Shown here piece after piece: positions 1-64,000 of a stretch of 64,000 nucleotides of DNA. The stretch spans positions 11,987,231 to 12,051,230 of the forward strand of contig NC_089325.1 of assembly GCF_036669915.1 (NCBI RefSeq), read 5' to 3'. Position 1 is the first letter of the stretch, and every line of letters begins with the position of its first letter. Both the position numbers and the translations under genes were made by a program. The stretch comes from Pocillopora verrucosa (lineage: Eukaryota; Cnidaria; Anthozoa; Scleractinia; Pocilloporidae). The notes below the pieces were generated by a model. It saw nothing but the letters and a program-made list of their open reading frames with translations. It was not told where the DNA came from and did not search any database.

Positions 1-150
1 TCTCTCTAACAAGCCCCATCACTTTGATATCCTTCCTCTCTAATAAGGCCCATCTTTCAGGAAGCCCTAAAAATGACCATGCACAGAATAGTTAACCTAG
101 TGCATTACTTGGTCTTGATAGAATACTACCATTGCTGGAGAAATAATTAC

Positions 151-3100
151 CTGAGACAGTAGCTGGAGCTGATGCCGCATGTTCTCCATCACTTCTTTCT
201 CAACACCACTACCATCACCTTGACGCATAACATCCATTTGCGCCTCAATGCTTCTTCTTAATTCCTCATGTAACCTTGTTAAAAAAAAACAAAACAAAAC
301 AAAACAAAAACGATACAACAACTAAGACATTAACAAACCACAATGTTTGTCAGGAGCAAAAGAAGAAAAAAACATCAAAGCTAAGACCACACCTTGTGTT
401 TTCTTGAACAACATGATCTGTCTTTTGCTTCAATGAAGACAACTCTTCCTAAAACCAAAACCAAAAAACACATCAACATTAACAGTTGAAATATGCTTAG
501 GAAATCTAAAACAAAGTGCTTGTAAATCTTGTAAAATATGTATTGGTAATCAACTTGAAACTGACTCAGAGTAAAGTGAAACTATGTTACACAATTTGGA
601 GAGTTGACATGATGCTTTCAAATGTTATCTCTTTGCCAGAGCAGAGCAAATGCTAAAAAAGGTTAGCCCACTAAATCACTCAAATTGTCAGCTTTCCAGA
701 TTTGTCATGATAGAGTATCTTTTTTTATCAACCCTTAATCAACTTCTAGCTTTTGAAACTCACTTGTCCCACCAAAACAGCATGACTACTTCAGAAACAA
801 ACAAATTAATAAATTCTATTGTTTCCTTCTTTGTCATGTTAAAAGACAAAAATGAGCCTTATGACTACAAATCATTCAAATCTTTCACAACCAGGGTTTG
901 GTGCTGCAAGAATTATTTTAATCTGCTTCTGATTTACCTTGAGGAACAAGGCTTGCTCCTGAGAACTTTTGATGTTGTTATCATACTCGACTAGAAGAGG
1001 GGATAAAATGCTGCAACAAACAGAAAAATATTGAACATAAGCTTTCACATGTTTAAGGAGGAATTAGAAATTTTATTAAAATTTACTTTTAAAGAAAGTC
1101 TTTGTGTTTCTAAATTTACCACCTTAAACATCAAGCAGTTACCTGTGGGTGAGAGGGGAGGTAGGGGGAACATTATCAGTGGGTAGGATGGAGGGGAATA
1201 CTATTTGTGGGAGGGAGGGAGAGAGAGGAGAAACACTTCACCAAAAAGACTGGCTGTAAATGACTGGAGAGTAGACATTACAAGCATAATGTAGAATTAC
1301 ATCCATTTGATTTCTCATACAACCATTATATAATAACATCTATGAGAAAAAGAAAACAGATTAGGTGTACTGAATGTAAGAGCTGAAAAACATTGAGAAA
1401 TAGAGATACAATAATGATTAAAGTAATTTTAATTATTGCTTGTCTTCTGACTTAGTAGCTTGCTTTCAATTTTAATAATGTTTCAATTGCATGGAGACAA
1501 GTCTCCATTAAGTTAGGAAGTCAAATAGTTAGTTATGCCTCAGTTATGAAGCATTATGTTCCAGGACAGATGTAGGAACAAGCTGATTTCAGTTAAACCT
1601 TTCATGTTTAAGACCAGAATATTTTCTAACCTGGAATTTGTGATCCATGGAGGAAGAGGCTCTTTCCCCTTGAGAAAAAAAGATGAACATTTAAAAATTG
1701 AAATCAATGATCATAATTATAAAATCATAATCAAATATCTTGCACAAAAGTGTTGAAAAATAAATTAAATAATTTTTAGCATATGTTGTACCACACTCAA
1801 ACATCTGACCCATGAAGAGTGAGGCTGGGACAAAGGAAATTGGTTTGAATTACGAGAGGATTCCAAAAATATGGTATTAATTTCAGAATATCATACTTTT
1901 TGCCTAAGAAGTAAAAATCAGCATTGAATCAAATTATTGGAAGTTTCAAGAACCCAGCTTGAAGGATTCAAGAAATTGGGACTCTATTGTATTATGAATT
2001 TTTGTTAACTTTACCTTGACATCTGGTTCTTTAACAGGAAGATATTTCTTTTGATATTCCTCAAGAACAGCATTTAGTCTCCTCACTGAAAGATAACAAT
2101 GGACATCAAATCAGCACTGTTTGATTTAAGACATCACCATAGAGTCTGATTGTCTAGTTATGGAGTTGTTGACCTACTTTACCTTTCAGAGTGACTTCCT
2201 GGTAGACAGGCGCTTATTTATTATCATTCTTAGAGTTTCAATTAGCATATGTCACGTTCTCAGCTAATGGAAATGAGTGAAAATCAGGTGCTAAAAAAAT
2301 GACAGCAGGGCTCAGGTAAAGCAGCCATTTCCCAGACAAGACTGCTGTTTGATACTCGCCCACTCTTTTGCTTGTCTCCACTGACTAAGGGCCTGAAACA
2401 AGCTGAGCTGTGACTAGTCCAAACCACTTGATTCATGGATTTAGCAAAGGATTGGCTCCTTGAGGAGTATGTGGCCGAGTGGTGAGTTTACAAGCCTCTC
2501 ATTTTGAAAGGTCCACATTTCAAAGCCCTTGGATGAGGACAAGAAATTAACCAAGTACCAGCAAATTGACATGGCAAATTGATGAAATACTAATAGGTAA
2601 CTCTACCATGAAATGATAATCCCTAAATGCCGAGGGGGGGGGGGGGTGGGAGGGAATTCTGATAGAAGCATGATACTACTGAAATAGGACCAGATGTGAA
2701 ATGAGGGGACTTCCAGCCACAAGGTGACTCTACCATTTGTAGTTGAAAAGAATGATGAAAAAATTATTTTCTACATCACCATGTGCATGTACACTATATC
2801 ATGACATATACATAATGATTGGAACAACCATTTGATTTTACATTGATTTAATAATTTAATGACTGGCGGTATCTCTGACAGAGTAACAACCTTTACGTTC
2901 CGTGTAGCATCTTGTTTTTGTGCAGTGCGATCAGATTTTTTTCGATGGATTGTTCACCTAGTAAACAATTTAAGGTAATTTTGTAGCTCTACACTGTATT
3001 TCCAGAAAGTGTGAAGTTTGTTTGCAGTCTAACTGTGTCACTGCTGCAAGATTTTGCTCTAAATTTTTAGAGTAGTAATTCGACCCTTCGATACTAATTA

Positions 3101-3446
3101 AGCTCATAATAAACTTAATCAAGCCTCGTATATCCTGATATGAGCACTTTTTTTAAATCTTCTATTATTAAGCAATAATCAGATGAAACTGTCATCGATT
3201 CTGCAAAATGTTGATATCACTTTTTTCCAAAACTTTGAGGTATCTCGGATCATGGCCATATTTCGCAGAGCGACATTAAAAATTAAATCTTAACATCAAC
3301 AGGTGGTCTTAGGAAAGTTTAGTCAAGCAACTTCACTGGTATACGCTAAACGTTCATACTATCTTCGTTTATCTGAATAAACAGTCATGTGTACCTTGAT
3401 CTTGAAGAAATTTGATGTAATCTTCATCGCGTACTGTAGAACTCAT
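151..3446 (-). CDS. Coiled-coil centrosomal protein, CEP89/SDCCAG8-like (N-terminal part, runs off the left edge)
   Basis: Five exons on the minus strand join in frame: 3446-3395 (start ATG at 3446), 2085-2015, 985-938, 448-393 and 274-151, giving the first 117 residues. The 3' part lies outside the window. The protein begins MSSTVRDEDYIKFLQDQ and is rich in Glu, Lys, Leu and Gln with heptad character throughout, so it should form a long coiled coil. The segments RRLNAVLEEYQKKY and VQENTRLHEELRRS resemble the central coiled coil of CEP89, a centriole distal-appendage protein. SDCCAG8, another centrosome/cilium protein, fits slightly less well. For exon 3 the acceptor ending at 986 keeps the frame, whereas the nearer AG at 991 does not. 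The 5' end faces HMMR across a shared promoter. Exon structure is well supported; the family name is a best guess. Confidence 0.6.
2467..2765 (+). repeat. Degraded tRNA-derived SINE
   Basis: The head at 2471-2525 carries a tRNA-like A box (TGGCCGAGTGG) and a decayed B box. It is followed by a body with a long G run at 2633-2646. The same order (tRNA-like head, body, internal poly-G) is seen in the copy at 13386. It cannot fold into a good tRNA, so it is not called a tRNA gene. Confidence 0.45.
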
Positions 3447-4324
3447 AGCGACGCGAAGGTCAAGGTCGGAAGAGTACAATAGTTTCTCAAAATATTTGGC
3501 TAAAAGCCTCTAGAAACTCTTACAGTTACGACCATATTCATTTCCAGTGTAGATGTTATCGAAATGTTAGGACATCTTCAATGTGTAAAAAGAAAAACGA
3601 CAAAACTTTGTAGTAAACATTGAATATGCATCGAACTTAAAAAGACGCCATTTTGGTTGGTAGGCTAATCCTCGATCAACCAATCAAAACCAATAGCATA
3701 AATAAGAGCTTATTGGTCAGTTTAAATCACCTGGTAGTTTTCTTCCTTACAATTGGTTCTTTCTTAAGAAAACACAACATTTCGAATTTCGGCGGCATAA
3801 AGAATGGTTTCCTTTCGTTGAAAAAGTTCCGAAACCTTCTCTTTTACTTCCCATAAACCTTTTTTTTAATCTGTTCAGGGATACTGAACACAAAAGGGCT
3901 TATTATAAATCGAAACTTGGCTCCTTCCCTTTCATGTCTTGTAAAAATGATAATAGTTAAGGTGTTTTTATATCAACATAAACTATTTTAAAGAAATCGC
4001 CTCTCGTAGATTAGTCCCTTTTTTTAGCGAAGACAGGAGATCAGTAATTAAAAGACACAGTAATAAATGTTTCTGATACTTCGTATTCATTACTACATCT
4101 GTAAAATAAAGTTCAAATTTTTAACAAAAAAATCTCGCGGGAAAATAATCAACGTGAAGTCGAGGCCACTAATGAAACTCTCCCTGTGATTGGTTTATTT
4201 TTAAACACTGCTGCAACGAACAACCTGAAACACCGTGTCGATTTCCATTCAAGAGCACATATGCACGACATCTGCACAACTAGCATTCTTCCGTTATCCA
4301 AAAGTAGTTACTCTGTTATAAAAC
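3447..4324. promoter_or_regulatory. Bidirectional promoter between the CEP-like gene and HMMR
   Basis: This 878 bp spacer separates the two divergent start codons. It contains a consensus E2F site GCGGGAAA (4137-4144), a TTCAAA (4112-4117, reverse of the CHR motif TTTGAA), an inverted CCAAT box (ATTGG, 4189-4193) and a group of CCAAT/ATTGG motifs at about 3678-3717. E2F, CHR and CCAAT/NF-Y motifs together typify promoters of G2/M genes, which suits HMMR. No TATA box is obvious. The motifs are read directly; the cell-cycle role is inferred. Confidence 0.55.
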
Positions 4325-7300
4325 ATGTTCTCCAAATCCAAGAGATTTCAAGAGCCAGGTAAGCGGTAGAGAGGGATTTTATTTTCCGTAAAGAGTTTGT
4401 AGAGCAAAATGGGTATTTCGGTTTTGTTGATTGTCCGGTTTGCCTTGCTTGTCCTGTCCGCCTTGATATTGTATAGTTTCTGAATTGAAAATTCTGTCTT
4501 TGTGCTACAAAGCAAATAATACAGTTCCTTAACCCTTTATGACCTCAGCATGGATTATAGAATGATGTGATTCCTTGCCCTACAAACAAATGAGCTTTAA
4601 AATGTACTTGCTTGCTATATGAGTAACTAAGGTGTTATGGCAGCCTTCGCACGATCTGTTTGGAGAAGCTGAACTCTGATATTGTTTCCCGCCTTGTTAG
4701 ATTCTAAGTATCAACAAGATTCTATGTATTAATGAAACTAACGTAATTTAAGAAATGGATTTGTCAGGTGGAAATCAAGTTTAGTGCTTGCAAAAGTTGT
4801 TAGTGTGCTGGAACAAGGTCAGCCATCTTTCCACACCATTTTTTTCGGAATTTTGAATACAGTAGTATTTCCTTGTAGTTTCTCAGGCACCTCCTGTGGG
4901 ATTATATGATGTGAAGGGTCAAACACAAGTATCTGCAGCAGCTGGATTTGGCAGAGGAAAGAGATTTGCTGAACTGAAAGGTAATTCTTATATGTGGAGG
5001 TACAATGTACAGCAAAACAAGCAGATACCTGAGTGTAGCGTTCATCACAAAGAAATATTTATGTGCAACACAAGATCTGTTTTCACTGATATCCAGGGAT
5101 TATTCACCTTAAGACTAAAAACCTTCTTCAATTAAAGTCTCAACATTTTGTCTGTTACCAAAAGAATATCTTTAATGCTTGGGTCGTGTACTGTCCAAGG
5201 GAGGGTATGGTGGTTTTGGAGGGTAGATAGATTAAGGGGGGTCTTTATGGGAAAATGAAATGCAATTGAACTCATTTTGCACTGCAAATTCACCCTTATT
5301 CTGGAATTGTCTAACCAAAGTAGCTAGACATCTCTCTTACACCTAATTTTAAGTATTGATGTATAATTAGTAAAATCTCAGCTTGATCATTAGAAAAAAT
5401 GAAGCTAAAAAAATCTGGTTATGTCAGTTTTCTCTTGACAGAGGTATATTATCCAATGGAACTGGGGTAATAGAGACTCTGTGACAGCATGATCATAGCA
5501 ATGCAACAGGGATAAAAAAACATTTGGGTCAGTCATGACAGTGTTATCAGTGTTCTTAGCCAAGGCAATCAAATTTCACAGTGCTTCTTTCCACCCAAGA
5601 GAATGAATATTTTTGCCATACCTAAATTTTTGGTTTCACACATGAGACTGATTTTTTTGCTTCTGTCAGATTCAGGTTTGTCTACTGCAACCTGTGGGAA
5701 AAGTTTTCTTGGTGAGTAGGATACACTAATGTCTTTAGCTGAGTGATTATGTAAGTTTGGAGAATTTGGAATTGGATCAACTGATAATCCCCTAATTGAT
5801 GTTTTTCTTTATTCTCGTCCCTAATATCTGCTTGATATTGTGTTGATATTGTAAGGAGAAATTCTGTATTGGTCACTCATGATAGTTAACCCTTTCACTC
5901 CCAAGATCTAATTAGTAATTCTCCATACTGTCTGCCATACAATTCTTATGATGTTAGTTTAGAGAATTTGGTGTTGGATCAACAAATAATCCCATAATTT
6001 ATATTCTTCTCTATTCTCATCACCTACCTGCTTGATATTGTATTGATATTGTAAGGAGAAATTCTCTCTTGGTCACTTGAGGGGGTGAAAGGGTTAAAGA
6101 GTTAGGTGTAAAGTTACAAGAAATGTTTAGGGATGTCTGCTCATGGATTTCTCTGAACATGGTCTTTGTTTTCCAGTGTTTTTGTGGTTAATTTCTACTG
6201 AAATACATGTAGTCCTGTTGAAATAGTAGATTCTTTGTTTGATATTCTCTCGCAGACATAAGTTCTTGTAGCACATCAAGTCGGAATGACAGTAAATGCA
6301 GCGTAAGTGGAGGTTCTTTGTAGGTTGTGGCTTTTTTTGAAAATTTTCAACATCCATTTAAGATTTCAGAATTTACAATAAAGCAAATTACTTTCACTCC
6401 AAATGTAGCAATTTGCCACACCTCTTCCCTTAAAAAAGAAGAGAAACATATCAACCTCTACTCCAGACACCAGAGGAAAAGATCATTGTAAGAATAATGC
6501 AGCAGTGGAAACTGAGGTAGGTTGTGTACAATGTAATATATTGCAGAACTAAATCCATACCATGTACTGTATATTTAATCATTGGATGACAGTTTAGAAG
6601 TAAAGCAATGACTCACATTGTGGCTTTCAGTGAGTTTTTTAAATTACGGTTCTTCAATCACTTCACTTGTTGAAAGCCTAGTTAGAAACTGAGAACCTTC
6701 AGGGCATGGCAGCTTAGAGCTTTCGCTGCAATGCTACAGCTGCATGTGAGTTTTGTAACTTTTGGTGATGTTTACATGATCACATAGGTGTCAGAACTTT
6801 TGTCAGAGAAGATAGAACTTGAGGACAAACTATGTCAGGCTCAGCAGGATCTTCAGCACTTGGAAAACAAGCTTCAGGTACAAGAAGTTGAATTTGATGT
6901 CTGCATTCAAACTAAGTGGTCCATCCATGAAAGGCCTATCCTGATTTCTGTAACATGAAGCAAACAGGAGTGTTGCTTCCCCTCCCAGATGGGTTGTTAG
7001 CCCTGGGGAGGTTGCCCTCCCTCAAAAAAATTTGCCAGGTTTGTCAGCAACTGTCTTAAATACAGTCAAACCTTAATTACTCCAACTTGTGGGGACTGGT
7101 CTGAATAGCCCCAGATAACATTCAACAGCTTTGGAAAGTGGAACAAATTCAGTTCCAGCAGAAGTTTCATTACATTTGCTTTAAGGATTGCAAATGTAAC
7201 TGATTAATGACCAGAGAAGTGAGTCTGGATAATTTAAAAAAATTCAGATAATCAAGGTCCAGATAATTGAGGTTTGACTGTATTCTGTTTTGGTGAAGGC

Positions 7301-10300
7301 CAGTGTGAGGGTAAAGTCTTGCCCTAGAACACAACACAGTGACCCAGCCAGGTCTTGAACTCAGACCTCTCCACACAGAGTCAAGCCTGGTAACCATTAG
7401 GTCACCCTCATAATTTATCAAAATCTATATCTTAACCCTTAACACCATAACATCATTCTGTATATTCTCCATACTGTTCTCGATACTTTTCCTAAACTGC
7501 TACCAGGGGGAATTTGTTTAATAATAAAGAGCTTCTTTAGTTGGCGATCACTTCCTTTAATCTCCCCGCTATTAATGTTTGATTCAGGGGTGACATTGTA
7601 AGGAGAAATTAGATGCTAGTCACTCTTGAGGGTGAAAGGGTTATACAGCAAGCTACATGATAGACAGGCTGATAATGGCATGTTAGCAAAGTAACATCTT
7701 CCCAACAAGTAAATTGGAAAGAACAATGAACTCGATTTTGGAGTATTTTCCTGTTTATTTTTTACAGTCTACCTTGCAAGAAAAAGGTAGCCATGAGTCT
7801 TCCATTGCTGACCTTCATAGACAACTCAAAGAATTAAGGCAAGAAAATGATATGCTGCTTGAGAAATTACAAGTAAGTGAAACAGGCAACAGTGGGATCA
7901 TTTGTATGTTGTGTTTATCTCATAAAGTTATATATTACTTGAATTCTGAAACAGGTCATCACAACAACCAACAATAGTATAGAATCATTAAAGGAGGAAC
8001 TAACTACAGTCAAGCAGCAACTACGAGATAAGGATGGGGTGAGTCAGAAATTAATAAGTGAAAGTGAAAATCCAGGTTTTTTTTCCGTTGGATTTCAAGA
8101 AGGGAATCAAAGAAAAAACGAAGTTCATAATGTTATTATTAAACTCTAGTTATTGAGGGGGGAATGTCTTCTAATTGTTTGTTTAAATGTCTTTCTTCAT
8201 TCTTTCTGGCTCACCACTGTGAAGCTTGTTCAAAATGACTAGAATACCATTTAGTGTTGTGTATGTGTATGATCAGGTCCAAAAAACCTAATTAAACATA
8301 AAGGAAGGAAATCTGCTTACTTTTTCTACCAGTTAACTCAGTTCAGTCCAATATGTTATAACTGTTGCTATTAAACTGATATGATTTGACGATTTTTGGG
8401 TAATGCCTTCATATGAAGTTTTTTATATTGGAGGTTTGTGCTATATGTGGGTGAAATTTGACAAACATGATTTGTTTTAACCATAGGTTATATCCAGTCT
8501 TAAATTTGAATTGAGCTGTGCAGCCCAGAGCTCAAGAGCTGACTTGGATTTGGAACAGGACAGAAACAGAGTTCTCAATGAGAGAATTTCACACTTAGGT
8601 TTGTTGATGGAGACACTACTGAATAGACTTGAAAAAGCTTGTTGTCTTGTTGTCCTACTGCATATTGTATGAAGCAGAAAGTAGGCCATTATATATAAAT
8701 TAAATGTATCAGTGTTCAACATAAAACATATTCCCTCCAGAAAGTTGCCAACATTAACAAATAAGTATTGTATCTTTAGTTACTTAAATTCATTTTATAG
8801 AAATCGGTTGCTATCAAAATGTTGTTTATTCTTTCCTCCTCAATTTGGCTGAGTCAATAAATATTTTTTTTAAAAATTGATGTCATGTTTGTAATACTTG
8901 CAAGTGCTTTAGATAATCCCTGATCAACTGTAATAGTTTATGGCTCAAGGATAATGGTTTTGCTTTTAGAGAAGACAGTTTCTGAGGTAACGCAGGACAG
9001 AGATGAAGTAGAAAAAGCAAATCAACAACTCCATGGTAAGTGATAGTTTTCCTTTAGGAATTGCAAAGGTTTTCATGCATCTTGACGTTTACTCATCCCT
9101 TTTCCAATTGACCACATTTTTAGAACTGGTTGCTAGTCTTAGAAGAGATAACATGGATTTCAGAACAAAACTTGATGAAGCTGAAGAAAAACTAGAGGTA
9201 TGCATAGTTACAAACCTTCAATTATCCAACTGGGGTATCACATATCTTACAAAAGCTTGCTATTTCTACCACTTCTACCATTCAAGAAAGAAGACCCCTT
9301 GTCAAAGCTTCTCATTATTTTTCCCATTTCATAGAGGTCATACTGATAAATTTTACCTGAATGTAACTTAGGGTGTCTGTCAGAAATTGAAGACTGCCAT
9401 AAAAGAAAATGAGGACAAAGTTCTTCCTCTTGAAGAAATGTTGAGCAAAGAGATGCAGGTATGAAATTAAAAGTGTTCATACACTCACTACCTAGAGTGT
9501 GATAAGCACCGCTTGTAAATTTGTCGAGATCTCTGTTCCCATTTCCTCTGTACTCAGTATTTTGCAGTCAATTAACAACAACGCATCACTTACAAAAGCC
9601 AGTCCCAATATTCATTATTAATGACTATGATGAAGGCGTTGCAGATGTGAAGTGCCTAGGTGCTACTGTTTGTTATAACTCAGACTGTCTGAAAATAACA
9701 GGTTTTAAAAGTTTGTATGATTCACAGTCTGAGATAAATACTTCCAATTGAAGTTATTCAGATAGAGGAGATGCATATCAAATGAATGCAATTACTTTTG
9801 TGCTAACTTTGCAACTCAACTCACTTACAAGATAATATGCAATTTGCAAATGTCTTTTATCTCTAGAAAAGTCAAGAACTTGGTGAAAAGTTGGAGTATT
9901 CCTTAAGACAGAGTGAGGAGAATTTTACCAAAGCACAGTCTACAATTGTCCAACTACAAGAGACAAAAGAAAATTTGGAAAACAAAAATCATGATTTGGA
10001 GGCTAAACTGTTTGAGTTAATTGAGAAAGAACAGTCTGCAGAAGAAAGGGCGAGGTACTTTGTGACACATTTTGACAAGAAGATTCACATAGACTTACAT
10101 TATAAAGACAACATCAGTCAAATGATTGAAACATAAATTGGTTGGTTTTTCTTTTATGTCAGTAAATTTGCAAATAGAAGCTAATTTAAGTTTTTAATTT
10201 TTTTTTTTAATGATGTGACCTCTATAGTGGTCCTAACAAAGTTGTGAGTTTTTCTCTCAAAAAATGTACAGGATCCCTTATCTAATTATACTATTTTACT

Positions 10301-13300
10301 TTTTCTGATTTTTGAAACTGTAGGCATTTGTCTGTGGAGAACATTGCAATTGAAAGTAGGCTTCAGAAGTGTGAAAGTGATTATGAGCAGAGACTGTCCA
10401 TTGCCAATGATCAAGTGGAATCGTTGCAAAAAGAACTTCACAGGTTACCATATCAACAACTTATTTTAGGGCTCATTGCCATCCAGTGGTGTCTTTGGAA
10501 AGCTGAGTCCTTTCTCCATAAGATGCCATGGAATGGTACTCCATCTTTTTCAGCCTCAGGCCACTTGTGGTCATTTTAATAAAGTCTTCCCTGGCAGTAC
10601 CTTGAAAGCATCCACTCACTTCCCTTATGGTCTTTTTCTCCCTCTTTTCCAGTTCACTTGTCCATCTAGAATATCTTTACAAATCCTGGATTGATAAATG
10701 ATATGACCACTGTTATATTTTCATTTGTTTGATAACTCTTTGTGTCTGTCCTTTTCTGCCCAACCCGCAAAATATCCACATTTCAAATGCCTCAATTCAA
10801 TATTCAAGTGCCTATTATCTCTTTGACACTGGTTTGGTAGTAGACAGCCATTGTTTATTTGCATCATGGAAGTTTGCATTTATTGTAGGTATGAGGAAAT
10901 GATGACAGAGAATGTAAGATCACTGACTGACAAATATCAAGATCTAGAGGATTCTTACAGTAAGCTGTTATATAGTTAAAAGTTTGATTAGTTTTTGGTA
11001 GTTTGGGAGAAAAATTGAAATGAAAGATGTGAACAAGTCTGCCATGTTATTAATTTGCATAATTTACCTTAGGAAGTCAACTTCTTTAATTGGGCACTGA
11101 CATTTTTTATTTTAGCTTGCTTTCAATCTGAGGCTGAGAAAGAGAAGAACTTGATTTTAGCTGAGTTAGAAGTAACAAGACAGTCTTTTCAGAAAAGGTA
11201 AAGCTTGTTTCACTTTACAGTGAGGAGTTGCGTGAGTGAAGTGGTTTTTGTAAGCTTGAACCTGTCCAGCATCAAAATCCAGTGTCTCAGATGTGCTAAA
11301 ATTTTATGGCCAGTGCATATTTGGCGTTGTAGAAAACATTTGAAATACAAGAAAAGGTTTATGTTGAGCAGGAATTCTGTCATTGCCGGAAAAAATATCA
11401 TGAGAGTTGTGCCTGCTGTTTAGTCGACAGGAAAGTGATCAGCAACTGAAGACTTGTGTCTACCTCACTCAAAAGAATGAACAGCTCCAAGAGGAATGTG
11501 ATGGACTTAGTCAACAAGTGAATTGTTGGAAGGTACACTATCAACCGTCTTATGTTGCGTTATGATTATTTTTTTAACAAAAAGCTATGCTATATTACCT
11601 TGACGACCCCAGTTTACCCCTCAAAGTCTTAAAGCAACAGTCAGAAACAGTCTCTTTGGAAAGTTTTTACACTTCATTTATCTCCTTCTGTAATTAAACG
11701 CCATGAGCTTGGCAGGCTTCCTGGTCAGGGATCATTGTCAGAAGTGCAAGCTCATGTGAAATGTTGCAACTACAGCTGGCGTCTTTAAGCTCTTGATCAG
11801 TCTTGCATGCGTAATAACCCTAATAGCCCAGTTTTGAAGCGGTTGTTTTCGAGCGTTTCCTCACCTCGTCCTCTCTCTTTATATATTTCCTTTCGCTGAT
11901 CCAATCAGTGTTGAAAATTGCTTGAGATGGGCACTCATGACTGGGTTGCGGAGATTTGCCATCTATAGCGGCGGTATTTTTCCCGAAGGTTGGCTGGACT
12001 CATGGAAAGTCCCAGCAATGCCCAGGCACCAACCTTCTATTTCAACGAGGCAGTGATTGACAGACAAAAAAGACAAGTTCTTTTTTATCCATTTAGCTAG
12101 TAACAATCTGAGCCCAATCTGACGCTATCCAAAAAATTGATCGCTATTCACCGGAAAAAAGATTTGTTCAATGGATAGCGTTATCTATCTCTTGAACAAC
12201 CGAGGCCTGGGTTCGATTTCCGCGTTTACCTGTGTCCTCTAAAAGAAATGTCTTGTATGAGAGGACCTCGGACAAATTTCCCGAAGAGCGCTTGGTAACC
12301 GGGTTTAAACACTCTGACGTGCTAAAAAAAATGTTTATTATCATTTAATTTTACTGCTGATTTAGACTGAAGCTGACTCTTTGCAAAATAACTTATCCAA
12401 CTGCCAAAGAGAAGTCGAGCGCGCTAAGGTAAGCTTGGTTTGATCTTTGCACAGCGTCGAGCGAATTTGACAAAAACGTACCTTAGTGGGGGGGGAGGGG
12501 GGGTCTAAGCGCGGAAATACCCCCTCTATTTTAATGAAAAGTTACCATCTGGCATGACCCCTAAATCCCGGTAAGACGCTGGTTTAGACTATCGCTCTCT
12601 ATTGTAAGCTCCTACGCTACCCCGCTGTTTCAGGAAAACTTAAGATGCAACCTCGGTGAATATCTTGTTAATTCTTATCCGCAGGAAAACAATAAAAGAG
12701 TCAATTTTATCCTTGGTTCAAATTTCATTTTCTTTTGTTTTTGGGTATTGTAGTGTATGATAATGAGTTTGAAACAAAGGAAAATAAAATTTGAACCAAG
12801 GATAAAATTGAACCACAGCATTTACAAATGATTGTTCGTAAGCACGATTTCAACTTAACACGGTCAAATGAAAGGACGCATGTGTAGAGTTTGAGTTAGC
12901 CGATCGTCATCGGCTGTTGACCAAGGCCCGAGCCAGTGAGGAAATTCGAAATTTCCTGTGTGAGTGAGTGAGTAGTTTTCAATGCTAGTCCCTACAATTT
13001 GTTTGTTAACTTTGTACTTCTCTCATTTAATGTCTTTTTAGGCTGAGTTGGAAATGGCCAAAGAAGAACTGACAAAAAACACGGAAGAAACAGGACTAGC
13101 TAAGGCTTGTCTGAGAAAAGCACTAGACGAGGTACCTCCATAGAGTTGTCATCGTTGATCAATTCCTGATTTCTCCATTCCTTCCTTCGTATGTGTCACG
13201 TTAGCGAATGAATAGAGTTGAACATCGGCTTGGACTGATTTCATTTCCTTTTCTCTTCCCAAGGCTAACAACACCATCGATAACCTCATCAAGAGAGAGG

Positions 13301-16300
13301 AGGCCTTATCTCAGAAATTACAACTCATGGAAAGGTTTGTCTTTGTACATTTACTAATATCAGCCCTGTGGCTCTTTGTTGCAGACGCGGTGTGATCAGC
13401 GCGCGTGATCAATGCGTGGAACTCCAGATCGAGAGGTCTAGGTTCTAGCTCAGGCTGGGTTATTGTGTTCTGTTTTCTACGTTCTTGCAAATAAACTTTA
13501 CCTCCTTAGCGCCTCTCTCTACACAGGAGTGTAAATGGGTATAATTAAACTGTCAGGGAAACGAGGTGAAATCCTGGGGGGGGGGGGGGGAATGCACCGA
13601 CACCATTATACCCAGCAGTACCCCCAATCGCACTGAGATACGTTCCCGCGGTTTCTGCCAATGGGCTCAAGAGCAGACTTCCCTTAGCTCTGCTGGCTGA
13701 TGATAAATCGCAAGTCGACATAACCTTTTATTGATCTTCAGATTATTAATAGGGTCTCAATGGGGAGATGACTTTTATTTTCAAGTTTGGTCATTTTTAA
13801 GGCTGACGGTTGATTTTTTTCCGTCACTGTTGAAAGAAAAAAAGTTTAAGGTTCATTTTTTTTGCGAGTAACTGTGAAAATATGTCAATGGATTTTTTTA
13901 CCATTTTACGGTTTACGGTTAACCCCATTGAGACCCTCTTTTAAATAAGATCCTTTCTAAGTAGTTTTGTGATCGTCAACAGCAATCAGAAGAAACAAGA
14001 GGATGAAATAAAAGCATTCAAAGCTCAGTTAAACAGGTTTGTTAGTTCTTGTGATTGCCTTTATTCGATTCATTCGTCAGTTCAATACCAAGTGGTTATA
14101 ATGGTTAACTGTTGTATTTTATCCAGCGAAATATGTGAAAAGCAGGAAGTAGAGAGGAAAATGCAGGATGAACTCGGAAGGTAAGAATCTTGAACAAGGG
14201 TTACCATTATAGGTAGTAACAAATAAAAAATGCCAGCCTACAGCCAAGGAAAGTTTTTGGATGAATTGTTTTCTCGTGCAAGGAGAAGCAACTGTTAGAC
14301 AATCGTGTTTAGTGACGTCGGCGGCCTGCGCCGAGTCTACCGTTGTGATCATGATTGATTGAAGATGAAATTCTTGTTTTGACCAAAAGCTGAGTTTCGT
14401 CTGAAAAAGCTATGATGAACAATGTAGTGATACTATTGGCTACAATTGTTTTCTCTCTGGGAACACGTGATCCAAAATTATTGTACGTTCTGCTGCACCG
14501 ATACCTTGCGTTCGTTTCCTATCCACGAGTTAAAGGATAGAGGGAAGAGCTTTTTCTCCGCTCAAATGAATTATTTCTTTCGAACATAACACATTTGCTT
14601 TTTAGGCTTTGATAATCAACCAAAATACACTTGATGCACCCGACGTGGGTATGGCACCACTACAAGATAAACTTATCAACAGTCTATGAATTCATATGAG
14701 TATTTAATCTCTCCAAACTGTATCATCTTTAAAACAATTTAAAGGTACCAGTCAATAAACAAGGAATTAGAAGAAAAATTGAAGGAATCCGAAGAGAACT
14801 TTATACGGTAAGTTGATTTAAAGCCGAAGTGATCCGTGAATCCATTCGGACTCTTCAAGTTTTTTTTCCTAGTTTATAGCGATAGTCGCGGCAAAGGTTA
14901 AGGTTGCTGACGAAGGCGTGTTAATTTGAACTTTGCAAATTTAACTTTCTTCAGGAAGCGCACTGCCATTTTGAATCTTTCTTTCTCAAAGCATTCAAGG
15001 TTTGCTTGCTGAGAGATCTTCATCTTTCCTATTCACTTCAGGCAAATAAAATCATTTGAAGAGAAAGCAGCTAAATCAAAAGAAGAATTCGGAAGGTGCG
15101 TATGAACAGATTTTGGTAAAAAAATGCCGGTTTGAAATAAGTGTAAATTCCAATTTTCAAGCTTGCTGTTTTTCTTTTTCCTTTGTTCTCTTCGCTTTTG
15201 AAGGCGACTCGTGGAGACCCAAAAGAAGTTATCACAAGCGGAGATAAATTTTGAGAAGTAAGATGTTCATTTATTTGGAAACGTTGATGTTTTCTGTGTA
15301 GAAAGTGCTTGATCTTAAGCGAAACACTAGCGACTAGTTTCGCACCAACAAACAATAACAACAAATTCGAAGTTCTCGTATCTCGTTCCTCGGTCCTCGT
15401 TTGCCCTTTTTACCTCTTCAATTACATCCATCGCCACATCCATGTTTCAGAATTTATTGTGTGCTTATTTGCTTTTTTTCCAAATTCAGTTTCAGAAGCG
15501 AACAGGAGACGAAGTCAAAGGAAAAGGATATGGAAATGGAAAGGTATGATATAACGAAAGAAAGACACCTTTTGTGTTTAAACAAATCTTATCATTCTTT
15601 CTGAGGAATCTACTGATATGTCTCTAGACTACGTAACAGGGTAGGCCAATGTTTTTGTTCTTAAAACACTGCAAACTGAGAAAGCCATCTCACGTTTGAA
15701 TTCAGCTCGGTTTTCAAAGTTAACTTAGAGATGTTTCTATTGACGTCGGGCGAATGGTCAGCTATGGGGTTGTAGAGCAGTTGTTACTGTGCAAATTTGA
15801 AACTCACGACCTTCGTTGTTCGTTATCATAATTGTTTCATTTTACTTTGCATTGTCCCTCTGCAGGAAACTCTTTTCAGCAGAAGAAGAAGTAAACAGAT
15901 TGAAATCGGAACTAAGCAGGTAAGATCTACAGCCGCCAAACAAACTTCACAGTTTTTTATAGAAGAGAATCGTGGTTGATATTTGTAATACTAAATGTCT
16001 TACCCCGCTCGTATTGGAATTATGTGTTCATTAATAATAGTAGGGTCCTGTTTCTTAATCACAAGTTTTGATTACAGGCGGAAGTGAACGACGCAAAGTC
16101 CTGTTACAATTTCAGATACAAAATATGAAAGCATTTTTGAAACAAAATAACCATTGGCTGAACCTATGATTCTTGTTACATACACCATACTTATCACATG
16201 ATAATGAATTCAATAGTCAGTAGTCCACATAACAGCGTGCTCAAAGCATGCTTACACGGCAGGCGTATAACGGTTTAACTTCTAGTGCTCAGATTGGTAA

Positions 16301-19300
16301 CCAATCACATTCGAGAATTTGTTCGTAGTTTTGATTATTTTAGTTATATTTTGTAATTTCTGCAGCTTACCAGATCAACATAATCCTTTCTTTTCTGCAG
16401 TAGAACAAGCAACGATGATCAGTTGAACGAGTTAAAAGCCCAAATTGAAGTGTAAGTACCCTTAAAAATAGGCGTTAGTTAAGAGAAATACCAACGGTAA
16501 GACTTGTTGTTGATGAAGCTGAAATAGGCCACGCCTCGTTTACAGTTTACTCAACTAGGAAAATTCAAAGCAAAATTTCAAACTTGTCGTTTGCAATCCG
16601 TGTGAATCTTTTACATCCCAAATCATTCTAGTTCTTTTTCATCATTCCCAGTTTGGTGTCTTTCTTTCTTATCAACCTAGCATTTGACAGTAACTTTGTG
16701 TGCTGCTATTTTTGTTTCTTCGTGTTCTAGATGGCGAACTAAATACGAAGATCTGGTCCAAAAGATTGAGCCCTTCAAGGTCAGGTCATGCTTTAAAACT
16801 CTACATCACGGCAACCGAACTCTCCTTGATAAATCTAGAAAGGCCCCCGAGGTTAACAACTCAATAAAACATGACCTTTGCCTAGAAAAAGTGTTGTAAC
16901 GATAGATTTCTGTTAATAATTTTGGACCAACAGGCTTAAGTATGTTTGAAGAAGGGGCTTGACTTGTCTCTTTACTGCTATGAGGTCATTCGTGTCATCA
17001 TTCAAAAATTTTGTTATAATGGTAAATGAACATTTGTTTCGCTTCTCAAGAGGTATTAGTGACGCTTAGTTTAACTGTCGTAGGATCAACTGGATGAATA
17101 CGAAGCTGAAAGAAACGCTCTCCTCTGTCAGAATAACCAAGCAAAGGACGAGGTAAAAGATGTTTGCATCGCCAAGCCTTACCTGCGATCAGGCATTCTT
17201 TTTTTCTGGGTGCACGATGGTGTATTTAGGAGCCTGAATAAAGAACACTTTATCGCAGGTTATGTCAGGTCTCACCACTAACATATGGACTGATATATGA
17301 ATGAGAGATTTTGATTATATATTTTTTACTTTTTTAAATTCCTGATTCATTTACTTATTTTTTCATAGAGCGGTGAGCGGGCAGTTAACTTATGAGGCTC
17401 TTGTGGTAATAGGGCTTGCTCACTTTCTTTTCTCACCCTCCCCACCCGTGAGGGTTGTAACGGCTCATTATTCCTCCATTCCCTAATGTACTCACTGAAG
17501 GAAACAACATGAAGTGTACTTGTTTCAAGGGCGGAGCAAATAATTTTTAAAAAAAGGGGTCCAGAAATCTTAGAAATTTTTCACAGTGTAGCCGAAATAA
17601 GCTGAGGCATATTTCAGGGCAATTTAATGAATTTCAAAGACTTCAGATTGAATTGTAACATGCGATTCTTTTGGTGCGAGAATTTTGGTGTCAGACAAGT
17701 GGTAAAAATACCATAATAGGGTAGGGGGGGGGGGTCTGCACCAGCCTTATCCCACTCTATTGTGCAGTTCATCGCATGTTCTGTTCACTACTGCTGTAGG
17801 TTGCCAAGCTAGGCCAGCAGTATGCCAAGTTACTCGGTCACCAGAACAAGAAGCAAAAGATACATCATGTTGTAAAGCTTAAGGAGGAGAATAACAGTCT
17901 CAAAGCTGTGAGTACTCTCAAGCAACATAAGATACAGTCTATGGCTGCACGTGCCTACTTTTGTATAGCTGTTGAGTATTGCAGTAAAAAAGCAATGTGG
18001 TGTAAAATGCAGAGGGGTTAGTGAACAACTCTTGTCGATGCCAGAATTGTGGCAAAAGGAGAACTTGGTTAGAACAGAGTTTGTACACCGGTCAATTGAC
18101 AGGCTGGGGACTGGGCGAGAAATTAATAGAAGAGGTACACCATCAACTGTGTCAAATGAATTTTTACACAAAACTTCGCCTCTTCGTACGCTTTTCGTAC
18201 CTAGCGAAGTGAATCTCGTGTCAGAGGGTGTAAGGTTCGACCCCTGGCCACATGATTTTTTTGTTTTTGTATTTCTTTTCTTTCTCCTTTTTTCCTTGGG
18301 ATTTACGTTCTTCTTTACAAGATATGTTGGATATGTTCCGAGTAAAACGCACCTGCGAGAACGTTTGAAGACTTAGCTCTTTCGTTCAAATCGATAACAA
18401 GTCGAAACTCAGTGACACCCTGAACTATGGCGTTCAATCCCCGCCAAAATTCAAGTCTTGTTTTCAATATTCAAGTTTAATATTCAATATACGAGGTTTA
18501 TCTCAACATTCATTCAAGTTTTATTTTCAACATTCAAGTTTTTGATTTGAAGTTCACGCTTGACTGTCTTGGTCATGCAAGCGCACGTTGCGAGCGTCTC
18601 ACGATAGTCTGCCATTTTGAAAACCGTGGGGGGCTTGGAGGAAGGTTTACACAACACCATAACATAGTGCCTACGGCCTTCCTGGAAGGAAGCACAATAG
18701 GCACGAAAATGCTCCCTTCCCCTCCCCTGCACATCACATTCTACCGCTTCACTTGACGACGGGCCAGACCTAGGGAGGCTCGCGACAATCCCTCCCCACC
18801 CTCCTCGAAGTTAAAGAACTTACGTCGCCCTCTCACGTTCTTAACAAGATTTAACCTTAGTTGGTCATTTGCAATCCTTGTAAAACATTCCTATCCTTAA
18901 TCATCCTTTTTCGTTTTTTGCTGCATTCCTGCCTCTTTGGTGTTTGTCTACACACTTGCGAAAATGGTTCTCGATTAGTTTAAACGCTGGAGAACAATTT
19001 TTTGATCGCACAAAGTAGGTCCTTCCATCGAAGAGGATCTCTGCCCTGTTTTGTGGTCACATGATACTGAGTTCTGTTGAAAAGATTGCGACAGTTGATC
19101 GAACTGTGTTCAAGTGTATGGCCGTGCTCGCAAGCCAACTCTGTTATTGAAAAAGCACTTGGATTCTGCTAAAGGACTAGTAATTTTGAAGGAAATATCA
19201 GATAATCTAACGAACTTTAGGTATATCAGACATTTGATCGCTACAAACTCGATTCTGTCTTATCGTCGGGTCAGAGTTGTTGCAGAAGAGTATTCGTCCA

Positions 19301-22300
19301 ATTACGGGTTAATTTGTCGATGTATATGTGGAGTCACGACGGCAGACGTTATATCAAAGTGGAATTTCTTATCAAGCCCGCTTCGCGAGGACAAAAAACC
19401 TTCTATATAAGCACAGAAACCAAACGAAGGAATAATTTCCAGAAATCGTTGTAAGACTCAAATATTCGCTACAAGTGATGACAGAGAGAAGCGATTGCAT
19501 TGATGCGAGCCGAGGTAAGAGAGACAACTCATAGCGAGATAGATCCATGGGAATTTTGATCAGTTATGAAACTGATGGAAGGAGAATGACATTCTATGCA
19601 AGATTTTACGGGCCATACGAATCCAGGAAATTCAGACCTAAATACAGTTCAGTGATATGGGCGATAGACAGACGTTCGGGTGAAAAATTCCACTTTCATC
19701 GCTGCTGGCATTTGTTTGTTTTGATTTGTTTGTTTTTTTTTTGTTGGATTCTGGCCAGTGTTTGAGACCAGACATTTGAACACAGTTGGAAATTTTTGTC
19801 CGTACTCTATGACATACGAGAGAGTGCATGACACTCAGTCACAAAACTCCGCGAAATAGAGCTCACACAAGAATCAATGACATCTGCGTACTAGAATTCA
19901 TTCGTGCTTGTTACCCAAATTATATATCAAATTGTTCCATACGCTTGTTTAAGAGATACGCTCGAGACTTTCTACCTATCAGGATTTTTGTAATTGATAC
20001 TTTAAAAACTCTTGCTTCCAGCATATTTCTTAACCAAGCACGGTGACCTATCTTTTTCATTGTATCTTTTGAAATTATAACAGACATTGGTAGGGAACAT
20101 TACAGGAAAGTTTAAAAAAACTGTTCGATGAATTTCATTTTCTGAGTATTGTAGATATGAATCAATCGGCGATTGAAACAAATTCAACAGTGTCTTCGGA
20201 GTTCTTCACCCAAGTTTCGTTACTAAAACAACTCTGGTTGTATGTTATCTAGAGCTTGTGTGCGCGGCCTGTATGGAGAAATTAATGGTCATCTACATAG
20301 CAAAAACATACAAAGAACTGCAAAAAAAAATAACCGTTTGTTTACCTCATCATAAACATGGCCATCGCAGACATTTTGGATGCTTGTGTCGCTACAATAC
20401 TCTCTGTATCATTTTCCTTCTTGGGATCGCGATGGTTTTCGGGATTGTTTGGTAAAATTTCCTTGAAGTTGGCTTATTTCAGCATAGTTTTTTTCACTGG
20501 ACTTTCGATCTTCACGCTGATGATCATGTTCTATGCTATTCCTTTAATTGCTATAGCTACGTCCAATATTGTCATTGCGCATGCGCTGAGGAAAAGACGA
20601 GCTTTTGGAAGTAGTCAAAGACAAGCTCAAATACATAAACAAAATTGTAAGATCTTTAAACTTCTGATAACTATTTTTGTTTTGTTTACCTCGTGTTGGC
20701 CATTTACACACGCGCAGCACTTCTTGTCAGCGTTTGAACCATTCAGTTACCGCGAGTTGCGCGCTCAGGGTTGTTGTTCAATTTAAGTAAAATGCGGCAA
20801 TCAATATGATTCTGTACTTCGTCTTCGATGACCAGTTTCGACTAGGCCTTATGTAGTCTTTAGTAATTTGGAAATTGGCGAAGCCACGTACAAGAAATGT
20901 CATCCCGCGAGAAAATTTTGGTTTTACAAACTGAGACACGGGTACAAAAGATATTGATTATGTTGACAAAAGCTACCGCAGGAAGGATTGGGACGACACA
21001 ATAGTTTGACTGTTTACGGTATTATTTTCGTAAGTCAATGAAAGTGAAAAGATTTTTGAATCGGGCCGAGATATTCGAAGTCTGTATCCTAACAAATACA
21101 CACTCGGAGAGTACGAAAGATGTGTAATACTTGCTGAAGGGTTAGCCGAGAGCAACTTCGCAATAGTAAAAAGATATATTTGTAGAGATTTTTTTTCACG
21201 GGCATAAGATTGCTTCACTTCTCCAAATATTACTTCCTGAGTTTTAAAAATATCAAGCAATAGTTGAAACAAGTGCAACGTGCTAATTAAATTTTTTCCC
21301 AACTGAGAAAAATTCCCTCGTCTACGCTTCGTTGCGTCAACGCACCGACATAAGCGTGTCCAGTGGGAGTATGATTGACTGATTTTATTTGATTAGGTCT
21401 GTTCTGATAAATATTATAGCTATTAAACTACCCAAGAATTTTACATAGCAGCACCTGAATCGGCGCTCTTTTATTGATTTCCCCACAAAATTTCATCCAG
21501 CCAGGCTTTGATTCAGCCATAAAATGTCAGAAATTATAATTTTGATTTGGAAAAAAAATCAGTAAGCGTAGGGTTTTTTTTTTCTCGGTTCTCTTCGGGA
21601 GATTAAACTGCATTGTTTGTAAAAATAAAAAGAGTCTCTTTCCCGGTTCAGTTCGTTCTGCGAGCCTCGAAATGGTTTCAAAATTATTCCAGATGTAAAC
21701 CCTGGAGGGTTTACATCTTGCTGCTCAATCCGCTGGTGGGACTTGCCTCTCAAAAACATGAAGGGCCAGTCGTGTTAAATGTCAGAGGGGAACATTTTCC
21801 AGATGGCGTAAAATGCCTCGGCCTGTGAAACTAGATACAGCCTTTATTTTTGCACTTGACATCCAGAAACACATCTGTACTCTAATTTTAGATAGCAGCT
21901 TAAGAATTATTATTTACGCATTTAAGTATTATTATGCAATTCTTACATTTCTTACATAACTTACGAAAATAGCATCATTCATATTAGTGAAAGGACCTCT
22001 TGTTGCAGCATTTAGATCACCCCTGATAAAGGCACTAGACAGGAGTGTCGAAACGTTGGGTCTATGATTGTAACTTCTTCGCTTACATTCATTAAATCTG
22101 TAAACCAGAGTAGCATCAAACCGTGTCTCATACTAGTTTCTTTACGAAGTGTTCGAATGCCCCACAGTCAGAAATTTTCATAAAATTTTCAATGAAAAGT
22201 TCTCTTAAACTTCTTAAGAGCATCAGAAGTTTGTTAAGAAGTGTCACGCAATTCCAAAAATTATTTTGGCTTTTTATTTTGAAGAATTTTCCGAGCTTCT

Positions 22301-23404
22301 GTGAACTGCAAAATCGCTACGTTCTCGACACTTCGAACACATTTCTAAACAAGTGATTTTATGGTATACACAAGTTCAGAAAATTCGCGCGCTAAAAACC
22401 AAAATAATGTTTGGAATCGCTTTACGTTACTTGACAAACATCGAACACTTTCATAAGGTTTGCATGTGGTATTCAGTGCGTAAATATTTCTGAATGTCGG
22501 GCATTGAGTCCATTTGGACAAACATCAAAATTTATACTAACTTGATGAGACACCTTTATCGAGGTAACAGTCTCAAATAGAACGAAACATGGTCATCACT
22601 AGGGTAGACAAACACCGGAGAAGCAAAAATAGGGTGCAAATGAACGAAAATGGCCAAACTGATGGTGTTAGCAAGGCTTGCCTAGCTCTGAGGCGTGGTC
22701 ATCGGTTTCTTTGGGTCGTCTGGTCCGATCAAAGTGAATTGGCCGTGAGGGCTTGGGGGGAAACTGTAAATGAATTTAAGCAAAATTATATGAATTACTC
22801 TGAATTGTAGTTTAGCCAGTACATGAATCATGATTGGAAATTTCACTAATTTCCAGGAAATAACGAAGCTTAGGGAACAAACTGAAAAACAAAAGAGGGC
22901 CATGAAAAAACTTGAGGAGAAACTGGACCTAGTTAGTGGAAAGAAAAAGTTTAATACTACGGAGGCCTTCTCTCACAGCAAGAAGGAGAACATGCCACTG
23001 TCGGTTCTTTCCAATGGTAAGTTCCTTTTGAATTTAAATTTTCCATTGTAGACTATAGATGGTACTGTCAAAGTCGATTTCTGAGCGGATCCAGAGCTAA
23101 CTAATCAGGTGTCGCGAATTTTTCTCACGAGTACGTCTCATGCTCAGCCTTCGCAAGCAACACGTGTGATGCATGTAACACGATTCTCTGGCGGCCAGAT
23201 CGATACCTTGAGTCTAATAATAACTTGGGAGGTATTGCGCTTGGAGCTGGTTCGGTATTTTTCGTTCTCGCGAGATTTCCATTGTTTCATGTTCTGTCTA
23301 CTTTATGTGTACTTGGTGAAGCTGTGACAAAATGTTTTCAACGAAAGTGTCAAGAAAACATGTTTACACTTATTTTTTTCTGCTCAGGAAATGGAGCTTT
23401 TTAA
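4325..23404 (+). CDS. HMMR: Hyaluronan-mediated motility receptor (RHAMM) orthologue, complete, 32 exons
   Basis: Exons: 4325-4358, 4879-4980, 6256-6302, 6409-6516, 6788-6877, 7768-7872, 7955-8038, 8487-8598, 8970-9035, 9124-9197, 9372-9458, 9867-10054, 10324-10443, 10889-10959, 11116-11197, 11424-11532, 12366-12428, 13042-13131, 13264-13334, 13983-14036, 14127-14180, 14745-14807, 15042-15095, 15204-15257, 15490-15543, 15866-15919, 16401-16451, 16731-16779, 17084-17152, 17800-17907, 22857-23016, 23388-23404. They sum to 2,544 nt in one frame, 847 residues (human 724). HMMR is a microtubule- and centrosome-associated coiled-coil protein that works with TPX2 in spindle assembly. Diagnostic segments are the N-terminal [16 protein letters not shown], the C-terminal [16 protein letters not shown] and the signature [19 protein letters not shown] (761-779), nearly identical to human. 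No signal peptide is seen. The tiny last exon is the least certain. Exons 20-27 are near-uniform 51-63 bp units. Confidence 0.93.
5700..6097. mobile_element. Two adjacent copies of a 212-bp MITE (first truncated)
   Basis: The copy at 5886-6097 has terminal inverted repeats TTAACCCTTTCACTCCC and GGGGGTGAAAGGGTTAA. A second, 5'-truncated copy in the same orientation occupies about 5700-5889 and shares the internal GATATTGTAAGGAGAAATTC block. It lies in HMMR intron 2. No coding capacity. Confidence 0.8.
7061..7282. mobile_element. Pogo/Tc1-type MITE
   Basis: The ends form inverted repeats: TACAGTCAAACCTTAATTA on the left and TAATTGAGGTTTGACTGTA, with one mismatch, on the right. TA dinucleotides flank it, as expected from a TA target duplication. 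The CAGTCAAACC terminus is typical of pogo/Tigger-derived elements. It is internal to HMMR intron 5 and non-coding. Confidence 0.65.
7296..7413 (-). repeat. tRNA-derived SINE head, minus strand
   Basis: Read on the minus strand it has a box-A-like TGACCTAATGGTTA, a box-B-like GGTCTGAGTTCAAGACC, then CACTGTGTTGTGTTCTAGGG. This is the layout of a tRNA-headed SINE, and the 13386 copy shares the post-B-box block. It abuts the MITE ending at 7282. Confidence 0.65.
7432..7643. mobile_element. 212-bp MITE, divergent copy
   Basis: The same 212-bp length and ends (TTAACCCTTAACACC and GAGGGTGAAAGGGTTA) as the 5886 copy, with the shared TTGTAAGGAGAAATT block and TAGTCACTC near the right end. The interior is more diverged, suggesting an older copy or a subfamily. 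Confidence 0.65.
12142..12180. repeat. Short inverted repeat within a decayed repeat
   Basis: CGCTATTCA at 12142 is answered by TGGATAGCG at 12172-12180, one mismatch. A B-box-like GGTTCGATTTCC follows at 12210-12221. It looks like a small foldback element in HMMR intron 16. Confidence 0.4.
12702..12810. mobile_element. Foldback MITE with ~35-bp arms
   Basis: The left arm starts CAATTTTATCCTTGGTTCAA and the right arm ends TTGAACCAAGGATAAAATTG, an exact reverse complement over 20 bp that continues with few mismatches for about 15 bp more. The central loop is about 35 bp. It lies in HMMR intron 17. No ORF. Confidence 0.75.
13386..13695 (+). repeat. tRNA-derived SINE with internal poly-G
   Basis: A tRNA-like head (GAGAGGTCTAGGTTCTAGCTC at the B box) is followed by TTATTGTGTTCTGTTTTCTA, then GGAGTGTAAATGGGTATAAT and a run of about 15 G at 13577-13590. 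This matches the general plan of the other SINE copies here. It sits in HMMR intron 19, plus orientation. Confidence 0.6.
20157..20856 (+). pseudogene. Class A (rhodopsin-like) GPCR pseudogene
   Basis: An ATG at 20157 starts [17 protein letters not shown], an extracellular N-terminus with an N-glycosylation motif, but a TAG stops it near 20250. Another frame gives [13 protein letters not shown] (end of TM1, loop 1). A third gives [18 protein letters not shown] (TM2, with the NxAxAD signature) and then TM3-like [18 protein letters not shown]. The sequence then jumps straight to a TM5-like [19 protein letters not shown], so the DRY motif and TM4 are missing. TM6 has CWPFTH in place of CWxP. After another frame change TM7 reads [15 protein letters not shown], a decayed NPxxY. 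Stop, frameshifts and a deletion make it non-functional. It lies wholly inside HMMR intron 30, same strand. The ligand class cannot be told. Confidence 0.8.
21691..21718. repeat. 28-bp near-perfect palindrome
   Basis: AGATGTAAACCCT and its exact reverse complement AGGGTTTACATCT are separated by only GG. It could extrude as a hairpin. No terminator role is expected in this intron. Confidence 0.8.
21982..22133 (+). mobile_element. Repeat with hammerhead-ribozyme-like core (Penelope-like/retrozyme type), copy 1
   Basis: The core reads CTGATAA (22023), a 6-bp stem II (GGCACT...AGTGTC) and GAAAC (22050-22054). This is the hammerhead layout, with the invariant CUGAUGA changed to CUGAUAA. A homologous inverted copy is at 24511-24656. 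Hammerheads of this kind occur in Penelope-like elements and retrozymes. No reverse transcriptase is visible nearby. Confidence 0.55.
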
Positions 23405-24510
23405 TCCTGATGAAATACAGAACACCATCCACTTGGATTCCTGCGGAAATGAGCTGTTATTGATTTTAACAAACAATTCCTCTTTCTTGTCTGCCAAGTG
23501 AATGAAAAATAATTCCTCCATACCTTTTTTAGAAATTTGCGTGCTCGGCGATGAAGTGAACGTAACCAAGATACGAAGATGTTAAGAAAGCATACTTGTA
23601 TTGATCGTTAAATTCTTCTATTCCAACCTTATTCTAAGAATCAAGACCTTGTCGACTACAAAAATATGCCTCTTGTACACTATAACTGAATAACCGGTAA
23701 ATCAAGTTGTGAAATCACGTGTTCTATACAAACAGAACAAACTGTAAAACGCGTTACCAACTAAATTGCGTAATAGATACGCGTGACGGTTCGTGAATGT
23801 TTTTGACAGATACTTTGGACAGCGATTAGGAATTTTATGTCTTGACAATGGTAAATTAACCTCTCGTTTACTTTTTAAATGTGCTTCATTCTGTAAATAG
23901 TATTCAAAAAATAATTATTCCTGTTTTATTCTATTTCGCAAAAATTGTATACCTAGACCCCACGTTTCCCCCGACCACTTTACGATGGAAGACTTGAACA
24001 TGAGCTCGCCTACAGTTAATTGGATTATTACTAGACTCATAGATTATTCTTAGGAATACGGATATTAAACATTTTACCCAAACGAAATTGCAATTCTTAT
24101 TTGTTAGTCTTGTTTTACTTAACCCCAAGTTTAAGTTCATCTTAAACAGCTTGAAAATACTTGCCTTTTTCAAGATATTTCGACAGAAGAAAGTTAAATT
24201 ATCGTGACAGTCTCGCACCCCAGCTGGGAGCTGAACACTCTGCACAATGAGCCTTCATAATTATACAAATAAGTCTACGTTACGCGATGGGCGAAATGAA
24301 ATAAATCTAGAGACCAGCAGATGGACGAAAACCGAGCTAAATGGCCTAAAGGTCAGCCCAGAAAACTCTACAAGATGCAAACGAACAACCGAGGCGGAGT
24401 AAGTTTATTTCTATTCAAAACAAGGTCGTATTTCTTAGGTTGAGAGTGAAACCGTTTCTTCCCAGACAAATTCTTACATATCTCTCATTGAGCAACGTAA
24501 ACATATTTTC

Positions 24511-24656
24511 ATATCAGACATGGTGTGATGCTCCTCTGATTTAAAGATTTCATGAATGTAACCAAGAAGACGCAACGTTTCGACACTCCAGTCTGGTGCC
24601 CTCATCAAGGGTGATCTAATCGCTGCAACAAGAGGTCCTTGTATATGCTCACTAAT
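24511..24656 (-). mobile_element. Repeat with hammerhead-ribozyme-like core, copy 2 (inverted)
   Basis: On the minus strand it reads TTGATGAG, a stem II of GGCAC/GTGTC and GAAAC (24577-24581). Flanks match copy 1 (for example GGACCTCTTGTTGCAGC upstream and TTACATTCAT downstream). The first C of the CUGAUGA core is changed to U. The two copies face opposite ways and flank the last two HMMR exons. Confidence 0.55.
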
Positions 24657-24803
24657 TAGCTGCCCTTTTTTCTGATGAGGTGTTAATTAGCCATCATATC
24701 AAAGGACCTCAAGGCAGACGCTTAAGGAAAAAGGCGGTGAAAACCGTGGTAATTGGGACCCTTCTCACTCTCGTTTTCTTATGCGTGTTAACTCCTGGCT
24801 AAT

Positions 24804-24813
24804 ATTACGTAAC
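24804..24813. promoter_or_regulatory. Perfect D-box (PAR-bZIP site)
   Basis: ATTACGTAAC matches the PAR-bZIP consensus RTTAYGTAAY. It is about 1.05 kb upstream of the bZIP-A start codon. Confidence 0.4.
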
Positions 24814-25635
24814 TTCTTTTTCAAGCTACTGAAAAAATATTGCTTTCCACGATTTCAGTAGAGAATTTATGGAATCAAATCAATAACAATTCTTAACTAC
24901 ACGGCTATCTTTCATCTCTTGTGTAAGGTAGTTGATTCGTCGCGACATCCTTCACAATTAACAACTTTAAGCGTGCGTCAAGTGAAACGTGAAACGTGAA
25001 CGGTCGTGTGAAAGACGATGGCTCTATGTCATTTAGGAAACCAAGGATTGCATTGAAATAATTAGGAGTTAAATCGTTCAACTTCGTTATTGTAGGTGAG
25101 TAAATTATTTTACTTTCTGGACTCTGCCTGTAGATGTCAGCCTAAGAAACACGGCATGACAAGGTCAAAAACTTGATTGGTTCAAAGCTGCACAAAAATT
25201 AACGAATAAAATTTGCGTAAAAAGTGAATTTCTGCCGTAAACTAAAAATGCACAAGAATTTATTAACAGTGTTTCAGATTCTTTTATCGTGCTTGGCCAA
25301 ACTGTTTTCGTTTCAGGCGCAGGTGGGTATAAGGGGTTTTTGTCAAACCCAGAAGTAACTCTTGAGTTAAGATAATTATTTACTATCAATACGGAACACG
25401 TCCTTCAACCCAGCCTACTAGAGTCAAGGAAACGCGCTGTTACATAATAATCTGTGGGCTGTTCAATGATAGAGTTTTTAAATAGGCATTTTCAAGCAAG
25501 AAATTTCGAATGAAAATCGAACTAGTTTGAGACTTAACCATTTATTTCTAATTCTCCCCCCTAAAAATCTCTATTTCTCGCTCGTTCCTAGTAAGCAATT
25601 ATCACACTGCCAGGTTACCTGGCGATGTGAAGAAA

Positions 25636-25713
25636 GTTATATAACAAGAGCGTCAGACTTTGCACGTGCAATAGGCGCCATGTTTGTTACATAAGGGAAG
25701 ACAGCTGCACGTG
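25636..25713. promoter_or_regulatory. E-box/D-box/E-box module of bZIP-A
   Basis: CACGTG at 25663-25668, D-box TTACATAA at 25687-25694 and CACGTG at 25708-25713, preceded by the palindrome GTTATATAAC (25636-25645). The module ends 150 bp before the bZIP-A start codon. E-boxes are CLOCK/CYCLE-type bHLH sites and D-boxes are PAR-bZIP sites. Motifs are exact; function is inferred. Confidence 0.6.
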
Positions 25714-25863
25714 CCGATATTTTCAACCAATCAGAGTAATCTATGCAACACGACAGCAGAACTCTTGTCATAAACATTACTTTCCTAACATTTTCAGCAA
25801 TAGATAACCATTTTTTGCTTAGTCTCAGTGAGTGTGTACTTCGACTGAGAAGATCGCCAACTC

Positions 25864-26923
25864 ATGATGTCTAGTCGTTCAAGTCCAGCAGCCCCAAACC
25901 AAAGTAAGTCATGGATAGATATCTGTTAGAAAACTCTTCCTTGATCACGTCAATTCAGTAAGTCTAGTTACGTCATCGTTGCAGGCAAGATAGAACGAAG
26001 AGCTGTTTTTTGTCTTGGACTCCTCGTTGTTCGAAGGCTGATCGTTTAAGGCCTTATATCATTCTTCTTTAAAATCAATGGCCATCCCTGGAACGACATT
26101 TTATTTGCATTTGTTGTTACTCAAGAGAACTAAGCTACATGTTACTTGTTTGTTTGTAGGCGATGATAGTGAATCGAGTGACTCGGGTGTCGATACGCTT
26201 TCGACATCCACGAGAGGCAGTTTTCCTTCAGATTATATGGACCTGGATGAATTCCTTTCTGTGCAAACTCAGAACTGTCAGGAAAATACCCAAGCGTCAT
26301 GTGAGGATCCACAAAATTTGTCTCTGGTAGCTAGTACTAGTACCAGAGTTGCTGCTACCACCGTTAGTGGTCTTGTGGAACAAGTTTCTCCAGCGGTCAC
26401 AGAGTTTTCGAAAGTGGCTGCCAGTGTGAACAACGTTTTGTCTTCCGTGGTCTTATCGAAAATGTCATCACTTCCTTTGCAAGTGGACCCAGCCGTTTTT
26501 CAGACCCTCCGAGCAAACACTTCTCAACCAGAGGGAACAAACGCGATTGTACAATGGTGCCAGTCTGTTGGAGGGACAAGGCAAGATCATCAAGAGGCAA
26601 GTGGCCCCCAGCCTGGAAAAACTCCGGTTCGGCGACGTCGAAATTCTAAATACGTCTACAATCCTTTGCCGATCACGAAAAAGGCGGAACGGAAGTTTTA
26701 CAGCCAGTCTCAAAAAGACGAAAGATATTGGGAACGTAGAATAAAAAACAATGTTGCAGCGAAAAGGTCAAGAGACTTACGTAGACAGAAAGAAATTGAA
26801 GTCACTGAAAAGTATAAGAATCTCGAGAAAGAGAACGCCAATCTGAAAGAGGAAGTGCGGAGATTGCGAATGAAGGCCGATGAACTCGAAAAGAAACTTG
26901 CTTCTTTTCAAGGTTCTCACTAA
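25864..26923 (+). CDS. PAR-type bZIP transcription factor A (HLF/TEF/DBP-like)
   Basis: Two exons, 25864-25903 and 26160-26923, join in phase 1 to give 267 residues beginning MMSSRSSPAAPNQ. A DSG motif (21-23) and DYMDLDEFL (38-46) match the N-terminal activation segment of vertebrate HLF/TEF/DBP. A basic proline-containing PAR-like stretch (about 165-200, NPLPITKKAERKFY) leads into the bZIP: ERYWERRIKNNVAAKRSR (201-218), basic region to about 226, then a leucine zipper with regular leucines to about 262. Members bind D-boxes as dimers in the nucleus and are often light- or clock-driven. The upstream region carries exact E- and D-boxes. An in-frame ATG at 26078 lies in the intron and is not used. 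Ortholog assignment among HLF, TEF and DBP is not possible. Confidence 0.9.
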
Positions 26924-27656
26924 GGCTTAAAGAACACGTAGAGACTGAGGGGAGGGATGTGAGTAGTATTTGACGCTGTCGTGACATCAGTATGGATTAT
27001 GTATACGTCATTGCCACTCTTAGCTGGAAGTAAGGGCTTCATTGGAAGTCTGTACCTGGCATACATGTAGTTGACACTAGAATTGTTAGGCAACCAGTGA
27101 CAGAGTTGCATTCAGAATCTTTCTCAAAGCCAAAAACCAGTGAGGCTTCCATAGGACTTATAAGAGAGGAGCTCTAGATGCTAATTGCATAGGAATCAAA
27201 TGCTTAGAATATAATCACAGAGCAATCCCCATCTACTTCACAACATAGTTATTCTCCCAACTACGTACAAGTGTCCTCAGATGAGGACAAGACCCACATT
27301 TAGATGGTGTTACTGGCCTTACGGCGTTGTTGGAATTATTTCTGATATGACAGAATTGGCCCCTTGCCACTGGGTGGTGAAGGGATCATTAATTTCAAAA
27401 TTCCAATTTCCTGCTTCTGAACAGTACTATTTGTTTCATGAGCAAGCTTCTTTAAACGCCCCTTGTACATTGAAGAAATTTTATACCACCAAAGAAGTCT
27501 TTAAGCCATAAAGACTTAGTTTGACAAGGTTTGTAGAAATAGCAATATAAAGGAGTTATTGCTATTTCATATTTGTAAATTAGTCTGAAACTTATCTTTA
27601 TAGATTGAGTGTGTGCAGTAGTACATTTTAGTTTATGCCAGTTGATGGTGTTTAAA

Positions 27657-27662
27657 AATAAA
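27657..27662 (+). other. Polyadenylation signal of bZIP-A
   Basis: AATAAA about 730 bp after the stop codon, followed by a T-rich stretch. It is the first canonical signal downstream. Confidence 0.5.
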
Positions 27663-29467
27663 GTTCCTCTATTCCCAGGAATATCTTTGCTCTTGATTTC
27701 CTATTATTAGTAAAAGATAATTGGTGAACCAAATGCAAAGATCTCATTACCACTTATCATCTGATCATCTACATCATGGGGGCAGAAGTATCAAGTTACA
27801 TCCAATCTACCTGAATTTATGCAAGTGACAAATAAACTTAAATAACTCTAGGGCTGGAACCCAATTTGCTTGTCTGGGTTATGACTACAGACAGATTTAT
27901 GCAATGAAAAGTCTTTTCCTTTAGCAATCAAAAATATGACAACTCTTGATCAGGGAGGTTAGACACATCAACTGACCTTTTGTTAGGAGAAAATGAACCT
28001 GCTATTTCTCCCTAAAATTAAGCCCAGGCTTAGAGATTAAAATTAACACCAAACAAAGAAGCCCTTGTTTGTCAAACAAACTCTCCTTGTTGGAACCCTG
28101 AGAGATGTATGAAGCACAGTGTGGAGAATGTGCATGCTGAAGTAAGGGGACGAAGACGGTGCAATGATGTGATCTGTTGACTGCCCCTGCCTGACAACAG
28201 GACTGTCCAACTACACACTCCTATCCTCAGCAGAGCACACACTGAAATAAGTATCCAAACTGAGTCCCTGATAAGCAATCTTGGGTTGAATTAATATTAA
28301 ATCACTAGAAATGATGGCAATTCATAAGATTTTTGGAAGTCTTGGGGCATTTGCTAATCATCAAAACAGTAACAGTTGATCAGACTCTAAACTGTGCCCT
28401 TCTGTATAAATGATGACTTCTTGATGATATCTTTGTCAGAAAGCAGTGATTATGATGTAAGAAATACCAAGGGCTTCACTTGCCTCTTGCTATAAATACT
28501 AACATCAAGATCCACAGAAATGTGTGAAATTTAAAGGATGAACCACCATCCAAAATTCCTAATTTATTTCTAGAAATAAGTGAGGGTTGTCAAAAGGGCA
28601 AATATTCTTGATATGCCAAAAGGGAATATTTATAGACTCTGAAATTTGACCTTTGGTTTACCTTGGAGATTAGTGATGATTACTTCATCAGGGAGCAGAA
28701 ATGATGTTACAAGAAGTGTTAAGGGGATTCCCAATCACCTCTCATTAATGTCAATATCAAGTTATCAAATTATTTTCGAAAAAAAGCAAAGGGGCATCAA
28801 TTGGCCAAATATTCAAAATTTGTTGAGTTAAAATAGGCAGCTTTGTAAGAAGGGTACAGCTTTAATATGAACCTTTAAATGTGGGGGATGTTAATAGGCT
28901 TTGCTAAAGAAAATGGAAGTCAAAGCAACCCTGATTTCATCACCGACATTTGACTACCAAACAGAAAAGATCAAGAAATGTTAACCTTGTGCAACATACC
29001 TTTAACCCTTTAGGCCTTGGCTGTCACCAGCATCTCATTTCTCCTCATGGTAATACTTCTGAATCATTCATAAGTTCATGAGAATGTAGGAAATGATTGC
29101 CAGCTCAAGAAGCTTCGATTGTTCAACAAATTCTCATCAACAACACCTTGGGAAATGTATGGAGAATATGCATACTGAAGTGAGTGTGTCAAGGTAAAGA
29201 ACAAACAAGTAAGAATCACAACAACACTCGTCTTTCATCTTTATATTTCACCAGTTTATTAACTGTGGCTAGGTTCAATAGTGACAACCCATTCTCTTCA
29301 AGACAGTATGCTGCCTCATAACCAACACTAACGAGAGACGGAAAGTGTCTTGTTTGCCTTAATGAATTGAGATTAGAGAAAATCACCTCTTTCACCCTTC
29401 ACTTATCAGTAATTAAGCATGTAACCAAATTTATTCTGGCTAGCAGGCAAGGGAACAATTTTGGTTC

Positions 29468-29679
29468 TTAACCCTTTAACTCCCAAGATCTCATTGGTAT
29501 TTCTCCTTACTGTCTGCTATACAATTCTTCAGATGTTAATTCTGAGAATTTGGTATTGGATCTACTAATAATCTCCTAATTGATACTTTCCTTGATTCTC
29601 ATCACTTGTCTTCTTGATTTTGTATTGATAATGTAAGGAGAAATTCTGTCTTGGTCACTCATGGGAGTTAAAGGGTTAA
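29468..29679. mobile_element. 212-bp MITE, well preserved copy
   Basis: TIRs TTAACCCTTTAACTCCCAAG and GGGAGTTAAAGGGTTAA, exactly 212 bp, same interior blocks as the 5886 copy. Confidence 0.85.
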
Positions 29680-30976
29680 CTAAAATTATAGGATAAAAAA
29701 GAACCAAGTAGCTTTTTTAATTGGAGAAAAAAAAAATGCATCCAGGGATCAAAATTGTAAAAAAAAAAATAACTACGAGCAAGTTTCTATTATGAAGTAA
29801 AAAATAATCCCACACAATTTTTAAGTGATTTAGTTGCAAACCTTCAGCTCTTATATCTACCTCTGGGGTGTAGCCATGTTTTTGAATTGTTTTAGGCTAG
29901 TCCCCTAGGAAAGTTCCATCTTTGTTTCAACATTTGCCAGAGTCATAATGTTAAAGTCAAGTGTGTGGACAAAAATATTAGGACCAGGCCTTCAGGCTAG
30001 CTACACACCTGTACTTGAAAATTAAATTATAAGTGATCCTGTCAGCTGTAACAGGAATAATAGCATAAAAACTCTGCATGGCTAAATTTCAGGTGATGGA
30101 AATTGGTTGGCACTTAGCAAAGTTGTTTGGGATATACTGATTCTCAGCTTCAAAAACACAGCTGTGAAAAAAGGAGCCTGCTTTTTGCTCTATTTTTCTG
30201 TGTTTATTGTGCTTTGATCAAAGAAATACTTGCATCTTTAAAATTGCTTAATTTTGATTGTAAACAACAAAAGAAAGTTTTAATTCCTAAAGAAAGGTCA
30301 GATATTACTGTGACAAAGTTATTCCTGAGAAAAAAAACTTTCAGTTTCTACCTTCACCCATCAAATAATGTGCAGCCACTACTCGGAGTTTGATTTCTGA
30401 AGAGATCTGCATCTTAGTTACTTAACAGAGGTCTTTCCTTCAGAAAAAATGGCAAATATTACCTTAGAACCAAGTCTTTGACAAAAATTTTCTTAAATGC
30501 TTCAAACATGGAAGCTAAGTCTACACAGCACTGAATCATGAATGAAATTTGACAACTTGTTATAAAATAATAAAAAACATGAAATGAAACAGAAAACCAG
30601 ACAAAAACTAAGTCTGGAAGTCATGTTTCTCTCTTGAAATTGCTCTACAAGAATTAAAATACAAAATTGATTTTTCTGTAAAAGGAAATAACATAAACTA
30701 TCCAAAGTGAATAATATTGTTTACACATAAATTTTTACACTGTGACCAGAATACTCTTTTCGTTGGAGTAACACTTAACTTTTGTTGATTTTTTGCGATG
30801 AAATAAATTACAAAACAACTCTCTCCCCATGATATAGTATATCTTAGTACAAATATACAATCTTATCCAGAAAGTGTACTGGAAATATTTTACTACAAAT
30901 AAAAATTACAAATCTTGTCATATGGGCATGTCCTATGCCACAAATATTGCTCCCTATCAGGAGAGTACATCAAATC

Positions 30977-31157
30977 TAACCCTTAAACTACAAAGATGAG
31001 AACTGAAATTCTCTATTAAACTTACATCTATTTTCTTGTAAATTAGGAAGACAAATTTGGCAGCAAGTCAAAATGACAGCCTAGAACTAATTCACAAGGA
31101 AATTTGCAACAGCTTGAAAGGAGAATTGATGATCAGATCTTGGGAGTTAAAGGGTTA
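30977..31157. mobile_element. MITE related to the 212-bp family, shorter copy
   Basis: The left end CTAACCCTTAAACT and the right end GGGAGTTAAAGGGTTAA resemble the family TIRs. The interior is diverged and about 30 bp shorter. Confidence 0.55.
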
Positions 31158-31435
31158 AGTTATGCTAGATATATTATCAGAGTTGCATGATTGAAAATTC
31201 CTCATAGTAATAAGTTACTCCAGAAAAGAAAAACCTCCTGAACACCATGTTACAGAGAAATTCCACTCTTACAATCAACTTATATCACAAAGAAACATAC
31301 AGTATATATATTTCTCCTTGTCAACATAACTAGCAGTGAACTTCCACAAAATATGCAAAGTCAATATAACTTGTAAATTATGTCCTCCAACTTGGCAAAG
31401 TAGAAAACCAGGTCATGAACCTCCAACACTATTTG

Positions 31436-34400
31436 TCAGCTTGATGTCTCCAAGACTACGCTGCAAACTCCCATTTTTTCGTTGTAGTCTAAGGATATGA
31501 TAAAATCATCCTCATCGACAAAGGCCTCCACAGCTTTATCATCAATTTCGGAGGCAGTCCTACAAGATAATAATCACAAAGCAAAGGGTTTAGAGTAATG
31601 TTTCTATCATTTGTAAAATGAAACTGTAGAAGGAATACATCAGTACAAAACAATCATGCAACATCACATCTGTGCATAGAAGACTGGGTGTCAAAATTTA
31701 AAATTTCACCCTGTGAAATTTTTCTGCTTTAATTTTTTACATATTGTTTTACAGTGAACTGATTGGTTTCAAATAAATTTCACATATTATGTAATGTTTG
31801 TATTTATTTAGCCAGATTGAGGGAAAATTATATGTCACATAAGAAAAGCTGTATTAGACAAACAATATTCTATGCACTGTTATCTCCCACTGAATCTTAA
31901 TACAAGGGCAAGAAACTATAGCAAACACATTGCTGATAAACCAAAAGAGCAGCAACTAAAATTTACTATTGGTTAAAACCTCACCACTTGTCACTTCAAG
32001 AGCAAAATAGTCAAGAAAATAAATTTTAAACCAAGCCAACAAAACAAACTGTATCTGACTAACCAAAATGACAAGAGGTAGGATCACAGATAGCTTGTAA
32101 ATATGCTATTTGTCACTTGCTCTTGTATTCAAGCGCAGTTTGATCAAAGCCCACACAAAGCAACATGAAACAATATTCTCCCCCAACCATCACAATGACA
32201 ACACACTATCACTTGCACACCAAGCTACTTAAGTTCTGACAAGAACCACTCCTGAGACAGACACTGTTACAAAAATTTAAATAAATAGGACTTCTGTTTG
32301 ACAACATGATCTTTTTTGGTGAGTGAAAGGTTATAGAGGTTAGATTTCTTCAAGAAATCCAAACAGAATCATCAAAGCAGACAAACAAGAGTGTACAAAT
32401 TCAGTCTTATTCGAGTCCCTTCAAGACTTTTGTAACCATGTCTACCTCAATGGATATGAAGCACTACAAACTGTGAACCCTTGCAGCATTGACTTTTGAC
32501 ACAAAAGTGCAATTAAGTGGAGTTTAACATTATATCAATGTATACTTCTCAACTGCCAAGCTTGCAAAGGGAAGAATTTCATGTAAAACTGCAGTTCTGA
32601 AAGCCAATTACAGATTTATGTTGGCTTCCACATTATTTCTGGAATAGTCAATCAGAAAATGTTCCTGAATGTTCTTTCTTTTTTCTTTTTTTTTTTTCTA
32701 TTCAAACTGTATATAATGTTAAAACTCCCTTCAGCAAAATTAACAAATACTAACAACATAAGTTCTTTTGGACTACTCATGACCAACAATTAGATAGAAA
32801 AAATAGAAACAGATTTCTTTGAGACTGGTTTGAGATTTTTACAATAAAATTGCTTTGGTATGGCTAGCGTTCTTTTAAAATTCTGTTAAATGTTATGCTA
32901 CCCTGCAACTTCGAAGGTGTGCAAAACTCCATCTGCAGACGTCCAGGAGGCCCTACCAACTGTGCCCACTCAGTTGCTGCAAAATTCAAACAATAAACTA
33001 ACGTACAAAACCTATTTACATTCACCATGCAATTCCGCAGTAAAACTAGATTCCAAACTGTTGTGTCACTTTGTCTATTTTCCTCTAGTGCTCTCAGGTA
33101 TTGAGGAAACCAAGGCCATCACAACACAAACAAAAGAAAACAGGATGTCGTAAAATGAATTAGGAGCAAGGAAATAACTTTCCTGGTTTGAAAATATCTC
33201 CTCAAAGAGTACCTGCCTGCTTGGATTGATGGTCTCAATTTGAGAACCAAGCAAAATCACCATACTGCAAAGACTATTTTTCAATCATTTTTTTCTAGTG
33301 GCTGGGGTCACACTCCAGAACAATCGATCAAAAAAATTCCACAATACCAAACTGTGCCACCTGCATCATTCTACATCCTTTACTTTGTTAGATAAGACAT
33401 AATTTAATATTAAATTTCTGCACTCCAAAGCAAAATAAAAATACTGAGTCAACCCATCAAAAAAAAAATTCTTCCTGTATTTTCATCTACAATTAGATAT
33501 GACAGCTTATTTTTCAGCAAAACCCTGTATAACTTGGAAGTCCATGTTCACTTCAACCAAAATCGAGTATTCATAAAAATTTGGTACCTCAGACCTCCCT
33601 TGAACTATTGTTTACAGATGGAAAGTTGGCAATTTCAAATGTGTGTCAAAGCCTTCAATCCTCTTCTCTTCTGGTTATTTCCTGGGTTATTTTTATTTAT
33701 CAGTTCAATTACTGCATCAAAGTACACTACTTTATAAAACAAGCAAAGTTTAAGGTAGAAATAATTTTGTCTCTGTTTCTTCAAAAACCAGAGTCTTTCA
33801 TTTAAATTTAACAATTTATTACCCTACAAAATTTTGATATGGAGCTTAGATTTATACTAAATACACAGAGGCTCTGTAAGAAATTAGGCCTGACTTAGCA
33901 AAACCACAGCAATTGAACTTGTACCTGTTTAAGATGACTTATATGTTTATGTTATACAGTCAACAGCAAGAAGAATGTTTGTGAGCCACAGCTTGGAATG
34001 ATGCCAGGATAAGTGTGACCCCAGCCCAAATATCAATAACTAGAAATTTATTTTTCATACTTTTGGACTAGAGTAAACCATGCTAAATGCAGTGAAGGAA
34101 CATAAATCAAAGCTAACAAACTGTGTACTGTACCAGTCAGCCTTGCACTGAGGAGGAACATTAGCTACAATCAAAACAGCAACAATCAAAAGGATTATAT
34201 TCCCAGATTAAAGTATACCACTGAGCATGGATAAATTATACAAGTCAATATCCCAATTAGCGCATGACCTGCCAGACTGCAACCTTGAAATTCAAAACAA
34301 TGGGGACACGAAACAAAACAGATCATCCTAATTGAATTTGCCCAGTTTGTCATTTATGAAGTCCATGTCAATGCTACTTTGTGCAATGATACTTGTTTAT

Positions 34401-36687
34401 GGGACACATTTAAGTATACATGTCGGGTTGCATCACAAAGTCAGAAATTAAATGGTGGGATATTGAAATGTGTACTATTTACTCATTCCAACCCTTCCAA
34501 TACCCCCAGCAGTCAATAAACACATGTTAAAAATACAGTACAATGACAAACAGACTTATACACATGGCTTACTAAAACATTTAAGCATCAACACTAATTC
34601 CATTACACTCATGGTTTAGCACTGTTAAGTCAATTAACCACAAATATGCACACAAACAGCCCCAACTTGCTCCATTAGTCCCTTTTAATCCAGATCTTAT
34701 TCACAGAATGGCACAAAGAAAACAAAAGTCAAATAAGCCACAACAACCTTCCTTTGAAATATCGCAGAAACAAATACATATATTTTTCATTTTTTTCCAA
34801 ATGGCCATGTCACATGAGCCATGCTGTGAATAGCACTAGGTAAAAATAACTTTTACTATTGTACCAAACTGATACTCTTCTACTGCATGAAACAAGAACA
34901 ATTTCCCGGGCAAACTAACATCTTCCAAATTGTGACAGTGTAAATTTTAACAATTTTAACAACATGTCAAAAACAGTGTTGTTGTCAGAGTAGAAAAGAC
35001 ATCACTTTGGCATTTTCCAATAATACAATTTATATCTAATTGCAATAAAAGGCAGCAAGCAAGGGAAGGGGTTCATTGAAAACTATTGTATAGTCAGCAC
35101 AAACATGCTGAGACAAGGCCAAAAAGTTCCAAATCTTACCCTAAAAATCAAAATAGTTAGACGTTGTAAACAAACTTTTAATGTTAATTGTTAAAATCTG
35201 AAGACCAAGAACTGAAGTAAGCGTGAAATTTTTATGAAAATTTATGGGACAATAATTTAGAAATTGTATTAAATGGTTGGCCTTCACTTAGAAAATAACA
35301 ACACAAACACCTAAACAATGCACAAAACCAAACGAACTTTGAACTCTCAAAAGAAACATTCCAAAAAAAACCCGTCGAGATCTCGTTGTCAGTTATTGTT
35401 GATGGAATTAAAAACAACAACAGTAAAAAAAACTTGCACTGTCACGATTTCACTCCCTTAACATAAAAATCTCGACGATTCATTAAGATAAATAAAAGCC
35501 TTTTTCATGAAATAATTTACAATTAACGTCAACAACAAAGCCACAAGCGAATATAATAGCATGACAAGGGTAACGAGTTCTGGGAATCATTCCTTTCAAC
35601 CGGATCAACACGACAATCAGCTTTGACGAGTAAATGCAACAGTAATCAAGATTTAATCAGTCGAACCAAAAGTACTAACAAAAAAGAAAAACCTTCAAAA
35701 AGCCAAACTCAGAATTTGAAAGAAATATTCATCGATCGAAAAAATGAATGGAGGTGTAAATAAAACTGGTTAGAAACTGGAATAACAAGTTACCACGTGC
35801 CAAGAAACATGAACTATGAGCTAACCCAGGCCGGCAAACGTGAGTGAAGCGAAAGATACGCCATAAAAATCATGACAGCAAACACGCAAAATAAGCTTCA
35901 GAAGCGCCTCGTAAATTGAAAGGGAGGATGAGAACTAATGCTTTATTTTTCGAATAAATTCAAAACCCTTGAAGTATGCAATATAAATGAAAATCGAATC
36001 TATTGTTTCGCAAAACTCGCTACGACTAACATGGAGAGAATGCAAATCTTTTACGTCTCAATAGTTCACCTTGCAGAACTGAACTATAAAGTAAGCAAAA
36101 TGACTTCTAACACAAACTAAACACGGTCAGCTGTTTCGAGCAAAAACTAGCGACAGCTCACGAGGGGAAAAAAACGTAAACTCGTGCACATACGATCATC
36201 TAGCATGCGTAAGTATACTAAAAATAAACAACTTCGATACTCCCCTTCGTACACACTTCCTGCCTTTCATTTTTGATTTAGGACTAAGATCGTGAAATCT
36301 CCACTCTCTAACGAGATTAAATTCAACTTACCCTTCTTTGCATCGAAGAGCGAAACTCGTGATTGAATCTGACGGAGTGCCGTACTTCTCAGACAACGCC
36401 AGTTTTAAACTCTCGACTGTTACTTCTTCCAGCATTATAGCATTGTACGCTTTCTCGCTCTCTCTGCGTACATATATCGTTAAGGCAGGCGGTGGCCGCC
36501 GAACGACACGTTTAATCCTAGGAGCTAGTTCAAGATCATCGAGGGCGTCCGCAGTTTTAGAAAACGCTTCGTGAGCAGTTCTCTTCCTTGCCTTCTCCCG
36601 TAAATTCTTAAACAAAGGAGTAGAGTACTTTTCTTGGTCAAATTGAGAGGGAAAGCGGGCCTGCATAATCTTGACAACCATATCCAT
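31436..36687 (-). CDS. Protein with grainyhead-like C-terminal dimerisation domain, lacking the DNA-binding domain
   Basis: Two minus-strand exons, 36687-36332 and 31559-31436, join in phase 2 to 159 residues from the first ATG (MDMVVKIMQ). The open frame extends 12 codons further upstream to a TTG and then meets a stop, and an acceptor-like TAG at about 36703 leaves room for a 5' exon that I could not find. The C-terminal ~85 residues (TIYVRRESEKAYNAIMLEE, LSEKYGTPSDSI, DDKAVEAF, EDDFIISL) follow the spacing of the ubiquitin-like C-terminal domain of GRHL/grainyhead, where it mediates dimerisation. The N-terminal ~70 residues (LFKNLREKARKRTAHEAF) are unrecognised. No grainyhead DNA-binding fold is encoded between here and bZIP-B. 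It may be a stand-alone partner or inhibitor, or a truncated gene. The intron is 4.77 kb. Confidence 0.6.
31560..36331. other. Large intron of the grainyhead-like gene
   Basis: AT-rich, with no exon or named repeat recognised. Open frames at 32890-33153, 33534-33805 and 35232-35420 show no domain. Confidence 0.5.
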
Positions 36688-38249
36688 ACACTGAGGACCC
36701 TCTACAGTCCAATTAAAACTCAACCAAACTCCTCAAATCGATTTTCCAGCTCCCAGAAAGGGAAAAATAAGCGAAAGCAACGGCCCGTTGAGCTACTGTT
36801 TAACGCGACTATCCCGGAACTGACAACTCTCGAAATGAAACAAGACTTTCTCCGATAGAAAATTATTTCACAGCCTCTTGAAGCTCTCGAAGGTTTCACG
36901 CTTTGGTAATGTTCTGCCAAGAAAACGAAATGCTACGAAATATATTTGAATCTACATCTTTAGAAACGAAAAACAAGTTATAACAACACACGATGCTGGT
37001 CTCGCTTGACGGTGATAGTCTCGACGGCTTCTTAGTGCTAACCTGGTTGAGCAGGAGTTCCGATCCCCTACCAGTAGGGGGTAGGGATATGTTTATCCTA
37101 TGCATTAAGAAGAAGAAATAGCCATAAGATATTCCAGTTAGCTGTCAGAAAATCAGAGTAGATATAGTCTAATATCTTTTTTTAAAAATTGTCGATACCA
37201 TCGAAAAATTCGACATTATGGAGAATTTTTCATTGTAGCTCATCGTCCCTACTCCAGTGATTCTTCCTATTGCCTGGCTCCGTCATTACTATACGCGTCA
37301 TGGGATAATTAGTGCCAGTTCCTCATGCGTAACGGCTAGACCAATCACAAGCGAAGACGTACATGTGATTTCACGTGCAGTAGTTTCACGGCAAGAGAAG
37401 CAAATATCTAGTTTCCGCCGTTAGTATCTCCTAGACAAACTTGTTTTGACATTTCGTGGGCCAAGATTTGGCTGAATTTCTATAATTTACCCAAATTGTG
37501 GTTTGAAGTTTTTCTTTCGGATTTCACATCGCTCTTAATCCTGACCACAGATTTCGCTTGCGAAAAGCAGATTTAGTTTTGTCTTACTTTTCCGAGGTAA
37601 AATTTTTTGGTCTCCATGTTCTAGGCGAAGGTGATCGAACCTGCAGAGACCAACATCTATGAAACGGTTTCTTTGATATTTCATTCAAAAGTATTTTCTT
37701 CTTTGCGGATTTAAAGACCGTGATACGGTTTTTGTATTTTGTGCCAGGAGCATGCAACCTAAAGATGAGCCAACCACAATTATTTCGCACAAAAATAGCA
37801 ACCCGCACAAAAAAACCGTCTCTTCAGGGGTTTACATTTATAATCAGCAGAGAAAACCGCATTGATAGAACATATATTTTTAGGAGCTCCGAATCCTTAA
37901 AATTTGCATTGCTGGGCGAAAAAGGCTTACGAAAATCACATTTACCGGACCACCGTAAGACCCTAAGTGGCATGCGTGACTAAACGGAAAAAATTCGAAC
38001 CTTAAGGTCATTCAAGGATCTTTCCACATCGGTTGATCCAGTTTCGCAATATTAGCGGTTTGCTTTTTTTTTTTTACCTTTTTTTTTTCGCCACAAAAAA
38101 GGCTAAAGAGGTCACTTTAGCAGTGGTTCCTGGAGGGCACACTGCGTGGCAACAATAGGTTCCAAATGAAATCGCGCACGCAAAAAAAATTTGGTTTGGT
38201 GAGTTCGGCCACGCAAGAATACTCATCTACAACTCGATACCGCGAACCA

Positions 38250-38259
38250 GTTACGTAAC
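38250..38259. promoter_or_regulatory. Palindromic optimal D-box
   Basis: GTTACGTAAC is a perfect 10-bp palindrome and the optimal site of PAR-bZIP/E4BP4 factors. No gene start is visible close by. Confidence 0.4.
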
Positions 38260-39245
38260 CGGCTGCATGATTTAATTTCACAGAGAATTATATTATTATT
38301 ATAAAAAAAAAATTAACACCAAACGACGTTGACCAACTATTACAGTTACGCAAAGCTTCTTCAAAGCGCCCAGGATTTTTCTGAAAAACGGGTTTTCTCG
38401 CGTCCAGATCCAGTTAACGCTCGGCAAACGGGGTTGATTCTTGTTTTTCTCGCCCTAAACATGCTAAACGTGCTCAGCTAGCCTGGATATCGGAAGAGAA
38501 AGATAGCTCGACTTTTTGGTTAAACCCAAGTGATATTCAATCAAATTGGGAAATCATGCAAAGTTACAGTTTTACGTGGAGCGTCTGTCCTCTTGTTTTT
38601 TAGATCTAATTTCCCGTGTTTCTGCTTTCATTGCGATTTAATTATCAAAATTTTATGCAAAGTTGAACAGTTCCTGCGAGAACTAATCATGCCACTCACC
38701 ATGCACCACTGCCCTCACACCATAAAGTTCACGAGGTATTGCGTGTTGAAGAAGCAAAAACGTGATTTTTAACACTCGTCCCACGCTTAACGCGAGTGGC
38801 TGTTTTTACGCAAAGGAAACTCGTGTTGAGCTTCCTTTCGAAATCATGAAAAATTGAAACGAGGCAAATATAGCATCACAAAGAGCTGCTTACAAGACCT
38901 CAAAATGAAAAAAACGAAACAAAACTTAATGAGGCATGAGAAACCGCAAATGCCTAAACACTTTGTGGAGGTGTGCGTTATTTCAAGTTCTAGAAAAATC
39001 TTTGTGCGTAAAGAATCAAAACCAATGTAATTTCCCACTAGTCACACGAGGCACAATAGATGTTTGTCGGAAAAGCTAAGGAGGTGATTGACAGCAGTCA
39101 TTAAAAAGATATATTTTCAAAAACGTAGAGAAGTGCATTTCTGGTCATTTCTGTCGGTAAACGAACTGAAACCATTCACTAGTCTGGGTACTAGTCTCGA
39201 ACACAGACCTTCCTCGGCCAAGCTGTTTACTTGCAGTTGGATCAC

Positions 39246-39424
39246 TTAACACCCTAACATCAGAATGAACATTTTAACGAGAAGAATTTCTTTAACCATT
39301 AAAAGGCTTTTTAGTTAGTGATCGATACCTTAATTCTCGTGACCTTAATGTTTCATTAAGGGGTGATGCAAGTGTAAGTTAGGAGAAATCATACGCTAGT
39401 CACTCCTAGGCGTCAAAGGGTTCT
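39246..39424. mobile_element. Diverged MITE, 212-bp family
   Basis: Ends TTAACACCCTAACATC and GGCGTCAAAGGGTTC, with the internal TTAGGAGAAATC and TAGTCACTC blocks. It resembles the 7432 copy most. Confidence 0.5.
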
Positions 39425-40108
39425 TAAGAGGGAGAAAGGGATAGAAAGAGTGGAGGATAGTCGGCCTGCTTGAATTTTACCTTCCTTCTGAAAATGGAGG
39501 AGGAGTGCGTGTCGGCCTATCCTCTTCCGCCATCTTCCCCCATAAGTCCTTATTGGCTGGCTCCTTCTCGATCCGTTTTGCATCCAACGGTGGACGCTGG
39601 CTAACCTGGATATCTAAGTTATTTTTGCCTGTTTAAAGGTTGATTTTTCAAGACAAATTGTTCTGCCGTAAACTAGGAAGCTAAGCGGAAAAGATTTTTC
39701 AAGAGGAAAGCAACAAATCTCGCCTACAAACTTTTAAATTGGTCGAAAAGAGACTGAGAGGATTCTTAAACAAAGGGCAAAATTAGTTATTCTTTGAAGG
39801 CCCAGTGTTATTTTCAAATGTTTTTTCAAAATCCGAAACACAAATAGCTACCCAGAAATTGCTCTCTTTGTTTGTTGGTTTGTTTGTTTTTCCCTCGCGA
39901 AATAGTTGTTTAGTGAGTTACAATGACCTGGTCATTGGTGTTCGGCCGGCACCCTTGCTTGCGATTCTCTCCTTGACCGAAGGGTTAAGGCCGGAATACC
40001 CGTGACTTTGTTTTTTGAACTACTTTGAGCCTGTCAGTTAACAACTGTGCTTGGGTTAGGAAAGTTATCAAAAAGACCGAACACCAGAAGCTTCTATAAA
40101 ATTGCCGC

Positions 40109-40441
40109 GTTACGTAAAGTTAATCCTAGCATGAAATTCTTCAAGCTTGCCGGTGCCGATGTCCACGCACTTCGCACTCCTTGCGCATTTTGCCGCGATA
40201 ATATAGCCACTTTCTGGTAAAAGTTTAACGTACTGCGTCGATATATTTCGAAACTAATTAGTTGCTTGAAAGCAAACCAGCTAACTTGCGCAGGTGTTTC
40301 CTTCTTCATTAATTACTACTGAGGAGCGCTGCGCAAGCTTTTGCTTCACAGAACCAAGCGACAAGGAAAGTGCACGATAGACAAGGAAGGTCAAGTGGAT
40401 TGTCTCCTCTGAATAGAAAGGAGGAAAAAGCCGGTATAAAT
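40109..40441 (+). promoter_or_regulatory. Possible orphan promoter: D-box plus TATA-like box
   Basis: D-box GTTACGTAAA at 40109-40118 and TATAAAT at 40435-40441. No open reading frame of note follows before the bZIP-B 3' end. It may drive a non-coding transcript or be chance. Confidence 0.25.
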
Positions 40442-41175
40442 GGTGTATGCTTGGTTTACCCTAGCTTCTTGCGAGTGCCGTGATCCGCGCTATCTTCGCA
40501 CTGTCGTCGCACTGTCGTTACACAGTTTCTCTCCAAGTCCGTCTGTTGACACAACGTAATTGTCGTCCCCAATAATAAGGCTATTTAGCTACCAGCGATA
40601 CAGTTAGAGGTGCTCGAGATCTAAAATTTAGAAGCGCGATTTAAGTTCCTTTCTGGTGCTTCGAATCAGATACTTTCAATCTCTCTCAACCCAACCAATC
40701 TCACCATCTCGAGGTTAACACGACACCTGGATGCGAGGTTGCCACATTCCTACCTCGCCAAGTAGTCAGGTTTACAGAGGGAGTTTTCTTTGACCAAGTG
40801 AAATTGAATCGGGCATGTAACCACGATTTAAGCGCTTTGAGCCTTAATTTTCCTTAAATGGGAATATGAGTCAAAGAAAGTCCAGCCTGTATACTGTTCT
40901 AAAGTCGCGATATATTTACACAGGATTGAAGGATACATTTAACCATGAATACTACACCAAGTGTTTCACAGACGACAGGCGTTCCTTAACGCATTAAGAA
41001 TGAATTTTTCATGATGAATACATAAACTATAGCGCTGAGAATAACTTATCTTTACATCCTGAAAGAAGGAATATTGAACTGATATGAAACGCAATTTCCT
41101 TTTAATAAAACACAACGTAACGAGCAAATTGGGAGAAAATATACTCATATATCCTTCTAAAAGTGACTAACTTTG

Positions 41176-43280
41176 TTACACCATAGCGCGCAGTTTTTTC
41201 TCAGCTTTAGAGATTGCCGCTTTCAGTCTCTGAACCTGCCTTCTCAAAGTATTGTTCTCTTTTTCTAGGGTTGAAGTCTTTTTGGCGACCGCAATTTCGC
41301 GGGCTCGTTTAGCTTCGCGTGACCGTTTTGCCGCCAAATTATTCCTTTTCCTTCGTTCCCAGTACTTTTCGTCTCTACCCGTGCTAGGGTTTGGAGAGGC
41401 GCGGCGTGATTTCTTTGCTGAACAAGTTGGCTGAAAATCCTCGTCGTCATCATCTTCTTCTTCTTCTTCCGCTTCTGTATCCTCAGACACTGTAAGCTTA
41501 TCATCATCACCGAACTCACTGTTAGCCTCAGCAGCTATATCCAACGGTTTCACGTAGTTGTGATCAGTGATAACACTGATTTTGTTACGAGTTCTGAGTT
41601 TGCGCTTAAGTGAGTTCCGTCGAACATCTTCCGAAGAACAAACGACTTCGATCGCTGGCTCTTCGACAATGTTCGTAATAGTGTCAGTAGTATCATTCGA
41701 CGAGTAATCAGGGCATGGTTCCTTCAAACTATCCTCAGTGAGATACGGCAGTTTTCCTGACCGTTCATAGTCGACTTTTCCACTAGTTGAAGGCTCAAAT
41801 AAATCGTCCAATAATTTGAAAGGTTCCCCAAAGAAATCACTCGATAAACTGGATAAATTACCGAGTGATTGCGAAGCTACATCGTGTCTAAGCTGACCCG
41901 GAAAGGCAACGCTTTGCCAGGGCTCATCGTCGCCGTCTTCTTTGATCTTTATGTGAGTATACAGTTTACTGGGAAATTCGCCGTCAAAGAGGCACGTGTT
42001 GAGGGTATCCACAAGATTCGAACTCAATTCATTTTCAAATCCAAACAATTGTGGATCACTTTCATTGTCCGCTACACCGGGAGAGGAAGGAGATGAGCTT
42101 AAACCGCTGTCTTCGTCATCATCAAACCCGGACATGTTCTTCTCTGTTGAATTGAAGATAAAAGTAGGTGAGCACATTAACTTTGGACATTGACAGCGCA
42201 AATATAAATCAGTTAGGTGTGGCTGTGATTAGTAGCTCTGTATTGTACTGAGATTCAATAAAACATTATCATGTAAGAACATTCTGAATTGCGTCAGCCG
42301 CGTCGTCCTCTGTAACTGCTAGTGTTGTTCCCAACTTTTCACAAAACTGAACACGCAAAGAAACCGCCCACAAGTAGCACTTCTACGCTGAGAGTCAGGA
42401 ATGGACACTACTGTTATACCCTCTGTCCGAAATAATTAATAACAAAATTCTAAGGAACTTGTAGAAAACTGTTCTCCGGTTCAAATGGAAATACGTTCCA
42501 TACTCTTAAGTAACAAATGCCACATGAGTTTGGAAATTGTTTCAAACGAACATGGTCTATTGTTGTAAACCTTATAGTGTTTTGTTAAACTTTGCTTAAT
42601 TGAGAAAGAGATGGAGGGGCGTATTTCCTTCCTCAGGTCAGAATTCTTCAGAACTACTTCAACAATTACCAAATTTTTTTTAACTACCATGCCACATGCC
42701 ACAATTTAAGAGTACCGTGTAAAGGTGTTCTGCCTTTTAGTTACGCGGTTTTTTTGCCATGTTAACCATTAAAACTTTGTTGAGACAAAGTTGATGTAAT
42801 ATATTAATTTTGTTAAGTTAAATCTTTCGCCACAGACATTGGTTAAAAGACTAAATGAGATTTACACTTTGATACAACATAAACGTAGGGCTGTCCTTAA
42901 AATAAGGCTCGCGCTCTGATGTAACACTGCACGCACCACGTTATACCTGACTGCAGCTAAAAAAATGACCAGGAATATCTTAATGTAGTAAAGGACTTTG
43001 ATCCGGAGGGTTTTTCAAACTCGTCGGATGGCGATATTTCATTCAACTCATCACCAAAATAATTTTAGACACGAGAGACAGTTTCATTTTCGTTCAAACC
43101 AGTGCAAAATGTACCCCATTGAAAACTGTTGTTTTATCGGATGTAAATTATTATTTTGAATTGACCGCCCCATGTGTGGACGGGCAGTTCGCAAGAGTAC
43201 AGCTCGGATATTTAGCAAAATTTTATATTCTCACCCGAAATGTGAAAATTTTCAATTCCATGTGCTTGAAGCAGCTCCAT
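41176..43280 (-). CDS. PAR-like bZIP transcription factor B
   Basis: The main exon runs 42143-41176. A first exon at 43280-43235 (MELLQAHGIENFHIS) has a good GTGAG donor and joins in phase 1, giving 337 residues. If exon 1 is wrong, translation can start at the ATG at 42135 (319 residues). A DSGLSSS motif (27-33 in the long form) resembles that of bZIP-A. A highly acidic Glu/Asp run precedes a basic RR-rich stretch. The C-terminal bZIP (272-337, DEKYWERRKRNNLAAKRSR, then leucines in heptads) has the NxxAAxxSR signature and PAR-family spacing. It lies on the opposite strand to bZIP-C, with a 3.06 kb shared upstream region rich in E- and D-boxes. Function as a D-box-binding nuclear factor is inferred from family. 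Confidence 0.85.
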
Positions 43281-43418
43281 GAGTTTTGACGACGTCTCGT
43301 AAGGTAATCTGCCACAAGATCTGAATCGCTCGCTGACTAGTTTCGCGATGACTCGGTGACTCTTCAAGACTACACTGGTGACAATTATTTCGCCGGTAGT
43401 TTATTTACGAACGAGGGA

Positions 43419-43811
43419 CACGTGCATGCTTCTATTACAAAGGAGTGTGAATCAATTAAATTTCAAACATTTATGTAATGTATTACATAACAAGACATTT
43501 GATTGGTCGACGTTGGTAAACTCACGTTGGATCTCACGTTTCCGGTTTCTTCAGCTTAGACGTAGTCACATTGCAAATTTATGTGTAACGAACCACGTGT
43601 GACGATACACGTGTCTGGGGGAATGTCGTGACTTCGAAGCGCGTGACTGAGCTTTCCGCGATCCAATTTCTATGCGGGCAATTTAGCAGCGATCAGGTTT
43701 TAAAGTAAAAAATTTAATTATCATCGAAATTTTCTATTAACTTGAAGTCCATTTTCCGAAGATTGGAGCAATCTTATCTAATATCTGTCGTGTCACGCAC
43801 GATTATGTAAC
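43419..43811. promoter_or_regulatory. E-box and D-box cluster upstream of bZIP-B
   Basis: CACGTG at 43419-43424, 43594-43599 and 43608-43613 (the last two 8 bp apart). D-boxes TTATGTAA (43471-43478) and TTACATAA (43483-43490) form an inverted pair, and ATTATGTAAC lies at 43802-43811. The cluster starts 139 bp upstream of the bZIP-B exon 1 ATG. A variant site CTTATGCAAT follows near 43834. Confidence 0.6.
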
Positions 43812-46338
43812 TCGCCTCTCTTTTGGTTTCGGCTTATGCAATACAAATCGTTCTTTAAAACCACAACACATGACCGTCCTCGTGAAGAAAGGCTGTCAAG
43901 CCTGTGGTTAGACAGTTAAAATTGGGTGTCCTGTCTCGATAACCATGAAATTTTACAAACTAGTAAGACTTTTGTAGCAAATTAATAGGCGGTCTTTGGA
44001 GAGGAAAGGAGGAAAGCACATTCACAGGTCTTTCCGTTAAATTTCGCTGAACTTTTTTCCCAAATTGACATTCTTATAAACTCTAACAGCACATTGCAGT
44101 CAGCCGTTCTGTTTTGGTTGCGCGTTTACCTTTGTACTTCGGTGCTGCTGTATTTTTTATGGAAAAAATGTTTTTTTGTTATCTCGAAATTGACTACGTT
44201 TGACACTAGGATTCCCCCCATCGTCCGGGATTACAGATTACACTGATAGTGGGTACGTTTTCAGCACGGCATGTGAACGCAGCGCCGAACGCGTGAGATA
44301 TCGCGTTGAACACGCGAAGATAAATTCCATAACTTCAAGCAACCATGTATCATCTTGTTCCTTCACTGACAAGAAACGCTTTCCTTTTCCCTCAACAACT
44401 TGACGGAAGAGTGGAGTGGTACGAAAGGCGGGTAACATGCGGGTAGGTCTTTCAGCAGTGATTGGCGATATCAAATTTATAAGATAAACACTTTTCAGTA
44501 TCTCAGTAAGCCGTTTACTACTGCATTTATTACGTGCTCAACCGTTGAATTATTATTTTTTTTACACTCCCATTTCACAGAACTTTTCCATCTCGCACTT
44601 CCTCGTCTAAATTTTCGATTATCTTTTTTCACAGTACTGTTCTTATCCAGGGAAAGCCCCTATTAAAGATGATCTCTAACCTTGGGCGGTTTCGATATTT
44701 CGATATTTTCATCTGTTTCATTTCCCTCCATGAATTGTGAGAAATGTCATCAGATCAATGATTTACGTTATTCTTTAAGAATATTGGCATTTGATAAATT
44801 GTGGATTTTAAGCCGTTGGAAATATTCAAATTCGTTGGAAAAAAAAACTAATTTCCGGCATTCGATATTACATTCAACGTCACGCGAACAAACATAATTT
44901 TCATTCGATAAGGATGATCACTATTCGATTAAAAGATTATGATTTTATATTAGAAAAATCAACTTCATTCGAAATTACATTGTCTTCGTTAATGTCACCA
45001 TAACAGTGATGACACGACCACAAATTTTCCCGCCATTTATCATCTGTAAATGAAGGATTCATGGACTTAGGCTAAAATTCTGATAGTAGTTATGCACGTG
45101 TAAACTATCTGACCAGACTATGAGCAGTCCTTCTTTCAGCGAAGTCAGCCTGCTGTGTGGAACTTTCTGTCTTTTTCCGCTGACAGTTTAAACACTCGTC
45201 CGAACTACTTCGCTCCCCACAGGATCGAACCTAGGGCCCACTTTGGTTTCTCGAAGGTTCCGGTAACGTAACGGGCTCGTAAAACTATTCTGTTTCCCTT
45301 CAAGATAGGTTTAAAAAAGTTTTGAAAATTAAGAAAATGAATGGATTGGTTAGAGCGTCAGAGCCAGCTTCACCACTCTTTAGATTTCGATTTCAAAATA
45401 TATTTTTGGGCCCGTTATGTTACCGTGACTTTGAAGAAATAGGCCCATGGCGCGGAAAGATTCGAACTATCAGAGCCCTGACCGCCACATATGAAAAATT
45501 TTTGTCGCGTAAAACAAATCCGAATTGATACGAGTGAAGAAAAGTCGATACGCATCGGTCAAACCCTTACTCGTGAGAGAGGAGGCCGAACTAGAGACCA
45601 GTTTGTGTTAACCCTTCGAGACACTAGAAATGCTTTCGGACAGCAAAACAACTATCCAAAAGAAGTGGGTGCCCTGAGAAGAATGAGACATTTGGCAAAT
45701 ACGTCATTTCACTCGTGATATTTTGAGTCGAACACTCGAAGAGAAATTCTAAAAATACGGGTGCCTATTTATTAGTCTCTGTTCAATCAGTATATGAGAT
45801 TCAATATTTTTGTAAATTATAGGTCTACGTTGATCTTATTGGCATTCAATTTTTTTTTCACCTGCACTACTAAACAAAAGGATGTTAATGATGATGACAT
45901 CTTCGGCAAGTTTCGTGTCATCTTCGGTAAGTTTCAGACGTCTCCGGACATAATCGAGTTTTTCTAACAAATGACTCAATGTCAGAACATAAATGTTTGC
46001 CTTTTAGCTCCATGTTACTCGTCTTATCTGCATATTAACGCCCACGGCGTCAAATTGAATGTTTACACCGTCTCGTTCTCTAGACCACTAGTCCAGCAAA
46101 ATGAAAACAATAAATGAATTTTAAATACTCGAGGGAAATCAGTCCGGAGAAAGGTGTCCAATTCTTTGAATTTATTTCAACCATGCCCATTTACAATTGT
46201 CAACTTTTTTTTCTTAGTCATCAAGTTATGCATATCTTCGAACCTTCCAAATAAAAGCTGAAAAGTCATAGCTTTTGTTGATGATCAAAGCCTCGACGGA
46301 CGATATCTTACTAAGGCAGCCACTACAAGAATTCAAAA
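43812..46338. other. Remainder of the bZIP-B/bZIP-C divergent spacer
   Basis: No gene is seen. One further CACGTG is at 45095-45100. B-box-like sequences on the minus strand near 45232 (GGTTCGATCC) and 45449 (GTTCGAATC) suggest decayed tRNA-derived repeats. An ATAAAAG at about 46251 lies ~90 bp before the bZIP-C ATG and could be its TATA-like element. Confidence 0.4.
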
Positions 46339-48766
46339 ATGGCCGCACGTAAATTCATCCCAGGTAATGTTAGTATTATAGTAGTTTAAAAAGAGGGATA
46401 ACTTTACCCAACAGCTCAGCTAGAAATTTCGTATGCCTTCCCGGAGAGCAGTTCATCCTATTCATGCAGGCACTCCCAACTATCACGAGTGAATAACCTT
46501 GGTCAAAACAATCTCTAATTCCACCACATGATATTTATTTTTGTGGCTGAACAAAACCGAATTTATTTTCTTTGACAACCTAAGCCTTCGTCAAGTACTT
46601 AAAGTTAATTCGTACGACAACCCAACTTTTAAAAAACTAGTTTTTGTAAAACAATAGATTAAAGTCCTCGCTAATTATCTTGGATCCCAGATAAATTTCA
46701 TAAGATATCGGCAAAGACATAGCTCCTTGTGCACACGATTTACGGTTTACGGTGGGCAAATTAATTTTGCTAGGTTTTGTAACAGTCCACGAAACTAAAC
46801 TAAAAACTCCCATTTGTGTGAAGTGCTTTGCAATAAATCCAATTTATGCAAAAATCCGAATAGTGTGGACGGCCCTGATTTGAGTTTTTTGAAATTAAAA
46901 TGTCTCATGATCAAAACTTAAAATATTGTCTCACCATGACGCCGAACAGTATGCAAGCAGTTTACTTTACTCTATTTTCGTTAGAGTCAGCATCAATTTG
47001 CCTGTTCGAAGCTTTCACTTGATATTAAAGGTCTTCGTAAATGATTTGCAAACCGGGTATTTAAAATGTACTCATTTCATAATAATTTTACGGTATGTTG
47101 ACCAGGAACAAAAATAAATCCGCGAAACAAGAGGGCTGGTCGACATATATTAGAATATCTACCAAAAAGGAAAGCCAAAATAAAGTTTTGATAGCTGCAA
47201 AAAGAAGGAAAAGTATTTGGCTGATTAGTAACATGGCCTTGTCCATCAAAGACCTCTCTGGTCCTTAATCGAGGCAGTGCAAAGGTGTGCCAAAACCGGA
47301 GACGTGAAATTGAAATCCTCTTGGGGGTCGGATTTTTAGTCGCACACTCGTGACAAAACGAGCATTAAAACCTCTCTCTAAATTTTAAAGCATCTATTTT
47401 TTTTAGTGTGGGGGCCGGTTTTATGCTGTCCTTCGAAAACATGCAATTTTTGTGTTGTTTTAAGCGTGTGGAATGTGCGAGTTCGAAGATCCTGACCATA
47501 CCATATATACCTTAACACAAAGTACTTCTCTAAATGACGCCATGCACAAGGACTTTAATCCCACTCACTCCCATGAATGATAAGACCATAAATTCTCCTC
47601 ACTTTCAAGAAAACTGAAGATGTCGATTAAATAATCAACGATAAACGAAAACTAAAGTAACACTTAAAATTTTATGTGGACGATGAAAGGACCAGGTTTT
47701 AAAAAATAACAGTTTCATGGAACTACTCGACTTAAAAATGCGTCTTTCTTGAATTTTAGAATAAGTAGCACGCAGATATTAGAGATTTCGGGATTCAAGC
47801 GTCGTATCTCTGAAGCATAACCTCAAAAAAAGGTTGATGATTTTAATTTTCCGCTTGAGCACACGAGACTAGTACAAAGAGGTCAGACTAAAAAGTAAGC
47901 TTGGTGTTTGAGGAAACCTTGGCCTCGTATGTTCAGTACAGAATTAAGGTCGAGAAGGGTAGAAAATGTTTCAGTTTAGCTTTAACAATTTGGGTTCTAT
48001 AATGTATAAAAATTCAACGCACGCAATCTTTCAATTTTTCTTTTATACCCCTCTGACAGGCAGAGAAAGATTCTGTCAAAATTTGCCATCTCCCGAAAAT
48101 GTATCAAGTAGAAGTTCACCCTGTTCAACGGTCTTCTCAGACGACGGCAAGGATTACTATGACTTTCAGTTATACAGCCCCCTTAATGTCGACTGCGATT
48201 TCCAACTGACACCTGAACTTACCAGACTCGATATGGCTTCCTCTGCCATTGATTGGCTTGAGAACCTGGATTCATCTCTTCAAACAGAAGGAGGTTCACA
48301 CACAAATGTTGCAGAGGATCACCAGCGTAATATGATGACGTCATACAGGAACGCGGGTGTGGATTGTCAAGTTGGTGCTGCTGTTACGTTTTTCAACCCT
48401 GTACAACCTAGACATGCTTACGGTCCTTCTCCAACAGAGGTTGCCACCTTCGAATGTCATTTTTCTCCTCATTCTTACCCAAAGGATAGGAACAACCTAG
48501 ATTCTGTTGATTGCGTTTCTGATCAGAAATGGAAAAGAAGCAGGTACTCTGTCCCGGATGAATGCAAAGATGAGAAATACTGGAGAAATCGATCACGCAA
48601 CAACATGTCTGCGAGAAAATCTCGGCAAGCGAAGAGAGACAAAGATCGCTTGGTCGCAAGGAAGATGGAGGAACTTGAGAAAGAAAATGCCATGCTAAAA
48701 ATGATGCTGGCAAATTTCATGGTTCAACATCAGCGGCAACAACAGCGCTCGCTTCCTTGGCAATAG
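46339..48766 (+). CDS. PAR-like bZIP transcription factor C (divergent)
   Basis: Exon 1 (46339-46363, MAARKFIP) joins exon 2 (48060-48766) in phase 1 across a 1.70 kb intron, giving 243 residues starting MAARKFIPGRERFCQNLPSP. The open frame continues upstream of the exon 2 acceptor, but that extension is intronic. The bZIP occupies about 179-232 (DEKYWRNRSRNNMSARKSRQ...EELEKENAMLK). The usual AA of the basic region NxxAAxxSR is SA here, and the zipper is short with few leucines, so dimer choice and DNA affinity may differ from A and B. The tail is Gln-rich. The DEKYW lead-in and the intron position tie it to A and B. Nuclear DNA-binding role is inferred from family. Confidence 0.85.
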
Positions 48767-48845
48767 TTTCTCTTTGAAAAAAAAAAACAAAAGTATTCAT
48801 TTTGTATTAGCCGGCGTGAAAGCATAGACGTTCCCACTTTCAACT

Positions 48846-48851
48846 AATAAA
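48846..48851 (+). other. Polyadenylation signal of bZIP-C
   Basis: AATAAA 80 bp after the stop codon. Confidence 0.6.
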
Positions 48852-49037
48852 TCACGTAATTAAATAATGTGTGCGTGCGACTGAAATTATTTGAAGGTAC
48901 GAATACTTACGCTTAGCATCCTAAAGTTACACCACGACGTAGAAGAAGGTGGCAATGAGACTTCCTCATTAAATATACAACCTTTGCTTTTATAACGAGT
49001 ACACAGCCGATAGGAGACGGAGCTCGACAGAGTGTTT

Positions 49038-49145
49038 CACGTGACGTAACACTTTCAGTTTAAAAGAACGTGTGTGTTTACGTGTGTATATTTGAAGGAA
49101 TTACATAAACTCGGTCTGTAATTGCTGGTTTGGTTTATAAATAGC
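49038..49145 (+). promoter_or_regulatory. Orphan clock-type promoter (E-box, CRE/D-box-like, D-box, TATA)
   Basis: CACGTG (49038-49043) overlaps TGACGTAAC (49042-49050). A D-box TTACATAA follows at 49101-49108, and TTTATAAATAG at about 49134-49144. The composition mirrors the bZIP-A and -B upstream regions, but no plus-strand gene follows: a MITE starts at 49181 and then comes the 3' end of TMEM184C. It could be a bZIP-C downstream enhancer, a non-coding RNA promoter, or the relic of a lost copy. Confidence 0.4.
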
Positions 49146-49180
49146 TGCGGTTGACGGCCTTATCTGTTCCAGCGTAGACT

Positions 49181-49378
49181 TGACCCTTTAACTCCAAGGA
49201 ATGATCAAGACAGAATTTCTTCTTACTATATCAATACCATATCAAGCAGACAAGTGATGAGAATAAACGGGATTATTTAGTTGATCCAGCACAAAAATCT
49301 CCGAACTGACAACATAAGAATTGTATAACAGACAGTGAGAGGAACCACTGAGAGAAGATCTTCGGAGTCAAAGGGTGA
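49181..49378. mobile_element. 212-bp-family MITE, inverted relative to 29468
   Basis: Ends TGACCCTTTAACTCC and GGAGTCAAAGGGTGA, with the interior family blocks in reverse order (AAGACAGAATTTCTTCTTAC near the left). Confidence 0.65.
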
Positions 49379-49621
49379 CGTTTTGCTTTCTTCCCTTCAT
49401 TCAAAATTCAATGAATGGTAACATTACTTAATTATTCAATAATTTAATTCCATTATTAAAATTAAAAGTGAAAACAGAAAATATCAATAAATCTAGCTTT
49501 TTTTTGGTCCCTTTTCGAATTCGTTTAAATTAGTATAAACGCGACCTGAGAGACGCATTGTTAGTCTTGACACATTAAGTTCCTTTAATTGCCATGATCG
49601 AGCGTTCGAAACGTGCAGTTT

Positions 49622-53960
<4,339 letters not shown>

Positions 53961-54368
53961 TGAAAGCAAAGTACTTATGCCACGCAAAATCAATGCGCGT
54001 AATAAGTCAACGCGAGGAATAATTGTTCCTTAAATCATAGAGTTGGAAGGAAAATCAAGCCACAAATCGTTCGTTTCCTTGTGTTACTTTCACTTCGAAA
54101 CGTTCCAGTCGCCAATTTCCCAATCAAAATAATATTGTTGTCGGAGCTTGTTTATTCGTTGAGGTTCGTGTTACAGTCGTGAAACGTTCGTAAAACTTCG
54201 TTTTCTCTTCGGTCAAGATGCTTTACTCAGCGGTATAACGCACAACTCTACGTGCGCAAAGTTCGACCTTTGGATTGTTGCGTGTTTCCTGTGTTGATAA
54301 TCTTCATCGATGGACTTTCATATCACACTTTCCTTAACTTTGGTTCTCAACTATTGATCAACGCACAC
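53961..54368. promoter_or_regulatory. Bidirectional promoter of TMEM184C and ETFDH
   Basis: A 408 bp spacer between divergent start codons. It contains two CCAAT motifs (around 54112-54125, GCCAATTTCCCAATC) and no clear TATA box, as expected of a housekeeping divergent pair. Confidence 0.6.
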
Positions 54369-57300
54369 ATGTGGAACAATCGTGTCTTGAGTCTTGGTAA
54401 AAGTGGGCACAGAGGTACAAAGTCGTTCGTTCGTTCGTTTTTTGCCACACCGCGCTTGATCTTACGGTGTTCGTCTTCTTGTTATTTCGTTTAGCCTTGC
54501 GACCAGTCTTACATAACAGACTTTGCTCAAGTGAAGCTGTACCCAAACTAACGACTCATTACACCGTCGTACCGCGAGAAACTGATCCAAGATGGAAAGG
54601 TAATGTTTTACTTTTCTTAATTTTCAAGCATTGCTTCACCAGGTGATTTTATTGCTTTACTCTGTGACATAGATTAACGCAGTCCTGTGCTCCCACTATG
54701 TCAGACGCAACTGTATTTGATATTTTTGCAGAAGTAGACATGGAGAGATTTTCGGACGAAGCCGATGTAGTTATAGTTGGTGGAGGACCGGCAGGCTTAT
54801 CAGCAGCAATCAGACTAAAGCAATTGGCTGAAGAAACAGGGAAAGAACTTAGAGTTTGTCTTGTCGAGAAAGCTGCCGAAATCGGTAGGATTTCCGCACT
54901 CTTTTTCTTGTTTCTGTCTTTGCTACGTTTGAATTGAGCATAGCATTAATCGTACGCTTCATGGGGTTGGTTAACCATTTAAAGTAACATTTTTCAGCCC
55001 TTTGAGTCACATTGAAGAGATGTGAGAAAAATAAATTTATATTTTGTTCATTTTTGATCGGCCGACGTATGTTACTGAGACGGACAGGATTCTGGGACAC
55101 CCCTCATTCACACCCCCTATCCACCCCTCCTGAGACAAGTGCAAATTTGCATTTTTCAGACACATGTTGTAAGTAAACTCTGGTGCAGCTGTCATTCTCA
55201 TCTCGTTGGTAGAAAGGACAGCACAGTTAATCCACAATTTGTTCTTTAATTTTTTTTCACTTCATCAAGTTCACTTTTTATTACAATCCCTTGTTTCAGG
55301 TGGACACACTCTCTCTGGTGCCTGCCTGGAGCCAAGAGCACTTAATGAACTTATTCCTGACTGGAAAGACAAAGGGGTAAGTTAGCCCCCGTACTCCTGG
55401 GATCTGATCTAACCTGTAATTACTCTTTCTTGGTGCCACACATTTCTAAGTGAACCAAATGAAACAATTTTAAGTGTTTTGCAAAGAGAACTCCTCGTTG
55501 ATAACTTTGTGGAAAATATTTTTTGTTGTAGTTCATAATATTCTTAAACAATGCTTTAGTCCAAATGTGATCAATTTTCTGGCCATTGTTTGCTTTGATC
55601 AAAGAACAGTGTACATGGTGAATTTTGTGGTTATACAAAAATCTGCCTCTTGGTTGTCATGTTGTCCAGATCTGTTTAATGCATGTGAATAAAGTTGGAA
55701 GGAGAAACTATTACCATCAGAGCAAGAAATTTCAGCAGACTTATTCTAATGTTCTGATTATGTTAAAAGAAATATGTTTTCCTTGAGATCTTCATTTGAA
55801 TAATTTTACCAAATTGCTCAAACTTCCTATGTCATCTAACTTTTTCAACCATAAAGGGTCATATTATCAGTAGCCAAATGCTTAAGTTTGAAATTACTGT
55901 ATTTACCTGTGTATAATGCACGCCCGTGTATAATACGCACCCTAATTTTTGACCTCTTTTTTCCAAAAAAAAATATTTCAGGACAAATACCAAGAATTAG
56001 AACTTCCATTTTTTCAATTAATTAACATGAGCTGGGAATTCATCAATAATATGTTTACAACAATTTCTAACTAGTTGCTACTACAAAATATCACATTCAC
56101 CAAGCACCTATTTACAAGCTTTTCTATTCAATAACAGTCAAACGTTTTACAAATGTTGTAAATTGAAGTCCTTATTAATATACCTAAATTCACAACTGGA
56201 ATTATTATCATAAAAGCCATTCATAAACATTATATCTGCTCACAGCACTGATGGTAGCTCGAATATCATCACTGCATTGCAATTGCATGATTTAAACAAA
56301 ATGTTCAGTATCTTTAAACAACGAAACCTTCAAATTCCGACTCGCAGTCCGATTCAAATAAGTTTTCGATGAGTGAATCATCAAGTTCATCAGTGATCTT
56401 GGTTGAATTGTAAACCGATTCATCTTGTGATCCATCCAAATTCTTTGTGATCCCACACTTCAGAGAGAGGCAGCGATCATTTCTGATGGAATGGCTTTCT
56501 ACGCTTGCGAAATCTACAAACCGATCAGTTCCTCCAAAGCCTTTTTTTGTTGTTCAGTAAATTCATGAATTCCATCAGCCATCCACTGCTTTTGGACTCA
56601 TCTCTAAACGGTTTGTTCAAAGATACATCGAGTGGCTGGAGAAGGGAAGTTTGTGTTTGAAGGAAGCATTCACAGTATCTGTCACATGAGCTTCAAATGA
56701 GTCAAAAACAAGCAAGCTCTTTCTCTCTAGGCCACCGATCCACGGACTTTTACTCTCTTTGTTGCGTTTTTAATGTATGCAAATTAGGACGTGTTTGACA
56801 AACAATAGAATCCATGTACAATATGCACCGCGATTTTGATGCTTATTTTTATAGGGAAAAAGTGCGCAATATACATGGGTAAATACAGTAAACCATATTA
56901 TAAGGAATAAGGATTTTTTTCTTTGCTTTGGTTTTTATTAAACTGCTTTCTGCTTTACTAGGCACCTCTCAATACAATGGTAAAGGAGGATAAATTTGCA
57001 ATTCTCACAGAGACTGGAAGGATTCCTGTCCCCATACTGCCAGGTGAGATATGTACACAAGCAACTGGATCTAAAGTAGGAGTCACTATTAAGCAAGTGC
57101 TATTTAAAAACACTTTGTCAAGATCATGGGAGGATAGGTGTATTTTAATGTAACAGTGGTGGCCATGATAACCAAACTTCAGCCCACCCACAGTTACCTG
57201 TCAAAAGTACACTGGCATAATTGCATGTTGATTTTATATTTTTACCATAAAATGGAAGGGAGGGAAGGAAACAAAGTTTGTGAAGTAGCAAATGCAAATT

Positions 57301-60300
57301 GAGCACAAGGGCATGGTTTTGTCACTGCAAACCTCCTAATAGGGACTCCTTCATTGGAAATCTCTTCTCTCCGTCTCTCTCCCTCTCTCTCTAGATCTCT
57401 TTTTCTCTTTCCCCCCCCCTCACAAAACAATACTATAAACAGTGTTTTGTGACCTGGAATAGCTTCATTAGATTTAAAAGAGGTGATGACAATGATGTTT
57501 GATTATCTAGATTGTTGTTTCCTTATTTCATCAGGGCTGCCCATGTACAACCATGGTAACTACATTGTACGTCTTGGAAATGTTGTTCGTTGGCTGGGTG
57601 AGCAGGCTGAAGCACTAGGAGTGGAAATATACCCTGGATATGCAGCCAGTGAAGTGAGTTGTCACTCTTAGTAGGAATCTTGCCCAGAATTTGTAGAGTG
57701 GATGAGATGATAAATTTAACAACTTCTTCCTGATCAGTTTGATTGTTCTCATTACCTGTTTGTTGGATAACGTATGGATATTAAAGGGAGAAGTTACATG
57801 TTAATCACTTAAGAGAATTAAAGGGTCGAAGTCAACATAACATGTATCAGAATGGTATGTTTTTATTTTTAGTTTTGAATTTGTCCTCATGACCCATTGC
57901 TAGGTGCTGTATCACGATGATGGCAGCATTAAGGGAATTGCTACAAATGATGTTGGTATCCAAAAAGATGGTGCTCCTAAGGTAAGCAGATGTTTCAACC
58001 TGCACGATGCACCATGAAAGAATGCTATCATAACAGTAGCTTACTTGTGTTTGATAGAAATGGTCTGTGTAAAAGGGAATTCTTAATGTAGTGGAACTGA
58101 GGATTAGCAAGGTTGAAAATAGAAAGATAAGGCTGAGTGGTCATTGTGGTCAGTATTCTGACTCAAGATCTTATTGAAAATTCTCCTAACTCTCTGTCGT
58201 ACATTCACTATAAAGACTGTTTTGAGAATATGAGATCAATGTGAGAATTGATGATGGTGTATGCATTCAATCACAGCCAACATTTGAGCGAGGCATGGAA
58301 CTTCATGCAAAAGTGACCATATTTGGTGAGGGATGTCATGGCTATCTGGCCAAGAACTTGTACAAGAAGTTCGACCTGCGTAAAGAATGTGATCCACAAA
58401 CATATGCAATTGGGCTCAAAGAGGTAATTCTTGACTTGTAGTTTAAGTAATAAGTTGGTGTTCTTCATATTTCTTTATTGGTCTCTCAAGATTTTTGGGT
58501 GTATCCCTTTTAGTTCTGTATATTTTGACAAGGATTTCTGGCTGATTGTAACCCTTAAGCTCTGATTCTAATTTTTCCCTTTAACTCCTTGCAAATTATT
58601 TACCAGAATTTGGTGTTAGATCTAGTTATCAAGTTTCATCTGATAAGTTTGGGCAGTCTTGTCACCCTTTTCCTGGCAAATGTATGGATATTGTAGGCAG
58701 AAGATACATGTATATCTCTTCAGGGAGTTAAAGTATTAACAATTATTTTCTTGCGTGATCAAAGTCATCAGTGCTGTGCTCTGCCAGAAAGAAAGTGAAG
58801 CATTGAGTTGATTATCCACTGAAAGCTGTAAACAGTACATGAAAGGTCAAAGTGAATTGTGAAAAGTTGATATCTGACAGTGTGATCACTAACCTTGCAA
58901 CACTTTGCACCAGTGAAAGGCTAAGGGTGACTCTTAAAAATATTAGCTTCTTAAAATTTGCTCCAGTGGTTTATAAACCTTATCAACCTCCATTGAATAA
59001 TCAAAGTTGTGATTTTAGATCAGTACATAGACCCAGAACTCATATAAAAAGTGTTAGTTTTCAAAGAAACAGTGGTGCTATGTGGGGCTTGGTATTACCA
59101 GATGATTTGATGTTATCAACTGAGTTGATAATGGACACAGGCCAATCGTAAAGAGATTCAAGAGCTGAAGTTTTGTGTGGTAGCCCTTAGTTAAAGCCAG
59201 AAGTTATATAGTGTCTAATGCAAGGCTGTTTTTATGTAGCTTTGGGAAGTAGCTCCTGAGAAACACCATCCTGGAAGAGTAGAGCACACTGTTGGCTGGC
59301 CTCTGGTATGTTTTGATTGAAATTATCTGAATTGTGTAATGCACTCTTAATGTGATCTTTAGTAAAACTTAAAGACTCATGGTCTTTCCAAGAGACTCCC
59401 TATGAGGATTTTTTTACTTTTTCCTCTAACAGGATAAAACCACATATGGAGGTTCATTTCTGTATCACCTTGATGAGGAAACACCTTTGGTTGCTGCTGG
59501 TTTTGTGGTAAGTGGATGACAAATGGACATCACAAGAAATTCAGCTTTTAGCAGTGGCAAATGGTGGCATTTTGTGTCTACCAGTATGGTAAATTTTTGG
59601 TTTTCAATTTTTTTTTATGACATGGCATCTTTGCTTCTGGTTTAGGTTGGATTGGATTACAGCAATCCCTATTTGTACCCATTCAAAGAATTTCAGGTAA
59701 CTTGTGTCATACAAATTTTGTCCTTTACTTTTCAGCATGTACTCTAAACATGGAAAGTTTATTTATGTTTGTCAACACCTTAGGAAATGTCTAGAGAACA
59801 ATACAGAGGATGTAATGTACTGATGTTAGGGTGTAAGGAGTTAACCCTTTAACTCCCATGAGTGACCAAGACAGAATTTCTCCTTAATATATCTAAACAA
59901 TATCATGCAGACAAGTGATGAGAATAAAGAAAATTATCAATTATGGGAGTACTTATTGATCTGATACCAAATCATCCAAACTAACATAATGAGAATCATT
60001 TGGCAGACAGTAAGGAGAATTACTAATGAGATCTTGGGATTTAAAGTGTTAAAGGAACAAACCAAGAACACATTGTGAGTCTATTACTTTTTATGCTCAG
60101 TTCTGATCAAGTGCGTATACACACATGGTGGAAGCATAAATTCAAAAATGGCCTGGCGGAATTCTAAGTTTCATGCTAGTGTCTTTTACAGCTTTGTGCC
60201 CAGAGCAAAGATCCTTCAGTTCTTGTTAAAGTGATCCTATTAATTGATTATGTGTTGCACTCTAGCGTTTCAAGCTTCATCCCTCGGTAAAGCCAACATT

Positions 60301-61923
60301 TGAAGGAGGCAAACGGATAGCTTACGGTGCAAGGGCACTCAACGAGGGTGGATATCAGGTTGGAACATTTTTATCAAACTCTTTAGGCCCTTTCCAATGA
60401 CCTCCTATCTTGTGATTTCTTATTTATTCTATTTTCATTATTTAATCATTGTATTTTCAGTCTATACCCCAACTGGCCTTTCCTGGTGGTCTTCTTGTCG
60501 GCTGTAGTCCTGGATTCATGAATGTTCCAAAGATCAAGGGAACCCATACTGCAATGAAGTCTGGCATGCTTGCAGCAGAAAGTGTATTTGAAGCAATAAC
60601 TGATGAAAATTTTTCCTGTGATACACAAGGTATTTGTACTGAATTCTCTTTCTTGTAAATAAGTTAAATTTGATTGGGACAGTCTTAACGGTAATAAAAA
60701 ATTGAATATTACACAGGGTGAAGAGTTGACTAAAAATTTATTTAATTAACGTTTTGCAGTATGGGAAACAAGCCGATAAAAAGTTTTTGTCGATTAGAAA
60801 GTCATTTGTCAATGAGTAGTTTTGACCTGACAAGAAGCCTATCTCATGGGACAAAACTTTTTTTACACTGGATCTCAAATGCTCTGTAAAAATGTCCAAC
60901 CAGGTATTGAAACTTTTGCCAGTCAAAACCTGATTTTTAGCAGACAGTTGCGCGGTGATCGCCCGCTATTTGCTGCCATAGCATACAATTTGTCACGTTA
61001 GGTTATTTTCTTATTATCATCACTGCTTTAACTGCTTTAACTCCCCTGAGGGTCTAAGGTAGGACTTCTCCTTACAATATCGAGCAGATTAGTGACAAAA
61101 ATAAAGCAAAATATGACTTAGGGGATCAGTAACTAATCCAATACCGAATTCTTCGAACTACCATCATAAGAATTGTATGGTGGACATGGAGGAATTTTGC
61201 TAATGAGATCATGAGAGTGAAAGAGTGAAGTCATTATTTGTAATTTAATTTTGATTACTCTTTATCTGTTTTAATCCCATTGTCGGGTTTGTAATACCCC
61301 TTTTCACTGCAATCATTCAAAGTCACATCGTGTGCCTTTCCTTTTCTGTGTCAGGCCTGCTTGTGGATTCATACGAGTCACGGCTACGGGAGAGCTGGAT
61401 CTGGAAGGAACTTGAGAGCGTGCGCAACATAAGACCCTCTTTCCACAGCCCCTTGGGTTTATATGGCACCATGTTGTATACGGGTATTTTCTATTACATA
61501 TTTCGCGGCAAGGAGCCATGGACACTGAAAAACAGCAAACCTGATGCGGAACACTTAAAGCCCGCCAAAGAATGTAAAGAGATTGAGTACCCTAAACCCG
61601 ACGGAGAAGTTACCTTTGATTTGCTGTCTTCTGTTGCTCTCAGCGGAACAAACCACGAGGGGGATCAACCGGCGCATTTAACCCTACGGAATGACTCCGT
61701 ACCCGTCGATATAAACCTGGCGATTTACGACGGACCCGAGCAGAGATTTTGCCCCGCGGGGGTCTATGAATACGTCCCCAAGGAGGAGGGAGATGGAATG
61801 AGGTTGCAAATTAACGCCCAGAACTGTCTGCACTGCAAGACATGTGACATTAAAGATCCCAGACAGAATATCGACTGGGTAGTTCCCGAGGGGGGTGGGG
61901 GGCCGGCATACAATGGAATGTGA
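54369..61923 (+). CDS. ETFDH: Electron transfer flavoprotein-ubiquinone oxidoreductase, complete
   Basis: Fourteen exons: 54369-54396, 54495-54599, 54732-54884, 55300-55376, 56962-57043, 57535-57653, 57904-57981, 58277-58423, 59240-59305, 59433-59507, 59646-59696, 60266-60358, 60461-60629, 61355-61923, one frame, 603 residues (human 617). The enzyme passes electrons from ETF, reduced by fatty-acid and amino-acid dehydrogenases, to ubiquinone at the inner mitochondrial membrane. The first ~25 residues ([18 protein letters not shown]) are Arg-rich and lack acids, as in a mitochondrial presequence. The FAD motif GGGPAG is at 61-66. The four 4Fe-4S cysteines are C547, C572, C575 and C578, matching the human set with a constant offset of 14. 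An ATG at 54698 falls in an intron and is not the start. Confidence 0.96.
55895..56890 (-). mobile_element. Pogo/Tigger-type DNA transposon remnant
   Basis: Terminal inverted repeats begin TACTGTATTTACCTGTGTAT and end ATACATGGGTAAATACAGTA. On the minus strand broken frames encode [16 protein letters not shown] (about 56740-56660) and [16 protein letters not shown] (about 56640-56585), typical of the DDE catalytic region of pogo/Tigger transposases, and an acidic C-terminus ending ESEFEGF (about 56330). Frameshifts and internal deletions inactivate it. It lies in ETFDH intron 4, opposite strand. Confidence 0.75.
58548..58740. mobile_element. Diverged 212-bp-family MITE
   Basis: The left end GTAACCCTTAAGCTC and the right end CAGGGAGTTAAAGTATTAA resemble family TIRs, with an internal GAATTTGGTGTTAGATCTAG block. 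ETFDH intron 8. Confidence 0.5.
59841..60052. mobile_element. 212-bp MITE, inverted relative to 29468
   Basis: Exactly 212 bp with ends TTAACCCTTTAACTCCCATG and GATTTAAAGTGTTAA, and the block AAGACAGAATTTCTCCTTA near the left. ETFDH intron 11. Confidence 0.8.
61036..61229. mobile_element. 212-bp-family MITE, diverged
   Basis: The left end TTTAACTCCCCTGAG, the internal TCTCCTTACAATATC and the right end GAGAGTGAAAGAGTGAA place it in the family, inverted. ETFDH intron 13. Confidence 0.55.
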
Positions 61924-62985
61924 TGGAAAATTACCATTTGTTGAGGTACCAAAAAGAAAAACAATGATACTATCTCTAAGTTATTTTAAAGCGTCACAGC
62001 TTTCCGTGAAATTATTGGCGATAATCGAACTGTCGAGGGACAGGTATTCGGTAAGGTCTCGCAATATGAGATCATGTCAAAGCAAATTCTCAAAAGCGCT
62101 GAACTTCATGTGTTTCGAATCGCTGTTTTTAACTATCTCGCATTAAAAATTTTTTCACATTTTCTTTACAAAGTAATTCACTTCTGTCACGGGAAATACT
62201 GTATGTTTTATAAAACCGAAGATATTTAAAATCGACAAGCGCATGATGAATTGTACATGAATTCTCGTTCCCTAAGGCCGCGTTGCCCTCATCCACCGGA
62301 AAAAGAATGGGATAGAGGTTTGCGCTTCATGCTACATTCTTTTATGCAGAAAAAAATTAGATCACAAGGAAATAAACAGCCTATTTCAATGCTGTCGCTG
62401 TTCAAAGTTTCATTAACATTGTTAATTTAGCAAATGTCTATTTCAAGCGGTGTGAACTCTGATTATAATTAAAATTCGCCAGATCCTTTTTTTTTTTTCG
62501 ATAGACTCGATGTACCGAGCAATAAATAAATTGAATCCTTCTGTCCTGGTTTAATTCTAAACCAATTGTCCGAGGGTCACATTTCCCAAGGCTTTCATGT
62601 CTCGTTATGCATTGTGCACTGATAACTAGGCACATTTGAAGAGCGACTTGTGTGTTTAAGTGTTCTTGCTTCACCCAGCTGAGTGATTCACGCCACCCTC
62701 TTCACCGATCAGATCAAATCTACAACCAAGAGAAATTATCCACTCGTGTTTTCTCACGCTTTAGGCAGCTCACTTGTTTTTCATTATGAGTTCTCATCGG
62801 CTCCTTCAGACTCTTTCCTATCTTACTGGCTGTTGTGTTTACTTTGGGTTTGGGCTAAAGATACTCGACTGAATTTATCTTGACTCCTTCCACCGAGGCT
62901 TCTCGTGTCTCTTATCTGAGACTAGAGACCGAGTCTCTCTGGAAAGCACACTTGATCCCGTGTATATAATTTTAGGCGACATCTT
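61924..62985. other. Convergent 3' region between ETFDH and CWF19L2
   Basis: No gene is seen. Plus-strand AATAAA signals at about 62370 and 62521 could end ETFDH transcripts. The open frames here have no domain. Confidence 0.5.
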
Positions 62986-63951
62986 TCAATCTCTTTCTAT
63001 CTTTCGAGTCCAGTCGTAAGGTTTCCACCAGTCTGCAAATTGCAGCACCTTTCTCTTGTGATGCTCAAAGTTCTCACGCCGCGGATTTCTCCATCTCTGC
63101 GGCTCAAGATCGAGCATACCCCCAATAATTTCTTTGCCAAAATATAAAGGAAACAGCGCTTCGTCCTCGATGACATGTGCAAATCCCCCATCCAGTCCGA
63201 ACTCGACGCTGAAATATGGAAGACCCTTAGGAATTGATACACGCAGTCCTTTCTTCCTTGTGTCCACCAATTTCACGTTTTGTGCCCATTCTGTGTCCGA
63301 TTCCAATATGGCTTTCTGTTTGAAGAAAAACAAATGAGATTTATTAGAAATTAACGACGTGAACCTAACACACACACACATACACACATACACACGCAAT
63401 CTATTTGTGGCAATTATGTTCCAAGACTCTTACTCGCCAGAACGGCTGGTTTTCAAAGCGACTTCGGGTTCATAATCGTGAGGTAAATCACGAAGCGAAG
63501 TATGGCACAGCGGTCAAACATTGGACATGCAAAAGTGGGCCAGTTTCTGGAGTCCACTAGCCAATTTGTTATAGCATTGGAGCCCTGTCCATGGAGAGCC
63601 ATGACTACTTCCGTCGCTTGTTGCAGTTTCGAAACGGTTCGAGCTTCAAAGAAATACGCTTGCTCTCTTAGATTCCTTGATTCCACGTAAGCATTTAAAC
63701 TTTAAAGTTATTTTTAAACATTGAAGATCAATATTTGAAAAATGAAAAATTTTGCGAATGGATTTCCAAAGCGCAGTCGAAAGTGCTTTGTAGAATTGGA
63801 CAGGTTCTTTTAATCATTAGGCTTAGGGTCCCACCTTAAAATAAACGGGAGACATATCTCCAACTTCTTTCGGGAGAGGAATGCATTCGATAATCATGTG
63901 ATGCTGTTTCCGCAACTGTTTGTGGGTTTCTATAAAAACCACGTCCTCCTC
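62986..63951 (-). CDS. CWF19L2: CWF19L2 C-terminal part (5' end beyond the right edge)
   Basis: Two minus-strand exons, 63951-63835 and 63315-62986, join in phase 0 and give the last 148 residues, ending at a TGA (62988-62986). The sequence carries [59 protein letters not shown] and [11 protein letters not shown], matching the C-terminal CwfJ domains of human CWF19L2, a spliceosome-associated protein related to the lariat-debranching cofactor Drn1. The HIT-like first half of the domain lies outside the window. It is convergent with ETFDH. The intron holds open frames on both strands (63453-63690) with no recognised domain. Confidence 0.93.
63369..63396. repeat. (CA)n microsatellite
   Basis: An imperfect CA/TACA run in the CWF19L2 intron, next to the acceptor of its last exon. 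Confidence 0.8.
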
Positions 63952-64000
63952 CTGTGTAAAATAAGATTGACTATTCAACTTCTCCCAACTCAAAGTCAGG

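Follow-up and report, generated by a model that had tools for sequence, protein, structure and literature searches.

What are three bZIP genes doing so close together in a coral genome, how did they come to be neighbors, and what signals might they answer to? PAR-type bZIP proteins are the family by which animals relay day-night signals, and E- and D-boxes are the DNA elements by which clocks and light commonly exert their effects. The window analyzed here, a 64,000-nucleotide stretch of Pocillopora verrucosa (NC_089325.1), holds three such genes, which we call A, B, and C, together with clusters of E- and D-boxes (Table 1).

Table 1. Features of the locus, in window positions (the slash in donor sites marks the exon end)
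Feature	Positions	Strand	Details
Further D-box upstream of A	25440..25447	-	
Gene A promoter-like module	25663..25733		E-box 25663-25668, D-box 25687-25694 (minus orientation), E-box 25708-25713, ACCAATCA 25726-25733
Gene A, proposed first coding exon	25864..25903	+	40 nt, phase 1; donor 8/9 AAA/GTAAGT; E/D-box cluster directly upstream
Gene A, long open frame	26042-26923	+	
Gene A, long exon	26160..26923	+	DYMDLDEFL motif, extended basic region, bZIP; includes stop
Gene A, bZIP domain	26714..26869	+	PF07716, 46.0 bits
Probable next exon of the GRHL1_C gene	31439..31573	-	48% over 33 aa to L030
Open frame with GRHL1_C exon	36331..36732	-	non-bZIP gene; 57.1 bits, profile 2-54 of 90; donor-like AGG/GTAAGT at end
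Gene B, long open frame	41176-42228	-	
Gene B, long exon	41176..42143	-	acidic stretch, bZIP; includes stop
Gene B, bZIP domain	41218..41373	-	PF07716, 50.7 bits
Gene B, proposed first coding exon	43235..43280	-	46 nt, phase 1; donor 7/9 CGG/GTGAGA
Gene B promoter-like cluster	43419..43810		E-boxes 43419, 43594, 43608; D-boxes 43471, 43483, 43803; ACCAATCA 43500-43507
Gene C, proposed first coding exon	46339..46363	+	25 nt, phase 1; donor 7/9 CAG/GTAATG
Gene C, long open frame	47963-48766	+	
Gene C, long exon	48060..48766	+	divergent bZIP, Q-rich tail; includes stop
Gene C, bZIP domain	48566..48709	+	PF07716, 34.5 bits; zipper d residue 4 = F, 5 = Q

Three genes of one family

The three bZIP genes are real: each has a long open frame (plus strand for A and C, minus for B) and a bZIP_2 domain above the Pfam cut-off of 22.3 bits, and the best solved-structure match is NFIL3 for all of them (E 1.2e-9, 9.9e-9, and 1.8e-7 for A, B, and C, respectively). 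A sequence-only reading had placed three PAR-type genes within 23 kb, and the genes, their strands, and their lead-ins to the basic region (ERYWERR in A, DEKYWERR in B, and DEKYWRNR in C) are as it described them. B and C are arranged head to head, with proposed start codons 3,059 bp apart. An Rfam search at gathering thresholds and a tRNA scan gave zero matches.

The 14,253-bp gap between A and B contains a gene of another kind, a GRHL1_C gene whose frames separate the two and which goes beyond what the sequence-only reading reported. The larger piece fuses parts of two exons that belong to the GRHL gene located at 7.01 Mb of C14, and the smaller matches the stretch of L030 directly after the part matched by the larger. 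The larger piece looks like a gene because it ends in a donor-like site and the domain seemingly continues in the smaller; on the same grounds, a processed retrocopy was dropped.

To which branch of the bZIP superfamily do A, B, and C belong? The genome has 21 bZIP_2 matches; PF00170 alone matches a further three places, which this count leaves out (C4:29332447, C7:19656851, and C7:19620166). Seven of the 21 are PAR type: A, B, and C; L013, on the same chromosome 5.5 Mb off; and three genes on other chromosomes. L016 and L017, with two asparagines and no YW, stand outside the PAR-type count and the trees and may be PAR-like. The YW lead-in is a mark of PAR/NFIL3, and A, B, and C each combine two core asparagines with a [KR]-D-E-[KR]-Y-W lead-in, the combination by which we recognized that group. 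Two core asparagines are described as a PAR/CEBP mark (PMC4736632). The PAR/NFIL3 genes split from C/EBP with support of 100/99 in the first tree and 100/100 in each of two further trees, which supports the placement of A, B, and C on the PAR/NFIL3 side and sustains the PAR character claimed for them. Membership in C/EBP is ruled out by core identities and the tree, as is membership in different bZIP families; no tree with such a scattered placement was found.

Within this side of the superfamily, the lines are less sharp. The YW lead-in also fits NFIL3 (the best structure match of A), the structure matches contained no HLF/TEF/DBP chain, and NFIL3 is a long branch of loose position in the first tree. 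HLF and TEF carry an N-terminal YMDLDEFL motif, a mark of PAR proper (HLF/TEF/DBP). DYMDLDEFL is found in two of the seven PAR-type genes, A and L013, and neither B nor C has it in its long frame; a 25-residue query around it matched A alone and is useless for counting copies, since even L013 was missed. Judged by amino acid composition, no clear proline/acid-rich PAR domain precedes the bZIP in A, B, or C (best 40-aa windows: P 2 and DE 8 in A, P 2 and DE 20 in B, and P 6 and DE 5 in C).

Compared with vertebrate HLF/TEF/DBP, the genes share the extended basic region K-D-x-[KR]-Y-W and the charge pattern of the zipper; A and B also share the NN-x-AAKRSR core and similar zipper letters, and A shares DYMDLDEFL. 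They differ in that three members lie in 23 kb here, B and C are without the DLDEFL motif, and C has an altered basic region (NNMSARKSR) and a short zipper. Core identity to human TEF is 64% for A, 53% for B, and 42% for C. The zipper charge balance is +6 for A-A, +4 for B-B, and +5 for A-B, against +6 for HLF and TEF, and it does not discriminate, as A with L014 likewise gives +6. A is the most canonical, HLF/TEF/DBP-like member; B, a PAR-type paralogue, has an acidic stretch and lacks DYMDLDEFL; and C is a fast-evolving PAR-type member. A possible cnidarian counterpart is the diel set described in Nematostella, PAR-bZIPa-d (PMC7222589, PMC10188108), compared here by description; of these, a and d are expressed by day and c by night (PMC7222589). 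The gene numbers of its PAR-bZIPc and -d are only 22 apart (NVE8107 and NVE8085), and such numbers may or may not reflect order along the chromosome.

First exons

Where do the genes begin? Short first coding exons of 40, 46, and 25 nt, each ending in phase 1, had been read for A, B, and C, and all three can be reproduced, with unequal standing. To gauge chance, 400 random points were taken for each distance: a phase-1 ATG exon with a donor of at least 7 turns up within 300, 1,140, and 1,725 bp for 7.5%, 35%, and 44% of them, respectively. By these chance levels, the exon of A is fairly good, that of B needs other support, and that of C is unproven, being indistinguishable from chance. With these exons included, candidates with a donor of at least 7 in the 8 kb upstream number nine for A, one for B, and five for C. 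The exon of B is supported, helped somewhat by the promoter-like E/D-box cluster that starts 139 bp upstream of it and extends to 530 bp. B has an alternative start within its long exon, an ATG 8 nt past the acceptor, and the long frame of C has its own ATG at 47967.

Origin of the cluster

The sequence-only reading took the locus as the product of local duplication followed by divergence. This view is not borne out, because A groups with L013 over B or C: the core of A is 66% identical to that of L013, 55% to B, and 43% to C (human TEF being nearly as close), and an A+L013 branch appears in three trees (82/83, 71/79, and 79/80). A clade of A+B+C is missing from the best trees, with p-AU of 0.119 and 0.109, and is not rejected. 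B+C is weak (73/83 in the first tree and 69/55 in a later one), support within PAR is low, and the place of C is unsure because of its long branch (2.75 in the first tree). A, B, C, and L013 probably arose, in whatever order, by old duplications on this one chromosome. The contrast drawn earlier with the dispersed genes of vertebrates was too strong, given that in gar a distance of about 26 kb separates nfil3-2 from nfil3-3 on LG6 (PMC6723592). These two genes of gar and other fishes are described as linked PAR/NFIL3-type clock genes, but they form a pair of NFIL3 type as against three genes here (PMC6723592).

Could the genes be tandem copies of one local ancestor, with L013 copied or moved off later and the similar first exons and promoters inherited? 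The first zipper d position is V in all four genes of this chromosome and T in the three dispersed ones, a clade of A+B+C+L013 is in the first best tree (20/0) and is not rejected later (p-AU 0.392), the p-AU values for A+B+C leave room for this history, and E, D, and CCAAT sites are common to A and B. Yet A pairs with L013 in all three trees, DYMDLDEFL is limited to these two of the seven genes, the promoter flanks do not align (alignments of the A, B, and L013 promoters gave nothing beyond the sites and chance words), and the first exon of C is unproven; we regard such a history as possible, short of probable. Alternatively, B and C might be an inverted local pair near which A, from the A/L013 lineage, arrived independently. 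The B+C grouping in best trees, the head-to-head order, and the distance and foreign gene between A and B would fit, but the long branch of C and the low support count against this scenario, and we find it rather unlikely. The matches listed do not support a block duplication between the window and the L013 or GRHL regions: those beyond the bZIP and GRHL1_C pieces are repeat-like or weak short ones (E at least 2.5e-5).

E-box and D-box clusters

The clusters of E- and D-boxes before A and B are a new observation. Two E-boxes and two D-boxes lie in the 600 bp upstream of A (shuffle P 0.0028 and 0.0011), three of each lie in the 600 bp upstream of B (0.00085 and 0.0001), and the joint counts of each gene were reached in 0 of 20,000 shuffles, values that are somewhat too small because the stretch lengths (600 bp; 263 and 530 bp) were picked after the sites had been seen. 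In the 299,219 bases scanned, two places, A and B, have at least three sites, with both kinds present, inside 500 bp (uniform expectation, 0.70 anywhere). With starts assumed, and some of the frames short and internal, an E-box and a D-box lie within 1 kb at 4 of 7 PAR-type loci versus 1 of 14 other bZIP loci (one-sided Fisher 0.025). The 1 kb upstream of C and of L012 has neither box, and that of L013 has E-boxes only.

Is there a precedent for such an arrangement? The light-responsive module of zebrafish per2 is described as an E-box, a D-box, and a CCAAT box, with CACGTG-N14-CTTATGTAAA and the CCAAT box near the start (PMC2759001). A has CACGTG-N12-CTTATGTAAC on the minus strand plus CCAAT; an adjacent CACGTG and D-box near the predicted start, the site pattern of a light-responsive module, is present for A and B and not for C. 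The likeness is one of sites only, as the gene and the animal are different, A has a second E-box, and the cluster of B is looser. Across the genome (353 Mb), strict per2-like spacing occurs 4 times versus 8 in a reversed control, and an E-E-D pattern gives 4 rows versus 4 in the control, with the cluster of B outside these rows because of its wider spacing. The cryptochrome L046, in the C14 array, has one E-box and one D-box in 4 kb, 890 bp apart.

A rival reading gives the clusters no part in the clock and treats them as ordinary features of promoters, as the CpG within CACGTG (which may be common at promoters), the E-boxes within 1 kb of 4 of 14 other bZIP loci (starts assumed), and the overall richness of the window in both motifs might suggest. 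We find it improbable, since in the two upstream stretches (263 and 530 bp) CACGTG occurs 5 times and outranks every other palindrome among the 24 with the same letters (0 to 1 each, CpG ones included), and TTATGTAA ranks first of 280 D-box permutations (4 versus at most 2).

A proposed clock-output arm

Starting from the genes, family, gene order, and E/D-box clusters described above, we think it somewhat probable that the locus encodes three PAR-type bZIP factors of which A and B are clock or light driven with D-box feedback, C being left unplaced. Start sites, binding, dimer choice, rhythm, and whether regulation is positive or negative are what we infer. In this model, CLOCK:CYCLE would bind the CACGTG E-boxes ahead of A and B, and the D-boxes would be the entry point for light or clock. 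Pairing with themselves or with each other, the products of A and B would bind TTAYGTAA D-boxes; we propose that these include the ones in their own and each other's promoters, since both promoters have such sites. The two genes would then make up an output (feed-forward) arm that is driven by the clock and regulates both itself and its partner. Gene C may use the 3-kb region jointly with the head-to-head B, or it may be regulated otherwise. It is unlikely, in our estimate, that the whole locus works as one compact clock-output node that regulates itself, with the 3 kb between B and C as a single control region for both a PAR activator and its divergent partner.

What would such an arm mean? 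Cnidarians are an animal group not known to have period genes. If the node reading is true, the promoter logic by which vertebrate per2 responds to light through E- and D-boxes would be at work in this group, and if the E/D module is light responsive here, the logic of the vertebrate per2 module would either predate period genes or be independent of them. Compact as it is, and with E- and D-boxes before both A and B, this PAR-bZIP locus would offer a direct test of the clock-output arm.

PAR-type bZIP genes concentrated on one chromosome

A profile search of the 353-Mb genome (G000; 52 contigs), in which the window lies on the 22-Mb contig C14, returned 21 matches to PF07716; a PF00170 search gave three further places. 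Seven of the 21 are PAR type, defined as a YW lead-in plus a core with two Asn and judged from open frames: A, B and C, L013 (C14, 6.52 Mb), L012 (C5), and L014 and L015 (C13). L016 and L017, with the two Asn and no YW, were left out. Three of the seven thus lie within 23 kb and four on one chromosome. NFIL3 is the best solved-structure match for each of A, B and C. Next in relatedness, with names given by resemblance, come a C/EBP-gamma-like gene on C11 and a C/EBP gene present on C7 as two near-identical copies. The C7 copies (L009 and L010, ~14.8 kb apart) have identical open frames and 98.9% identity over 8.3 kb, as expected if the gene was duplicated recently or appears twice through an assembly error. 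Besides the GRHL1_C-domain gene between A and B, C14 carries a GRHL gene with a CP2 domain (~7.01 Mb).

Features of the window, with positions and strands
Feature	Position	Strand	Remark
7tm_1 receptor piece	20334-20783	+	domain match
A, bZIP_2 open frame	26042-26923	+	domain profile match
GRHL1_C-domain gene	31439-36732	-	
B, bZIP_2 open frame	41176-42228	-	domain profile match
C, bZIP_2 open frame	47963-48766	+	domain profile match
Solute_trans_a (Ostalpha) gene	49622-54029	-	neighbour
ETF-ubiquinone oxidoreductase gene	54668-61923	+	neighbour
CwfJ_C_2 piece	62986-63429	-	domain match

In the main tree, built from 61 columns of 14 bZIP cores, C/EBP separates from PAR type with branch supports of 100/99, which, together with the YW lead-in and two-Asn core, bears out the PAR-type character that the sequence-only reading had given A, B and C. 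In the same tree A pairs with L013 (82/83), B and C pair weakly (73/83), and the remaining PAR branches are unsettled; removing NFIL3 gives a similar outcome (A+L013 79/80, B+C 69/55), and A+L013 recurs with both C and NFIL3 removed (71/79). The dispersed genes L012, L014 and L015 form a clade at 97/96 in the last of these trees and at 89/99 with C kept; this clade is absent from the best 14-core tree (topology test, p-AU 0.37). DYMDLDEFL is common to A and L013 and absent from the other five PAR-type genes; HLF and TEF also carry it. The first zipper d residue is V in all four C14 genes, T in the three dispersed genes and the C/EBP rows, and I in HLF, TEF and DBP. Because of the trees, this motif and these residues, we posit that C14 holds an old, diverged PAR set, for which several orders of duplication are possible. 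The three-way local duplication proposed earlier is one of these: A+B+C appears in no best tree, with A pairing instead with L013, yet it is not rejected (p-AU 0.119 in the 14-core set, 0.109 in the reduced set). The same holds for A+B (0.161 and 0.099). A+B+C+L013 is grouped in the best 14-core tree with support 20/0 and is not rejected in the reduced set (p-AU 0.392).

E- and D-boxes upstream of A and B

The window holds 15 E-boxes (CACGTG; shuffle mean 6.7) and 14 D-box places (TTAYGTAA; 17 strand matches; shuffle mean 5.3), of which 5/15 and 5/14 fall no more than 600 bp from the starts proposed for A and B: two of each kind upstream of A and three of each upstream of B. With stretch ends chosen once the sites were known, and so biased in their favour, the joint counts of A or B were reached in 0 of 20,000 dinucleotide shuffles per 600-bp stretch (single-motif P 0.0028 to 0.0001), CACGTG ranked first of 24 same-composition palindromes (5 vs at most 1), and TTATGTAA ranked first of 280 permutations (4 vs at most 2). 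At least three sites of both kinds inside 500 bp occur only in the A and B clusters among 299,219 bases (the window together with 28 loci, including two near-identical copies), where uniform placement predicts 0.70 such clusters. Both kinds are present no further than 1 kb from the assumed start in four of seven PAR-type genes (A, B, L014, L015) and in one of 14 other bZIP loci (L018; one-sided Fisher 0.025), of which four have an E-box; L013 has three E-boxes and no D-box, and C and L012 have neither within that distance.

The short first exons proposed earlier (40, 46 and 25 nt) can all be reproduced as possible exons, but a qualifying exon lies equally near a random point at 7.5% for A, 35% for B and 44% for C. 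B has an alternative ATG 8 nt inside its long exon, and its first exon gains support because the E/D-box cluster sits just upstream; that of C lacks such support, and the long frame of C has its own ATG at 47967. Inspection by eye of sequence upstream of the other PAR-type genes established no clear short first exon.

In zebrafish, the light-responsive module of per2 is described as CACGTG-N14-CTTATGTAAA plus a CCAAT box; its E-box serves clock control, and the response to light depends on its D-box, to which TEF binds (PMC2759001). A resembles it, with minus-strand CACGTG-N12-CTTATGTAAC and ACCAATCA; unlike the module as described, its spacing is N12 rather than N14 and it has a second E-box. 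Strict per2-like spacing is not enriched genome-wide (4 vs 8 in the control); our claim on the A and B promoters rests on site location, not spacing. E-D-E arrangements with gaps of 2-30 bp gave 8 rows genome-wide, A included, against 1 in the control, the 8 counting one palindromic place twice and one C13 place three times. At L041 (G000:C13:3269937-3270101), two E-D-E copies face each other at a distance of ~100 bp; a nearby open frame appears ankyrin-repeat-like by eye.

A possible clock-output locus

Cnidarian PAR genes are described as an independent expansion (PMC4736632). In Nematostella, PAR-bZIPa and d are reported as day-peaking and c as night-peaking (PMC7222589), with diel expression of a and c also in PMC10188108. 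Among the matches listed, mostly open-access, titles and abstract openings held no report of a cnidarian PAR-bZIP gene cluster or of E/D-boxes there. Of 28 cryptochrome/photolyase-domain exon matches in the genome, 21 form a tandem array on C14 (G000:C14:8649319-8678144), the chromosome of the PAR cluster and L013; some matches in the array contain stops. Nematostella gene numbers are close in a table of PMC10188108 (Cry1a 8109, Cry1b 8041, PAR-bZIP-a 8136, PAR-bZIP-c 8448), and PAR-bZIPc and d are 22 apart in another numbering (PMC7222589). If these numbers track chromosomes, the cryptochrome/PAR-bZIP linkage would be old.

Zipper charge balance is attractive (+4 to +6) for A, B and L013, selfed and crossed, and +4 for C with all seven PAR-type genes; the C zipper has F as its fourth d residue and Q as its fifth. 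Since L014 with A also scores +6, charge balance does not predict partners. We propose that CLOCK:CYCLE would bind the E-boxes and drive A and B rhythmically from the proposed starts, and that PAR dimers may act, with either sign, on the D-boxes of the same two promoters. In this model, A and B would come under self and cross regulation.
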